From a virus, in the IMG/VR virus record IMGVR_UViG_3300025543_000057, positions 1 to 43,991 of that record: 43,991 nt of DNA; one strand, 5' to 3'. Each line of letters begins with the position of its first letter. Within the stretch, counting starts at the first letter, position 1. The position numbers and the translations under genes were made by a program. Shown one piece after another: positions 1-43,991 of the stretch. The notes beneath the pieces are model-generated. The model was given only the letters and a program-made list of their open reading frames with translations. It ran no database searches and had not been told where the DNA came from.

Positions 1-7
1 CAGGCCA

Positions 8-319
8 ATGAAGACCGCCTCCTCGCCGCTGGTCGCTCTTGCCTGCTTGACGGCGCTGACGTTAACTGGCTGCGCCAGTAACGGAAGCCTCACCCTCGCA
101 GCGCAATCCCTCGGGAAAAACCAAGCAGGCGTGACCCTGCCGGATTGGCCCCCCGAGTGCCAAACCCACATCGCGCACGCGCCCCTCCCTTCGGGCGCAG
201 AACTGCGTTCGATCCTTAAACGGGAACGCGGGCAACTCGACGTTGCCAACCGGACCCTCACCACCTGCGCGGACCTCTACGGCCAAATCCAGACCAAATT
301 CGGGAGGCCCGACCAATGA
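8..319 (+). CDS. Outer-membrane lipoprotein, probable o-spanin (Rz1-like)
   Basis: The 103-residue product has a lipoprotein signal peptide: a short basic start, a hydrophobic core and a lipobox Leu19-Thr-Gly-Cys22. The mature part is Pro-rich near its start, carries a pair of Cys (about 51 and 87) and ends in a charged helical segment. Small phage lipoproteins beside a bitopic membrane protein are typically outer-membrane spanins, which fuse the outer to the inner membrane in the last step of lysis. The next gene starts inside its stop codon (ATGA overlap), so the two are translationally coupled, as spanin pairs are. Function is inferred from topology and position, between the tail genes and the large terminase as with T7 Rz/Rz1. 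It could instead be an unrelated lipoprotein. Confidence 0.6.
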   Translation: MKTASSPLVALACLTALTLTGCASNGSLTLAAQSLGKNQAGVTLPDWPPECQTHIAHAPLPSGAELRSILKRERGQLDVANRTLTTCADLYGQIQTKFGRPDQ

Positions 320-618
320 CCGAAGAACCCCCCGGACCAAAAATAGACCCGAAAATATCCGTAGGAAACCTGCTCACAATGGCGACTATGCTCCTCGGGC
401 TGTTCATCGGTTGGCAGACCATGACGGTCTCCATCACACAGAACCAGCAGGCTATCGTGGACCTGGAAAAGCGGCTGGCGACGACGGTAGCGAAAGCCGA
501 CGCGACGCTGGACGCCTTGACGACGAACCGCGTGGAACTGGCCCAAGCCCTCGGCGAATTGCAGGCGGACATGCGTTACCTCAAAGTCGCCGTGGACAGA
601 TTGCAGGCCCCTAAGTGA
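316..618 (+). CDS. Bitopic membrane protein with coiled coil, candidate i-spanin or holin-like
   Basis: The 100-residue protein has a Pro-rich polar N-terminus (1-14), one transmembrane segment (about 17-36, rich in Leu, Met, Ile and Gly) and a long charged heptad-like helix (about 42-97) expected in the periplasm. This N-in/C-out layout with an external coiled coil fits an inner-membrane spanin partner of the upstream lipoprotein; a regulatory or holin-type membrane protein is the alternative. Its ATG overlaps the stop of the lipoprotein gene, and its own stop overlaps the GTG of the terminase gene, so the three form one coupled unit. No enzymatic motif is visible. Confidence 0.55.
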   Translation: MTEEPPGPKIDPKISVGNLLTMATMLLGLFIGWQTMTVSITQNQQAIVDLEKRLATTVAKADATLDALTTNRVELAQALGELQADMRYLKVAVDRLQAPK

Positions 619-2177
619 GCGCCCACACCGACCGCCGCAAAACCCTCCTGCAACGTCTTCTGGCCGCCAAAGAGGCCGAAGTCGATCTGTTGAAATATAC
701 TCAGTTCACCATGCCGGACTACTCGGACCCATCCCCTGTTCCCCGGTCGCGGTATGAGATAGCCCGGCACCATCGGGCAATGGCGTCCGCGCTGCATGAC
801 CTCGAAAGCGGGGTCTCGAAGCGGGTGATCATCAACATGGGTCCGCGCCACGGCAAAACCGAGCTGGCGACCAAACGCTTTCTGGCGTGGTTCAGTGCCC
901 GGCACCCCGAAATGTCGCTCATCTTTGGCACCTACAACGACACCTTCGCGGGGGACGTGGGCCGCGCGGTCCGGGACATTATCCAAAGTCCGCAGCACAG
1001 GACCATCTTTCCGAACCACACGCTGCGCGACGGCAGCGCCGCCAGCCAGCGCCTCCAAACCGAAGACGGGGGTCTGCTCGCGTTTGTTGGGCGCGGCGGT
1101 TCGATCACCGGGCGCGGCGGACACGGGATCGTGATCGACGACCCGATCAAGGACCGGCAGGAGGCGGACAGCAAACTGATCCGGGACCAACTCTGGACGT
1201 GGTTCACGCAGGTTATCGGCACCCGCCTCATGACGCAGGACAGCTTTATCATGCTGATCCAGACCAGATGGCACGAAGACGATCTGGTGGGACGCCTCAC
1301 GGACCCCATGAACGCTTTCTACGACGCGGAGGAGGCCGCGCAGTGGCGAGTGATCGACTTCCCTGCGCTGGCGCTGGACAACGACATATTGGGGCGCAAG
1401 CCCGGCGAGGCCCTGTGGCCGGAGAAGTTCCCTGTCCCGTTCCTCTCGGCCCAGCAACGGCTGGACCCGCGCGGCTTCCAAGCCCTGTACCAAGGCCGCC
1501 CTTCCAGCGAAGGCGGCAATTTCTTTCGTTCCGAAGACCTGCTCACCTACAAGCAGGACGAACTCCCCAAGAACCTGCGCTACTACATCGCCTCGGACCA
1601 TGCCGTGTCCACCAAGCAGGAGCGGGACAAGACTGCGCTCGTCCCCGTGGGGGTCGATGAACAGGACAACATTTACGTCCTGCCGGACGTGTTCTGGAAG
1701 CACGCTGCCTCGGACGTGACCGTGGACGCCATGCTGGCCCTCATGGACCGCTATAGCCCGCTGTTCTGGTGGGCCGAACGGGGGCAGATTTCCAAAGCCA
1801 TCGGCCCTTTCCTGCGCAAGCGGATGCAGGAGGAACGCATCTACTGCGCCCTGATCGAATTGACCCCCACGATGGACAAGCAGTCGCGCGCGCAGTCGAT
1901 CCAAGCCCGCACGGCGATGGGGAAGGTTTTCTTCCCCAGCTATGCCCGCTGGTGGCCGGACGCCAAGGACCAGCTCTTGAAGTTCCCGAACGCCGCGCAC
2001 GACGATTTTGTGGACGCGCTGGCCTATATCGGGTTAGGTCTGGCGCAGCAGGTTTCGCCGTCGATGTTGGCCTCCAAAAAAGACACAGCAAAATCCGGGA
2101 CGTTCCGGCATTTGTTTCAGCAGACGGCGGAAGACGATCAACGGAAAAGGCGGGCGCAAGTCGCGCGTGAATGGTGA
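615..2177 (+). CDS. Terminase large subunit
   Basis: TerL is the ATP-driven motor and nuclease that packages DNA through the portal. The 520-residue protein has both domains. The ATPase shows Walker A G-P-R-H-G-K-T (76-82), Walker B with I-V-I-D-D (acidic residues 175-176) and a coupling motif in the L-I-Q-T-R-W-H segment (about 214-222). The RNase H-like nuclease domain shows the first acidic residue in A-S-D-H (Asp328) and the C-terminal H-D-D-F-V-D-A motif (462-468). The length is normal for the family. The GTG start overlaps the previous stop (GTGA). The portal gene follows with an overlap. The candidate small subunit is not adjacent but lies near 41.2 kb. The call rests on the complete motif set. 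Confidence 0.97.
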   Translation: MSAHTDRRKTLLQRLLAAKEAEVDLLKYTQFTMPDYSDPSPVPRSRYEIARHHRAMASALHDLESGVSKRVIINMGPRHGKTELATKRFLAWFSARHPEMSLIFGTYNDTFAGDVGRAVRDIIQSPQHRTIFPNHTLRDGSAASQRLQTEDGGLLAFVGRGGSITGRGGHGIVIDDPIKDRQEADSKLIRDQLWTWFTQVIGTRLMTQDSFIMLIQTRWHEDDLVGRLTDPMNAFYDAEEAAQWRVIDFPALALDNDILGRKPGEALWPEKFPVPFLSAQQRLDPRGFQALYQGRPSSEGGNFFRSEDLLTYKQDELPKNLRYYIASDHAVSTKQERDKTALVPVGVDEQDNIYVLPDVFWKHAASDVTVDAMLALMDRYSPLFWWAERGQISKAIGPFLRKRMQEERIYCALIELTPTMDKQSRAQSIQARTAMGKVFFPSYARWWPDAKDQLLKFPNAAHDDFVDALAYIGLGLAQQVSPSMLASKKDTAKSGTFRHLFQQTAEDDQRKRRAQVAREW

Positions 2178-4333
2178 TCCCTATGGAAGATGAACTCAAC
2201 GCAATCATGGAGCAGGGTATGGCTCCGGACCCGGACCCGGAGACCGGGACCAGCATCACACGGGAAGACCCGGACCCATCGGCGCAGCGCAAGGCGCTTC
2301 TCACACACATGGCGGACGAAACCCGCTCGGCCCGGTCCTATTGGGAAGAACGCGCGTTCAAGCGGATGCGGCAAGGCATGGCGTTCGCCGCCGGTCGCCA
2401 GTGGCCCGCCGACCCCATGACCAAATCGGGCGACATTTTCGCGGACAACATCCATGAGCGTTACGTCGCCAACATCACCCTCCGGCACATCAACCAGCGC
2501 GTCGCGGCAACCTACGGCAAGAACCCCAAGGTCGTGTCCCGGCGCAAAAAGCGGATGCTCTCGACCGTGTGGGACGGGACCATGCAGTCCGTCCAAATGT
2601 CCATGCAGGCCGTGTCCGCTGACCCCATGAACATGCAGGCGATGGAAATCCTGAACGACGCCATCGCCACCATGCAGGAGCAGCAGAAACAGAACAAGAT
2701 CGGCGAGACCCTGCAACTCCTGTTTGAACATGAGATCGAAGAACAGACGGTCCCCTTCAAGGTCCAGATGAAGTCAATGGTCCGCAAGGCCATGACGACC
2801 GGCGTCGCCTACGCAAAGCTCGGGTTCCAACGTGTCATGCAGAAGAACCCGGACATTGAAGCCAAGCTGTCCGACATGAGCCAGCAACTCGCGACCATCG
2901 AACGCATTTCGGCGGACCTAGCGGAAGGGGAAGTCCTCCCCGACGGCAAGGAGGCCGAACAGCTTCGCCTGACCATGCAGGAACTCGAAAAGCAGGTGGA
3001 CATAATCGTCCGCGAAGGTCTGACGTTTTCCTACCCGGACAGCACCGCAATCGTCCCGGACCCCAACACCAAACAGCTTCGCGGCTGGGTGGGGGCGCAG
3101 TGGCTCGCGGAAGAATATTTCCTGACCCGCGAACAGATCGAAGAAATCTACAACGTGGACATTGCCCCCGGCGGCACGGCGTATCTCGAAAGCCGTCCCG
3201 GCGAATACAAGGTTCGCGAAGGACACTCCGACAACAAAGACAACCAGACCGACTTCTATTGCGTGTGGGAGCGGTACAACAAGCAGGACGGGCTGGTCTA
3301 CGTCATCTGCGACGGGTACAGCGATTTCCTTCGCGAACCCGCCGCGCCCGACGTTTGGCTGGAACGCTTCTTCCCTTGGTTCGTGTTCGTGGTCAACGAA
3401 GTCTACGACGACCAGTGCGTCTTCCCCCCTTCGGACGTGGACTTGATCAAGGACATGCAGCTTGAGCTAAACCGCTCCCGGCAGGGCCTCCGCGAACACC
3501 GACGCGCGTCCAGGCCGAAGACCTTCGTGCGGCGTGGCGTCCTCGAACAATCGGACAAAGACAAGCTGGTGGACTGCCAAGCCAACGACGTGATCGAACT
3601 CAACGGCCTCCAGCCGGGCGAGAAGATCGACGAAGTGTTGCAGCCGTTTTCCGGTCCGCAGATCGACCCGCGCCTGTACGATCCGACCCCCGTCTTTGAA
3701 GACTATCTGCGTGTCCTCGGCAATCAGGAAGCCAACCTCGGTGGCACGTCCGGCGCAACTGCGACGGAAGCCAGCATTGCCGAAGGCTCTCGCATGACCT
3801 CGGTCTCGTCCAACGTGGACGACTTGGACGAATTTCTGACTGAACTGTGCCGCTCGGCGGGGCAGGTTCTCATGCAGGAAGTCAGCCCCGAAACGGTCCG
3901 GGAAGTCGTCGGACCCGGCGCGGTCTGGCCGGACCTGACGCGGGACCAGATCGCGAAGGAAATCTACCTTGAGATCGAAGCAGCCAGCACGGGTCGCCCG
4001 AACAAGGCGCAGGAAATCCAGAACGCCCAGCAGGTCTTCCCGCTTCTCCTGCAAATCCCCGGCCTCCAGCCGCAGTGGCTCGCCAAAGAACTCCTCCGCC
4101 GCATGGACGACCGATTGGACCTTGAAGACGCCTTCGCCGAAGGGCTGCCCTCCATCATGATGATGAACAGCGCAAAGCAGATGGCTCCCGGCGCAGGTCC
4201 GGGCGACGATCCGAACGCGCAGGGCCCCCAAGGGCAGAACAACGCGCCGTCCACGGACCCGGCGCAGGTGAACACCGCGCCCCGTCCGCCGGAAGCTGCC
4301 CCGGCACCGGGTCCAGCCACTTCCGTGATTTAA
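2171..4333 (+). CDS. Portal protein (P22 gp1-like)
   Basis: The 720-residue protein sits directly after the terminase and before the scaffold, the standard portal position. Its size is close to that of the P22 portal (about 725 residues), and it has the layout of P22-type portals: an acidic N-terminus, long Met/Gln-rich helices (about 110-290), a central segment rich in aromatic residues, and a C-terminal region with S-T-G-R-P-N-K-A and Met-rich helical sequence before a disordered Pro/Ala/Gln tail. The portal forms the dodecameric ring at one capsid vertex through which DNA enters and leaves. The ATG at 2171 overlaps the terminase stop; a second in-frame ATG at 2183 with a GGTGA just upstream is an equally good start. 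Confidence 0.92.
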   Translation: MVIPMEDELNAIMEQGMAPDPDPETGTSITREDPDPSAQRKALLTHMADETRSARSYWEERAFKRMRQGMAFAAGRQWPADPMTKSGDIFADNIHERYVANITLRHINQRVAATYGKNPKVVSRRKKRMLSTVWDGTMQSVQMSMQAVSADPMNMQAMEILNDAIATMQEQQKQNKIGETLQLLFEHEIEEQTVPFKVQMKSMVRKAMTTGVAYAKLGFQRVMQKNPDIEAKLSDMSQQLATIERISADLAEGEVLPDGKEAEQLRLTMQELEKQVDIIVREGLTFSYPDSTAIVPDPNTKQLRGWVGAQWLAEEYFLTREQIEEIYNVDIAPGGTAYLESRPGEYKVREGHSDNKDNQTDFYCVWERYNKQDGLVYVICDGYSDFLREPAAPDVWLERFFPWFVFVVNEVYDDQCVFPPSDVDLIKDMQLELNRSRQGLREHRRASRPKTFVRRGVLEQSDKDKLVDCQANDVIELNGLQPGEKIDEVLQPFSGPQIDPRLYDPTPVFEDYLRVLGNQEANLGGTSGATATEASIAEGSRMTSVSSNVDDLDEFLTELCRSAGQVLMQEVSPETVREVVGPGAVWPDLTRDQIAKEIYLEIEAASTGRPNKAQEIQNAQQVFPLLLQIPGLQPQWLAKELLRRMDDRLDLEDAFAEGLPSIMMMNSAKQMAPGAGPGDDPNAQGPQGQNNAPSTDPAQVNTAPRPPEAAPAPGPATSVI

Positions 4334-4346
4334 CAAACCAGACAAG

Positions 4347-4376
4347 CGCCAGTCCCGGATTTGTCGGGGCTGTCAG
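4347..4376 (+). other. Possible hairpin in the portal-scaffold gap
   Basis: The 144-nt gap between portal and scaffold genes contains a short inverted repeat, AGTCCCG and CGGGGCT around a 7-nt loop (one G-T pair). Two short T-rich runs follow about 30-45 nt later. It is too weak to call a terminator; it may tune read-through or protect the scaffold mRNA. Confidence 0.3.
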
Positions 4377-4477
4377 CGCGCCCCACATTCTGACCCTTTT
4401 ACCGTATTTTTTGGTTGCGGACACCGGCAGACAAAACCAAAGTCCCCCCGACAGGCCACACCCTCGACGGAGCAACG

Positions 4478-5596
4478 ATGGACAATCCTGAATTAGATGC
4501 AGGCGTAAAAGACCCGACCGATACCTCGCCAGATCCGGTCAAGGACAGCCAACCCGCCGACACCCCGGCGGACCCGCCCTCGTCCAGCGGGACGGACCAA
4601 CCGGACACACCGGCCAAAGGTGAAGACCCCAAGTCGATGGCTGACGCCATTGATGCGGCGCTGAAAGCGGCACCAAAGGAAGACGGCAACCTCGCCCCCG
4701 AAGGCGACCCCGAACCTTCCGAAGATGCAGGCGAGCCCAGCGATAACACCGACGGAACCGATCCGGAAAAGCCCAGCGAACCCGTCGAAGACGGCCACGA
4801 AAAAACGGAAGACGACGATCCGACAGACGAAGAACTCGCCAAAATGAGTTCGGGATCACAGAAGCGGATCAAGCAACTTCTCTCACAACGCAATGATGCA
4901 CGCCGTGAAACGGAAGCACTGCGGACCGACGCTGGCAACTACCAGCAGGTCCGGGAGTTCATGACGCAAAGCAGGCTGGAAGACCGCGAAGTCGCGGAAC
5001 TATTCCAGCTTGGCGCGGACCTGAAATCGGGCGATCCCGCCCGCCTTCAACAGTTCGTCCAGCGCGTCATGCCGACGTTGCAGGCTGTTATGGAAGCAGT
5101 CGGCCAGTCGGTCCCCTCTGACCTTGCCTCAAAGGTCGAAGCTGGGGATATGACCGAAGACGCGGCCAAGGAGTTGGCCCGCTATCGCTACGAGGCGCAG
5201 ACTGCCCGAGAACAGGCAACCCGCGCAAACGAAGCGAACGCGACCCGCGTCACGCAGGGCCAGCAGGCCGAAATCATGAGCGCCGTAGAGACTTGGCAAT
5301 CGTCCACCCGAACCCGTGACCCCGACTTCGACATTAAGGCCGACGCCATGAAGCGCGCAGCGCAGGCAATGGTCGCGGAACGCGGACTACCCCGGACTTC
5401 ACAGGAAGCCCTCTCGATGGCCCAAGAAGCCTACCGAGAAGTCAACCAGTGGTTCAAGTCCGCCCGCCCTGCGTCCAAACCCACAACTGCGACCCCCGCT
5501 TCCGGCGCATCGGCGAACCGGACCGGAATGAACCCCCAAGCAACCTCGCTCGATCAAGTGATCGCGCAGGCAATGGCGGCGTCTTCCCGGTCCTGA
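4478..5596 (+). CDS. Scaffolding protein
   Basis: The 372-residue protein is encoded between portal and major capsid genes, the usual scaffold site. The first 130 residues are very acidic and rich in Asp, Pro, Glu and Ser. The middle (about 135-310) is charged, Gln/Ala-rich helix likely to form coiled coils, and the C-terminus is Ala/Ser/Thr-rich with some basic residues, as expected for the part that binds coat protein. Scaffolds direct procapsid assembly and then leave or are degraded. I chose the ATG at 4478, which has an ACGGAG ribosome site 5 nt upstream; an in-frame TTG 21 codons earlier has none. No protease motif is seen. The assignment is by position and composition. Confidence 0.85.
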   Translation: MDNPELDAGVKDPTDTSPDPVKDSQPADTPADPPSSSGTDQPDTPAKGEDPKSMADAIDAALKAAPKEDGNLAPEGDPEPSEDAGEPSDNTDGTDPEKPSEPVEDGHEKTEDDDPTDEELAKMSSGSQKRIKQLLSQRNDARRETEALRTDAGNYQQVREFMTQSRLEDREVAELFQLGADLKSGDPARLQQFVQRVMPTLQAVMEAVGQSVPSDLASKVEAGDMTEDAAKELARYRYEAQTAREQATRANEANATRVTQGQQAEIMSAVETWQSSTRTRDPDFDIKADAMKRAAQAMVAERGLPRTSQEALSMAQEAYREVNQWFKSARPASKPTTATPASGASANRTGMNPQATSLDQVIAQAMAASSRS

Positions 5597-5614
5597 TCGT
5601 AAGGACTTACGGAC

Positions 5615-6724
5615 ATGGCAGACCTCACAGCAGGCCAGCTTTCGATGATCGCCAACGCGGCGCTCGATTTCTATCTGAACAAGGGCACAGCCTTCCAGCA
5701 GCAGTTGCAGGATCGCCCCCTTGTCGCAGCTATGGAGAGCGGTGCCAAAAACTTCCCCGGCGGCAAGGGTGAAATCTCTGTCGCAGTACAGGGAGCCTAC
5801 GGCGCTGGCGGCACCAACGACAGCCTGACGGGCTTCACCGGGGACGACACGGTTGCGTTCTTCAACCCCACCAACCTCGCCCGCCTCTCGTACATCTGGC
5901 GTGAGATGCACATCGGTATCAGCATCACTCACACCGAGTTGAAACACGACGGCATTTCCGTTGTCAACGAGATGGGCGGCACGTCCAACCACGCCGGTCG
6001 AGACCAGACGGTCTTGGTCAATATGTGGGAAAACAAGCTGTTTGACTTCGGCGAACGCTACGCACGTTCTCTGAACGAATTGCTTTGGGACGACGGCACC
6101 AGTGACGCAAAGGCCATCCACGGCCTGCGCCACTTCCTCGTCGCAAACCCCGGTGCTGGCACCGTGGGCGGCAAGGACCGTGCAACCGCAGCCAATGCCT
6201 ACCTGCGCAACCGCGCCTACACAGCAGCCTATGCGGCTGCCGTCACAGGCACCCCTGCGTTGGCTGGGCACGGCGGGGACGAAGTAACGTCCGCAGCGGC
6301 CAACGGCGGCGCACTGATACAGGTCTTGCAGCAGGAGTTCCGGCAGCTTCGTCGCTACGGCGCGAAGCCCACGAAGTTCCTCGCTGGTTCGGACTTCATC
6401 GGTGCGATGGAAGTCGAGATGCGGGCCAACGGCTACTACAGCCAGAACGGCTTCCGTGGCCGTCAGGACGGCGCAATGGGCGGCCTGTCCTTTGACGGGA
6501 TCGACATTGTGTATGACCCGACGCTGGACGACCTCTCGCTGGCGAAACGGGCCTACATCTTCGACCCACGCCACATCTTCCTGATGAAGCAGACCGGCGA
6601 GTGGCGCAAGACCCACAACCCGGCCCGTCCGCATGACAAGTTCGTCCTTTATCGGTCGATCACGTCCACCGGGCAGCTTGTCGGGACGCAGCTAAATGGC
6701 GGTCTCGTAATCGACATTGCCTGA
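5615..6724 (+). CDS. Major capsid protein
   Basis: The 369-residue protein follows the scaffold and starts at an ATG preceded by a purine-rich GTAAGGAC. It has an Ala-rich N-terminal helix, a Gly-rich loop (about 48-75), a long stretch of short beta segments, and a C-terminal part with conserved-looking A-Y-I-F-D-P and H-D-K-F motifs. Position, size and composition fit a capsomer-forming coat protein, most likely of the HK97 fold. A perfect hairpin with a UUCG loop lies 7 nt after the stop and may set mRNA stability or limit read-through. The exact capsid family is not assigned from motif evidence, only the role. Confidence 0.88.
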   Translation: MADLTAGQLSMIANAALDFYLNKGTAFQQQLQDRPLVAAMESGAKNFPGGKGEISVAVQGAYGAGGTNDSLTGFTGDDTVAFFNPTNLARLSYIWREMHIGISITHTELKHDGISVVNEMGGTSNHAGRDQTVLVNMWENKLFDFGERYARSLNELLWDDGTSDAKAIHGLRHFLVANPGAGTVGGKDRATAANAYLRNRAYTAAYAAAVTGTPALAGHGGDEVTSAAANGGALIQVLQQEFRQLRRYGAKPTKFLAGSDFIGAMEVEMRANGYYSQNGFRGRQDGAMGGLSFDGIDIVYDPTLDDLSLAKRAYIFDPRHIFLMKQTGEWRKTHNPARPHDKFVLYRSITSTGQLVGTQLNGGLVIDIA

Positions 6725-6731
6725 TCTGGTT

Positions 6732-6751
6732 GGGGCCGCTTCGGCGGCCCC
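6732..6751 (+). terminator. GC-rich UUCG hairpin after the major capsid gene
   Basis: GGGGCCGC and GCGGCCCC form a perfect 8-bp stem around a TTCG tetraloop, starting 7 nt past the capsid stop. A loose pyrimidine stretch follows, not a clean T-run. It may be a partial terminator or a 3'-end stabiliser of the abundant capsid mRNA. It also shows that the reading frame upstream of the next gene's TTG start is leader, not coding. Confidence 0.6.
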
Positions 6752-6788
6752 CGCTCTCTTCACGACCCCAACTACAGGAGCAAACCCC

Positions 6789-7286
6789 TTGCCTAAATTC
6801 CAACTCTTGACCGCGTTCGTTTCGCTCGCAGGTGACAAGAACAACATCGCCTTCCGAGGCACCGACAACCCCATCACCTACCCGGAGCTTTTCGTTCTGC
6901 GCACCCTCCACGGCGGCGACGACAATGTTTTGAGCCTCGTGGACATTGGCGAGACCGACGACAGGTCGCACGCCACCGAGAAGGATCGTCTGCGCCACCG
7001 CTATGGGCGTGTCGTGGATCAGGTCTTTGCCGGGGGTGACGCCATCTCGTCCCTGCCGGTCCGCGACGAAACGATCCCGACTGCCGACCAAATCAGCGCG
7101 GCCTCGGAAGCGGCCAGCGTGGCGATGGCTTCGGCCAAGTCCCGGACCAGTGCCAAACGCGCGGCCAAGGCCAAGGCCAAGGCCAAAGTCGAGCCTGAGC
7201 CCGAACCCGAGCCAGAACCCGAGCCCGAGCCAGAGCCAGCCCTTAGCACGGACCTGCCGTCGCTGGACAACCTGCCGAAAGGCTAA
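6789..7286 (+). CDS. Head-associated protein with Pro-Glu repeat tail
   Basis: I chose the TTG start because an AGGAG ribosome site ends 8 nt before it, while an upstream in-frame start would translate through the capsid terminator hairpin. The 165-residue product has a globular first half (about 1-95) with mixed beta and charged sequence, an Ala/Ser-rich linker, an Ala-Lys repeat (about 118-130) and then nine or so alternating Pro-Glu units before an acidic end. Proteins between capsid and adaptor genes are often head-decoration, head-fibre or head-completion proteins; the rigid charged tail could extend from the capsid surface or contact DNA. No family was recognised, and function is inferred from position only. 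Confidence 0.75.
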   Translation: MPKFQLLTAFVSLAGDKNNIAFRGTDNPITYPELFVLRTLHGGDDNVLSLVDIGETDDRSHATEKDRLRHRYGRVVDQVFAGGDAISSLPVRDETIPTADQISAASEAASVAMASAKSRTSAKRAAKAKAKAKVEPEPEPEPEPEPEPEPALSTDLPSLDNLPKG

Positions 7287-7305
7287 TCTCCCGGAGTGAG
7301 ACCCC

Positions 7306-8013
7306 ATGCGCATCATGCTTATGTCGGAAATGCTGGAAATGCTTCGCTACGAGGCACGTCTTAGCACGAACGCTGCGCACGGGGTCCACCTGACCCCCGG
7401 ACACAGGTCTCTCTTGCGCCGGGTCCAAGAAGAACTTTACGACGCTTACGATTGGCCGCACCTGAAAACCACGCAGGACACCACGCTCGCTGCGTCGGAT
7501 CGGTACGCGACCTACCCCTCGGCGTTCACGTTCGACGGGGTTGAAGGTGTCCACGCCAAAGACGCCACCGGGGATTGGACCCCGCTGGCCTACGGCGTCG
7601 GCTTTGCCGAATACAACGACACGGACAGCGAGGCGGGCGAGCAGGACTTTCCTGTCCGGCGCTGGCAGAATTACTTTTCGACTGACGCCGAACTGGTTCA
7701 CCAGAATATGTTCGAGGTCTGGCCGGTCCCGGACCAGACTGCGACCCTGCGCTTCGTCGGCAAGCGCGCGCTCTTTCCCCTGACCGCCGACGGCCACAGT
7801 TCCACGTTGGACGGCCCGCTGATTGTCCTCCACGCAGCGGTCGAATTGCTTGCTGCGCAGAAGGCCGAAGACGCCACCCTCAAACTACAGAAGGCGCAAG
7901 CCCGGATGGACCTGCTCAAAAAGCGGCAGACCGCCCCGGACAACCGCCCCATCAACATGTCCCGTCCGAGCCGTGGGCCGCGCCTGCGCTACGGCATAGA
8001 TTATGTGGACTAA
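7306..8013 (+). CDS. Head-to-tail adaptor protein
   Basis: The 235-residue protein sits between head and tail-hub genes. Its first 60 residues are helical, with a pattern typical of podovirus adaptor/head-completion proteins such as P22 gp4 and the SU10-type adaptors: helix, Y-D-A-Y-D-W-P aromatic patch, then beta-rich middle with W-P-V-P-D motif, and a long C-terminal helix (about 170-215) with a basic disordered end. Such proteins bind below the portal ring and seal DNA. The ATG has a CGGAGTGAG site 5-10 nt upstream. It is spaced 19 nt from the upstream gene and 3 nt from the tail-hub gene. The assignment is by layout and position, not by a defining motif. Confidence 0.75.
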   Translation: MRIMLMSEMLEMLRYEARLSTNAAHGVHLTPGHRSLLRRVQEELYDAYDWPHLKTTQDTTLAASDRYATYPSAFTFDGVEGVHAKDATGDWTPLAYGVGFAEYNDTDSEAGEQDFPVRRWQNYFSTDAELVHQNMFEVWPVPDQTATLRFVGKRALFPLTADGHSSTLDGPLIVLHAAVELLAAQKAEDATLKLQKAQARMDLLKKRQTAPDNRPINMSRPSRGPRLRYGIDYVD

Positions 8014-8016
8014 ATC

Positions 8017-9453
8017 ATGGCCTATTTTCTGATTGAAGATTTTTCGGCAGGGCTGGACCTGCGCAAGTCCTCCGTGACCTCCCGCCCGGGGACGCTCCGG
8101 GTCTTGCGCAACGCGGTTATCAACCCCGGCGGCGAAATCGAGAAGCGCAAGATGCTGACCCCGATTGCGTCCCTGCCAGCCGGTTACACCCACGGCCTCG
8201 GCTTCAATCAAGGCCAACTGCAAGTCCTCGGGCACACAGCCGCCGTCGGTGTGCCGACGCTGCCGACTTACGTCAACTACATCCCCCTCACGGTCACGGA
8301 CGCCGAAACAGTCGAACACGTCGTTGACGTGCAAGTCTTCGGCCCCGGCTTTTACACGGTTTGCCTGTTCACCGACGACAGTTACCGGCACTACTACGAT
8401 GGAACCCTTGTCCCGGACAGCGAAGTCCAAGGAACAAACGTCCGGGCGCACAAGTCCAAGCTCTACTCCATTGACGGGCAGAACCTTCGGTTCTCGGCCA
8501 TCAAAGACCCAACCGATTGGACCGGGGGCACCGGCTACGGCATCATCGACGTAACGACCGAAGACCAAGGTCTCGGGGACTTGGTGGGGATCGAACAGTA
8601 TTATTCCTATCTCGCCCTGTTTGGCCGGACCTCGATCCAGCTTTGGGCGATGGACCCGGACCCGGCGCTGAACACGATCCAGCAGGTTCTTGGCAACATC
8701 GGCCTCGTCGCTCCGAACGGCGTGGCGCGTTACGCCAACGGCGACGTTCTGTTTCTATCGCATACCGGCATTCGTTCGCTGCGCGCTCGCGATAGCTCGA
8801 ACGCGGCGGTCCTCAACGACATAGGGTCGCCGATTGACAGCCTCGTCCGCGAGAAGCGCAACGCAATGGTCCCGGCGGACGCCGACTTCATCAACGGCAT
8901 CGTGGACCCCCTGACAGGGCAGTTCTGGCTGATCTGGAAGGACGAAGCCTTCGTTCTTTCGCTCTACCCAAATTCCAAAGTATCCGCGTGGTCAACGCTT
9001 CGCTTCCCATTCAACATCGACTACGTGACCGTCGCCAACTCGCGCATCGCGTTCCGCTCCGGCGAAGACGTTTACCTCTATGGCGCGGTCGCCCAACAGG
9101 ACAACCCGTTTGACCCGAACGTCCCGGCGGGCGACGAGGCCTTCGACTACGACAACTCGGAAGTGGAAGTGACCACCCACTTTATCGACGCGGGAAAGCC
9201 TGCCACACGCAAACGCTGGACCGGGATCGACATTGCCTGCACCGGGGAGTGGACCGTCGAGGTCTGCCCGGACTTTGGAAACCCGGACGTGTGGACGACG
9301 GTCGCCACCGTGGACACAACCACATTTGACCGAGGGCGTGTCCCTATCGACGTGGAGGGGACGCACATCGCCCTCCGGTTCAAATCCAACTCCTTCGGCC
9401 CCGCGACGCTTAGTGCGCTCGCCATCCACTTCGACGACGGAGAAGCAAGCTAG
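8017..9453 (+). CDS. Tail hub / nozzle protein (P22 gp10-like)
   Basis: The 478-residue product is almost the length of P22 gp10 (472), the packaged-DNA stabilisation protein that forms the tail nozzle. It begins with F-S-A-G-L-D-L-R-K-S, a start seen in many podovirus hub proteins that bind their neighbours through an N-terminal strand. The rest is nearly all short beta strands with repeated aromatic, Gly and Asp turns, as expected for the beta-propeller/barrel nozzle. It is encoded directly after the adaptor (3-nt gap) and before the probable ejection proteins. It likely completes the short tail below the adaptor ring. Its stop overlaps the GTG of the next gene. Confidence 0.8.
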   Translation: MAYFLIEDFSAGLDLRKSSVTSRPGTLRVLRNAVINPGGEIEKRKMLTPIASLPAGYTHGLGFNQGQLQVLGHTAAVGVPTLPTYVNYIPLTVTDAETVEHVVDVQVFGPGFYTVCLFTDDSYRHYYDGTLVPDSEVQGTNVRAHKSKLYSIDGQNLRFSAIKDPTDWTGGTGYGIIDVTTEDQGLGDLVGIEQYYSYLALFGRTSIQLWAMDPDPALNTIQQVLGNIGLVAPNGVARYANGDVLFLSHTGIRSLRARDSSNAAVLNDIGSPIDSLVREKRNAMVPADADFINGIVDPLTGQFWLIWKDEAFVLSLYPNSKVSAWSTLRFPFNIDYVTVANSRIAFRSGEDVYLYGAVAQQDNPFDPNVPAGDEAFDYDNSEVEVTTHFIDAGKPATRKRWTGIDIACTGEWTVEVCPDFGNPDVWTTVATVDTTTFDRGRVPIDVEGTHIALRFKSNSFGPATLSALAIHFDDGEAS

Positions 9454-9950
9454 TGGCGGTATTCCTTCGCGCCCAACCCCCCCTGGCGGACATGCTGCAC
9501 ATCACGTCGCACCTTCGGGACCGGGACCGGGAAGAAATCTTCGCGACCCGCTACGGCGAAGAACCGAAAGACCTCGCCCGCGACGCCACCTTCTCCGGCG
9601 CGTTCCGCTGGATCGCCTACCACGACGGCGTGCCTACTGCGGCCATTGGCGCGGTCCCGCGCTGGCCGAACGTCTGGACCGTGTGGGCCTTCGGGACCGA
9701 CGATTGGGACAAGACCGTGCTGACCCTGACCCGGCACGTTCGCCGGTTCATGATCCCGGCCATCTACGGCTCCGGCGCGATCCGCGCCGACTGTCTGGCG
9801 CTGGCGGCGCACGAAGATGCGCGCAAATGGTTGACCGCCCTTGGCGCTACACCCGAGAAAGTCCTAGACAATTGGGGAAAAAACGGCGAAGCCTTTGTGA
9901 GTTATTGTTGGACGCGAGAACAGACAAAAGGACGGGTCAAACATGTGTGA
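9453..9950 (+). CDS. GNAT-like internal virion protein (T7 gp13-like)
   Basis: The 165-residue protein has the GNAT-like outline found in T7 gp13 and similar 'internal virion protein A' products: an N-terminal helix with D-R-D-R-E-E-I, a central A-Y-H-D-G-V-P-T-A-A-I-G-A-V beta pair, a W-T-V-W-A-F-G-T segment, and a C-terminal half with A-R-K-W-L-T-A-L-G-A followed by Y-C-W. In T7, gp13 is needed for normal assembly of the ejection machinery; an acetyltransferase activity is not established. The GTG start overlaps the tail-hub stop and has CGGAGAAG upstream. The next small gene starts within its last codons. The family call is by overall pattern. Confidence 0.7.
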   Translation: MAVFLRAQPPLADMLHITSHLRDRDREEIFATRYGEEPKDLARDATFSGAFRWIAYHDGVPTAAIGAVPRWPNVWTVWAFGTDDWDKTVLTLTRHVRRFMIPAIYGSGAIRADCLALAAHEDARKWLTALGATPEKVLDNWGKNGEAFVSYCWTREQTKGRVKHV

Positions 9951-10098
9951 CGTGCGAATGCTCCAAGGGCTTATCCCAATGATGGGCCAAGGCATGACGC
10001 CCGGCACCAAAGACCCCGTTCCGACCCAGCCTCTACCCCCACCGGCACCGCGTCAGCCGCAGGGGCAGGCCCCGGCCCAGCTTCCCTTCACCGGATAG
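9943..10098 (+). CDS. Small Pro/Gln-rich protein of 51 residues, N-terminal Met-Cys
   Basis: A short reading frame starts at ATG eight bases before the end of the upstream gene and encodes a Met/Gly/Gln-rich N-terminus followed by a Pro-Gln-Ala tail. It begins Met-Cys-Asp, like two of the next genes (Met-Cys-Phe and Met-Cys-Asp), which suggests a shared feature of this set of virion proteins. A GACGGG sequence lies upstream. T7-type phages often have a tiny gene here. No function is recognised; it may be a small structural or linker protein. It is supported by start overlap, in-frame length and the otherwise empty interval. Confidence 0.6.
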   Translation: MCDVRMLQGLIPMMGQGMTPGTKDPVPTQPLPPPAPRQPQGQAPAQLPFTG

Positions 10099-10125
10099 CA
10101 GGCATTACCCAGCGGGTAACAACCT

Positions 10126-10971
10126 ATGTGCTTCGGCGGCGGCCCCAAGGTCGATAATACAGTCCAAAATCAACAGATGCAGGAAGCGGCAGTCGCGCGT
10201 CGTCGGGAAGAAGACCGGCAGACGCGCATCAAGGCCGGGTCCGGCATGATCGACGCCATGTTCGGCGGCGGCACCGTCGGCGACGGCCAGCTTGGCGCGG
10301 ACGCCATGTTCGACCCCGCAGGCAGCTACTACCTCTCGAACGGCTCGGCATGGTCCGCAGCGGACGAAGGCGACCCGACGCAGTGGAACAGCGGGTCCGC
10401 GACCGCAAAACCTCGGACCGCCGCAGAGCAGTTCGCGGACCTCAGCAAAAACGGCATTCTTTATTCCGGGACCAAGCAGGTGACGGGGTTCGACGATAGC
10501 TACTATCAGGACCGCGAAAACGCCTACATGGACTTCTACCAACCGCAGCTTGACGATCAGTTCAAGACGGCAGGCGACCAATTGACCTTCGCCTTGGCTC
10601 GCGCCGGGACGTTGAACTCGACGCTCGCTGGACAGAAGCAGGGAGACTTGCAGACCAAATACGGCGTCCAGCGCGCGTCCGTTCTCTCGCAAGCGCAAGA
10701 CGCCGTGGCCCAACAGCAGGCCCGCGTCAACGCAGAGAAGTCCACGCTGGTCGCCCAGCTCAACGCAACGGGCGACGCGGACCGGGCCTCAAACGAGGCT
10801 TTGTCCCGGACCCAGCAAATGTTCAACCAGAAGCCAGCCTATAACGCCTTGCCCGACATTTTCAGCGGCGCGGCGGCGGGCATTGGCAACTACTTCGACG
10901 CCCGTGACAACCGGAAGGCGTACAACACCTATTTCGGCTCCGCGTCCCCGAACACAAAGGTCGTATCATAA
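10126..10971 (+). CDS. Probable internal/ejected virion protein, 281 residues
   Basis: The protein starts M-C-F-G-G-G, has a charged helix (20-40), a Gly/Asp-rich middle with aromatic residues (40-130) and a long Gln/Ala-rich helical stretch (about 150-240) with N-Q-K-P-A-Y-N-A-L-P after it, then a small Gly/Ala hydrophobic patch. This composition (helical, Gln/Ala-rich, low hydrophobicity) is usual for proteins stored in the capsid and ejected with DNA. The stop directly abuts the ATG of the next gene. A short inverted repeat, TTACCC-AGC-GGGTAA, lies in the 27 nt before its start and may affect initiation. No named family was recognised. Confidence 0.75.
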   Translation: MCFGGGPKVDNTVQNQQMQEAAVARRREEDRQTRIKAGSGMIDAMFGGGTVGDGQLGADAMFDPAGSYYLSNGSAWSAADEGDPTQWNSGSATAKPRTAAEQFADLSKNGILYSGTKQVTGFDDSYYQDRENAYMDFYQPQLDDQFKTAGDQLTFALARAGTLNSTLAGQKQGDLQTKYGVQRASVLSQAQDAVAQQQARVNAEKSTLVAQLNATGDADRASNEALSRTQQMFNQKPAYNALPDIFSGAAAGIGNYFDARDNRKAYNTYFGSASPNTKVVS

Positions 10972-11664
10972 ATGTGTGACCCAATGAGCATCATCGGCGG
11001 CCTCGTGTCGGTCGCAGCCTCCGCCATGCAGGCGAAGCAGCAGCAGGCTTACCAGAACACGGTCAACGAGCAGAACAAGAAAGCCTTTCAGATTTCCAAG
11101 GATGCTCGCGAAGCCGAACTCGTCCGGCAGGCAGCTATGGAAGGCGACGCCGCGAGCGCGTGGGCCAACACCACGGACAACCTGTCCCGCGTGAACTCGG
11201 ATCAGGACCGGGACGTTGCAGCACAGGAATTTGTGCAGAAGCTCGAAGACACACCCGGCGCGGTGCAGGAAGGCCAACTCCTGTCCGGGCAGCAATACGC
11301 CAACGACACGATCCGGACCGAGATTGCCAAGCAGGCGAACACGGCAGCCGTGGACGCCCGCAAACGTATCGCCGCGATGGCGCAGCTTTCGGCCTACGGC
11401 ACGGCGGACGCCAACCGCTCAAACCAGCTTGGGGACAACGCGGACTTCCTGACAACCCTCTCCGGCCTCCGCCGGGGGTCGCTCGGCGTGTCCAACCAAG
11501 AACAGAACATCGCCCCCGCGCAGGTCTTTCAGGGCAGCGGCGGCATGGCGGACATATTGTCCGGCGTCGGCGGCGTGATTTCCGGCTTCGGCGGCGGCGG
11601 CGGGAAGACGGTAACAGCCTCCCCCGGCAAGGCCACATCCTACCTCTCTGCGGGGCTTTATTGA
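10972..11664 (+). CDS. Internal virion protein B-like (T7 gp14-like)
   Basis: The 230-residue product begins M-C-D-P and continues with a hydrophobic Gly/Ala/Ile/Val helix (about 5-20), then a long polar helix with Q-A-K-Q-Q-Q-A-Y (20-60) and Ala/Gln-rich helices to about residue 165. The C-terminus is Gly-rich (S-G-V-G-G-V-I-S-G-F-G-G-G-G). A short hydrophobic N-terminus followed by a long helical body is the layout of T7 gp14, which inserts in the outer membrane during genome ejection. It starts immediately after the previous stop and ends one base before the next ATG. The call is from order and layout; sequence similarity would need a profile search. Confidence 0.7.
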   Translation: MCDPMSIIGGLVSVAASAMQAKQQQAYQNTVNEQNKKAFQISKDAREAELVRQAAMEGDAASAWANTTDNLSRVNSDQDRDVAAQEFVQKLEDTPGAVQEGQLLSGQQYANDTIRTEIAKQANTAAVDARKRIAAMAQLSAYGTADANRSNQLGDNADFLTTLSGLRRGSLGVSNQEQNIAPAQVFQGSGGMADILSGVGGVISGFGGGGGKTVTASPGKATSYLSAGLY

Positions 11665-11665
11665 T

Positions 11666-12922
11666 ATGATCACAACCATCCGAAACCCTCAAATCGCCAG
11701 CGGCTTCTCCAACCTCGCCAAAGTCTTCGGCGCGCCGAACGCGCAGGCCGCCATCAAGGCGGACCTCGCCGCCAAGCAGCGCGACTACTTGCTCGCGAAG
11801 ACGCAGGGCGCACAGACGGACGACTTGATCAACCGCAACCAGCTTGCGAACACAGGCATCCTCCAATCTGACCTTGCCCGCTACAACGAATTGTCGCAGA
11901 CCCCGGAAGGGATGGCGCAAATCTTCTCGTCTGTCCCCGGCATGGGCGACGCGGCCATGATGAAGAACTTCCCCGCATTCCTTAGTGGGGCGCGTGCGTC
12001 GGGTATGGACCCGAACTTCATCAACTCGGAAGACTTCGGCAAAGTCCTGCTTGGCACGGGCGTCGTCAACAACTACGAAAACACCCCGCAGGGCCAGCAA
12101 GCCAAATTCGCCGCAGACCTGAACATGCAGGACGACGAACAGCTTTTCAATGTCGAGCATCCAGAACTGGCCGGACGCAAGTCCGGGCAGAACCCGACAA
12201 ACTACTCCCCGGACAACGTGGGCAAAATATGGGAGCAGACCATAACCACCCTTGAGAGCATGGGCCTCTCGGCGGACGGGACCACGCGCAATCTTCTCAT
12301 GCCCGGCATCGTGGAGCGTATGCGCACCAATGGCGGCAACATCGACCAAGCCATTCAGGAAGTCTTGCAGGACTTCACGGTAGAAGAATATGACAGCGCC
12401 CCTTGGTTGCCTTGGGGCGGCGGCTCGAAACGCCTCAAAGCGAACGAGACAGTTGCCCCGGACGTACCCGGACCCCATCCGGCGGACGTGTCCGCTGATA
12501 ACCCCGCAGCCGCCAACCTTGCTCCGAACTCTCCCCCGGCGGCTGCGGGCATCCTCCCGGACCCGAACGCAGTGACGCGGGCACCCCTCCCGCCCGTCGG
12601 GCAGGGCACGGACCCGAATGCTCCCGCCGCGACGACAACAACGATCCCCGACGGGGCAACCGCGACCAACCCCACCACAGGCGAGAAGGTCATTCGGCAG
12701 AACGGCAAATGGGTGCCGCTCCCCGGTCCCGAAGACGCACAGGCCCCCGCGCCGCCCAAGAAAGAAGGCGACGCTGGGAACTGGTTCACCGATCTTTACA
12801 GCCCCACTCCGGGGGCGCGCGCAGCCGCCAAAGAAAAAGGCAACGGCTGGGCTCTGGACATGCTCCCCGGTCTACGCAGCCCCGCGCCTTCGTTCCCGAC
12901 CCGCAACCCACACACGAGGTAA
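11666..12922 (+). CDS. Probable internal/ejected virion protein, 418 residues
   Basis: Residues 1-235 are helical, Gln/Asn/Ala-rich and soluble (I-R-N-P-Q-I-A-S-G-F-S-N-L-A-K-V-F-G near the start, which is a common pattern in podovirus ejection proteins). Residues 250-370 are a Pro/Ala/Asp-rich low-complexity linker containing a T-T-T-T run, and the end has a Trp/Pro patch. The gene lies between the gp14-like gene and the peptidase gene. It likely belongs to the set of capsid-stored proteins that form the trans-envelope channel. No catalytic motif is seen and no family is recognised. The start has no strong ribosome site, consistent with coupling to the upstream gene one base away. Confidence 0.75.
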   Translation: MITTIRNPQIASGFSNLAKVFGAPNAQAAIKADLAAKQRDYLLAKTQGAQTDDLINRNQLANTGILQSDLARYNELSQTPEGMAQIFSSVPGMGDAAMMKNFPAFLSGARASGMDPNFINSEDFGKVLLGTGVVNNYENTPQGQQAKFAADLNMQDDEQLFNVEHPELAGRKSGQNPTNYSPDNVGKIWEQTITTLESMGLSADGTTRNLLMPGIVERMRTNGGNIDQAIQEVLQDFTVEEYDSAPWLPWGGGSKRLKANETVAPDVPGPHPADVSADNPAAANLAPNSPPAAAGILPDPNAVTRAPLPPVGQGTDPNAPAATTTTIPDGATATNPTTGEKVIRQNGKWVPLPGPEDAQAPAPPKKEGDAGNWFTDLYSPTPGARAAAKEKGNGWALDMLPGLRSPAPSFPTRNPHTR

Positions 12923-12928
12923 GCCGCC

Positions 12929-14215
12929 GTGTCCTCTTTCACCCCAACCGGCAGATATGTAGAGCGCGGAGGGTCCGCGCGCATCGACGCACGCCTCGTC
13001 AACATCCTGAAACTGGCGGCGCAGAACTTTGTCCGCGAGAACCCCAATTACCGCATCGAAGCCTTCTCGGGCTACCGCCCCGGCGACAAACGGCAACACG
13101 GCAAAGGCCGGGCTATCGACGTGCGGATCGTGGACGTGCGGACAGGACAGAGGCTCGAAAACTACCAGAGCGCCGGGGCGAAGAACTTCCCAATATATGA
13201 GAAGTTCGCCCACACCGCTCGCGCCGTCCAGCAGAAGGTCGCCCCGGACATGGACCGGGCGTTCCGTTGGGGTGGCTACTTCAACTCCCCGAAAGGCCCG
13301 AAAGGCTACGGCGCTCTCGATCTGATGCACTTCGACGTTGGCGGGCACAAGGGCCTCGGCATGGCTGGCGGCTCGTGGGACAAGGGTTTGACGCAGACCA
13401 TGCGGAACGCCTACCCCGGCGTTCAGTCCTATGGCGCGGCCAGCGGTCCCCGGACCCCAACCCAACTCGCTATGCTGCCAGCGGAAATGCCGACACCGAC
13501 CCCGCGACCAACCCCTCCCGGAAGTGCCGTCGCAGAAGTCGCAACGCGAAGCCCGCACCGCCCCGGACCGGGCCTGTCTATCCTCCCCGGCGGTGCCGGA
13601 CCCAATCCGCAAATGGTCGCGCAGGCGCAGCCCAACATGCTGCCTATCCCGGTGAGCGCCCCGAGGCCCAACCCGCAAATGGTCGCGCAGGCGCAGCCCA
13701 ACATGCTGCCCGCGCCTCCGCTCGAACCCCCGCGCCAAGTCGCCATGCTGCCTGCGACCCCGGTCCAGCAGCAAGCGCCCGCACCGTTCAACTTCCCCTC
13801 CGCCCCAGCGGCACCCGCGTCGTCCGCCTTCCCAGCGGCCCCAGCGGCCCCCTCGGGCATGGCGGCCTCGGCCTCCGGGTCCGGTCTCGGGAGCATGTTG
13901 TCCGGGCTTGTTTCGGCTCTCGCTGCCAGCAGCGCCTCACAGGCCCAAGCGGCCCAAGACGCGGACCGCCAGTGGCAGGACGCCTACGCACAGTCCCTCG
14001 GTCCGTCCCCGATAGAACTCGCGCAGCAAATGCCTCGCGAAATCGCCGGGAGCCTGTCCCAGCCGCAAAGCCCAGCCCCGATGGGCGTGGCCGTGGACCC
14101 GAACCTGCCCACGTCAGCCCCCACGGCACAGGACATTCTGCTCGAACTGTTCGGGCAGCAAAAACCAAAAGACCCCAACCGCCTCGCGATGATCCCCGGC
14201 GGCATGTACGGATAA
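12929..14215 (+). CDS. Virion-associated peptidoglycan peptidase, M15-like, with Pro-rich tail
   Basis: The N-terminal ~140 residues have the M15/D-Ala-D-Ala carboxypeptidase-type zinc set: S-G-Y-R-P at 47-51, H-G-x-G-x-A-I-D with His57 and Asp64, and M-H-F-D with His134. This fits a zinc peptidase that cuts peptide cross-links. Residues 160-300 are Pro-rich and contain two identical 14-residue units (N-P-Q-M-V-A-Q...), and the end is an Ala/Ser/Pro helix segment. Being embedded in the ejection-protein genes, it most likely opens the cell wall during infection, though it could also act in lysis since no other endolysin is seen. The GTG start has CGAGGTAAG 5-12 nt upstream; the ATG of the giant gene follows the stop by 6 nt. 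Confidence 0.75.
   Translation: MSSFTPTGRYVERGGSARIDARLVNILKLAAQNFVRENPNYRIEAFSGYRPGDKRQHGKGRAIDVRIVDVRTGQRLENYQSAGAKNFPIYEKFAHTARAVQQKVAPDMDRAFRWGGYFNSPKGPKGYGALDLMHFDVGGHKGLGMAGGSWDKGLTQTMRNAYPGVQSYGAASGPRTPTQLAMLPAEMPTPTPRPTPPGSAVAEVATRSPHRPGPGLSILPGGAGPNPQMVAQAQPNMLPIPVSAPRPNPQMVAQAQPNMLPAPPLEPPRQVAMLPATPVQQQAPAPFNFPSAPAAPASSAFPAAPAAPSGMAASASGSGLGSMLSGLVSALAASSASQAQAAQDADRQWQDAYAQSLGPSPIELAQQMPREIAGSLSQPQSPAPMGVAVDPNLPTSAPTAQDILLELFGQQKPKDPNRLAMIPGGMYG
13601..13710 (+). repeat. 44-bp direct repeat inside the peptidase gene
   Basis: Two copies of a 44-bp unit (13601-13644 and 13667-13710), starting 66 bp apart and differing at one base, encode a duplicated N-P-Q-M-V-A-Q-A-Q-P-N-M-L-P segment in the Pro-rich tail. 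Near identity at DNA level suggests a recent duplication. Confidence 0.9.
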
Positions 14216-14221
14216 AACGCC

Positions 14222-17200
14222 ATGAACGCCATGAACGCGATTGACGACCAACTGCCCCCCGGTTTTGTTCTCGACAACGCTCCGGTCGCGCCCCCCGTTG
14301 TGCCCCCCGTTGTGCCCGCCGTGGCGACCAGCGTCCCCCCTTCGGTAGCGACCAAGGCACCCCCGGACCTGCCGGAGGGCTTTGTGCTGGACACGCCGGA
14401 CATGCCTGACGACGGACCCGGATTTTGGGAAGCCGCAGGCAACGCGCTGGTGCGCGGTAAGAACAACTATCTCGACCAACCCCTCAACGTCGGCGGCTAT
14501 CTGACGGGGGCGCTGTCCCCGACCGATGCAGCGACCGCGATCATTCAGGATTACACCGAAGCGCAGGCCGCGCCCATGACGACGGACGGCGCTCGGGCGA
14601 TGGAGAACTTGGACAAGAACGGGGTCTGGAACACACTCAAAGACGACTTCCCCGGCGTTGCCAGCGCCACGGGCCAGACCGCGCTTGAAGCGGCGGCTGG
14701 TCTGCCGGGGATGTTCGCAGCGGCTGGCGTCGGCGCGGCAGCGGGCACGGCGGCCACGTTGAACCCCGCAGGAACCGTCATAGGTGGAGCCCTCGGGGCC
14801 GGATCGGTCTCGGGTGCGACGGAATTTGCCTCGATCATTGTGGAGGCCCTGACCAATACGGGCGTCCCCGTGACACAGGAGAACGTCACCAAGCTGTTGT
14901 CGGACCCGGAGTTCATGTCCGCCGCCAAGAGCGAGGCGCTGCGCGGCGGGGCTATCGTCGGGGGCTTTGACGCGCTCACCGCCGGGATGGCCGGGCGCAT
15001 CTTCGGACCTGTCCGCAGGGTCGTCGCGCCACACACCGGCAAGATCGGCTCGGGCGTTGTAGGGGCCGGAGCGGAAGTCGCGGTGCAATCGGCAGGCGGT
15101 GCCGGAGGCGAGGCCGCCAAGCAGTTGGCGAACGACGGCGGGATCAGCAGCCCCGGCAGCGTATTCATGGAAGCCGCCGCAGAGATACCGGGGTCTGCCA
15201 TTGAAATCCCCGGCACAGTCAAGGCGATCAGAACAGGCGAGGGGCTTGTCAAGCCCCAGCCCGCGCCAGACCCAGCACTCGCCCCGGACCTGCCGGAAGG
15301 TTTCGTCCTCGACCCGCCGCAGGGGCAGACTGAACAAGTCGCGCCTCCGACTGAACAAGTCGTTCCCGAACCACAGGTCCAGCCACAGGTCCAGCCCGAT
15401 CCACAGGTCCAGCCCGATCCACAGGTCCAGCCCGAAGCACAGGTCCAGCCACAGGTCCAGCCACAGGTCCAGCCCGATCCGCAGGTCCAGCCCGATCCAC
15501 AGGCCCCCGTCCAGCGCGGATACCCGACAGGGAAATCTGAAAAGGTCGTGACCCCCGATGGCTCGTTCGAGTTTGACACAGACTTTGAGGTCGTCGAGCT
15601 AGATGCTCTTATCTCGGCCACCGGGGACTTGCAGCCTCGGGACCGGGGGGACAGAACGCAGTCGGACACGCAAATATCCGACAACGCCAGAAAACTCGAC
15701 CCGGCCCGGCTTCTGTCCTCGCGCGAAAGTGACCGAGGCTCACCAATCATTGACGAAACGAACACGATCCTGTCCGGCAATGGGCGGGCCGCGTCTATCT
15801 TGGAGGCGATGAGGCTTCACCCGGACAGATACGCGGCCTACCTCAAGCGTTTGAAGGACGAAGGCTACCTCACCGATGGGATGAAAGCCCCGGTCCTTGT
15901 CCGCCGGGCGGCTGCCCTGTCCCCTGACCAAAAGGTGCTGCTCGCCCGCCGCTCGGCAGCGGCAGCGGACCAGACGCTTTCGCCGTCGGAGCGGGCCAAT
16001 CTGGAAAAGAACTACATCACCGAAGACATGCTCAAGGAGTTCAACTCGGACGTGACCGAAGGGGTCGGCGCGGCGGCAAACGCCCCATTCTTCCGCACCT
16101 TCATGAGAAGTGTTCCACAGGCCGAGCAAAACGCCCTGCTTGGCGCAGCCAACGAACTGACCCCTGCCGGGGTCCAGCGTGTCACGGCGGCGCTGTTTAG
16201 TCGGGCCTACGACAACAAGAACCTGATCCGCCGGGCTGTCGAGCAGGGCGTGGACAAGCAGATCACCAATGGCCTGACCGCCGCCGCACCGGCTTGGGCC
16301 CGGATGCGCGACGCACTCAAACGCGCGGGCAAAGAAAAGCAATTCGATATGACGCAGGTGCTTGTCGAGGCGCTGGAACTCATCAACGAAGCGGGCACCA
16401 AGGGGATGAACTTCGCCAACTTCATGAAGCAACTGGACGCCTTCCGGACGATAGACCCGAAGGCAGCCGCAGCGGCCCGGTTGTTCCTGAACGAGCAGCA
16501 GACCCGGCTCGCCAGCGCGGACACGATCCGGGACAGGCTCCAGAGGTACGCGGCGAGAGCTGAGGGGCTGACCAAAGCCGAAGACGACATTTTCGGCGGC
16601 GGTCCTGCGGACGCCACGGCCATCGTAGCCGAAATCGTAGCCGGGCTGGACAGCACGGCGAAGGGTCAACCCGTGGACCCCGGCGACACACCCACGCCTG
16701 CGACCACAACCAAACCGGAAGCAGAACCTAAGCTTGCGGGCAGAACCGAAGTGGAGGCCGAACCCCCGAGGGATAGGGTCTTCGGTCCGCGCCTGACCAC
16801 CGCGAAGAACCCGTTCCCCGGATACGCCGGGCCGGTGACGCTGGCGACGGACGCGAAGGGCCGGAGGCTCTACTTCTGGCGCAACGAAGGGAGCGGCGGG
16901 GCCGCTGGGGCAGGCGAATACGGCATGACCTTGCTGACCCCGGACGACAAAGAAGTCTCGGTCGAGGCCGGGTTGCGAGGAGAAATGACCGGGGAGTATA
17001 GCCTGATCGCTACGGAAGTGGCCTTCTTGGCTGGCGAACTGGACAGCCTGATCGACGATCTTTGGGCCTCCGCCAAAACGAAGACCAAAACGCAGACCAA
17101 ACCGGAGACCAAAGCGCAGCCCGGTTCCGAACTTTTCCCCGGCTCCGAAGTCACGTCCACCGGGCCGATGCAGGGGCGGAAAGCCGCCAAGGGCCAAGCG

Positions 17201-20200
17201 CCCGCCAGCGGCGCACTTCTGGACGCCCCGGACACGGGTCCGCAGACCCGTGTACCGCGTGGCGCAATGTCCCCGAAGACTTCCGAAGTCTCTTTCACCA
17301 ACCGGGCGGCGATCTACGAAGACGCCTTCCGCGTCGCCGGGATCGACCCGGACCGGGGGCAACTCCTGCCGCCGGAGCGCAAGCTGAGAGTGTTGGCGGA
17401 CGTGCTGGAAAAGGTCTTCGGCTTCAAGGTCAACATCAAGACGGACCTGTCCGTCCCGGACGCCGTGAACCAGATGCTCGACGCCTACCGCAACATCCGC
17501 TTCATGATGCACGCGCTGGCGCTGCCGGTGCAGGCCATCAGCTTGCAGGGAAGGCTCACGCTGTCGCTCGAACGCTTCAAGGGGCAATACCTTGGCATGT
17601 ACTCGCTCGCGGACCACACGATCCACATGCCGGGCCGCTCAAATTCGTTCGCCCATGAGTGGATGCACGCGCTGGATCATTACCTCGGAGACACCCTCAC
17701 TCCGAAGTTTAAGGACTTGCTGTCCCGCATCACGCGTAGCGAAGGTCTGGACCCGTCGGACAACCTGCAATCTGCCTTCATCAACCTGATCCATAAACTG
17801 TTCTTCGACGAAGCGGCCCTCGCCGTGCAGATGCTCAGGCTGGAAACCGAAGCCAACGCCACGATCAAGAAAGGCCCGAAAGCCGGACAGCCGACGCAGG
17901 CCGCGCTCGCGGCGCAGAAGTCCCTCGAACGGCTGGCCGCCGGGGCGACCCGGATACGGGTTCAGCCGTCCGCCTACCGGCAGGACGCAGCCAAATACGA
18001 CCCGAGCAGTGACTATTTCCCCTCGGTCCACGAGATGATCGCCCGCGCCTTCGAGGCGTACACCGCCTTTAAGGTGGAGACTGCCGGGGGGTCCAACGAG
18101 TTCATCACCAAGGGCGATCAGAACTATCTGTCCGACGCGGACCGCCGCCTGCAAATGACGTTCCCGAAAAGCCACGAACGGCTGGCGATTTTCTCGGCGT
18201 TCGACGACGTGTTCCACCACATCCGGACCCAAGCGATCCTCGGCGTCGGCCCGGCGGAGCCCCTGCCGGTGGATCAAGACATAACGGACCCGTCCAAGTG
18301 GACCAAGATCGCCGCATTCCGCGACGGGCAGGGCGTTGTCGCGGCCCTTAAAGAAGAAGCCTTCAAGCTGCGCAACGCGCTCCGGGTGCTTCGGCTCCAA
18401 CCCCTGAAACAGACCCTGAAAGCGTCCGCGTCGGAGGTCGCCATCAACGCGGGCATCGGCGCAACGGCCACCTCGCCCAAGTCCATGAAGCAGGGGATCA
18501 CGGACGTGTGGGACGCAATGGCGAAGATCGTCCGGTCCGGGCGCGGCATTGCGAAGATGATCGTCCTCCGCCAGCCGGAGAAGTCTCAGCCGTTCTTGCA
18601 GTGGATCGTCAACCGTCTGACCACCGACCCCGGCACCGGCCGGGAGGATCAGGTCGCTACGTGGGAGGAAGCCGCCGGGAACCAGACCAACATCGACACC
18701 ACGGAACTGCAAGCCGCGCTTGTCTCCAACGGCATGTCCGGGCGGATCAAGAAAGACGCCAGCATGAGATTGCGCAAGCTCATGCTCGGGCAGACCGTTC
18801 CGGGAGCCTCCACCGCTGAAATCGCCGTGGCGGCCCTACTGCGCCGGTTGATGGACAAGGCTTGGCAGGCGGCGTCCGCAGCGGGGGTCGGCATCGGCTA
18901 TGTCCGCAACACCGGATACCTGCCGCGCGTCATTCTGCGGGAAGAAGTCCAGAACCGGCTGCAAGAGTTCACCGCCGCCGCGAAGCAGGTCTACCTGAAA
19001 CAGTTCGACCACATCACCGACGGGATCAACGCGGCGGACCTGTTGGCTTTCGCCAAGGGCGTCATGTCCGAATTTGAGCCAGCCGTCGCCAAGGTGACGA
19101 AGACCGGGAAGCTCGCCCCGCCGTACCAAAACCTCCGCGCGGCGATCCGGGTGCTGGACAACGCAACGGCGCTCCACGACGCCAACCCCACGGCGCAGAC
19201 CCGCGCAGACAAGGCGCAGGCCAAAGCCGCCGTGGACGCCGCCATAGCCCGGCTCTTGGCCGCGCTCCGCGACCCGTTCGCCACCACGTCGGCGAAAGCG
19301 TGGGGCCACCGCATTCTGGCCGGGGACAGCTTCTCATATGATAGCCACGGCCCCAACACGAACTTCGCGAAGACCCGGACCTTGGTCCCGGAGGCGGACG
19401 ACATTTTGGGCGACGCCGGGTTCTACGACACGGACACGGTGCATGGGGCTGTGACATATCTGCACCAAGTCAACAAGCGGACCTCCTATCAGGAGCGTTT
19501 CGGCATGTCCTCGGGTCCGAAGTTCCTCTCGGACATATTGCGCCGGGAAGACATTCAGGATGCGATGCAGCAGAACCCCCGCAAGTACGACCCGGACACG
19601 TCCGCCGGGGCGTTCAACATCATCCGCGACCTCGCCAACCCGCAGGTGGACGACATAAAGGAAATGATGGTCAATGAGGCCGTCAAGTGGGGCGCGAACG
19701 GCGGCGATGCGCAATACCTGCGCGGCCTCGTCGAGAAGATAACCGGGCGCTCCGGCGGCGATCCGCTGATCAAACCCTATGAAGCCCTCTCGTCCACGAT
19801 TGCCATCTACACTTTCATCGCGCTACTGCCGCGCGCGACGCTGACCGCCATAACCGAACCCATCGCCACCATGATGCGGACCGGATCGGTGAAGGCTTCC
19901 GTCCAGACCCTCGGCATGTATGTGATGGAGGCGGTGCGGAGTGCGAAGTCCACGCAAGAAAGGCAGGCTTTGGCCGAAGCCATCGGGGTCGTGTCCACGG
20001 CGCTGCATGACACGGTTCTGCTCAACCGCCTGTCCGGCGACCACGGCAACGTCGTGTCCGGCAACGTCGTCATGACGCAGTTCTTCCGGGCCATCGGCTT
20101 GACCCAACTGACGAACGCGCAGCGCCGGGCGGCTATGGCCGGAGGCTTCTACTGGCTGCGCGACCTCGCCAAGCAATACGCGACAACCGATAATGTCAAA

Positions 20201-21079
20201 AAGAAGATCATCGAAGCGGAGTTCCGCGACCTCGGGGTCCAGCCGGAGCAGTTCGACGCCGTGGTGGATTGGCTGGGGCAGTCGGACAGCCTGCCGACGC
20301 CGGAGGATATGCGGTCCAGCACCGGGAAGGTGATGGCCCTCGCGCTGGCCCGGTTCACGGACCAGACGATCCAGAACCCCCGGCGGATGGACAAGGCCCT
20401 GTCGGCCACAAGCCCCATCGGGCGGCTGACCTTCGGTCTCATGTCGTTCTTCTACACGTTCTTCCGCAACGTCCACCAAGCGACCTATTTGCGAGCCAAA
20501 CGCAACTACGGGATTGCCAAGGGGGAGGGCGAAAGCACGACGACGGCGGCCATGCAGGCTGTCGCCCCGGCTCTCGCCACTCTCGGCGGCGGCTTCGCCA
20601 TGATGTTCGCCGGGCAGTTCCTCATCTCAATGCTGCGCGAAGCGATCTACAACCCGGAGCAGTGGGAGAAACACGAAAAAGACGACGACCTGTCGGATTG
20701 GCTGATCAAGCTCGCTTGGTCCCGGACCGGCATATATGGCCCAGCGGACCCGCTCATCAACGCCATGACCGGCTTGCGCTACGAGCGCGACGTGGTGAAC
20801 CTCGCCGCAGGGCCGGGCTTCTCTTACCTCATGTCCAACGTCCAGAATATCTTGAAGCTGTGGACGCGCAACTCGCCGAACACGAACACCGCAGAACACA
20901 CCGCTGCCAAGTCCGCCTATCGGATGGCCTTCGCCCCGGCGGCGGCTTGGGCCTTGTCGGCGATCCCCGTCGGTGGGCCGGTTGCTTGGGCCGCTCGCTA
21001 CGGAGCAATCGGTCTGGCGACTTCCAACGCGGCGTCCACCAAGGCGGCCGACGTGGTTGCTGGCCCCAAGAAAAAGTGA
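14222..21079 (+). CDS. Giant polyvalent ejected protein (2285 aa) with ParB-like and LPD1-like metallopeptidase regions
   Basis: The N-terminus has L-P-x-G-F-V-L-D units (at about 11, 46 and 358), a Gly/Ala-rich membrane-active-looking segment (about 150-205) and a P-Q-V-Q-P repeat linker (about 384-428). Residues ~455-700 resemble the DarB/DdrB-type ParB domain of polyvalent proteins (E-L-D-A-L-I, Q-P-R-D-R, D-x-G-x-P-I-I and I-L-S-G-N-G-R-A). Residues ~1020-1290 resemble the LPD1 domain, with the zinc-peptidase-like H-E-W-M-H-A-L-D-H at 1145-1153. The C-terminal third is long helices with hydrophobic patches, similar in outline to LPD38-type tails. Polyvalent proteins are thought to enter the host with the DNA and counter host functions (Iyer and colleagues). 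It ends the late structural run. The roles are inferred; domain limits are approximate. Confidence 0.85.
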   Translation: MNAMNAIDDQLPPGFVLDNAPVAPPVVPPVVPAVATSVPPSVATKAPPDLPEGFVLDTPDMPDDGPGFWEAAGNALVRGKNNYLDQPLNVGGYLTGALSPTDAATAIIQDYTEAQAAPMTTDGARAMENLDKNGVWNTLKDDFPGVASATGQTALEAAAGLPGMFAAAGVGAAAGTAATLNPAGTVIGGALGAGSVSGATEFASIIVEALTNTGVPVTQENVTKLLSDPEFMSAAKSEALRGGAIVGGFDALTAGMAGRIFGPVRRVVAPHTGKIGSGVVGAGAEVAVQSAGGAGGEAAKQLANDGGISSPGSVFMEAAAEIPGSAIEIPGTVKAIRTGEGLVKPQPAPDPALAPDLPEGFVLDPPQGQTEQVAPPTEQVVPEPQVQPQVQPDPQVQPDPQVQPEAQVQPQVQPQVQPDPQVQPDPQAPVQRGYPTGKSEKVVTPDGSFEFDTDFEVVELDALISATGDLQPRDRGDRTQSDTQISDNARKLDPARLLSSRESDRGSPIIDETNTILSGNGRAASILEAMRLHPDRYAAYLKRLKDEGYLTDGMKAPVLVRRAAALSPDQKVLLARRSAAAADQTLSPSERANLEKNYITEDMLKEFNSDVTEGVGAAANAPFFRTFMRSVPQAEQNALLGAANELTPAGVQRVTAALFSRAYDNKNLIRRAVEQGVDKQITNGLTAAAPAWARMRDALKRAGKEKQFDMTQVLVEALELINEAGTKGMNFANFMKQLDAFRTIDPKAAAAARLFLNEQQTRLASADTIRDRLQRYAARAEGLTKAEDDIFGGGPADATAIVAEIVAGLDSTAKGQPVDPGDTPTPATTTKPEAEPKLAGRTEVEAEPPRDRVFGPRLTTAKNPFPGYAGPVTLATDAKGRRLYFWRNEGSGGAAGAGEYGMTLLTPDDKEVSVEAGLRGEMTGEYSLIATEVAFLAGELDSLIDDLWASAKTKTKTQTKPETKAQPGSELFPGSEVTSTGPMQGRKAAKGQAPASGALLDAPDTGPQTRVPRGAMSPKTSEVSFTNRAAIYEDAFRVAGIDPDRGQLLPPERKLRVLADVLEKVFGFKVNIKTDLSVPDAVNQMLDAYRNIRFMMHALALPVQAISLQGRLTLSLERFKGQYLGMYSLADHTIHMPGRSNSFAHEWMHALDHYLGDTLTPKFKDLLSRITRSEGLDPSDNLQSAFINLIHKLFFDEAALAVQMLRLETEANATIKKGPKAGQPTQAALAAQKSLERLAAGATRIRVQPSAYRQDAAKYDPSSDYFPSVHEMIARAFEAYTAFKVETAGGSNEFITKGDQNYLSDADRRLQMTFPKSHERLAIFSAFDDVFHHIRTQAILGVGPAEPLPVDQDITDPSKWTKIAAFRDGQGVVAALKEEAFKLRNALRVLRLQPLKQTLKASASEVAINAGIGATATSPKSMKQGITDVWDAMAKIVRSGRGIAKMIVLRQPEKSQPFLQWIVNRLTTDPGTGREDQVATWEEAAGNQTNIDTTELQAALVSNGMSGRIKKDASMRLRKLMLGQTVPGASTAEIAVAALLRRLMDKAWQAASAAGVGIGYVRNTGYLPRVILREEVQNRLQEFTAAAKQVYLKQFDHITDGINAADLLAFAKGVMSEFEPAVAKVTKTGKLAPPYQNLRAAIRVLDNATALHDANPTAQTRADKAQAKAAVDAAIARLLAALRDPFATTSAKAWGHRILAGDSFSYDSHGPNTNFAKTRTLVPEADDILGDAGFYDTDTVHGAVTYLHQVNKRTSYQERFGMSSGPKFLSDILRREDIQDAMQQNPRKYDPDTSAGAFNIIRDLANPQVDDIKEMMVNEAVKWGANGGDAQYLRGLVEKITGRSGGDPLIKPYEALSSTIAIYTFIALLPRATLTAITEPIATMMRTGSVKASVQTLGMYVMEAVRSAKSTQERQALAEAIGVVSTALHDTVLLNRLSGDHGNVVSGNVVMTQFFRAIGLTQLTNAQRRAAMAGGFYWLRDLAKQYATTDNVKKKIIEAEFRDLGVQPEQFDAVVDWLGQSDSLPTPEDMRSSTGKVMALALARFTDQTIQNPRRMDKALSATSPIGRLTFGLMSFFYTFFRNVHQATYLRAKRNYGIAKGEGESTTTAAMQAVAPALATLGGGFAMMFAGQFLISMLREAIYNPEQWEKHEKDDDLSDWLIKLAWSRTGIYGPADPLINAMTGLRYERDVVNLAAGPGFSYLMSNVQNILKLWTRNSPNTNTAEHTAAKSAYRMAFAPAAAWALSAIPVGGPVAWAARYGAIGLATSNAASTKAADVVAGPKKK
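15372..15505 (+). repeat. Tandem Pro-Gln-Val-Gln-Pro coding repeat
   Basis: About ten short units built on CAGGTCCAGCC, in two spacings (12 and 18 bp), encode the flexible linker between the N-terminal part and the ParB-like region of the giant protein. Copy number probably varies by slippage or recombination. Confidence 0.9.
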
Positions 21080-21084
21080 CAAAA

Positions 21085-21123
21085 ACCCGTGTCCGGCTTG
21101 TAGGTCCAGCCCCCGACACGGGT
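21085..21123 (+). terminator. Stem-loop after the giant gene
   Basis: ACCCGTGTC and GACACGGGT form a perfect 9-bp outer stem, with an inner GGCT/AGCC pairing around TGTAGGTCC, starting 6 nt after the stop of the last rightward structural gene. No T-run follows. A Rho-aided stop or 3'-end stabiliser is likely. Confidence 0.5.
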
Positions 21124-21153
21124 CCAGACCGCGAACGAACAATAAACATCTGT

Positions 21154-21441
21154 GCTGCGATGCTGCACAAACGTCCACTTCGTAGGCCGGGGACAGACAC
21201 CGATCTACAAAGAATTATCTAAGGATTTCAGGGGGTTGTGATGGTGCTGCCGGAGAGAATTGAACTCTCGACCTCTCCCTTACCAAGACAGAGGTCGGTT
21301 TCGTTGGCCGACAAATAAGCCATTGAAATCCTTAAAATCCGGGTCCGTGGACCTGTTGTGTTGGTTTGTAGGTGGACAAAAACGCGCTGCGATGCTGCAC
21401 AGGTCCGGGGCAATTGTCCATTGCGCTGCAATGTGCTGCAC
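21154..21441 (+). repeat. Repeated arm-like sites around the attP core
   Basis: GCTGCGATGCTGCACA occurs identically at 21154-21169 and 21386-21401, with a degenerate third copy at 21425-21441. An 11-bp inverted pair, TAAGGATTTCA, lies at 21220-21230 (+) and 21324-21334 (-), closely flanking the tRNA-like core. Repeated short sites on both sides of a core are what tyrosine integrases and excisionases bind in attP arms. Binding is inferred, not shown. Confidence 0.6.
21242..21287 (-). other. Probable attP core: 3' fragment of a tRNA-Thr(GGU) gene
   Basis: Read on the minus strand, this holds an anticodon loop TTGGTAA (anticodon GGT), the 3' side of the anticodon stem, variable loop AGGTC, a perfect T-arm (GAGAG-TTCAATT-CTCTC), acceptor CGGCAGC, discriminator A and CCA. 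The 5' half of a tRNA (GCTGCCG plus D-arm) is missing: the DNA upstream of the loop is unrelated. A tRNA 3' end without its 5' end in phage DNA is the classic sign of attP, where integration rebuilds the host tRNA. Flanking repeated sites support this. The integrase gene, however, lies more than 11 kb away. Confidence 0.75.
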
Positions 21442-21484
21442 GCTATTTTGTCTGGACCGTCAAACCACACAAGAGGATAACCCC

Positions 21485-21640
21485 GTGACGCAAGCAGCTT
21501 CTTCAAAAGAAAAATCCCCGGCGCGGCGCATCGGGAAAATGTTAATGTGGATCACGATTAGCGCGGTCAGCGTCCCTTTGGCAGCGATTGCTCTGCTTCT
21601 GGTTTTCGCAGCCGGGAAGGCCCTTTTCGGCGGCGCGTAG
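21485..21640 (+). CDS. Small single-span membrane protein (51 aa)
   Basis: A GTG start with AGAGGA 8 nt upstream opens a 51-residue protein: a polar, Lys/Arg-containing N-terminus (1-17), then one long hydrophobic segment (about 19-45) and a short Gly/Ala end. It is the only rightward gene between attP and the convergent early operon, and its 3' end overlaps the 3' end of the leftward Cys-rich gene by 74 bp. It would be next to the host boundary in the prophage, a common place for lysogenic-conversion genes. A holin-like or superinfection-exclusion role is possible, but nothing in the sequence decides. Confidence 0.5.
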   Translation: MTQAASSKEKSPARRIGKMLMWITISAVSVPLAAIALLLVFAAGKALFGGA

Positions 21641-21986
21641 GCGGCGAGCCGCAGCGCAGCGGTTCCACCCCCAACTCCTCGGCCAGCGCCTCGGCGTACT
21701 CGGTCGCCCCGGCGCAAGCCTGATATTTGGAATGGAAACCCGGCGCGTGTTCTTCGCCGGTCTCCTTGTCCGCAATAAACTCCACCCCTTTCTGGTAGAC
21801 CGTCTTGTGGCAAGCGAAAAGCTGCCCCATTGACACAGCGAATTTGATCCCGTCCAGCCGCCCCCGCGCGAGATAGTCCGCGCCCGCTGCCGCCGCGACG
21901 AAGGGGCAGTTTTCGCAGGGCTTTTTCACGGGCCGTTGGCCGTAAAAGATGGAGACCCCAAAGTCTCCGGGTTTGAAGCTGTCCAC
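21567..21986 (-). CDS. Cys-rich putative metal-binding protein (DUF6283-like)
   Basis: The 139-residue protein has C-E-N-C-P-F near its start (Cys24, Cys27), a conserved-looking F-A-C-H-K-T in the middle and A-C-A-G-A later, a spacing like small phage proteins of the DUF6283 type thought to bind a metal or Fe-S cluster. Its C-terminus is a basic, Pro/Arg-rich tail of low complexity. The GTG start at 21986 overlaps the stop of a 20-codon frame upstream and has GGAGG at good spacing; an upstream in-frame GTG (22022) is less well placed. It is the last gene of the leftward early operon. The metal and function are unknown. Confidence 0.65.
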   Translation of the reverse strand: MDSFKPGDFGVSIFYGQRPVKKPCENCPFVAAAAGADYLARGRLDGIKFAVSMGQLFACHKTVYQKGVEFIADKETGEEHAPGFHSKYQACAGATEYAEALAEELGVEPLRCGSPPTRRRKGPSRLRKPEAEQSLPKGR

Positions 21987-22048
21987 TACACGTCCTCCGC
22001 CCGTTGGTTGATCCGGAACCACAACAGGTCCGGCTTGAGCGTCGCCAT
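21986..22048 (-). CDS. Possible 20-residue leader peptide
   Basis: The frame begins at ATG two bases after the HD-gene stop with GAGGGGAAG just upstream, and its stop TAG overlaps the GTG of the Cys-rich gene (TAGTG). It encodes 20 residues with two Arg and one Trp. It could be a translated coupling peptide. It is short, so the evidence is only the ribosome site and the stop/start overlap. Confidence 0.35.
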   Translation of the reverse strand: MATLKPDLLWFRINQRAEDV

Positions 22049-22049
22049 A

Positions 22050-22631
22050 TCACTTCCCCTCAACGGCCACGTCGTAGCCATACTTTTGCAGCCGGAGGAG
22101 CCAAGCCCGCGCCGCGTGTTGCGGGAACCAGCCGGGACGCACGATAGGGGTCCGCTCGATTTCTTCCAGACCATCGGGCCACGGGTCTCCCCGGACCAGC
22201 AAGGCGTCCCGCTCGCTCATGAGCATAACCGCGTCCGCGCGCTTGACCCATGTCTTTGTTTCGTCGTCCCACGGGTATGGCAGCTTGGCGCGGGCGAAGA
22301 TCGCCGCGTCGTGGGTGGCTTTCAGGTCACGGATCATGTCCGCGCCAAGGACGTTCGCCAGCGGTGTAGGTATGTCCCCAATCACAAACTCGTGGGCGTC
22401 GTGCAGAAGTCCGACCAGCCGGACAGACCTCGGGACGGGCTGGGTGATCAGCCAATCGTGGACCCGGCAACAATGCTCGGCAACTGAGTAGAACATCTGA
22501 GTATGCCCGCCGAAGCGGCATATGTGGGCAAGGGCGTGGGCCACGTCGGCCCACTCCACGTTCTCTGCGGCGGGGTTGGTGTACTCCCACCGGCCCCCGG
22601 AGGCGGTCTGGCTCCATGTCATTGTGGTCAT
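22050..22631 (-). CDS. HD-domain nucleotide phosphohydrolase (YfbR/DatZ-like)
   Basis: The 193-residue protein has the HD metal site: His53 (A-E-H), His77-Asp78, then Glu81 and Asp86 in H-D-A-H-E-x(4)-D-I-P-T-P, and a later A-D-A-V acidic residue near 137. This matches YfbR-type 5'-deoxynucleotidases (H-D-A-S-E-x(4)-D-L-P-T-P in E. coli YfbR), a family that also includes phage DatZ dATPases. It probably hydrolyses deoxynucleotides to tune the pool for replication. I chose the ATG at 22631 with AGGAG and AGGA upstream, as earlier in-frame codons have no support. It shares an operon with the DNA polymerase and a dATP/dGTP hydrolase-like gene. The substrate is not decided by sequence. Confidence 0.85.
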   Translation of the reverse strand: MTTMTWSQTASGGRWEYTNPAAENVEWADVAHALAHICRFGGHTQMFYSVAEHCCRVHDWLITQPVPRSVRLVGLLHDAHEFVIGDIPTPLANVLGADMIRDLKATHDAAIFARAKLPYPWDDETKTWVKRADAVMLMSERDALLVRGDPWPDGLEEIERTPIVRPGWFPQHAARAWLLRLQKYGYDVAVEGK

Positions 22632-22657
22632 TGTCCTGTTGCTCCTGTTGTTAAAAT

Positions 22658-22903
22658 CTAGCGGCCCTGCGCAGCTCCGACGCCGCGCCCGCGAAGGCCC
22701 TCCCAAGCCCGGCGGACTTGGTTCTCGAACATGCGCAAGGTGTCCCTAGAGGACGGCGACACGCTGGTGGTGAGGGTGCGCTTTTCGGGGCCGCGCCGAA
22801 TAGTGATTTTCATGTGCCCGCTTTTGGCGACGGCCATCGAATAGTTGGACGTGTAGCGTTCTATGACTTGGACGTATTCGCGATTGGTCTTGGACTGTCC
22901 CAT
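22658..22903 (-). CDS. Hypothetical basic protein, 81 aa
   Basis: No family is recognised. The N-terminal half has an amphipathic helix (N-R-E-Y-V-Q-V-I-E-R-Y), the middle a beta pair (K-I-T-I-R-R and R-T-L-T-T-S), and the C-terminal half a basic helix (R-M-F-E-N-Q-V-R-R-A-W). It has high Arg/Lys content and may bind nucleic acid. It lies 5 nt after the GGQ-domain gene and 26 nt before the HD gene in the same leftward operon. The ATG has a GAAGGGA-type site upstream. Real by operon packing and composition. Confidence 0.65.
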   Translation of the reverse strand: MGQSKTNREYVQVIERYTSNYSMAVAKSGHMKITIRRGPEKRTLTTSVSPSSRDTLRMFENQVRRAWEGLRGRGVGAAQGR

Positions 22904-22908
22904 GTCCG

Positions 22909-23115
22909 TTATCCCTTCGGGTGTATGAGCGCCGTCAGGATCATGTCCAAGGCGACCTCTCGGTTGGCGTGTTGCGACCGGGCAAGCATCGAGACCGCTT
23001 CGGTCCCGGTCGGCAGGTGCGTAGCCTTGACCCCCACGGGGGTGAAACCGACCTGCTGGCCGCCTCGGGGTCGCGGCGGATACGCTTCGATCTTCAGGTC
23101 TGCGGGGTCAATCAT
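22909..23115 (-). CDS. Stand-alone release-factor (GGQ) domain, 68 aa
   Basis: The short protein has the core of the class I release-factor peptidyl-tRNA hydrolysis domain: R-G-G-Q-Q-V (GGQ at 18-20), then V-x-A-T-H-L-P-T-G (29-37) and R-S-Q-H-A-N-R-E-V-A-L-D-M (46-58), matching the conserved T-H-x-P-T-G and R-S-Q-x-x-N-x-x-x-A motifs in order and spacing. It lacks the codon-recognition domain of RF1/RF2 and the basic C-terminal tail of ArfB. In ribosomes, GGQ places water for ester hydrolysis. It may release nascent chains from stalled ribosomes or act on free peptidyl-tRNA. The ATG has AAGGAG 8 nt upstream and overlaps the upstream membrane-peptide stop (ATGATTGA). Confidence 0.85.
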   Translation of the reverse strand: MIDPADLKIEAYPPRPRGGQQVGFTPVGVKATHLPTGTEAVSMLARSQHANREVALDMILTALIHPKG

Positions 23116-23236
23116 AGCGGCGGCTCCTTTTGGGTGGGTCTTTGATTGTTCTGCCCCGGCGCGGGTACTGGAGAAGCGCGAAGGCGAGGGCAAGGACGCC
23201 GACGAAGCCGATGAGGGCTGCTGCGAAGCAAGACAT
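23108..23236 (-). CDS. Small membrane protein (42 aa), coupled to the GGQ gene
   Basis: A 42-codon frame starts at ATG with CAGGAG 9 nt upstream. The product is a short N-terminus, one hydrophobic segment of about 20 residues (Ala, Leu, Val, Phe) and a very basic tail with R-R-G-R and K-R-S-R-R. Its stop overlaps the ATG of the GGQ-domain gene, so translation is probably coupled. Topology (N-out, basic tail inside) follows the positive-inside rule. The pairing with a release-factor domain could place the latter near the membrane, but that is inference only. Confidence 0.6.
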   Translation of the reverse strand: MSCFAAALIGFVGVLALAFALLQYPRRGRTIKDPPKRSRRYD

Positions 23237-23291
23237 AAGGCGAGGCTCCTGCGGTGTGGGTTCAGTTATTCTCACCCACACTCTTGCTGCG

Positions 23292-23308
23292 TTTGTCTAG
23301 TTTGTCAA
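23292..23308 (-). promoter_or_regulatory. TTGACAAA-N3-GACAAA motif, copy a
   Basis: TTGACAAACTAGACAAA lies on the minus strand in the gap between the DNA polymerase gene and the small membrane protein gene; the neighbouring bases GCGACAAAACAGACG give a second, opposite half-copy, so the site is partly palindromic. It may be an operator or promoter for the last part of the operon. Confidence 0.55.
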
Positions 23309-23329
23309 GCGACAAAACAGACGACGGGC

Positions 23330-25327
23330 CTATTTTTTGTAACGCTGGCCGACCCAGCCTTCGGCCTCGACAGGTAGCCCTGCGGCCCATGTGGGTGGGC
23401 TTCGCATGATCGCCAACAGGCGGGCGAGCGTGCCGTCAGCGTTGCCTTCGTCCGGCTCCGTCAACAGTTCGTCGTGGACCGTCAGGATCAGCGGAATGCC
23501 CTCGGCGTCCGCCGTGAGCATGGCGTCGCGCATCACGTCGCGGGCGACGGCCTGCGTCACGTTCTCGGCCAGCTTGCCGCCGTAGGTCCGCAGCGGCTCC
23601 CAGCGGCGCGTGTACTGGTTGGTTCCCCTGTAAGTGATCGAGGTCCGCCCCGGCATGTCCGGGTCCATCTCCAGCGTGGCGTTGCGGTAGACCAAGTGGC
23701 GTCCCGAAGGGAGCCGGATAACCAGATGCTTTCCCCACATGCCGACGCGGACGAAGCCCACATCGACATGGGTCTGAGGGTTTTCGAGAACGGTCCGTGC
23801 TGCGCTGTCCAAGTCCCACCAGAACCGGACAATCGCGTTGTTCGCCCGCCGCCACTCGGTGACGGCTTCCTCTGCTTCCGGGAGGGTCATTTCCACGCCG
23901 GACTTGGCGGCGGTCTCGATAAACTTGTCTTTGCCCATGCCGAACCCGAGGCCCAGCACCATGACTTTGCCGCGCTGGCGCAACGGACTGTCCTTGGGGA
24001 TCGTCTTCCAATCTATCCCTTTGACGCGACCGATGGTGTAGCGGTACACGTCCGCGCCGGACGCGAACACGTCCAGAATGTCTTGCTGCCCGGCCAGCCA
24101 AGCAATGACGCGGGCTTCGATCTGCGCGAAGTCGGCGACCGCGAGCGTGTGTCCGGGCCGGGCCACGATGCAGGCGCGCAGCAGGGTGGAGACAATACCC
24201 ATAGCGGGACCAAACAGGGCTTCGAGCATGTCGTAGGGCATACCAGCCTCCACCATGCGGGCCGCGCCGTCCACATCCTTGAAGTCGCCGCGTGGCATGT
24301 TTTGCAGTTGAATGAGCCGTCCGGCCCATCGCCCGGTCCGGTTGGCTCCGTAATATTGAAGCATCCCGCGCACGTCCCCGACCCCTTGAGCAGCCGTGCA
24401 AGCGGCCCACATAGCCTTGAGTTTGGCCGCGCTGGTCCGGGCAACGTCCGCGCGGATCGTGAGGATTTTGCGCTCCATGCCTATGCAGTCCGGGTGTTCC
24501 ATCCGCTCGGCAATGGTGTCCTTGCGCAGATCGTCGTGAGGATAGCCGAAGGCTTGAAGCTCTTTCAGCATCGCCGCTGTGGAGTGAACGCCCCGGACAC
24601 GCCTGCCGGTAAGCGCGTTCAGGCGCTGACTGCTCCAATGGGTCGCTTCTTCGGCGAGAACACTCAGCTTTTCCACGAAACCCAAGTCCACGCCGACGCC
24701 CTTCGCGTTCATCCGCTGGTCCAGCATCCACGTCTGCCGCTCGATTTCCGGCAGCGGCGGGAGGGTTTTGGCGATGGCCCGTTCGACTTCCACGTCCACG
24801 TCGCAATATTCCATGAGCCTTTCCAGCCGGGCAGGTTCATCTTCGTGCCACCACGTCGTGATACCCCGGCGAGGGTCGTGCTTGCGCGGTTTGCACATCC
24901 GCATCATGAGGGCGTGGCCCTCCTTGTCTTTCTTGATGGCGACGCCCGCCGCCGGGCCCGCCATGTCCAGCGACAAGGGCAGCCCCCAATAGGCGGCGCG
25001 GGCCATCGTGTCCGAGACTTGGGCCAGTGCCAGACTGTCCATTTGGGGGTCCAGACCAAGCTGACGGATCAGCGTCTTGTTCCAGATGCACAACTCGAAG
25101 GCCACGTTCCAGCCTTGGACCGTGCGCCCCCGGCGGACGTGATCGAGGACTTCGTGCGGGAACGGGTCGCCGATCTTCCAGCGGCAGACCGGATCATCGT
25201 CGAAGGCGAACGACATACATATGACGCGGGTACTGTGATGTTCCGCGTAGGTGTAGGCCCCCGTCCGGCGCAGGTCCGCGAGACTGATAGTCTCGAAGTC
25301 AATCGAGAGGATGGCGTCGGTGGTCAT
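23330..25327 (-). CDS. Family A DNA polymerase with 3'-5' exonuclease
   Basis: The 665-residue enzyme replicates the phage genome. The N-terminus shows the exonuclease Exo I motif S-I-D-F-E-T (Asp10, Glu12). The polymerase domain shows motif A A-D-F-A-Q-I-E-A-R (about 395-403), motif B region G-K-V-M-V-L-G-L-G-F-G-M-G (about 455-467) and motif C V-H-D-E (about 615-618), the catalytic aspartates being in motifs A and C. Phages of this type encode such an enzyme without the 5' nuclease domain of bacterial Pol I. The ATG overlaps the stop of the dATP/dGTP hydrolase-like gene. Neighbours are helicase, nuclease, SSB-like and nucleotide-pool genes, so this is the replication operon. Confidence 0.96.
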   Translation of the reverse strand: MTTDAILSIDFETISLADLRRTGAYTYAEHHSTRVICMSFAFDDDPVCRWKIGDPFPHEVLDHVRRGRTVQGWNVAFELCIWNKTLIRQLGLDPQMDSLALAQVSDTMARAAYWGLPLSLDMAGPAAGVAIKKDKEGHALMMRMCKPRKHDPRRGITTWWHEDEPARLERLMEYCDVDVEVERAIAKTLPPLPEIERQTWMLDQRMNAKGVGVDLGFVEKLSVLAEEATHWSSQRLNALTGRRVRGVHSTAAMLKELQAFGYPHDDLRKDTIAERMEHPDCIGMERKILTIRADVARTSAAKLKAMWAACTAAQGVGDVRGMLQYYGANRTGRWAGRLIQLQNMPRGDFKDVDGAARMVEAGMPYDMLEALFGPAMGIVSTLLRACIVARPGHTLAVADFAQIEARVIAWLAGQQDILDVFASGADVYRYTIGRVKGIDWKTIPKDSPLRQRGKVMVLGLGFGMGKDKFIETAAKSGVEMTLPEAEEAVTEWRRANNAIVRFWWDLDSAARTVLENPQTHVDVGFVRVGMWGKHLVIRLPSGRHLVYRNATLEMDPDMPGRTSITYRGTNQYTRRWEPLRTYGGKLAENVTQAVARDVMRDAMLTADAEGIPLILTVHDELLTEPDEGNADGTLARLLAIMRSPPTWAAGLPVEAEGWVGQRYKK

Positions 25328-25785
25328 CCTCGGGGTTCTCCGCCAAACAGGTCAAGCTGGTTCGGGTCGGCGCGCCACGGGGCAGACGGCTTGGGGGTCG
25401 CCGGGGACACACTGTCCGGGCCGGTGAAGCGGTCGTCCCACGCCACCATCTTGCGTTCTTCGTAGGCTGTCAGGAACGCGAGGCAGCAAAGCGCGTGCCA
25501 AAGGTGCGAATAGGCGGTTTCGTCGTCGAGGTCACCGAAGCAGAAGTTGGCCGTCGTCGGGCCTTTGCCACCCCACCACGCGAACAGGTGCCGGAGACAG
25601 GCAGCGTAGGGCCGGGACCATTTCATGCCCTTCTCCCAATTACGCTCGGAGTATTTCTTGGCTCCGGTGCCAAGCACGCTCGCCAGAGCGAAGGGAACTT
25701 CCGGGGGTATCAGGTCCATGCGGGCTTTGTCTTCGTCCGCCTTGTGCCCGGACACGAGATTGCGGGGGTTTACGTGATCGGCCAT
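25324..25785 (-). CDS. dATP/dGTP diphosphohydrolase-like protein (DUF5664 type)
   Basis: The 153-residue protein has the pattern of the 'dATP/dGTP diphosphohydrolase, N-terminal' family: K-x-D-x-x-R-M-D-L-I-P-P-E near the start, G-A-K-K-Y-S-E-R-N-W-E-K-G-M in the middle, then R-P-Y-A-A-x-x-R-H-L-F-A-W, and D-D-E-T-A-Y-S-H-L-W-H-A near the end, all acidic/His residues expected for a metal-dependent helical pyrophosphohydrolase. The C-terminal tail (after 120) is Pro-rich. It would remove or balance dNTPs. The ATG at 25785 has AGGAG about 8 nt upstream. It sits between a small gene and the polymerase gene, with overlap at the polymerase start. Confidence 0.8.
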   Translation of the reverse strand: MADHVNPRNLVSGHKADEDKARMDLIPPEVPFALASVLGTGAKKYSERNWEKGMKWSRPYAACLRHLFAWWGGKGPTTANFCFGDLDDETAYSHLWHALCCLAFLTAYEERKMVAWDDRFTGPDSVSPATPKPSAPWRADPNQLDLFGGEPRG

Positions 25786-25796
25786 TTGGGTCGCTC

Positions 25797-26015
25797 CTAT
25801 TTGTCGGGGTAGGGGTGGGCCGCGAGGTCTGCGACGAGGCCGGGCCGGTGGTTTACGGGCAGACCGTTCACCAAATTGGACCGCACGGTGAAGCCTGTGG
25901 ATTGTGCCTTGTGGTTGTATGGTTCTTTTTCCACCCAAACGTGGACCGGGTAGCCGCGCGCCTGCCAGTATCGGGCAATTATGGCCGCGAGGGCCTTGGT
26001 TCTTTTATGGTTCAT
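25797..26015 (-). CDS. Hypothetical protein, 72 aa
   Basis: The small basic protein begins with a Lys/Arg-rich helix (K-R-T-K-A-L-A-A-I-I-A-R-Y-W-Q-A-R-G), followed by a beta hairpin-like half (V-H-V-W-V-E-K-E-P and F-T-V-R-S-N-L) and an L-V-N-G-L-P turn. It is compact and probably a real gene: the ATG has ACGGAG 7 nt upstream and the frame fills the gap between the SSB-like and dATP/dGTP hydrolase-like genes. No family is recognised; nearby replication genes suggest an accessory role. Confidence 0.65.
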   Translation of the reverse strand: MNHKRTKALAAIIARYWQARGYPVHVWVEKEPYNHKAQSTGFTVRSNLVNGLPVNHRPGLVADLAAHPYPDK

Positions 26016-26043
26016 TTGTCGGCTCCGTTGGTCGGCAAAGCAG

Positions 26044-26070
26044 ACACGCCGGGCGAAATGCCCGGCGTGT
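26044..26070 (-). terminator. Perfect hairpin after the SSB-like gene
   Basis: ACACGCCGGGC and GCCCGGCGTGT pair over 11 bp around a 5-nt loop, 11 nt past the stop of the SSB-like gene. There is no T-run on the minus strand. It may partly stop or process the operon mRNA so that the SSB-like protein is made in excess over downstream genes. Confidence 0.6.
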
Positions 26071-26080
26071 GCGTGCCCTC

Positions 26081-26719
26081 CTAGAAAGGGAAGTCTTTGC
26101 TGTCGCCGTTGCCCGCTGGGGCGGCCACCGCGTTCACGTCGATGCCGAGGGCGGCAAGCTGCGAGTTGTCAGCCTGGGCGAAGGCGTCTTCGGGGTTGGT
26201 CACGACACGTCCGTCGAGGCGAGGCATGTCCGCCTTGACGATCTGGACGTGTTCGAGCGCGAAGGAAACCCCGCGATTGCCGGTGCTGTCGTAGCCGAAG
26301 GCGCGGACTGTGAAGCGAGCAAGCTGTCCGGCGAACACGTCGCTGGGGACCATGATCTTCGTCCCGGCAAGGTCAACCACGCCGGGAGCGCCGTCGGCCT
26401 CGTTGCGCCACGGGGAGATGAACGTGTTCGCATTTTCCAGACCATTGTAGGTCTTTTCGGCGGCGTTGCGGAAGGGGAGGCGAAGGCCCCTCACGAAGTT
26501 GGCGTCAGCGGCTTTGGCTGCGCCGAACTTCTTCCCGATTGCCTCCATCACCAGCTTGCGCAGGTCTTGGTAGGCGGTGGACCCGACACCGGCTTCATCG
26601 AAGGCCAGCATCGCGGAGTAGCGCGGGGCTTGGGTGGGGTTCGCCGGGTTGGTTGCGGCGGTGAACAGTTTCGGAAACATGAGTGCGCCGATGGGCGTCA
26701 TTACTGTGCCGTTGGACAT
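26081..26719 (-). CDS. Single-stranded DNA-binding-like protein (DUF2815 type)
   Basis: The 212-residue protein has the outline of DUF2815: an N-terminal P-I-G-A-L-M-F-P-K-L-F near the start, a P-F-R-N-A-A-E-K segment, and a beta-rich body with V-F-A-G-Q-L-A-R and R-G-V-S-F-A-L-E-H-V-Q-I-V. It ends in an acidic tail whose last residues are S-K-D-F-P-F, resembling the D-D-x-x-P-F tip that bacterial and phage SSBs use to bind partner enzymes. It probably coats ssDNA during replication. I chose the ATG at 26719, which has AAAAGGAG 8 nt upstream; upstream in-frame sequence is a shadow of the nuclease gene. It follows the PD-(D/E)XK nuclease gene by 14 nt. Confidence 0.85.
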   Translation of the reverse strand: MSNGTVMTPIGALMFPKLFTAATNPANPTQAPRYSAMLAFDEAGVGSTAYQDLRKLVMEAIGKKFGAAKAADANFVRGLRLPFRNAAEKTYNGLENANTFISPWRNEADGAPGVVDLAGTKIMVPSDVFAGQLARFTVRAFGYDSTGNRGVSFALEHVQIVKADMPRLDGRVVTNPEDAFAQADNSQLAALGIDVNAVAAPAGNGDSKDFPF

Positions 26720-26733
26720 GGGGTTAGCTCCTT

Positions 26734-28053
26734 TTAGTCCTTGAGGGGGTTGTTGATGGCCGGTAGATTGAAAGCCTCGTGTGCGGACCGGCTCCTGACA
26801 CGCGCACGGGGGTCTCCGTTCGGGACGAGTGATCGCCCGGCGGAATTTTTGACGACGTGTGGCGCGACCTCTTGGTCGTACCGCTTTTTGCCGACACGTT
26901 TCTGGACCTGCGCCGGGGACAAGATGGTCTCCGAAATGTAGTCCGAGGGGTCCAGCGTCGTGATCCCGTCCAGCGTCTTGCGCAGTTCGTCGGGGTCGGT
27001 GTCGGCCCACTTGCGCCGGGGGAGGGTCGGGACCAGCGCCCAGCCTTTCACGTCCCGGCCCGCTTCCCGGCGTTCTTTGGCGAGGGCTTCTGCGGCGGCC
27101 ATCCAAGGCTTGATGATGCTGATCTTGTCCAGCAGTTCCCCGAGGGCGTCGTCCGAGAAGGAAAGGACCGGGGCTTGCATGATCGTCGTGTCACCTGTGG
27201 CGGGAATGTTTTCGAGCGCAGCGCCCGCGAACATATCCTTGGCGGTGTCGAGGGACAGCTTTTTGGGGGCTTCGCAGGGCACAAACGCCGGACAAAACCG
27301 ACACCAATCGCCTGCGTTCGTCGTCTGGCCTTTGTCCTCCAGCGCCCTCTTGACGCCGTTGTAGAGGTCGTGCTGCGCCCACCCGATGATCTTGCTGGGG
27401 ACATACGAATGGGACCGGACGGGGCCTTCGGGGTGGTAGGCCCGGGGCTGGACTATCGTCGTTCGGACTTCCTTGACCGGCACCGGGCCTGTGGGGACTG
27501 CGTGTCCGGATGCGAGCAGCATGTTCTTCAACAGTTCGTCACTGATAGACCCGGCGGCGTAATAGAGAAGCTGCGGGTTGTCCGGCGTTTCAACCACGAT
27601 CCCTTTGCCGAATTTCAGGTCCGCGATAACCAGCACTTCCAGCGTGGGGTGGTAGGCAATGCAGTCGGACGTGCCGAACAAGTCGATGGGCAGCGCCGGG
27701 AGAGCGCCCCAGTGGATTTGGGGCGAAACCCGTTGCTCCAGCAGTACGATGAAGCCCATAGCCTTGAGGCCGCGAAGCAGGTTCACGTAGGGTTCGAGGG
27801 CTTCCGCAAATTCATCGTCCACGGCGATCTGATAGCCGTCCGCGTTTCGGGTCTGGCCCACGAAATCAGAGGGGTCTTTACCTGTGAGCAGGCAAGCCTC
27901 GCTAATCGCGTGGGCCAGTGTTCCCTCCGCCGCAAACGGGGAGGATCGGCGCTGTCCGTCGTCGTGGACCTGAGCCAGATGGAACGAAGCGGGGCAAGAT
28001 AGCCCGCGCTTCGCGCCACTGGCCGAAAAGGCGGAGTGGGCGAGCGGGGCCAT
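26734..28053 (-). CDS. PD-(D/E)XK nuclease with Fe-S type cysteines (DUF2800, Cas4/RecB-like)
   Basis: The 439-residue protein has a RecB/Cas4-like nuclease core: E-G-T-x-x-H (43-48), G-T-S-D (Asp130), A-D-L-K (Asp145, Lys147) and Q-L-L-Y-Y-A (161-166). Four cysteines fit an Fe-S cluster: Cys20 near the start and C-x2-C-x5-C (251, 254, 260), as in Cas4 and AddB. It is commonly encoded with DUF2815 and a helicase in phage replication operons, and likely processes DNA ends in recombination or degrades host DNA. Its stop is 14 nt before the SSB-like start, and its start follows the previous stop by 1 nt. The call is strong for fold, less for exact role. Confidence 0.88.
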   Translation of the reverse strand: MAPLAHSAFSASGAKRGLSCPASFHLAQVHDDGQRRSSPFAAEGTLAHAISEACLLTGKDPSDFVGQTRNADGYQIAVDDEFAEALEPYVNLLRGLKAMGFIVLLEQRVSPQIHWGALPALPIDLFGTSDCIAYHPTLEVLVIADLKFGKGIVVETPDNPQLLYYAAGSISDELLKNMLLASGHAVPTGPVPVKEVRTTIVQPRAYHPEGPVRSHSYVPSKIIGWAQHDLYNGVKRALEDKGQTTNAGDWCRFCPAFVPCEAPKKLSLDTAKDMFAGAALENIPATGDTTIMQAPVLSFSDDALGELLDKISIIKPWMAAAEALAKERREAGRDVKGWALVPTLPRRKWADTDPDELRKTLDGITTLDPSDYISETILSPAQVQKRVGKKRYDQEVAPHVVKNSAGRSLVPNGDPRARVRSRSAHEAFNLPAINNPLKD

Positions 28054-28054
28054 C

Positions 28055-28534
28055 TTAGGCTGCCGCCTCGCTGTTATTGGACGTGGCGAGTTTCACGTCC
28101 GCAAGGAACTCGCTGGCGCGGTCCAGCGGAACATCGGAAAACTGTTTGACCTTGTATTTGGCCTGCAACTTCGTGACTTCGCCCATCGCGCGTTCGCCGT
28201 CCTTGAGGAAGAAGTCCTGCATCAACTTGTTGGCCTGCTCTTTGGTGTCCTGTGGGGTCATGTCCTGCACCAAATTGTCGGTGACGGAGGCGTCGCCCTT
28301 GCTGTCGTCTTCCTTTTGATCGTTCGCCGGGGCGGCTTTTTTCTTCGTCGTCTTGCGAGGGCGGGTCGGGGTGTCTTCCACCGTGGCTTCGACCGTGCCG
28401 TCTTCGACCTTGGCCGCGCTGGTCGTGACAAGGTGCTGGTCCTGCGCGTTCAAGTGATTGTTCAGGGTTTGCAGGGCGTGCAGAAGGTCTTCGGGGCAGT
28501 CCGCGTTGATGGTGATGTGAATTTCAGCAGGCAT
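28055..28534 (-). CDS. Hypothetical protein with Lys-rich linker, 159 aa
   Basis: The first 45 residues have a beta-alpha-type segment (E-I-H-I-T-I-N and D-L-L-H-A-L-Q-T-L-N-N-H). A Lys/Pro/Thr-rich, disordered linker with T-K-K-K-A-A-P follows (70-100), then an acidic stretch and a C-terminal helical domain (100-155). ATG 28534 has CTGGAG 8 nt upstream; upstream in-frame sequence is antisense to nothing meaningful and lacks a site. It sits between the helicase and the nuclease genes, so a role in replication or recombination is likely. No family is recognised. Confidence 0.65.
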   Translation of the reverse strand: MPAEIHITINADCPEDLLHALQTLNNHLNAQDQHLVTTSAAKVEDGTVEATVEDTPTRPRKTTKKKAAPANDQKEDDSKGDASVTDNLVQDMTPQDTKEQANKLMQDFFLKDGERAMGEVTKLQAKYKVKQFSDVPLDRASEFLADVKLATSNNSEAAA

Positions 28535-28566
28535 AGGGGAAACTCCAGTTAGGTTGGGTTGGGTTG

Positions 28567-29937
28567 TCAGATAGTCCCGGCGCTTATGTCCACGCCGAGT
28601 AGGTCCATGAAGTCTTTGGCTTTGCGCCGCAGGGTTTTGATGATCGGCTCGTCCACGGTGCCATGCGCGTAGGCAAAGTAAACCGTGACCGATCCGGCTT
28701 GGCCGATGCGGTGGCACCGGCTTATCGCTTGGTAGTTCTGGACCGGGGTCCACTCGGGTTCGAGCAACAGCACGTCCTGCGCGGCTGTCAGGGTGATGGA
28801 GGTGTTGGAGGCCAATGTCTGCCCGAGAAACAGACGACAGCCGGGGGAGTTCTGGAAGCGGTCCACGGCGAGCAGCCGGGCGGAGTGCGGGGTGGACCCG
28901 TCAATCCGGGCTGTGCCGTACTTGGGAGCGAATGCGGCTTGCAGTTTGTCCAGCACAGATCGGTGATATGCGAAGACAACCAGCTTTTTGTCCGGGTCTT
29001 GCAACAGGTTCTTGATCCACTCAATCACGGCGGTGGCTTTTAGTTCCCCCAAAGCGCGGCGGCGAGAGGCGACGTGTTCGTCGTCCAGCAAGTCGTTCAG
29101 GGCCGTGCCTTCGGCGGTCTGGAGCAGAGCCGCCAGCCGGGCGTCGATGGGGTCGCCCTTGTCCTGCACTTCGAGCGGGAGCAGGACTTGTGTGATCGGG
29201 TCCAGATCGGGCAGCACGTCCCTTTTGAGCCGGGCCAGAAAGTAGGGCCGCAGGGCGTCGCGCAGTGCGGGAATTTCCTTCCGGTCATTGCCGTCGATCT
29301 GCCAGCCGAAATTCGTGTGCCGCATGTTGGTGAAGCGCATTTTGAAGTCGTGGTCACTTGGCATTTCGTTGGCGAATAGCTGCAACAGCATGGGGCCGAA
29401 AAGGCCGCGCAAATGGGGGTATAGCTCACCGACGTGGTTGGGGGTGATGGTGGCCGTCGCCAGCCAGACAGCGCGGCAGCGTTCCAAGACGGAGCGCGCG
29501 AGGTCCAGCTTGTTGCCGTAGACGGCGCGGGTCCGGTTGGCTTCCGGGTTCTTGAGGTAGTGGGCTTCGTCCACGAACGCCACACCAAAAGGGTCGGCCG
29601 TGCGGAGGGCTTTGATCAGCTTCGCGGCGTTCCTTGGGTTCTGGAGCCAATCTATCGTGACGATCAGCGCAAGCGGTCCGGGAGGGATAAGTCCGGCGGT
29701 GTCGTTGGGGTATGTGTAGACCGGGCGGGGCTTGGACAGCCATGTCCGGAACTGGATGGCCCACGAGACACGCCCGATGGCCGGGCAGAGGACCAGAATG
29801 CGGGAAAAGTTCCTCTGCTCGGACGCCCGGATCATCTGCATTGACTTCCCGAGACCCGCATCATCGCCGAGAATAGCGAAGTCGCGGGCTGCGAGAAAAT
29901 CAATTCCTTCAAGTTGAAAAGGCTTAGGATGGTCCAT
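28567..29937 (-). CDS. SNF2-type DEAD-like helicase/ATPase
   Basis: The 456-residue superfamily 2 enzyme has motif I D-D-A-G-L-G-K-S (25-32), motif II D-E-A-H (123-126), a motif III-like A-T-A-T-I-T-P-N segment, and in the second domain S-R-C-H-R-I-G-Q-A (motif VI) near residue 415. The pattern is that of compact phage SNF2 helicases. It probably remodels replication or recombination intermediates. It is encoded between an unknown protein and a Lys-rich one, in the leftward early operon. An 11-bp inverted repeat precedes its start. The enzyme class is clear; the substrate is not. Confidence 0.93.
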   Translation of the reverse strand: MDHPKPFQLEGIDFLAARDFAILGDDAGLGKSMQMIRASEQRNFSRILVLCPAIGRVSWAIQFRTWLSKPRPVYTYPNDTAGLIPPGPLALIVTIDWLQNPRNAAKLIKALRTADPFGVAFVDEAHYLKNPEANRTRAVYGNKLDLARSVLERCRAVWLATATITPNHVGELYPHLRGLFGPMLLQLFANEMPSDHDFKMRFTNMRHTNFGWQIDGNDRKEIPALRDALRPYFLARLKRDVLPDLDPITQVLLPLEVQDKGDPIDARLAALLQTAEGTALNDLLDDEHVASRRRALGELKATAVIEWIKNLLQDPDKKLVVFAYHRSVLDKLQAAFAPKYGTARIDGSTPHSARLLAVDRFQNSPGCRLFLGQTLASNTSITLTAAQDVLLLEPEWTPVQNYQAISRCHRIGQAGSVTVYFAYAHGTVDEPIIKTLRRKAKDFMDLLGVDISAGTI

Positions 29938-29962
29938 TTGAGTGTCCGAGCAGGGGGTTGAA

Positions 29963-30006
29963 CTGTGAACTAGAAGCGAACGGGAGTTTCTGGCGCTAGT
30001 TCACAG
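29963..30006 (-). repeat. 11-bp inverted repeat across a stop codon
   Basis: CTGTGAACTAG and CTAGTTCACAG form perfect arms with a 22-nt loop. On the minus strand, the first arm includes the last two codons and stop TAG of the 208-residue gene, and the second arm precedes the helicase start by about 26 nt. No T-run follows. It may control coupling between the two genes. Confidence 0.65.
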
Positions 30007-30622
30007 TCCGGGGCGGGGTGTTGTTCTCTTTGTCGGCGAGCGCCTCGGCCTCCGTCTTGACGGACCGCCACGCGGGGTCTTCCGGGCCGACAATTTCCCC
30101 GGTGTCCGCGTTGCTGTACGCCGAAAAACTGACAATTTGCCGCAGAATTTCATAGGGCAGGGTTAGGGCGTTCGGGTTGTATTCCAAGCCGGGGGTCTGG
30201 CCGTGGTAGTCGATCATCACCTTGCCGAGTGTCACCATAGAATAGTAAGTGCGGAGGACGGCGAGGATGGCAAAAACAGCCCGGTCCCCGGCCAAGTGGG
30301 CGCTCAAAACGTCGTCGTCGGCCAAAAACCGGCGGGTCGCGGTGGACGCATAGGCGAAAAGCCGTGTGACCTCGGAGAGGGTAGCGTCCGCCATGCGGGA
30401 CGCATTCTGGCCAGCACTGTCGCCCTGAACAGTGTCGCGGTGTGGCGCGCGGCTTTCGTCGCTATACGCCTTCGTCAAAACCTTCGCGGCGGCGTCGCAG
30501 ACCTGCACGTACTCCACAAACTGCTTGATCATGTCGGTACTGTCGCGCGCGGTGTCGGTGTGGTTCGCCAACGTGATAAAGTCTTGCAAGGTAACATTGG
30601 CGGGGGCGGTGTCGATAGACAT
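29996..30622 (-). CDS. Hypothetical early protein, 208 aa
   Basis: The protein is mostly helical: V-T-L-Q-D-F-I-T-L-A-N-H near the start, a long Asp/Ala-rich helix pair (40-110) and a hydrophobic helix L-A-V-L-R-T-Y-Y-S-M-V-T-L-G-K. The ATG has GAGGAA 7 nt upstream, like other genes here with AAGGAACCAAACC-type leaders. A copy of the TTGACAAA-N3-GACAAA motif lies 31 nt upstream. No family is recognised. It sits between the RuvC-like and SNF2 genes. The leader suggests it can be transcribed on its own. Confidence 0.65.
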   Translation of the reverse strand: MSIDTAPANVTLQDFITLANHTDTARDSTDMIKQFVEYVQVCDAAAKVLTKAYSDESRAPHRDTVQGDSAGQNASRMADATLSEVTRLFAYASTATRRFLADDDVLSAHLAGDRAVFAILAVLRTYYSMVTLGKVMIDYHGQTPGLEYNPNALTLPYEILRQIVSFSAYSNADTGEIVGPEDPAWRSVKTEAEALADKENNTPPRTVN

Positions 30623-30652
30623 GGTTTGGTTCCTCGTGTTTGTTTGCGTCGG

Positions 30653-30669
30653 TTGACAAAACAGACAAA
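30653..30669 (+). promoter_or_regulatory. TTGACAAA-N3-GACAAA motif, copy b
   Basis: TTGACAAAACAGACAAA, identical to the copy at 37.2 kb, lies 31 nt upstream of the start of the leftward 208-residue gene. Its + orientation would face away from that gene if TTGACA were a -35 box, so it fits an operator better than a promoter. Confidence 0.6.
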
Positions 30670-30714
30670 ACACGAAACCGGGGATCGCGTCAAGGGGCGG
30701 GTGGAAACTTTTTT

Positions 30715-31236
30715 TTATTTGGTGGGGGTGTTGAGCAGCGCCCAGCCGAGGCCGATCAGGGCGGCGTCCGCGCGGTTGTGGTCCATTTTGCGGGCAAAAA
30801 GGTGGGCATGGTTGGGGAAAATCTGGTTCGCACGGAGGCGTCCGGCGTCCTTGTCGCCCTTGGGTTGGCGGACAGCGCGCTGCCATTCTTGGGGACGAAT
30901 GAAGTGGACCGGCAGACCGAGGCCGGAGGCCAGCCCTGCAAGTGCGCCAGCCGTGTAGCCGAAGCGGAACATGGAGGTTACGCCTTGGCCCGGCATGGCG
31001 CTGACTTCTTCGATGATCACTGCTGCGACACAGAAGGGCGTCCGGATAAGAGGGACCGTCGCGGCCATGAGAAGCTGGCTTTTCTTTTTGCGGTTCTGCG
31101 TGGTGGTGGCCGTGGGAATATCGTGGACGGCGAGCAGGTCGATCTTGTCGTCGGCCACGGACAGCCAAGCAATAGCGCCGGTCAGGCCGGGGTCAATGGC
31201 GACGATGATCCGGGTGAGGGTGGGGGTCCGCGTCAT
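30715..31236 (-). CDS. RuvC-like Holliday-junction resolvase
   Basis: The 173-residue protein has the RNase H-fold RuvC set: I-I-V-A-I-D-P-G with Asp15, a central V-I-I-E-E-V (Glu76/Glu77) followed by Q-G-V-T-S-M-F-R-F-G-Y-x-x-G, and D-H-N-R-A-D-A-A-L-I near the end (His153, Asp157), as in phage RuvC-like resolvases. It cuts four-way junctions or debranches replicating DNA before packaging. The ATG overlaps the stop of the Cro-like gene (ATGA), so both are coupled. A 92-nt gap with the regulatory motif separates it from the next gene. Confidence 0.88.
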   Translation of the reverse strand: MTRTPTLTRIIVAIDPGLTGAIAWLSVADDKIDLLAVHDIPTATTTQNRKKKSQLLMAATVPLIRTPFCVAAVIIEEVSAMPGQGVTSMFRFGYTAGALAGLASGLGLPVHFIRPQEWQRAVRQPKGDKDAGRLRANQIFPNHAHLFARKMDHNRADAALIGLGWALLNTPTK

Positions 31237-31511
31237 GGGCGGGGCCCGGTGGAATGTGTCACGATCCGGAACAGATCGCGGGGGGTGATCCTGTTTGTGT
31301 TCATCAGGGCATAGACCAGCGCAGCCCGCCAGCGGTCCGGGATGCGGCGGCGGGAGGACCATTGGTAGACGGCCCAATCGGTCGGGAGGGGTTGGCCGGT
31401 CTTCGCGAAGTGCTGCCGGATGGCGTCCGGGGAGGTTCCGGCGGCTTTCAGGATGGCCGGGTCGTTCCACGCAATGATGGCCGGGTTGGTAGCGGTGGGG
31501 GTGGAGGTCAT
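31233..31511 (-). CDS. Cro-like transcriptional regulator
   Basis: The 92-residue protein is the first gene of the leftward early operon and is divergent from the XRE repressor gene, the position of Cro. It has L-K-A-A-G-T-S-P-D-A-I-R-Q-H-F (21-35), then W-A-V-Y-Q-W-S-S-R-R-R-I-P-D-R-W-R-A-A-L (46-65), the pattern of small Cro/CI-type helix-turn-helix proteins in which an A-V-x-x-W and R-I-P follow the recognition helix. It likely represses the lysogeny promoter. No strong ribosome site is seen. Two copies of the repeated motif and a strong terminator are in the region upstream. The call is by position and HTH-like pattern. Confidence 0.7.
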   Translation of the reverse strand: MTSTPTATNPAIIAWNDPAILKAAGTSPDAIRQHFAKTGQPLPTDWAVYQWSSRRRIPDRWRAALVYALMNTNRITPRDLFRIVTHSTGPRP

Positions 31512-31534
31512 GTTGCGATGTCCATCTGCAATCG

Positions 31535-31553
31535 TGCGTGTGTGTGTGTGTGG
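31535..31553 (+). repeat. GT dinucleotide run in the Cro-like gene leader
   Basis: A run of about eight to nine GT units lies between the leader terminator and the Cro-like start (CA run in the mRNA). Slippage could alter leader length. It may hold the leader unstructured. Confidence 0.7.
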
Positions 31554-31565
31554 GTTCGGTGTGGA

Positions 31566-31604
31566 GAAAAGAGGCGTCCGGGTGGAACCAGACCCGGACG
31601 CCTC
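31566..31604 (-). terminator. Intrinsic terminator in the early-operon leader
   Basis: GAGGCGTCCGGGT and ACCCGGACGCCTC pair perfectly over 13 bp around an 8-nt loop. On the minus strand the stem is followed by TTTTCTCC, so it should stop leftward transcription about 55 nt before the Cro-like start. Leftward early transcription from the switch would have to pass it. Confidence 0.8.
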
Positions 31605-31651
31605 GCCAACAACCGTGCGCCAAGGGGAACGCGGGTTGTCGGTCTTGCAGG

Positions 31652-31668
31652 TTGACAATAGCGACAAA
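31652..31668 (+). promoter_or_regulatory. TTGACAAA-N3-GACAAA motif, copy c (switch)
   Basis: TTGACAATAGCGACAAA lies between the divergent Cro-like and repressor genes, 75 bp from copy d. Paired sites in a switch region suggest repressor operators. Confidence 0.6.
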
Positions 31669-31726
31669 TGACGCGGGGTCAAGCGCCGCGTAGGGTGGTT
31701 TTGGGGGGCGTCAGCAAAAGACGCTC

Positions 31727-31743
31727 TTGACAAAATAGACAAA
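31727..31743 (+). promoter_or_regulatory. TTGACAAA-N3-GACAAA motif, copy d (switch)
   Basis: TTGACAAAATAGACAAA lies 118 nt before the repressor start. As a -35 box it would have only a weak -10 (CATGTC) 17 nt later. With copy c it is the best candidate operator of the switch. The whole 31512-31860 interval holds no convincing gene beyond these signals. Confidence 0.6.
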
Positions 31744-31860
31744 GAGGCCCATGTCTAGGGAGCGGACGGCCCAAACAGCCCCGGGTCCGCTTCTTTCATC
31801 GGCCCCTGTGTGGGGGTGGAGGGTCTGTGCAACAAGGAGGCCGCTAGGCGGTTTGATGTT

Positions 31861-32277
31861 ATGGGTAGAGCAAAGAGTAATGCGCAGCGCGTCGAGTTAG
31901 GTAATTTTGGACAGAACCTTTATCGCGCGAGGCTGGAGGCCGGGATGTCCCAATCCGATCTGGCCCGCAAAATATGGGGCACAACGAAGGACAACAGGGG
32001 CTACATCGTGGCCCGGAACCGGGACCGGGTGTCCGCCTATGAGCGCGGCAAGGCCCAGCCCACCCATGAAAACCTGACCGCCATTGCGAAGGCGCTGGGC
32101 GTTACGGTCGAAGATTTGGCTCCGGACCTGCTGGCAGCGGACATGGGTGCCGAGGCTCCGACAATAGGCATGACGATGGTCAAGAACCGGCACGACAGAG
32201 TGCATTTGCAGGTCAACACGATTACGAGCTTGGAAAAAGCCTCGCAGGTGATTGCTCTCTTGAGCAAGGGCGAGTGA
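31861..32277 (+). CDS. XRE-family phage repressor
   Basis: The 138-residue protein has an N-terminal XRE/Cro-CI helix-turn-helix (about 15-85): F-G-Q-N-L-Y-R-A-R, M-S-Q-S-D-L-A-R-K-I-W, then an unusual insert of about 15 residues before R-V-S-A-Y-E-R-G-K-A-Q-P and L-T-A-I-A-K-A-L-G-V-T-V-E-D-L. It has no LexA/CI Ser-Lys self-cleavage domain, so induction must differ from lambda. The C-terminal 45 residues may dimerise. The ATG at 31861 has no ribosome site close by (AAGGAGG is about 20 nt away), so the repressor may be made from leaderless mRNA, like lambda cI. It is divergent from the Cro-like gene and followed after 1 nt by the excisionase-like gene. Confidence 0.82.
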   Translation: MGRAKSNAQRVELGNFGQNLYRARLEAGMSQSDLARKIWGTTKDNRGYIVARNRDRVSAYERGKAQPTHENLTAIAKALGVTVEDLAPDLLAADMGAEAPTIGMTMVKNRHDRVHLQVNTITSLEKASQVIALLSKGE

Positions 32278-32278
32278 C

Positions 32279-32608
32279 GTGGACCTTTTGACGCAGGCCG
32301 AGACGGCGAAGCTGTTGGGGCGGACGACAAAATACGTCGCCCGGCTTCGCGCCGAGGGCCTACCTTTTCTGCCGGGTCGGCCCGTGATGATTTCGCGGGC
32401 GGACCTTGTTGCTTTTGTAGAACAACGCAAGGAAACAAAACAATGCAAATCCCCCAAAGGGTTGAGGACACAAGGCTCGAAAAGAACCGTTCGGGTCGGT
32501 ACGAAGTCCGCTGGACAGAGCGCGACGGACAAGGCCGTGCTAGAACGAGAAGCCACTCGTGCGGCACTGAGGACCGCCAGTTGGCAGAGGAAGTCCGTCG
32601 TGCGTTGA
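32279..32608 (+). CDS. Excisionase-like HTH protein
   Basis: The first 53 residues form a MerR/Xis-type winged HTH ('HTH_17' pattern): L-L-T-Q-A-E-T-A-K-L-L-G-R-T-T-K-Y-V-A-R-L-R-A-E-G-L-P-F, then R-P-V-M-I-S-R-A-D-L-V-A-F-V-E. This is the standard DNA-bending excisionase or DNA-binding layout beside an integrase. The GTG start has AAGGGCGAG upstream. The C-terminal half overlaps the integrase in another frame for 166 nt and looks basic and unstructured, so the true function may lie in the N-terminal domain. It may direct excision at attP or assist int expression. The repressor-xis-int order suggests one transcript. Confidence 0.7.
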   Translation: MDLLTQAETAKLLGRTTKYVARLRAEGLPFLPGRPVMISRADLVAFVEQRKETKQCKSPKGLRTQGSKRTVRVGTKSAGQSATDKAVLEREATRAALRTASWQRKSVVR

Positions 32609-33510
32609 TGGGTGCCGCTGCGCAGGTTGCCACGTCGGCGCACCGGGTCCGGTTGGGGGCGTTGGTGGACAAATATGTGACGCACCACGTCGAAATCAAC
32701 GGACTATCAGACAGTCAAAAGTGGGCCTTGAAGCCGATCAAAGCGGCGCTGGGGCGGTTGTTCGTATCGGACGTGACGACTTCGGAGGCGGTGGGCTACC
32801 GCCGGGGGCGGGCGGGGACCGTGAAGGACGCGACGATCCGCCGGGAGTTGGGTGCGCTGCAAGCGGTCTTGAAGTGGGCTGTCAAGGCTGGCGAGCTGGA
32901 CCGGGACACTGTGCTGCCGCATGTGCCGCTGCCGCCCGCGTCGCAGCCGAGGGAGATCTATCTGGACCGGGAGGCGGAAGCGCGTCTGTGGGCGAAGGCC
33001 GAGGGGTTGGTGCTTCGGCCGGGGGTGCCGTTGGGCCAGAAGCGGATCGGTGTGTTTGTGTGTCTGGCGCTTGAGACCGCCGCGCGGGCGCGGGCCATCG
33101 AAGGGTTGACGTGGGATCGGGTACATCTGACCGGAGGGTTGATAGATTTCAGGGAACCGGGGCGGCGGGTTACGAAGAAGAAGCGCGTCGCGATCCCGAT
33201 CTCGGACCGGCTTCGGCCCGTGTTGGTGCATTGGTTTGCCTTGTCCGGGGGCGCGGGCCAGAACATCGCGACCGGGCCGGTGCTGTTGTCCACCGGCTCG
33301 GCCCGCAAGGCGTGGGAGAGGTTCCGGGCCAAACACGGCTTTGATGGTGTCACGCGGCACAGTCTGCGACATACGTGGGCCACCTTGAAGTTGCAGCGCG
33401 GCGTGGACATTTGGCAGGTCGCCGGGGTGCTGGGGGACACGGTGGAGATGGTGCAGCGGGTCTACGGCCACCATTGCCCGGAGAACCTCCGCAGCGCAGT
33501 GAACGCGTAG
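32443..33510 (+). CDS. Tyrosine integrase
   Basis: The 355-residue site-specific recombinase joins attP to a host att site. The N-terminal part (to about 60) is an AP2-like arm-binding type segment (R-L-E-K-N-R-S-G-R-Y-E-V-R-W), followed by a SAM-like core-binding domain (about 65-170). The catalytic domain has Arg215 (T-A-A-R), Lys in V-T-K-K-K-R (about 246-250), H-S-L-R (His306, Arg309) and Tyr341 in V-Y-G-H-H. The usual L-G-H box is L-G-D here, as in many related phage integrases. ATG 32443 has AAGGA 9 nt upstream. The likely attP, a tRNA-Thr fragment, lies near 21.25 kb and not beside the gene. Confidence 0.93.
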   Translation: MQIPQRVEDTRLEKNRSGRYEVRWTERDGQGRARTRSHSCGTEDRQLAEEVRRALMGAAAQVATSAHRVRLGALVDKYVTHHVEINGLSDSQKWALKPIKAALGRLFVSDVTTSEAVGYRRGRAGTVKDATIRRELGALQAVLKWAVKAGELDRDTVLPHVPLPPASQPREIYLDREAEARLWAKAEGLVLRPGVPLGQKRIGVFVCLALETAARARAIEGLTWDRVHLTGGLIDFREPGRRVTKKKRVAIPISDRLRPVLVHWFALSGGAGQNIATGPVLLSTGSARKAWERFRAKHGFDGVTRHSLRHTWATLKLQRGVDIWQVAGVLGDTVEMVQRVYGHHCPENLRSAVNA

Positions 33511-33528
33511 GGCTACCTTAGACCGGGC

Positions 33529-33545
33529 TTGACAGATGGGACATG
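33529..33545 (+). promoter_or_regulatory. Degenerate GACA-type motif, copy e
   Basis: TTGACAGATGGGACATG follows the integrase stop by 18 nt and precedes the primase gene. A second related site, GACACAAGCGACAGA, is at 33587-33601. Together they form a pair of weak copies ahead of the primase-helicase gene. Confidence 0.4.
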
Positions 33546-33632
33546 CGGGGCGTCTTTTGGCGGCCCGTGTGTCGGTTTTGCAGAGCGACACAAGCGACAG
33601 ATTTTATTGGAACCATATCAGGAGTAATACAG

Positions 33633-36077
33633 ATGAACGGAATAAGTCCGGAGTTGCGGGTTTTCCTGCAAGGGGTATTTGGGGACAGGGCAGACGAGGC
33701 GTGGCTGGCGGCGTTCAGAGACTTCCCGCCGAAGCCGGGGGATTGGACCGGGAAACGGGCAGGAGATTGGGCGGGGATGGACCCGGAGGCAGCCCTGAAC
33801 GAGTTTTTCTGTATATCTTTGATGAAGCCGGGCGCGGGAGCGCGGAGGGAAGCGAACATTGAGGGCCACTGGCTGATTGTGGCAGACGACATAGGGACCA
33901 AGGCCAGCCGGGAGGATTGGGAGAGATTGATCGGTGCGGGTTTCCCGCCGCCGTCATTCAAGATAGAGACTTCGCCGGGGAACGAAACATGGGGCTGGTT
34001 GCTCCGGGCGATGGTCCCGTTGGGGTCCAAGCAGGAAGCCGACGTGCGGCAGGTCCGGGCGTTGATGGCCGCGCGAGGCTTGTCGGACGCGGCGGTTGTC
34101 GTGGACCCGACGCGGTACATCCGGTTGCCGGGTGGGTGGAACTCCAAACCGAAATACGCTTTGGAAGGCGGAGGGTTCCCTTGGGTTTCGGCTGTGGAAC
34201 TGGAATTGGGTCGTCGGGCCGATCTGGAAGACATGGGCCGGGCGCTGGCCGGGGAGAACTGGCGGACGGAAGTGTTGCCCCTGGCTTTGACGCCGGGCAA
34301 GAAGCTCGGGGGCGCTGGGGGAGATTTGGACCGATCAGCGGACATGAACGCGCCGGAGCCGATCATCCAGTTGGCGCAGGAGGTGGGCATGGCCCCGGTC
34401 CAGATCAGGCAGGGCGTGGTCGAGGCGAGGTGCCCCAATGCGGACCAGCACACGGACGGGCGTCCGGACGGGTTCGCTTTTTTGGGTGCAGGCATAATGC
34501 ACTGTCAGCACGACCATTGCTCAAGTTTGACGACGATGGACTTCCGGCGAATGATTTGCGAGGCGTTCGATGATCAGGAGGCCGTGCGGGCTGCGGCCGG
34601 GGCGGCTGTGGGCGTGACTGTTGCGCCGAGGGTAGCGAACGACTTTCTGGCCGTGGCGGACTTTGCGCAGCACGGGGGTCTGGGGCCTGTGGCCGAGGAT
34701 GAAGTGTCCGGCTTGGCCGAGGCAATGGCCGGGCGGGTTGTCGCTGCGCGCCTGAAAGCCGAGCAGGACTTCGACGCGGCTGTGGGGGATTTGGCGAAGC
34801 GGTTTGTTTACGTGCGTTCTGCGGACGTGTTCTTCGATTTGCAGGAGCGGGCCGTCATAGCGCGGGCCGTGATCGACACCCATGAGGAAGTCCGTGCCGT
34901 GATCCCGTTCGGGTCCAACGGAGCCAAGAAGGCAGTCAACGTCCTGATGAACCACCCGGACTTGATGACCGCTGCGACATTCACCTATGCGCCGGGGGCG
35001 CTGGGGGTGCTGGTCAAGACCCGGAACGAAAGCGGCGTGGACGTGTCCGCTGCGAACCTGTGGACGCCGACGCGGATCGGACGCCGGAAGGGCGAGCCGA
35101 CGAAGTGGCTGGAGCTGGTCCGGCACATCATCCCGGCGGAGAACGCGCGGAACGCATTTTTGGATTGGATGGCGTGGGTTGTCCAGAACCCTGACAAACG
35201 AACGCCGATCATCCCGCTGTTGATCGGGGACCAAGGCACCGGCAAGGACACAATGATCACGCCGCTGATCCAGATAATCGGGGCGCACAACGTATCGACC
35301 GTCAATGCTGCGGACATGCGGTCCGGGTTCAACGGCTGGATGCGCCGACGGTTGGTCGTGTTCGACGAGCTGAAACTGTCCGGGGACGATCTCTACAATC
35401 AGATCAAAGCGTGGACCGGATCACATGAAACGCTGGTCGCGATCAACACCAAGTTCGAGCGGGTCTGGTATATGATCCCTGTGTCAGTGTTCATCGCCAT
35501 GTCCAACCATGACGATGCGCTGCAAGGGGCCGAGGCGGACGACCGGCGCTGGATGCCGTACAAGTCCCCCGCCGTGAAGATGCCTCCGGAGTGGTACGCG
35601 GCAATGAAAGACGCTGTGGGGTCCGTGGACGAACTGGAACGGGTCCATGAGTTCTTCATGGCGCGCGACGTGAGCCAGTGGAACGCCTACGGTGAAGCCC
35701 CTAACTTCGACAAAGCCGAGGTATTGGCCGACGGCCTGAACTCTCCGACGCGGTTTTGTTATGTGGCGTTGACCGAGGGGGTTTTTGCGAACCGGACGTT
35801 GGTGACACTGAAAGAGGTCGAAGACTATGCTGCTGCATTCGGCCATGCGTCCGTGAAGAACCGGATAAACTCAAAGCATGTGCAGGACGCGTTGAAGCAC
35901 GCCGGATGCCAATCGTTGGGTCGGCAGATACGAGTTGGCGGACAGATTGTCCGGCTCTGGCATGGGCCGAAGACGAAAGGGCGGACCGACTTGCGGACTT
36001 TCATGGACGGCATGGAGCCGTCCGTTGTGTCTGCGATGTTCGTGAAAGAGGCCGAAGGGGCGCTGGGCATAGCGTAA
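33633..36077 (+). CDS. Primase-helicase (prim-pol-like N-terminus, SF3 helicase C-terminus)
   Basis: The 814-residue protein combines replication initiation activities. The first ~200 residues fit a RepB/AEP-type prim-pol (K-A-S-R-E-D-W, V-V-D-P-T-R-Y-I-R-L-P-G-G-W-N). A His/Cys cluster (C-P-N-x-x-Q-H and H-C-Q-H-D-H-C, about 270-300) may bind zinc. The C-terminal half is a D5/SF3-like helicase: Walker A G-D-Q-G-T-G-K-D (532-539), Walker B V-V-F-D-E-L (about 575-580) and a sensor-like F-I-A-M-S-N-H. It opens the origin and primes the polymerase. I chose ATG 33633 with CAGGAG 8 nt upstream. A terminator and AT-rich DNA follow its stop. Confidence 0.9.
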   Translation: MNGISPELRVFLQGVFGDRADEAWLAAFRDFPPKPGDWTGKRAGDWAGMDPEAALNEFFCISLMKPGAGARREANIEGHWLIVADDIGTKASREDWERLIGAGFPPPSFKIETSPGNETWGWLLRAMVPLGSKQEADVRQVRALMAARGLSDAAVVVDPTRYIRLPGGWNSKPKYALEGGGFPWVSAVELELGRRADLEDMGRALAGENWRTEVLPLALTPGKKLGGAGGDLDRSADMNAPEPIIQLAQEVGMAPVQIRQGVVEARCPNADQHTDGRPDGFAFLGAGIMHCQHDHCSSLTTMDFRRMICEAFDDQEAVRAAAGAAVGVTVAPRVANDFLAVADFAQHGGLGPVAEDEVSGLAEAMAGRVVAARLKAEQDFDAAVGDLAKRFVYVRSADVFFDLQERAVIARAVIDTHEEVRAVIPFGSNGAKKAVNVLMNHPDLMTAATFTYAPGALGVLVKTRNESGVDVSAANLWTPTRIGRRKGEPTKWLELVRHIIPAENARNAFLDWMAWVVQNPDKRTPIIPLLIGDQGTGKDTMITPLIQIIGAHNVSTVNAADMRSGFNGWMRRRLVVFDELKLSGDDLYNQIKAWTGSHETLVAINTKFERVWYMIPVSVFIAMSNHDDALQGAEADDRRWMPYKSPAVKMPPEWYAAMKDAVGSVDELERVHEFFMARDVSQWNAYGEAPNFDKAEVLADGLNSPTRFCYVALTEGVFANRTLVTLKEVEDYAAAFGHASVKNRINSKHVQDALKHAGCQSLGRQIRVGGQIVRLWHGPKTKGRTDLRTFMDGMEPSVVSAMFVKEAEGALGIA

Positions 36078-36144
36078 AAGCCCGGCGCACAAGGGTTTCG
36101 CGTTAATGGCTGAAACAGGTGAAGTACCATGTACGTAACGACAG

Positions 36145-36181
36145 AGCCGCCTGTGACAAAAATCGTCACAGGCGGCTTTTT
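36145..36181 (+). terminator. Intrinsic terminator after the primase-helicase gene
   Basis: AGCCGCCTGTGAC and GTCACAGGCGGCT form a perfect 13-bp stem with a 7-nt loop, followed by TTTTT. It ends the rightward replication transcript and marks the left edge of the accessory block. Confidence 0.95.
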
Positions 36182-36414
36182 CACCTCTCAGATGTTACTT
36201 TTGGTGGTACGGGTTGGTGTTACAGAGCTAAACCATTGAAAACACATAACAACTACTTCCTATTTTTGATAGAGTAACAGTAAAATCATATATATATATA
36301 TATTCTCTATATGAGCGATTTTTTCCTTATTCTGTGGTGTATGTGTGTGTGTGGGGAAGTTTCCTCAAAAACGGGGTTTAGGTGAAGCAGCGTGACACTT
36401 CCTCTTTTCGGCCC
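36182..36414. other. AT-rich non-coding region, candidate origin
   Basis: This gene-free stretch contrasts with the GC-rich genome. It has an eight-unit AT run (36288-36303), several T-runs, a TTTTTTCC stretch and a GT run around 36340-36355. It lies between two convergent genes, right after the primase-helicase gene, where an easily melted replication origin could be. No clear iterons were seen by eye. Confidence 0.4.
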
Positions 36415-37041
36415 CTAAATGATCCCCATGTCCCGCGCTTTGCGCACGGCGGAAACCCACGGACCGACCTCTCCTGTGTCCGCGTGATGCAGCCATCCCC
36501 GGACCAACTCGAAGGACAGCATGTGGCAAAGCTGCGTCCACGTCATGTTGTCGTAGAGGACTTTGTTGACGACTGCCCGCTCATCGTGCCGCGCGGCCCA
36601 CACGGCCTTGAACGTCGGGTCCATCACGAGCGCCACCGGCAGACGGCTGCGGGCGACCAATTCTTGGACCAATCGACGCGCAGCCGCCGGTCGGGACTTG
36701 ATGGTCCGCCTCTCTTTTTGCGGCCGGTTGACGAAGATGCGGTGTTCGGTGTCCGTCAGATGGTGTCGGCAGTGTTCGGCTTTCCGCACGGCGGGTTGTT
36801 TGCAGTCCGGCAATGCGCAGCGGCGCAGGTTGGGACCACTCCACTGCGTTGCCCCCCTGTGGTCCTCCAGAGCCTGTTTAGCGCGCTCGGTGGGGGCGAC
36901 GGTCCGGGAGGACCGCTTGCGCTGCGTCGCCACCCCCGGCACCTTGGGGACCGCTGTGTCAATCATCGCTTTGTCCAAGAAGTGAAGAAGACCCTGCGGG
37001 TCCGTCGGTATCTCTTTAAGGGCTGTCCGGGTGGAACCCAT
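36415..37041 (-). CDS. Orphan zinc-finger-like protein (208 aa)
   Basis: It is the only leftward gene in the rightward half and is not recognised. Residues 1-70 are basic and disordered. Residues 75-94 hold a C-x4-C-x10-C-x2-H site (Cys75, Cys80, Cys91, His94, with an extra His93) that could bind zinc. The rest is helical with F-V-N-R-P-Q-K-E-R-R, R-R-L-V-Q-E-L-V-A-R and Trp/His-rich segments. The site suggests nucleic-acid or protein binding. I chose ATG 37041 because CAGGAGT lies 8-9 nt upstream; a longer in-frame extension would run through the GC repeat. It is divergent from the MoxR-type operon and may be a moron or regulator expressed in lysogeny. Confidence 0.7.
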   Translation of the reverse strand: MGSTRTALKEIPTDPQGLLHFLDKAMIDTAVPKVPGVATQRKRSSRTVAPTERAKQALEDHRGATQWSGPNLRRCALPDCKQPAVRKAEHCRHHLTDTEHRIFVNRPQKERRTIKSRPAAARRLVQELVARSRLPVALVMDPTFKAVWAARHDERAVVNKVLYDNMTWTQLCHMLSFELVRGWLHHADTGEVGPWVSAVRKARDMGII

Positions 37042-37132
37042 CGCGCCTACTCCTGATTTTGTTTTGCGGGTTGTTTGCCTGATAGGTATCGACTTCACCA
37101 GACAAAGCAACCAAAACGGCGGGTTGTTTGCC

Positions 37133-37195
37133 CCGGACCCGCCGGACCCGCCGGACCCGCTCGCCGCGCTCGCCGCGCTCGCCGGACCCGCCCGG
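37133..37195 (+). repeat. 9-bp GC-rich tandem repeat
   Basis: Four-plus copies of CCGGACCCG and three of CGCTCGCCG sit in the gap between divergent genes, all in 9-bp period. It lies 32 bp before a copy of the regulatory motif. It may be slippage-prone DNA or a protein-binding array. Confidence 0.85.
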
Positions 37196-37226
37196 CGCTT
37201 TTGTCGGTAGTGTTGCCCCGTTGCGC

Positions 37227-37243
37227 TTGACAAAACAGACAAA
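37227..37243 (+). promoter_or_regulatory. TTGACAAA-N3-GACAAA motif, copy f
   Basis: TTGACAAAACAGACAAA lies upstream of the MoxR-type operon. As a -35 box it has a CTAAAG-like -10 at 17-bp spacing, so this copy could be a promoter as well as an operator. Confidence 0.6.
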
Positions 37244-37329
37244 CGCCATCTAAAGATGTGGTCCCGGCGCATTTGTGGCCGGGGAGGCGGCAGCTATGCC
37301 CGTCGCGATCCACGAAAGGGACCAACCCA

Positions 37330-37413
37330 ATGCACGACTTTCTCCACGACCTCGCAGCCGCAACGGCCATCACTTTCTTGATCTTTGGCGTTTGCGCGCT
37401 GGCTCTCATCTAA
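37330..37413 (+). CDS. Possible 27-residue membrane peptide
   Basis: A short frame with GAAAGGGA about 9 nt before the ATG encodes a His/Asp-containing N-terminus and one hydrophobic segment (about 10-27). It stands 23 nt before the MoxR-type ATPase gene. A second tiny membrane protein ends the same cassette. The evidence is only the ribosome site and topology. Confidence 0.45.
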   Translation: MHDFLHDLAAATAITFLIFGVCALALI

Positions 37414-37436
37414 CCAATCCACAAGGAACCGAAACA

Positions 37437-38981
37437 ATGACTAACACTACACTTACAAAGACTGCCCGCACGATCCTTCGCTCTCGCGTCCGGCGACATG
37501 CCGAGGCGCTTAAAGCTCTGGACGGTCGCAAGGTGTCGGACCTGACGAATGCGGACCTGATACAAACCGCGCTTCTGTTGGGCCTTGTTATTCCCAGCCC
37601 GCGCGAATGTGACGCTTACGACGAAGCCAAAGCCAATGGTGAGCCGGTCCCCTTGAACCGCGCCGATGCCATGGCCTCCCGGTTGGGCTTTGGCGGTGAT
37701 GGTCTGGTTTACGTCGGCCCGGCGTCCGGCGCGCAGGCCAGCGCGGCGGGAAACGCAGCAGACGACGAAAGGCCGTCCAGCAATCCGGAAGACGACCGGG
37801 AACATGCTGAATACACAGTCACCTTGGACCTGTCGCCTGTAGACCCTGTAGACAAAGACGCCGCAGCCAAAGCGGACATTAAGCAGCAAGCCAAAGACAG
37901 GGCCGCAGCAATCCGTGAAAAGTTCGGTCGCGGCGATTTCGCCGGGTTCATGACGGACCTCGAAGCACTCGCTGAGACCGCGCTGACGCCACCACCCGCG
38001 CCCGTCGTCCGGATGGTCGGATATGTTGACCCGTCAAAGATCAAAGGGCAGGTGCCGCAGATTACCGGCGATCAAACAATGAAGGGCGCAGGTATATCTG
38101 CCCTTTGGAACGTGACAGACGCTAAAACGACCATGCCGACATATGACGCTGTGGACGCGCCCGGCGTTGATCCAGACTACATTTGGCCCGACCAGACCGG
38201 CCCGGCGCTGGCGGCAATGGCGCGCGGCGCAAACGTCTTGTTCTGGGGCCCAGCCGGGACCGGCAAAACGTCGTTCCCGCAGCAGGTCGCTGCTCGATGG
38301 GGTCGGTCGTTTGTGCGTGTCTCATGCACCGAAGACACCGAAGCCTCCACGCTGGTCGGCATGACTGTGCCGGACACGGCGTCCGGCGGCGTCAAATGGC
38401 AGGACGGCCAATTGGCGGCAGCGATCCGCAAGCCGGGCACGGTGATCTTGATTGACGAACCGAGCGTTGCACGACCCGGCGCGCTGTTCGTCATGCAAGC
38501 CCTGCTTGACCATGACCGCGCAATATATATCGCCGAGACCGGCGAGGTGGTCCGCTGCGCGCCTGACGTGGTGTTTGTGTTAGCCGACAACACCAACGGC
38601 ACCGGCGACAACACCGGCAGCTATGAAGGCACGCGACGGCTAAACCGCGCTTTTCTGGATCGGTGCGCGCTCACGGTCCATCTGGACTATCTGGCCCCAG
38701 ACCGGGAGGCCGTGGCGCTGGTTGCCCGGACCGGCGTTTCCCGCAAAGCCGCCGCCGCGCTTTGCAAGTTCGCGGCGCTGACGCGCGCAGATGCGGATAA
38801 AGGCAAAGTATCGCACGGGATCGGCTTTCGCCGCTTGCAGGCGCTCGCCGAGACTATCGCTTGCGGCGTTGACCCCGCGCAGGCGTTCCAGTTAGCCGTT
38901 CTGGAGACCGCGCCCCACGACGACGTGGAGCCGCTCCGGCAGCTCTGGACCAGCGACGTTAACGCCTCTGTATTTTCATAA
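37437..38981 (+). CDS. MoxR/CobS-type AAA+ ATPase
   Basis: The 514-residue protein has a ~200-residue N-terminal region with Ala/Asp-rich low-complexity sequence (90-165), then an AAA_5/MoxR-like core: Walker A G-P-A-G-T-G-K-T (271-278), Walker B V-I-L-I-D-E-P (336-342) and an A-D-N-T-N-G-T-G-D sensor I loop. MoxR-type ATPases act as chaperones with a VWA partner, as in CobS-CobT cobalt chelatase and gas-vesicle or NorQ-D pairs. The next gene encodes such a partner. ATG 37437 has AAGGAACC 7 nt upstream, nearly the same leader as the partner. The function in a phage is unknown; it may act on host metalloproteins or in lysogenic defence. Confidence 0.88.
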   Translation: MTNTTLTKTARTILRSRVRRHAEALKALDGRKVSDLTNADLIQTALLLGLVIPSPRECDAYDEAKANGEPVPLNRADAMASRLGFGGDGLVYVGPASGAQASAAGNAADDERPSSNPEDDREHAEYTVTLDLSPVDPVDKDAAAKADIKQQAKDRAAAIREKFGRGDFAGFMTDLEALAETALTPPPAPVVRMVGYVDPSKIKGQVPQITGDQTMKGAGISALWNVTDAKTTMPTYDAVDAPGVDPDYIWPDQTGPALAAMARGANVLFWGPAGTGKTSFPQQVAARWGRSFVRVSCTEDTEASTLVGMTVPDTASGGVKWQDGQLAAAIRKPGTVILIDEPSVARPGALFVMQALLDHDRAIYIAETGEVVRCAPDVVFVLADNTNGTGDNTGSYEGTRRLNRAFLDRCALTVHLDYLAPDREAVALVARTGVSRKAAAALCKFAALTRADADKGKVSHGIGFRRLQALAETIACGVDPAQAFQLAVLETAPHDDVEPLRQLWTSDVNASVFS

Positions 38982-39004
38982 CACAACAACAAGGAACCAA
39001 ACCA

Positions 39005-40963
39005 ATGACCAACACACCATCAACCCACAGCCCCAGCCTTTACGATTTTTCTGGCCGGGTGGTTTACTCGGACTTCGTGTCCGCTGCTGAAAAGACAATG
39101 CGCGCTATTTTGGCGCGCACTCAAAGCGGACGTTACCACCTCAAGATCACGCCCACGGGCGGAGAAAGCGCCTACGTGTCCACGTCCGGCGCTCAGACGT
39201 TCGATGTGGGCCTCCCCTCGATCCCAATGGACACTGTGATCACCGCAGAATATGCCCGGCGATTGCTGGCGTTCTTGATCCACGAGCTATGCCACGTTCT
39301 CGCCACCGACCTCGGCTTGTTGGGGGATTTCCACCGCCGCACGTTTCCCCTCGGCGTTACGACCCAGCTTGCCGCCGAGCTACTCAACCAAGTGGAGGAT
39401 TATTATATAGAGCGGGTCGCCTCGGACCCGCGCGGCCCGGTCGTCCAAAACGCGCCCGCGCTGCTTGGCTATCTTAACGACGTAGTCCAACAGCCCGGCG
39501 GTGCGCTGGCGGCGATACAAGCCACCCCGGCGGCCCGGCACGATCCCTTCCGGGAGGCGCAATGGCTGCTTTGCGCGCTGATCAATCGCCACGGCTGCCA
39601 GATTACGCCCGCGCTGGACCAGTACGCAGCCGACACGCAACAGGCGGCCACGCCCGCAGTCATGGTCGCAGTTCGGGAGGCGCTGACCGCGCTGGACATC
39701 TGCGCGGACAAGCTCGGACCGATTACTCCACGCGATCAGCACCGCGCCCAATCAGTTGACCGGCACAACATCACCTTTCGACTTATTGAGGCTCTCGCAA
39801 AAGCCAACAAGCCCAAGGACAAGGACAAGCCCAAGGACAACAACAAGCCCAAGGACAACAACAAGCCCAAGGACAACAACAAGCCCAAGGACGAGGACAA
39901 AGGCAAAGGCAAACCCGGCGAAGGCGACAAGCCCCGCGAAGGCCAACCCGGCGAAGGCCAACCCGGTGAAGGCGACAAACCCGGCGAAGGCGCAGGTTTA
40001 GCCGGACCCAGCCCACAGGCGAAGCAGACCGCGCTGGCCGCCGTCGCGCCAAACCTGACGCGACAACAGCGCGCGCAGGGCGCATCTACTACGATGGGGT
40101 CCGCGACACTTGCGGACCCGGCGAATGTCGCAAGTTTCCGGCGCAAAACATGGATAACGACCGAGAACAACGGCGAAGCCTACGCAGAGACGACCCGGCG
40201 GGTCGCCGCCGCTGTGGACGCCCGTGCGACAGCCGACGCATTTCGGCGCGGTCTGCAATCCGTCGAAAAAATCGTCACGCAACGGCGTTTGCAGTCTGGC
40301 AGGCTGGACCGTCGCGGACTGATGCGCGCTGCGACCGGCGCAAAAGATGTGTTTTCCCGCAGTACCATCACGCCCGGCGTGGACACGGCCGTTCTAGTCA
40401 TGGTCGATGCGTCGGGGTCGATGGGTAACGTAGAGATACTTCGCACGCCCGATGGGGAGATGTACGCTTCGCGCTGGCAAGCCGTTATTGGTGTTCTGGC
40501 GGTGATCCTGCCAGCACTTGACCGCGCACGGGCGCAAACCGCAGCGTTTGGCTGGACCGGCGGCATCCCTCGGCGCTCGGACGACGAAAGGGCGACTATC
40601 TTTCCGCTCAAGCCGTGGCACCAGCGCCCGCGCACTGTGGACCTGCTTGATGCTCTAGGACGGCAGCGCGGCCACGGCGGGACACCGATGGCCAAAGAAG
40701 TGCGATGGGCTCAGGAGGATATCAAGTCCCGCCGCGCCGACCGGCGCGTGGTTCTTTGGTTGCATGACGGCACCCCGAACGACGGCGACGGCACACGGGA
40801 GGCTCTAAGGATCGCGCGCGCGCAAGGCGTCGAACATTATGGCATAGGGATTGCTACATCTGCCCGCAAGACGTTCGGCTGGCGCTATTCGGCGGACGTG
40901 GATGACCTTGGGAAACTGCCAAAGGTGCTGGAGACCATCCTCCTGCAAGGTGTCCGTACATGA
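39005..40963 (+). CDS. CobT-like VWA protein with HExxH site and repeat linker
   Basis: The 652-residue protein begins with a metallopeptidase-like region: H-E-L-C-H (93-97) and N-Q-V-E-D-Y-Y-I-E-R about 30 residues later, where CobT-like proteins have a conserved Asn/Glu. A linker of Lys-Pro-Lys-Asp units and Gly-Glu-Gly units (about 268-335) leads to a C-terminal von Willebrand A domain whose MIDAS is D-A-S-G-S (468-472), with a later G-G-T-P and H-D-G-T-P. It should be the partner of the MoxR-type ATPase 23 nt upstream. Whether the HExxH motif is catalytic is unproven. The ATG has AAGGAACC upstream, and its stop overlaps the start of a 40-residue membrane protein. Confidence 0.88.
   Translation: MTNTPSTHSPSLYDFSGRVVYSDFVSAAEKTMRAILARTQSGRYHLKITPTGGESAYVSTSGAQTFDVGLPSIPMDTVITAEYARRLLAFLIHELCHVLATDLGLLGDFHRRTFPLGVTTQLAAELLNQVEDYYIERVASDPRGPVVQNAPALLGYLNDVVQQPGGALAAIQATPAARHDPFREAQWLLCALINRHGCQITPALDQYAADTQQAATPAVMVAVREALTALDICADKLGPITPRDQHRAQSVDRHNITFRLIEALAKANKPKDKDKPKDNNKPKDNNKPKDNNKPKDEDKGKGKPGEGDKPREGQPGEGQPGEGDKPGEGAGLAGPSPQAKQTALAAVAPNLTRQQRAQGASTTMGSATLADPANVASFRRKTWITTENNGEAYAETTRRVAAAVDARATADAFRRGLQSVEKIVTQRRLQSGRLDRRGLMRAATGAKDVFSRSTITPGVDTAVLVMVDASGSMGNVEILRTPDGEMYASRWQAVIGVLAVILPALDRARAQTAAFGWTGGIPRRSDDERATIFPLKPWHQRPRTVDLLDALGRQRGHGGTPMAKEVRWAQEDIKSRRADRRVVLWLHDGTPNDGDGTREALRIARAQGVEHYGIGIATSARKTFGWRYSADVDDLGKLPKVLETILLQGVRT
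39809..39996 (+). repeat. Lys-Pro-Lys-Asp and Gly-Glu-Gly coding repeats
   Basis: Several exact AAGCCCAAGGACAAC units followed by GGCGAAGGC-type units encode the charged linker between metallopeptidase-like and VWA regions. Exact DNA copies point to recent expansion. Confidence 0.85.
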
Positions 40964-41082
40964 GCGCCCGGCGCACTATCCAGACCCGCACCCGGCGCAG
41001 GCTGGCCGGGGAACTGATCGACACCGCCTGTTTTATCGCGGCGCTGTTGTTCGTCGTGCTGGCGGTCGCTGGGCTGCTCTGA
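40960..41082 (+). CDS. Small membrane protein (40 aa), coupled to the VWA gene
   Basis: The ATG overlaps the VWA stop (ATGA). The 40-residue product has a strongly basic N-terminus with seven Arg in the first 14 residues, then one hydrophobic segment (about 22-40) reaching the C-terminus. This suggests an N-in tail-type anchor. Coupling to the MoxR/VWA pair suggests a membrane partner. It is the last gene before a terminator. Confidence 0.6.
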   Translation: MSARRTIQTRTRRRLAGELIDTACFIAALLFVVLAVAGLL

Positions 41083-41100
41083 TCAAACCCCAGAACGATC

Positions 41101-41116
41101 TGTGACAAGTGTCACA
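41101..41116 (+). repeat. Short inverted repeat before the terminator
   Basis: TGTGAC-AAGT-GTCACA is a perfect 6-bp inverted repeat 15 nt upstream of the cassette terminator. It could be a regulator site or part of the 3' mRNA structure. Confidence 0.5.
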
Positions 41117-41130
41117 TTCCGCGAAACCGA

Positions 41131-41156
41131 AGCCGGGCGCATTGCCCGGCTTTTTT
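41131..41156 (+). terminator. Intrinsic terminator at the end of the MoxR/VWA cassette
   Basis: AGCCGGGC and GCCCGGCT form an 8-bp stem with a 5-nt loop, followed by a run of T's. It marks the right edge of the accessory block and separates it from the packaging/tail genes. Confidence 0.93.
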
Positions 41157-41217
41157 GTTGTCCCGGTCCCGGTCCCGCCGGTATCAATGCTGGACCAGCA
41201 ACAGGAGACCGCCACCA

Positions 41218-41565
41218 ATGGCACGCAAAACCGCACCCAAAACCAGCCCTGAAATCGGATCTTTCGCTTCGCCGGACCCGACAATAAAGGTCAGCAATGC
41301 TGACCTTAATTCTGGTGTTTTGGACCTTTCGGGATATAAAAGCCCGTCTGACCGCCTCTCGGATGACGCTGATTTAGCAAAAGAAACGCTGCGGCAGGTG
41401 TGTCGCGATCCAGCCGCCCCGGCAGCGGCAAGAGCGCAGGCCGCGCGGACGCTGGCGGAAATGTCTGGCGCGATTGGACGCAATGCCAGACCAGCGCCCG
41501 AGCGCGGCAAACCGGTCAGCGAGCTGACGCGCGACGAGCTGGAAGCCGAGCTGGCAGGCATATGA
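41218..41565 (+). CDS. Terminase small subunit (candidate)
   Basis: The 115-residue protein has a disordered N-terminus and a helical C-terminal half with L-R-Q-V-C-R-D-P-A-A-P-A-A-A-R-A-Q-A-A-R-T-L-A-E-M-S-G-A-I-G and E-L-T-R-D-E-L-E-A-E-L. Short terminase small subunits of alphaproteobacterial phages show this A-A-R-A-x-A-A-R-T-L-x-E pattern. TerS binds the packaging site and loads TerL. The ATG at 41218 has CAGGAGA 9-10 nt upstream. It lies about 3.4 kb (circular order) before TerL with fibre and lysis genes between, an arrangement partly like T7. It lacks a clear HTH, so the call is by pattern. Confidence 0.6.
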   Translation: MARKTAPKTSPEIGSFASPDPTIKVSNADLNSGVLDLSGYKSPSDRLSDDADLAKETLRQVCRDPAAPAAARAQAARTLAEMSGAIGRNARPAPERGKPVSELTRDELEAELAGI

Positions 41566-41828
41566 CAGCCCGGCGCAGCAAGACGCAGCGCAAGCGCGGC
41601 CCGAAACCTTGCAGCGCAGGCACCGACCGCTCCCTAGCCGAGGGAAGGTCCGGTCAAACGCGCGCCAAGAAGGAGGATGAACGCGCGCGCGGACATGGCG
41701 CGGACCGGACCCCGGACCGGTCCCGGACCGCCCGGACCCCGGACCCCGACCCCCCGGCCTGCCCCGGCGGTGGCGAGCTTTATGTTATATCCCGATTACA
41801 CCAAGCGCCCATTTTCCAGACTTTTTGA
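41562..41828 (+). CDS. Possible basic low-complexity protein (88 aa)
   Basis: The ATG overlaps the TerS-like stop (ATGA). The product starts with R-R-S-K-T-Q-R-K-R-G, has an Arg/Asp/Thr/Pro repeat part from GGACC-rich DNA, and ends with V-I-S-R-L-H-Q-A-P-I-F. The start overlap supports translation, but the composition may only reflect GC-rich repeat DNA. No family is recognised. Confidence 0.35.
   Translation: MTARRSKTQRKRGPKPCSAGTDRSLAEGRSGQTRAKKEDERARGHGADRTPDRSRTARTPDPDPPACPGGGELYVISRLHQAPIFQTF
41698..41757 (+). repeat. GGACC-rich low-complexity block
   Basis: About ten GGACC/CGGAC words are packed in some 60 bp, similar to the repeat near 37.15 kb. It lies 68 bp before motif copy h, as the other repeat lies just before copy f. 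Confidence 0.7.
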
Positions 41829-41841
41829 CAGTCCTGACAAA
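41825..41841 (+). promoter_or_regulatory. TTGACA-type motif, copy h
   Basis: TTGACAGTCCTGACAAA lies 101 nt before the fibre gene start. It is a weaker match to the repeated motif. The 41829-41942 gap otherwise has no features beyond the fibre gene's ribosome site. Confidence 0.45.
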
Positions 41842-41942
41842 CGGAGAAGGGGGAGTTTACCCAAGATAATCTTTGCCCCCGTTCGCTTTGTCGGCTACAT
41901 CCGAAGACACACTCAACACAACGCCTGCCGGAGTAGCTACCC

Positions 41943-43784
41943 GTGGCCGAACCAGTACCTTCTAAACGCACACGACAGAAGTCGTTTACCAACCATCAGG
42001 CGACGCAGCCCACCGTGCCGCTCCCCGGCACGTCCGTGGACAGCGAACTTGACGCCTCCAACGACGTAATCAACACGACCATCGACTTTGTTCGGCAGGT
42101 GATCAGCGACACCGGGACCATCAAACCGGCGGCGGTTGCCGCCGTGGACTTCGTTGGCGCGGAGGGGGCGCGAGGCCCGCAGGGAGTGCAGGGGGACACG
42201 GGCGAGCAGGGCGTTCAAGGCATCCAAGGGCTCACTGGCACAACCGGCCCGCAAGGTGCGCAGGGTGTTCAGGGCATCACCGGCAGTACAGGCGCGCAGG
42301 GCGCAACCGGCCCGACCGGACCCACCGGGCCCCAAGGCATTGACGGACCGACAGGCGCAACCGGCCCGACAGGCTCCGACGGCCTCGCGGGCGCACAGGG
42401 CGACACCGGAGCGACCGGGGCAACTGGCCCGACCGGCCCGACCGGACCCCAAGGGGTTGACGGACCGACAGGGACCACCGGCTCTACCGGCTCGCAGGGC
42501 ATCCAAGGCGTCCAAGGCGTCACCGGCCCCCAAGGCAATTCTTTCACCCCGGACGCCATCGGCCCCGCCGCATCGAAATCCACCTACGACGCGGAACTCG
42601 CGGACTTCGCGTTCCTCGACGCCACCAACGGCATCATCTACTTCAAACTCTCGGACACCTCCGGCGATTGGTCCACGGGCGCTTACTTCGGCAAGGGTCC
42701 GCAGGGCATCCAAGGCATTCAGGGCGTCCAAGGCATCGACGGACCGACCGGCCCGACGGGCGACACCGGACCTCAAGGTATCCAAGGCATCGACGGACCG
42801 ACAGGTCCGACAGGCGCAACCGGCCCCACGGGCGCAACTGGCCCGCAAGGCATCCAAGGCATCGACGGTCCGACCGGCCCCACAGGGTCACAAGGCATAA
42901 CCGGCGACACCGGCCCAACCGGACCGCAGGGTATCCAAGGCATAACTGGCGACACCGGCCCTCAAGGTATCCAAGGCATAACTGGCGACACCGGCCCCAC
43001 AGGGCCACAAGGCGTTCAAGGCGACCAAGGCGTTCAAGGCATAACTGGCGACACCGGACCCACCGGGTCTCAAGGCATCCAAGGCGTCGACGGACCCACC
43101 GGACCTACCGGCCCGACAGGCCTCACCGGGCCGCCCGGCCCCGACGGGCCGACAGGCCCAACAGGCGCAACCGGCCCCGAAGGCCCGGTCCTCGCCCGGC
43201 TCGCAACGACCGCGCAACTCCTGACAGATTGGAACAGCGTCACCGAAACCGGCTGGTACAAGGGCGCGTCGATCGCGAACAGCCCCACGGCCTCAAGCTA
43301 CATAGGCTTCGTGTTCGTCTACGACGCGAGCAACCAAGTCCAGATACTCTACAACCAGACCGTCGCGGCCACGCTCGGCGCGTCCTACGTCCGGCGCAAG
43401 ATCGGCGGCGCGTGGGCGGCTTGGACCGAAAGCACCCCGGTCCAGAAGAACGTGGACACGACCCTCCAAGCAGGCTACGTCTTCGGCACCACAGTGGACG
43501 ACGGCACCAAGTCCAGCGTCACCTACACACCGACCCCCGTGGCGGGTAACTGGCGCAAGGCTGTCAACGGCGGCGCGTTCACGCTCGCGGCTCCCACCGC
43601 AGCGGGCGACTACAGCCTGTCCATTCTCATCACCAACAATGGGACCGCCGGGGCCATCACGCTGTCCGGGTTCACTTCTTCGGACGGTGACGCCTTTACC
43701 ATCACGGACACGCACAAATTTATCTGCCACATCGCGAAGATCGACGGCAACACCTCCGTGACTGTAAAGGCTCTACAGGAATGA
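41943..43784 (+). CDS. Collagen-like tail fibre protein
   Basis: The 613-residue protein has an N-terminal segment (1-70) with [13 protein letters not shown] and a helix, as expected for attachment to the tail. Residues ~72-200 and ~250-417 are Gly-X-Y collagen repeats ([12 protein letters not shown]) that form a triple helix; a ~50-residue globular insert (about 200-250) breaks them. The C-terminal ~190 residues form beta-rich domains with [10 protein letters not shown] and W-T-E-S-T-P, likely trimerisation and receptor binding. The GTG has CCGGAG 9 nt upstream. The following gene starts in its stop (ATGA). It probably binds host surface polysaccharide. Confidence 0.9.
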
Positions 43785-43991
43785 CTACCCCCTGCCTCAT
43801 GCCGCAATTTAGCGGTGGCGCTGCGGGTGCCTCTATAGAATATGTCGGTGGCGTGGCGGATGTAGGGGATTCAGGTGGTAACGCTGTGCTTGACCTCACT
43901 GGCATAGCCGGTCTTGCGGAAGGCGATATTGTCATAGTCTCCGGAGGGTTCACTAGGAATGCGGTGCCTACGACACCTGCGGGGTGGACTG
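43781..43991 (+). CDS. Tail-associated protein, 5' part (cut by the window end)
   Basis: The ATG overlaps the fibre stop. The 70 codons present encode a Gly-rich beta region with [13 protein letters not shown] and V-P-T-T-P-A-G-W-T, a pattern of phage tail/appendage domains in which G-D-x-V-I-V and P-x-G-W-T are strand and loop markers. It may be a receptor-binding accessory or fibre chaperone. Read across a join to the window start, it would end after three more residues at a stop that overlaps the first gene's ATG. Confidence 0.6.

Follow-up and report, generated by a model that had tools for sequence, protein, structure and literature searches.

A stand-alone RF-1 domain encoded by a temperate tailed phage and its phage relatives

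The locus and its surroundings

The window, by which we mean the whole stretch of 43,991 nucleotides analyzed here (IMG/VR record IMGVR_UViG_3300025543_000057), belongs to a temperate tailed phage; the record is linear, and genes for terminase, capsid, integrase, repressor, primase, helicase, exonuclease, and single-strand-binding proteins were identified in it. On the minus strand, at 22909-23115, lies a gene with an ATG start, a TAA stop, and a GGAG-type ribosome-binding site preceding the ATG, whose 68-residue product (MIDPADLKIEAYPPRPRGGQQVGFTPVGVKATHLPTGTEAVSMLARSQHANREVALDMILTALIHPKG) is assigned by Pfam, PHROG, fold, and codon-position GC as a stand-alone RF-1 domain with a GGQ tripeptide. 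The GGQ codons (residues 18-20; 23056-23064, minus strand) align with the invariant GGQ of release factors, and the RSQHAN loop (residues 46-51; 22963-22980, minus strand) is conserved in 88 bacterial release factors and 33 phage proteins. The RSQ-region loop and the GGQ loop together form the catalytic site of RF-1 domains (PMC3950681). GC content by codon position (0.68/0.46/0.78) is typical of the phage, the neighboring DNA polymerase gene having 0.65/0.46/0.80. With chance far exceeded, 22909-23115 is a real gene, and the coordinates and the 68-residue frame with GGQ, THLPTG, and RSQHxN given in an earlier note on this DNA are correct by translation and alignment.

The GGQ gene shares its strand with the replication genes. 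Upstream of it a family A DNA polymerase is encoded at 23330-25327 (minus strand; Pfam 1.1e-19, PHROG 17 4e-95). Downstream are a gene for an 81-residue protein (22658-22903, minus strand), which matches PHROG 2089 at 0.003 only, and a gene for an HD-type deoxynucleoside 5'-monophosphate phosphatase (22050-22625, minus strand; PHROG 318, 2e-46). Of annotated phages, the closest to this one are Microcystis phage Mae-Yong1326-1, by terminase and polymerase, and Rhizobium phage RHph_N65, by terminase. Mae-Yong1326-1 has the replication gene order of the window, with other small genes at the position of the GGQ gene; a search of IMG/VR with the DNA polymerase of the window found no close relatives of the phage. 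Among the approximately 25 window genes scanned there were no RNA-repair genes, RtcB included, and no tRNA gene was found either. Stop-codon recoding was rejected as the purpose of a phage release factor here, since the standard code gives uninterrupted genes and a codon-reading part is missing from the protein. Elsewhere in the window, a gene for a 2285-residue protein (14222-21079, plus strand) resembles in position the giant 'peptidoglycan transglycosylase' gene of Mae-Yong1326-1, and a 652-residue protein (39005-40963, plus strand) has a CobT-like match (PHROG 17276, 1.4e-6).

Immediately upstream, at 23108-23236 on the minus strand, is an open reading frame for a 42-residue single-span membrane-like protein (hydropathy 2.65), which has an AGGAG site. 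The last 8 nt of this frame coincide with the first 8 nt of the GGQ gene; the earlier note had observed the overlap. Family-profile and phage searches returned neither a family match nor a phage homolog for this protein, so that its status as a gene is argued from its ribosome-binding site, position, and hydropathy only.

Identity of the domain

Profile searches of the kind proposed in the earlier note matched the 68-residue protein to the RF-1 family in Pfam, PHROG, and NCBIfam. Pfam PF00472 (RF-1) was matched at 1.7e-10 (41.3 bits, the gathering score being 35) and PHROG 35727 at 1.4e-11, while residues 1-58 aligned at 1e-8 to positions 1-57 of the 73 in PHROG 20323, 'RF-1 domain peptide chain release factor'. 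The NCBIfam models of RF1, RF2, and PrfH also matched (1e-11 to 1e-8), the alignment being confined to the catalytic domain and, for RF1/RF2, to model positions ~211-286, and a sequence search of the PDB recovered RF1/RF2 chains at about 3e-8. In an AlphaFold model built with 22 phage sequences (pLDDT 85.4), the strands and helix are predicted to be arranged as in RF domain 3, with strands 28-33 and 39-42 joined directly by the THLPTG turn. The best Foldseek match of this model was the catalytic domain of ribosome-bound RF2 (2.8e-5; TM 0.77 over the query), all 33 PDB matches at E<=0.001 were release factors, ribosome-bound or alone, and the fold matches also included RF1, PrfH, and C12orf65 (the last at E 0.035). 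The structural match to a GGQ domain on which the earlier claim depended was found, for this predicted fold, in domain 3 of RF1/RF2. The protein is a stand-alone RF-1 domain, corresponding in its modeled fold to RF domain 3.

Release factors bring domain 3 to the peptidyl-transferase center by stop-codon reading. The window protein has in common with domain 3 of RF1/RF2 the fold, GGQ, THxPTG, and RSQHxN (31-43% identity in fold alignments), but domains 1, 2, and 4 are missing and R13, G16, N23, and R30 of the release-factor consensus are replaced. Like ArfB/YaeJ and ICT1, it is a stand-alone GGQ domain and codon-independent by construction; unlike ArfB/YaeJ, it has no alpha-i insertion, linker, or basic C-terminal tail, so that the lack of a codon-reading domain and of an ArfB-type tail described in the earlier note was borne out, with the ArfB insertion missing as well. 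The protein contains seven lysines and arginines and six aspartates and glutamates, and terminates in HPKG, four residues past the last helix (48-64). In ArfB the tail sits in the mRNA channel, bringing the GGQ domain to the peptidyl-transferase center, and ArfB loses activity when the tail is cut or mutated (PMC3950681). C12orf65 (mtRF-R) is likewise a GGQ domain without codon-reading parts, and with MTRES1 it acts on split mitochondrial large subunits carrying peptidyl-tRNA (PMC8786322). It differs in having extra extensions and in MTRES1 as its known partner, whereas no partner of the window protein was found or is recognizable. PrfH, which uses an RF-1 domain against ribosome damage and is a fold match, has an N-terminal domain and RtcB as its partner; the window locus has neither.

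The phage family and the loss of GGQ

Relatives of the 68-residue protein were found by tblastn in many phage records. A single-sequence scan of IMG/VR gave no match, and the further IMG/VR loci came from alignment-based scans. Single-domain members of about 64-77 residues occur in diverse phages, other members carry C-terminal additions, and the domain limits are similar in unrelated phages. The closest relatives (L044, L014, L045/L047, L013, and L051) are 31-57% identical to the window protein and all have GGQ; identity is 57% for L044, 50% for L014, 48% for L045/L047, and 40% for the protein of Pseudomonas phage Boevelstad, which has GGQ as well. The stand-alone proteins of tailed phages in PHROG 20323 / 3122 resemble the window protein in length, domain content, sequence, and fold, although the GGQ of the window protein is replaced by QGH in Acinetobacter phage Ac42 (64 residues) and deleted in Agrobacterium phage OLIVR5 (65 residues). 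The viral structure library BFVD holds a further 72-residue protein (A0A6J5NIJ4), named 'peptide chain release factor class I/class II'. The stand-alone RF-1 domain is thus already annotated in phage databases and the window gene is not unique, which makes the finding less novel than the earlier note presented it. No function papers on such proteins were found in the open-access literature, where there are at most genome-table mentions, and the main text of a broad survey of release-factor evolution contains no instance of the word 'phage' (PMC6514570).

When genome contigs were scanned with an alignment of the window's sub-group, the best 80 matches were full-length or contig-truncated RF1/RF2, a result that does not address rare chromosomal copies. 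The degenerate DNA pattern for RPxGGQ[QH]VG had one match in 385 genomes of one bacterial class, which was not release-factor-like, and in IMG/VR it found already known loci only. Wastewater 'Listeria/Staphylococcus/Enterococcus phage' records matched by tblastn were set aside, those examined being contigs with full RF1/RF2 genes. OR845006, OR846643, OR848728, and similar 'phage' records hold full-length bacterial RF1/RF2 and look like bacterial contigs; the neighbors in OR845006 resemble rho, tdk, and prmC.

Comparison of 33 phage proteins with 88 bacterial release-factor domains revealed uneven conservation of the catalytic site. His33, Asn51, Gly37, and the RSQ of RSQxxN are kept in 91-100% of the phage members, while GGQ is present in 15/33, replaced by GGM, GGF, or GGW in 10/33, and broken in its Gly-Gly pair in 8/33. 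All seven members of the window's own sub-group have GGQ. Residues invariant in the 88 bacterial proteins are altered in the phage group at R13, G16, N23 (to G), and R30, and the GGQ-bearing phage proteins have lost the invariant arginine and glycine before the motif and read GGQxxG where bacterial release factors read GGQxxN (99%). Release is abolished when either glycine is changed, and the glutamine packs into the active site through its side chain (PMC5799190). Because both glycines are needed, the eight members without the pair should be inactive, and hydrolysis would not be the function of every member; the GGM, GGF, and GGW members, to judge from their sequence, could be active. Loci that have lost the pair and kept RSQxxN or a near form include L016, L017, and L019 (5995-6609), L038 (1001-1195), L005 (2498-2695), L039 (14-508), and L046 (6001-6198), and comprise both stand-alone and fused RF-1 domains.

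In close pairs, with and without GGQ, dN/dS is 0.07-0.16, some dS values exceeding 1 and the genes being short; the pair L008/L037, misaligned by one codon, was left out. For members without GGQ the values are 0.07 (L016/L019) and 0.115 (L002/L021). By these sequence comparisons the relatives are under purifying selection, and together with the GGQ of all the closest relatives this indicates that the domain is maintained. The tree of the phage proteins is weakly resolved and requires several separate changes for the loss of GGQ; a single origin is not fixed by it, because it covers only 71 columns.

In Otagovirus-type phages a fusion joins the RF-1 domain to an L7/L12 C-terminal-like domain (PF00542, best 6.5e-7), which is above the Pfam cut-off in four of the six fusions (L002, 1501-1893; L024; L029; L031; L036; L037). 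These are mostly GGM proteins, with GGQ in L031. Phage phiPsa381 likewise has a GGM member with the stalk-like domain. The L7/L12 C-terminal domain is the part of the ribosomal stalk in contact with translation factors. The fusion ties the phage family to the ribosome and is the strongest hint, at the level of sequence, that its members may act there; no published description of a release-factor/stalk-domain fusion was found in the open-access literature. A different architecture is seen in Pseudomonas phage SM1 (L011, 2063-2872), where a degenerate RF-1 domain (E 0.0025) without GGQ is accompanied by a possible weak GNAT-acetyltransferase match (E 0.04). Defense-related context across the family is mixed. 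In Mycobacterium phage prophi86-1 (L041, 968-1306) a longer GGQ-bearing gene lies within a tRNA cluster, and after it come two genes for small membrane proteins and one for an RtcB-like RNA ligase, an arrangement like that of PrfH and RtcB. In L026 (5022-5786), and also in L028 and L032, a PhoH gene is found one small open reading frame upstream of the GGQ gene (3.4e-48 in L026).

Possible functions at the ribosome

The reading that we favor, and to which we give about an even chance, is that the window protein hydrolyzes peptidyl-tRNA independently of codons, as a minimal RF domain 3 acting at the peptidyl-transferase center of the large subunit. Made together with the replication genes, the domain would dock, alone or with a partner, at the A-site side of this center in the host large subunit and would hydrolyze peptidyl-tRNA without reading a codon. 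For a protein without the usual anchors the likeliest substrates would be peptidyl-tRNA on split 50S subunits or ribosomes stalled during infection, and the bare domain might reach the center by being abundant, with the help of a partner, or on a substrate whose site is free. What we infer is that it binds ribosomes and hydrolyzes peptidyl-tRNA, together with its substrate, its timing, and its advantage to the phage; rescue of ribosomes stalled by host defense is a plausible candidate role. Retention of GGQ together with the PTG turn and RSQxxN counts for hydrolysis, and the changes at the release-factor-invariant R13, G16, N23, and R30 count against it, as does the dependence of ArfB on its tail, since the binding of a bare domain may be too weak for activity.

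The main rival, possible and on balance doubtful, is a non-catalytic plug of the A site and peptidyl-transferase center that would slow, protect, or redirect translation on idle or host ribosomes, the GGQ being incidental. Such a plug would account for a family that keeps His33, Asn51, Gly37, and RSQxxN while GGQ persists in fewer than half of its members (15/33) and the Gly-Gly pair is broken in 8/33, and for purifying selection on members without GGQ (0.07; 0.115); inactive release-factor domains of the bacterial baeRF-1 group, proposed as A-site plugs, offer a precedent (PMC6514570). A pure plug, however, has no need of the GGQ found in 7/7 of the window's sub-group, and the GGM, GGF, and GGW members, keeping both glycines, may still be active.

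Improbably, the protein could instead act as a decoy, diverting the glutamine methyltransferase PrmC of the host, or could compete with RF1/RF2, so that normal termination would become less efficient during infection. PrmC recognizes the mimicked release-factor domain, the fold matches include the RF1-PrmC complex 2b3t, and GGM-type members would be non-methylatable pseudo-substrates; most members, however, are without the release-factor-invariant residues flanking the motif, so that PrmC recognition may weaken, and the phage needs efficient termination for its own proteins.

Quite unlikely is a two-gene unit in which the release factor is recruited to the inner membrane by the 42-residue membrane protein, for instance to act on translocon-stalled ribosomes or on lysis timing. 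Beyond the 8-nt overlap in the window, a small membrane-like gene lies directly upstream in L045/L047, L051, and Ac42, but the encoded proteins are mutually unrelated, none of the four upstream membrane proteins matches a PHROG family, and no such gene is present in L014, L044, L013, L015, L018, L023, L026, L031, L005, L046, L016, or L043. The resulting frequency, about 4/17 lineages (binomial P about 0.15), is unremarkable given that 12% of small genes at these loci are of this kind; 3/6 in the window's sub-group (P about 0.03) is suggestive and post hoc. Of the mini release factor coupled to a tiny membrane protein that the earlier note had proposed, the first part is upheld by the sequence and the fold and by the purifying selection on its phage family, whereas the coupling is true of the window locus and is not conserved.

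Least probable of all is that a release-factor gene was captured and that what is left of it has no function: of the four domains just one is present, but the frame is intact, with a ribosome-binding site and phage-typical codon usage, the domain limits recur in unrelated phages, and dN/dS in relatives is well below 1.

Extending the hydrolase reading to the family gives a picture that we offer tentatively, in which a domain-only, codon-blind release factor clears peptidyl-tRNA from large subunits or defense-jammed ribosomes, and several lineages may have turned it into a ribosome-binding translation regulator by loss of GGQ or by L7/L12-like fusion. If true, the window protein would rank with the smallest GGQ peptidyl-hydrolases in nature and would reveal what portion of a release factor is required for catalysis at the ribosome, and it would provide an easily expressed reagent for studying how phages keep ribosomes usable when mRNA or tRNA is cleaved by the host. 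The loss of GGQ and retention of RSQxxN across the family constitute a natural experiment that bears on which element of the domain is the important one.

Follow-up and report, generated by a model that had tools for sequence, protein, structure and literature searches.

The viral contig analysed here over its full 43,991 bases (the window) belongs to a temperate tailed phage, and a short dyad-like motif recurs between its genes that is very probably an operator belonging to the phage's own immunity system, with the XRE repressor as a dimeric binder and promoter blocking as its mode of action. The motif is essentially confined to the gaps between genes, and about eight to nine candidate copies stand ahead of most gene blocks. 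The operator reading is based on the enrichment of the motif, its confinement to gaps and the occupation of the same gaps across different phages; the presence of two copies in each repressor/Cro switch, together with the overlap with promoter cores, makes an operator regulon the best explanation, so that the repressor regulon suggested in an earlier note on this DNA gained support. A repressor dimer would bind the TTTGWC-N6-GWCAAA dyad and shut out RNA polymerase, covering the -35 box in the repressor-side, cobS and post-polA gaps and the -10 region in the cro and ruvC gaps. Early, accessory and some late prophage blocks would be silenced together, the repressor's own synthesis would be limited, and the operators may be shared with the divergent Cro-like protein. 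Since the copies precede most blocks and occupy the same gaps in five distant phages, a single protein could keep the entire dormant virus silent.

The terminase, portal and virion genes run rightward at 1–21 kb, followed by a leftward block at 21.6–31.5 kb (polA, SSB, exonuclease, helicase, ruvC and the Cro-like gene), a rightward block at 31.8–36 kb (XRE repressor, excisionase-like gene, integrase and primase) and a region at 37–44 kb with cobS, cobT and a collagen-like tail fibre gene. Gene boundaries were those of the gene caller run in this analysis, and Rfam gave no match in the window. The nearest named phage, Mae-Yong1326-1, has the same gene order with a polymerase identity of only 46%. 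Closer by polymerase (48–54%) were a prophage (L155) from a metagenome-assembled genome of Devosia (Alphaproteobacteria) and the viral contigs G001–G004, of which G003 and G004 were counted as one, their sites being nearly the same; a further related phage, L170, was reached via the repressor. The relatives were recovered via alignment with Mae-Yong1326-1, and the repressor or polymerase sequence alone, used as query, found none. An exact-pattern scan of all viral contigs had G001 among the matches listed, the other single matches being uninformative.

The sequence TTGACAAANNNGACAAA was found exactly at 23292 (minus strand), 30653, 31727 and 37227 and with one mismatch at 31652, so the coordinates given earlier for these five main sites were right. 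From the weaker sites proposed alongside them, 41825 held with two mismatches and 20.0 bits, 33529 (33528..33545, plus strand, after the integrase) is doubtful with three mismatches and 11.1 bits, which is in the range of the genic background, and 33587 lay outside three mismatches and was left unsupported. With up to three mismatches allowed, the window contained 12 matches against 1.97 expected (sd 1.32), a number reached in none of 100 shuffles, and the symmetric pattern TTGWC-N6-GWCAA occurred seven times exactly and 19 times with up to one mismatch (3.4 expected). All seven exact matches are intergenic once the open reading frame at 36415 begins at ATG 37041, the start supported by a ribosome-binding site, which places site 37226 in a gap. 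A weight matrix was trained exclusively on sites from the other phages, in order to avoid circularity, and then run over the window. Its eight best matches (37226, 31726, 30652, 23292, 41824, 4329, 21447 and 31651; 17.1–30.8 bits) were all intergenic, against an intergenic share of 8.9% for the window and 21% for GC-matched 18-mers (p ~4e-6). The best genic match scored 16.3 bits, the ninth match, at 4360, was level with the genic background at 14.9 bits, and shuffles gave a mean best score of 14.0 with one outlier of 22.4. The placement of the sites in gaps was therefore confirmed, and an equal frequency inside genes, named in the earlier note as evidence against its reading, was not observed.

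The candidate operators occupied the same positions in the relatives. In the switch, the repressor-side site (31726..31743, plus strand, 28.6 bits) and the cro-side site (31651..31668, plus strand, 17.1 bits) correspond to the two copies already noticed there, and likewise two were present in all six phages that share the motif, the cro-side site of G001 being a one-mismatch match. The gap between ruvC and the helicase block, whose genes are on the minus strand, had an exact copy at 30652..30669 (plus strand), and this gap was occupied in all five relatives, giving one post-ruvC site in each of the six phages. Another exact copy was located after polA, ahead of the last genes of the leftward block (23292..23309, minus strand); the same gap was occupied in G001, G002, G003/G004, L170 and L155, with one site within approximately 45 bp of the polA end in six out of six. 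The best match of all (37226..37243, plus strand, 30.8 bits) was upstream of cobS, at the same place and in the same orientation in G001, G002 and G004, and a site was present there in all four phages with this region covered. These same four also had post-portal and fibre-upstream sites, some of them weak: in the window, TTTAACAAACCAGACAAG at 4329..4346 (plus strand, 19.6 bits) in the gap after the portal gene, where the relatives' sites are also found, accompanied by a weaker second candidate, GCTGACAGCCCCGACAAA, at 4360..4377 (minus strand); and 41824..41841 (plus strand) upstream of the collagen-like tail fibre gene, matched in G001, G002 and G003/G004. One more candidate, TTTGACGGTCCAGACAAA, was located near the likely attP (21447..21464, minus strand, 17.3 bits) and fits TTGWC-N6-GWCAA exactly. 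The original list had missed the latter site and the 4329/4360 pair and was in this respect incomplete. Its remark that orientation is inconsistent was correct overall, yet within a given gap the orientation is largely fixed (forward in four of four at cobS and five of six after polA, reversed in four of six after ruvC).

The motif scan of the genome and its relatives, which had been recommended as a check, found the motif enriched, rediscovered it without supervision and located it in the same gaps, with polymerases of the six motif-sharing phages being approximately 50% identical. Contigs G001–G004 had four to seven matches each at up to two mismatches and none in the reversed control, and at the same threshold there were none in six more distant relatives and Mae-Yong1326-1. 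Multiple copies confined to intergenic DNA, present both in the switch and at other transcription units and conserved among relatives, are what is found for dispersed phage repressor operators. Dyads of the TTG...CAA type are also common for host regulators of the FNR/CRP type, which might bind such sites and couple phage genes to host physiology. However, the spacing differs from that of FNR (TTGAT-N4-ATCAA), and the exact dyad occurred 18 times in the 4.4 Mb Devosia genome with the related prophage versus 14 in the reversed control, a background level indicating that it is no general host motif. Moreover, syntenic phages with another type of repressor, such as Mae-Yong1326-1, had no motif, which leaves control by a host regulator scarcely credible.

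The sites in the window read GACAAA-N3-GACAAA, and the direct repeat with a 9-bp period described previously is literally present, but what the binding protein recognises is more likely to be an imperfect dyad of 18 bp, TTTGWC-N6-GWCAAA, because the relatives' forms include TTGTC-N6-GACAA, TTGAC-N6-GTCAA and a perfect palindrome. tTTGACAAAACaGACAAA ranked first in an unsupervised motif discovery on the intergenic DNA of the six phages, and variants in the relatives were TTGTCAAAGCAGACAA, TTGTCAACAATGACAA, TTGACAAACAGGTCAA and TTGACAGAACTGTCAA, in the last of which two arms of 7 bp, complementary throughout, flank a centre of 2 bp. The outer letters TTTG and CAAA are conserved and complementary in the manner of an inverted repeat; the leading TTT would have no explanation in a direct repeat, and a third GACAAA unit at the 9-bp step was not enriched. 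The A-rich inner left half (inner AAAAC) is asymmetric, for which a pure dyad gives no explanation, and A and T at the two W positions showed no co-variation either way. As the dyad pattern had partly guided the selection of the aligned sites, the shape is best supported by the unsupervised consensus and the palindromic relatives taken together.

Several copies likely overlie promoter cores. In the ruvC gap, four of the six phages had CTTGAC at 22–26 nt upstream of the operator, with approximately 0.0013 expected per position; this spacing would bring the -10 region to the operator edge. In the window the likely -35 box of the helicase-block promoter (CTTGAC; 30689..30693, minus strand) would have its -10 region on the 30652 operator. 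The cro-side site covers the TATTGT of a promoter-like TTGACC-N16-TATTGT on the minus strand (31682–31655), the presumed -10 box of the leftward early promoter. The repressor promoter likely takes its -35 box from the repressor-side operator, whose TTGACA (31727–31732) has CCCAT(G/A)T downstream at about the -10 distance; this holds for the window and for G001 and G002 alike. The search for -10 boxes after all sites gave poor ones in several gaps (polA, fibre and portal), in agreement with the weak boxes reported earlier. Promoter occlusion is supported at some gaps and, because of these poor boxes, assumed at the others, where a block of elongation, as at the stoperators of phage L5, may be an alternative.

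The preference for an operator over a sigma-70 promoter was therefore well placed as to the operator, but the strict choice between the two probably does not apply, as the operator's TTGACA probably doubles as a -35 box at several gaps. That the motif is nothing but a phage-type sigma-70 element, a -35 box extended on its downstream side and without any operator role, is very improbable: TTGACA does equal the -35 consensus, and -10-like hexamers follow 17–18 nt downstream at the repressor and cobS sites, whereas conservation is equally strong in the right half, GWCAAA, and in the left, the site in the ruvC gap is reversed and has its separate CTTGAC 22–26 nt upstream, and there is no consistent -10 box, with sigma-70-like matches in the region near chance (6 versus 3.0). 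A strong terminator-like hairpin on the minus strand (31571–31604; 13 pairs, then TTTTCTCC), possibly an attenuator, was also present in the leader that separates the Cro-like gene from the early promoter; no such leader terminator was seen in the five relatives.

The likely binder of the operators is the XRE repressor (31861..32277, plus strand, 138 aa), and we infer its identity as the binder, its binding as a dimer and the resulting repression; the sites themselves, their confinement to gaps, their conserved positions and their closeness to promoter-like sequences were observed. Its Cro/C1-type helix-turn-helix domain was recognised by Pfam HTH_3 (E=9e-12; 45.3 bits versus a cut-off of 23) and the protein by a PHROG transcriptional repressor family, and the domain resembles the phage CI entries 3zhi, 3zhm and 6tri, which we take to be TP901-1 CI, as well as P22 C2 and the 434 repressor. 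In the structural model (pLDDT 84), an inserted beta hairpin (WGTTKDNRGYIVARNR) extends the turn that joins helices 2 and 3; this hairpin was present in all homologues found. The divergent Cro-like protein (31233..31511, minus strand, 92 aa), a possible second binder, had no Pfam match; with 56 positions aligned in each case, its model best matched Xfaso 1 Cro (Z 5.0, rmsd 3.3) and N15 Cro (Z 3.9, rmsd 3.7), both weakly. This protein may share the same sites, as CI and Cro do in well-studied switches. Its being the main binder in place of the repressor, the sites then turning genes down in lytic growth, is improbable: the weak resemblance to Cro proteins and the presence of close Cro homologues in the same phages as the motif speak for it, but exclusive use by Cro would be unusual given the sharing in known switches, and the position of the repressor-side site in every switch, on the likely repressor promoter, is compatible with either protein.

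For the XRE repressor as the binder, the motif-bearing phages had a recognition helix of the type RDRVSAYE together with a close Cro homologue; in L155 the helix reads SRWE and the motif is a slightly different version. The exact motif was absent at the loci of Mae-Yong1326-1 (RDRVSQYL), L154 (RDRLSHYV)/L180, L168 (RDRIGAYL) and L172 (RDRISVYL); in the record of L172 a single exact match was present outside the locus. The presence of the motif tracks the recognition helix, a correlation which may reflect shared ancestry, and the rule is imperfect since L174/L175, with the helix ISAYEMG, had no motif. One-mismatch dyads were in excess in L172 (7 versus 1.2 expected), L168 and L183/L185, all with other helices, and are perhaps variant operators.

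Dispersed operators as a kind are already known from P1, L5 and phiC31. The operators of P1 are asymmetric, and phiC31 has conserved inverted repeats of the 17-bp class in gaps near promoters, bound by its c immunity repressor; the present sites resemble the latter in being intergenic inverted repeats of this class near likely promoters, although phage and repressor are unrelated and the sequence is different. The single C1 repressor of P1 controls several separate lytic genes via its sites, one of which is described as promoter-occluding (PMC4713147), similar to the dispersed control proposed here but with another repressor family and sequence. In L5 and other cluster A mycobacteriophages, the repressor has many sites (stoperators) scattered along the genome, the majority in short gaps between genes and at positions conserved among relatives (PMC9283540, PMC6550527), a distribution shared by the present phage. 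However, a stoperator is an asymmetric 13-mer to which the repressor, having two DNA-binding domains, attaches as a monomer, and stoperators are oriented with transcription and mostly away from promoters, while the sites found here form an imperfect dyad, are not uniformly oriented to transcription and in several cases lie on promoter-like cores; given the dyads of the relatives and the gap-dependent orientation, they depart from the L5 type in shape and orientation. The arrangement of the repressor and Cro-like genes, which diverge from a region containing operators, corresponds to the lambda-type switches of the 434, P22 and TP901-1 XRE repressors, except that here sites are also present across the rest of the genome and the repressor is short, with the beta-hairpin insertion in its HTH turn.

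New here are this instance, the fact that diverged phages keep the sites in fixed gaps, and the likelihood that the same letters serve as both operator and promoter elements. It is conceivable, albeit doubtful, that these alphaproteobacterial phages represent an unusual form of genome-wide silencing, in which a short hairpin-extended XRE repressor would directly repress early, cobS/cobT and structural blocks through palindromic sites doubling as -35 or -10 elements, with a specificity that co-varies with the recognition helix despite a common gene order. The fixed positions despite approximately 50% protein divergence, next to syntenic neighbours without sites, offer a natural series for the evolution of repressor specificity and superinfection immunity. 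For this group of temperate phages, which has received little study and for which only the so-called Microcystis phage Mae-Yong1326-1 and a Devosia prophage could be named as relatives here, the named sites and proteins add up to a regulatory map that can be tested.

The likely attP (21240–21286) corresponded to the 3' half of a tRNA-Thr whose anticodon, by visual inspection, is GGU, and was located approximately 11 kb from the integrase, between the late and early blocks. Its identity over 47 bp was 95.7% with Mae-Yong1326-1, 93.6% with the Devosia prophage L155 and 78% with G003/G004. Record OP028995.1 (L008/L009), whose described host is the cyanobacterium Microcystis, had its gene order, integrase and attP in common with the Devosia prophage, and its natural host range may therefore merit a second look.

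Follow-up and report, generated by a model that had tools for sequence, protein, structure and literature searches.

A CobS-CobT-type ATPase and VWA gene pair of a temperate phage as a probable NorQD/Rea1-like protein remodeller with a predicted zinc site

The current literature view of viral CobS-CobT is a cobaltochelatase/cobalamin reading (PMC8651126); phage genome and ecology papers routinely read the pair as vitamin-B12 metabolism, and the pair of phage Mae-Yong1326-1 was published as a cobaltochelatase. A MoxR-VWA-metallopeptidase pair has already been proposed in group 2.2 jumbo phages, where a role in virion assembly was suggested (Iyer et al. 2021, PMC7824862), and a finger and linker mechanism has been described for NorQD (PMC13036017). 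The pair analysed here lies in a 43,991-nucleotide viral DNA stretch (the window) and is an instance of the known viral CobS-CobT pair, usually named cobaltochelatase; it is not a novelty. This identity was overlooked in the first-pass annotation.

The pair sits in a terminator-bounded unit (36143-41160) that holds a leftward gene with a zinc site, a tiny ORF, the genes for an AAA+ ATPase and a VWA protein, and a 40-aa membrane ORF. Intrinsic terminator 1 (36143..36183) is a bidirectional stem with its T-run on the plus strand. A simple terminator scan picked up a fragment of it only, and folding gave the full 15 bp stem (36143-36157/36165-36179, then the T-run) at -30.4 kcal/mol, with z-scores of -6.9 to -9.9; by strand, z was -6.9 on the plus and -6.1 on the minus strand. 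Terminator 2 (41129..41160, plus strand), which closes the unit, has a stem at 41129-41153 with 11 pairs (z -2.6) and a T-run. None of 200 shuffles was as good in either case, in agreement with the first-pass annotation that two strong terminators enclose the cassette. A promoter scan 5′ of the ATPase gene gave nothing convincing, and an own promoter for the unit was not found. Upstream, the slot is flanked by a primase-helicase gene (33543..36077, plus strand; PHROG_1156, 2.6e-25; Pfam DUF5906 and RepB_primase), and downstream by a probable small terminase gene (TerS; 41218..41565, plus strand) that is preceded by a ribosome-binding site and named from its position. The product of the latter matched nothing in PHROG or Pfam, and has homologues in the related contigs L001 (56%), L004 (52%) and L032 (48%). 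In the window lineage the slot lies between primase and packaging/fibre genes.

The leftward zinc-site orphan of the first-pass annotation is present (36415..37272, minus strand); it carries C-x4-C-x9-C-x2-H and had no Pfam match. In L003 (29%) and in a Devosia prophage (26%) the slot likewise contains a homologue on the minus strand; the C-terminal half is the conserved part, and the start codon assignment is uncertain. Two tiny membrane members had also been proposed. The upstream one exists as a hydrophobic ORF of 27 aa (37330..37413, plus strand), which may not be a real gene since none of the eight relatives checked has an ORF at that position 5′ of the ATPase gene. The second, a hydrophobic 40-aa ORF (40960..41082, plus strand), does overlap the VWA stop codon, through ATGA. 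The ATGA overlap recurs with an ORF of 34 aa in L079 and of 40 aa in L082, L085 has one at +50 nt and L003 has none after its VWA gene; membrane anchoring as a general property of the machine is not supported.

The ATPase (37437..38981, plus strand; 514 aa), whose gene follows a strong ribosome-binding site, belongs to the CobS/CbbQ/NorQ (MoxR) group, with matches to PHROG_249 (1.7e-56), Pfam AAA_5 (58.1 bits, 1.2e-15) and CbbQ_C (23.8 against a cut-off of 20.6). Its motifs are intact, with Walker A (GPAGTGKT) at residues 271-278, exactly where it had been placed, and Walker B as VILIDE. The ATPase alone cannot settle the class, because its scores on the CobS (118 bits), CbbQ (113) and NorQ (110) profiles are nearly equal. 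In a phylogenetic tree a 100/100 branch separates cellular CobS from all 38 phage ATPases (the window's and 37 others); the root of this tree is unplaced, so that it gives no polarity of change between viral and cellular forms. The N-terminus (R..LR..R.HP...LT..DL...LG) may resemble SAP/HeH-like domains.

The adjacent gene (39005..40963, plus strand) encodes a 652-aa protein in which motifs, profiles and predicted models delimit a zincin-like N-domain, a K/D/P-rich linker, a finger and a VWA domain with a MIDAS. The Pfam VWA match (26.4 against a cut-off of 23.8) and the ATPase profiles agree with the pairing of a MoxR-class AAA+ and a VWA protein recognised at first pass, and both the HELCH and the MIDAS (DASGSM) reported there were found. 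The finger (GRLDRR) and VWA region (40169..40960, plus strand) has invariant G-R..R, D-x-S-x-S, T and D residues, the complete MIDAS (DxSxS-T-D) being invariant in 27 sequences. In Foldseek the top match of its model was NorD (residues 382-645; E 1.3e-12, Z 16-19), and the Rea1-MIDAS comparison gave Z 21.2. Both alignments span the finger, which in the predicted model extends ahead of the first VWA strand as in NorD/Rea1-type proteins.

The N-domain (39068..39772, plus strand) contains HELCH at residues 93-97 followed by E131, D132 and E136, that is, a HExxH with a downstream glutamate as candidate ligand, and is predicted to form a gluzincin-type zinc site. HExxH followed by ED..xE at the observed spacing arose in 1 of 20,000 composition-preserving shuffles of the protein, and is kept in 50 of the 52 relatives scanned, the conserved pattern being HExxH...N..ED..xE. 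Only seven columns (A, P, H, E, H, D, E) are invariant in 42 N-domains, five of which are H72, E73, H76, D111 and E115. In Pseudomonas phage nickie and Stenotrophomonas phage ANB28 the HExxH motif is lost, and in ICP2 the third ligand is V, so catalysis is not needed in all members. The predicted N-domain model (pLDDT 85) had no significant Foldseek match in the PDB (E 0.9 or worse); in VIA-align, ten of the 12 best matches were zinc metallopeptidases (selecase, jannalysin, abylysin, Ste24, ERAP1, M48 and M61) at Z 5.0-5.9, in a list that reaches at most Z 6.6 and so lies below the aligner's trust level of 8. PF13203 (DUF2201_N), considered as a possible connection to metallopeptidase-VWA proteins of cellular organisms, gave nothing above cut-off in 41 alphaproteobacterial genomes and one weak match only among the 42 viral N-domains, and was set aside.

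Searching viral contigs with a single sequence returned no VWA relatives; an alignment of the ATPase succeeded instead. The ATPase has matches in 494-513 of 50,697 phage records (~500), and the viral CobST pair occurs in hundreds of tailed-phage records. Wherever a close viral contig is long enough to tell, the VWA gene adjoins the ATPase gene; an ATPase without a VWA neighbour occurs in Listeria LP-031, Acinetobacter Bestia and Mycobacterium Loadrie. Near the pair lie DnaE in six isolates, gp46/45/44 in cyanophages, and primase/helicase in ICP2, Chidiebere and the window.

Taken together, we consider that the pair probably encodes an ATP-driven NorQD/Rea1-like protein remodeller with a zincin-like N-domain. 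By analogy with NorQ-NorD, CbbQ-CbbO and Rea1/Midasin, the ATPase would form a hexameric ring on which the VWA protein docks with its finger inside the pore, and the MIDAS metal, or an adjacent region, would grip an acidic residue of a putative target. ATP hydrolysis would then twist the VWA head against the N-domain via the long flexible linker, and the N-domain, with its predicted gluzincin-type site, might either cut the loosened target or hold it. Because the pair is found repeatedly beside replication genes, a replication or recombination complex would be the first guess for the target.

That the machine instead acts as a virion-assembly chaperone-peptidase, maturing components of the capsid or tail in the way suggested for the jumbo phages, is possible but rather unlikely. 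The described architecture is the same (a MoxR ATPase, and a VWA protein fused to an N-terminal metallopeptidase) and the slot next to the packaging/fibre genes would suit such a role, but in most isolates the pair lies among replication genes rather than virion genes, and L032 manages without it although its terminase, portal-position and major head genes are homologous.

The viral pair is probably not a cobaltochelatase, and we regard as improbable that it acts as CobS/CobT with host CobN, raising cobalamin for nucleotide synthesis. PHROG does name the pair 'porphyrin biosynthesis' and 'aerobic cobaltochelatase CobT', the viral and cellular CobT N-domains align at E 7e-8 (controls with reversed columns or unrelated profiles, E 0.55-0.83), and Devosia has a CobN. 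However, the window ATPase reaches 92.7 bits on the CobS equivalog TIGR01650 against a cut-off of 558.55, and the CobT equivalog TIGR01651 (cut-off 759 bits) had no match at E 0.1 in the window and three relatives, while Devosia's own CobT scores 889. The HExxH retained in the viruses is missing from all 25 cellular CobT proteins inspected. CobN was found in none of 28 viral records, the window included, and the ribonucleotide reductase large chain in just three of them; E. coli has no CobN, yet the pair occurs in E. coli phage PhiR41_1, and the Devosia lysogen already encodes its own CobS and CobT beside CobN.

The phage is temperate, as indicated by an integrase (32443..33510, plus strand; PHROG_1, 6e-46), a transcriptional repressor (31810..32277, plus strand) and a 29 bp attP core (21259..21287) identical to tRNA-Thr of Devosia sp. 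66-22; a related prophage is present in a Devosia genome. The first-pass annotation had read the cassette as a phage moron, possibly for lysogenic conversion, host metalloprotein remodelling or exclusion of other phages, and took carriage of the pair by all close relatives as essential virion or replication genes to speak against this. All four of the next-closest relatives with a readable slot do carry it, near replication genes, which goes halfway towards that objection. L032, with the same flanks (primase and TerS ~900 bp apart), does not carry it. This absence, together with the inverted module in the same slot of Mae-Yong1326-1, gives the pair an accessory character, and with its own terminators the unit is self-contained. 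The phage is thus temperate and the accessory reading is partly supported; the proposed functions were not supported, and a moron role in lysogenic conversion or in excluding superinfecting phages is very doubtful given that the PADLOC defence catalogue yielded no match at E 0.01 (an absence that does not exclude such a role) and that the pair is widespread in phages such as T4-like cyanophages and ICP2, which we take to be lytic.

Should the viral pair prove to be a remodelling protease, B12 metabolic inferences drawn from it would be mistaken, and a widespread phage machine would be acting near replication genes. A broader and tentative proposal, which we think unlikely to hold, sees the viral 'CobT' proteins as ATP-driven zinc proteases and the cellular cobaltochelatase motor CobST as a shallow, protease-dead offshoot of a diverse, mostly viral family of remodelling proteases; the label 'B12 auxiliary metabolic gene' would then be wrong for hundreds of phage genes. 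The temperate phage of the window, with its related Devosia prophage, is a small and testable example.

Compared with known systems, NorQ-NorD (PDB 9qh6-9qhg) shares the ATPase profile match and the fold over finger and VWA, and differs from the window pair in having a known target, cNOR. Rea1/Midasin shares the VWA-plus-insert fold of its MIDAS domain (Z 21) but is a single giant polypeptide. To our knowledge, NorD has no HExxH N-domain and Rea1/Midasin no zincin domain. Aerobic CobS-CobT has in common with the phage pair the gene arrangement, the homologous N-domain, the charged linker and the C-terminal VWA, whereas cellular CobT lacks HExxH, the phage ATPase falls outside the CobS clade and the phage encodes no CobN. 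The jumbo-phage pair, from a different phage class and likened here by description rather than by sequence, likewise combines an AAA+ with a VWA protein bearing an N-terminal metallopeptidase. In Mae-Yong1326-1 (OP028995) the module is inverted, and ORFs of 74 and 29 aa come after the VWA gene in place of the single 40-aa membrane ORF; as in the window, its CobS-CobT genes are adjacent, in a slot with the small terminase gene on one side and replication genes on the other, with an ATPase 59% identical over the core and a VWA protein that carries HETLH...NCLEDVRIE.

Judged by gene content, the phage whose IMG/VR record fills the whole window (43,991 bases) is temperate and tailed, carrying a repressor (31810-32277, +), an integrase (32443-33510, +) and genes for a DNA polymerase, helicase, RuvC-type resolvase, exonuclease, large terminase and major head protein. 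Its 29-bp attP core (21259-21287) matches tRNA-Thr(GGT) of Devosia sp. 66-22 at every base, a genome containing a prophage of ~49 kb that is collinear with the window and has at both ends 50-bp direct repeats falling in the tRNA-Thr gene (contig C23, 17703 and 66660), so that integration at tRNA-Thr is well supported. Other genes include a 2285-aa tail-region protein (14222-21079), the C-terminal part of which matches a giant protein of Microcystis phage Mae-Yong1326-1 annotated as a peptidoglycan transglycosylase, and a tail fibre (41943-43784) in which GPT/GIQ repeats form long collagen-like tracts (Pfam Collagen, 4e-45).

Folding tests showed that both intrinsic terminators proposed to enclose the unit are real. 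Between the primase (33543-36077, +) and the probable small terminase (41218-41565, +), the unit comprises a leftward zinc-site gene (36415-37272, -; C-x4-C-x9-C-x2-H), a tiny ORF, the AAA+ ATPase gene (37437-38981, +), the VWA-protein gene (39005-40963, +) and a 40-aa membrane ORF that overlaps the VWA stop as ATGA. The leaders of the ATPase gene (ACAAGGAACCGAAACA-ATG) and the VWA gene (ACAAGGAACCAAACCA-ATG) are nearly alike. Between the terminator and the leftward gene the sequence is AT-rich and contains runs of (TA)n and (TG)n (36290-36360). This gene order recurs in the Devosia prophage, where both the leftward gene and a membrane ORF with the overlap are present, and the leftward gene was also found in related contig L003; the tiny ORF was not conserved among the relatives examined.

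The first-pass annotation described the unit as an accessory cassette, which holds only in part. The pair occupies this slot in the four next-closest relatives with a readable slot (L079/L001, L002, L003 and Mae-Yong1326-1, where the module is flipped with respect to the flanking genes). Contig L032 has a 48% identical terminase and homologues of the portal-position and head genes; in it, ~900 bp separate primase from small terminase, and the ATPase has no match anywhere in the 43-kb record. On this comparative evidence the pair is an accessory element at greater evolutionary distance and is stably retained by close relatives; some relatives were found by an ATPase-based search, which partly biases the set, while the terminase-anchored search is free of that bias. 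Directly upstream of its small terminase, L032 encodes (4112-4480) a CxQPAVKG..C.QHGG motif resembling that of the window's leftward gene.

Profile searches matched the ATPase to PHROG_249 (CobS, 'porphyrin biosynthesis'), Pfam AAA_5 and CbbQ_C, and the VWA protein to phage CobT families, identifying the pair as the widespread viral cobST pair, in which cobT was considered 'mistakenly annotated as a peptidase' (2021; PMC8651126). It is ordinary as a gene pair and already known. For jumbo phages, a pair built in the same way has been interpreted as a virion-assembly system, MoxR-VWA carrying an N-terminal metallopeptidase (PMC7824862). The two readings conflict; the ATPase tree, CobN distribution, motif and structure comparisons below were used to decide between them.

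The window's gene is not a recent copy of host CobS, as judged from the ATPase tree (unrooted, with several long branches meeting). In it, a 100/100 branch separates all 38 phage ATPases from the cellular side, made up of 22 CobS and one related protein; Devosia's own CobS falls in the cell group and its prophage ATPase in the phage group.

The cobaltochelatase name is probably wrong. The Devosia host has its own CobN, CobS and CobT, and CobN was found in none of 28 viral records. Of 14 controls, E. coli, B. subtilis and Caulobacter lacked it; even so, PhiR41_1, a phage of E. coli, has the pair, motif intact. Caulobacter vibrioides CobT scores over the TIGR01651 cut-off, yet nothing in that genome matches the CobN family, so cellular CobT, too, may sometimes work outside a cobaltochelatase.

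HExxH followed by ED..xE was present in 50 of 52 proteins scanned; the window and Mae-Yong1326-1 were among the 52, as were a duplicated entry and several pairs of nearly identical sequences. Of the 16 reference phages with a VWA partner that were checked, most have it too. Archaeal virus HHTV-2, one of the viruses underlying the chelatase reading, is among those that keep it (SHEVQHH...VLEDNHID). Among 42 N-domains only 7 columns are invariant, 5 of them within the motif, whereas HExxH occurred in 0/25 alphaproteobacterial CobT. A profile comparison nevertheless aligns viral with cellular N-domains (probability 94.6, E 7e-8; controls above 0.5), pairing viral N..ED..xE with cellular ALEQARVE. 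The simplest account is one domain family whose zinc site most viruses retain and cells lack; the site can be dispensable, since phages nickie and ANB28 lack the motif. Contigs L122 and L124 encode the zincin-like N-domain and the VWA domain in two neighbouring ORFs, a split also reported for HHTV-2.

Gene neighbourhoods point to the replication module as a possible place of action, without indicating a target: the pair lies near DnaE in six isolate phages, near gp46/45/44 in cyanophages, close to primase or helicase in ICP2 and Chidiebere and to DNA polymerase in BS162P1, and primase is the most frequent PHROG by raw observed frequency among contig neighbours.

The N-domain model (pLDDT 85) gave a match list led by zinc metallopeptidases (VIA-align, Z 5-6, below trust level), a suggestive likeness in fold; with the motif, this would hint at peptidase activity. 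The model of the GRLDRR finger plus VWA domain (pLDDT 88) best matched NorD (Foldseek) and Rea1-MIDAS (VIA-align). With moderate confidence, we favour a remodeller of the NorQD/Rea1 type whose N-domain is zincin-like. In NorQD, the finger reaches into the pore of the ATPase, and rotation powered by ATP stretches the linker (PMC13036017); finger, ATPase and linker all have counterparts in the window pair, as recognised from sequence and models.
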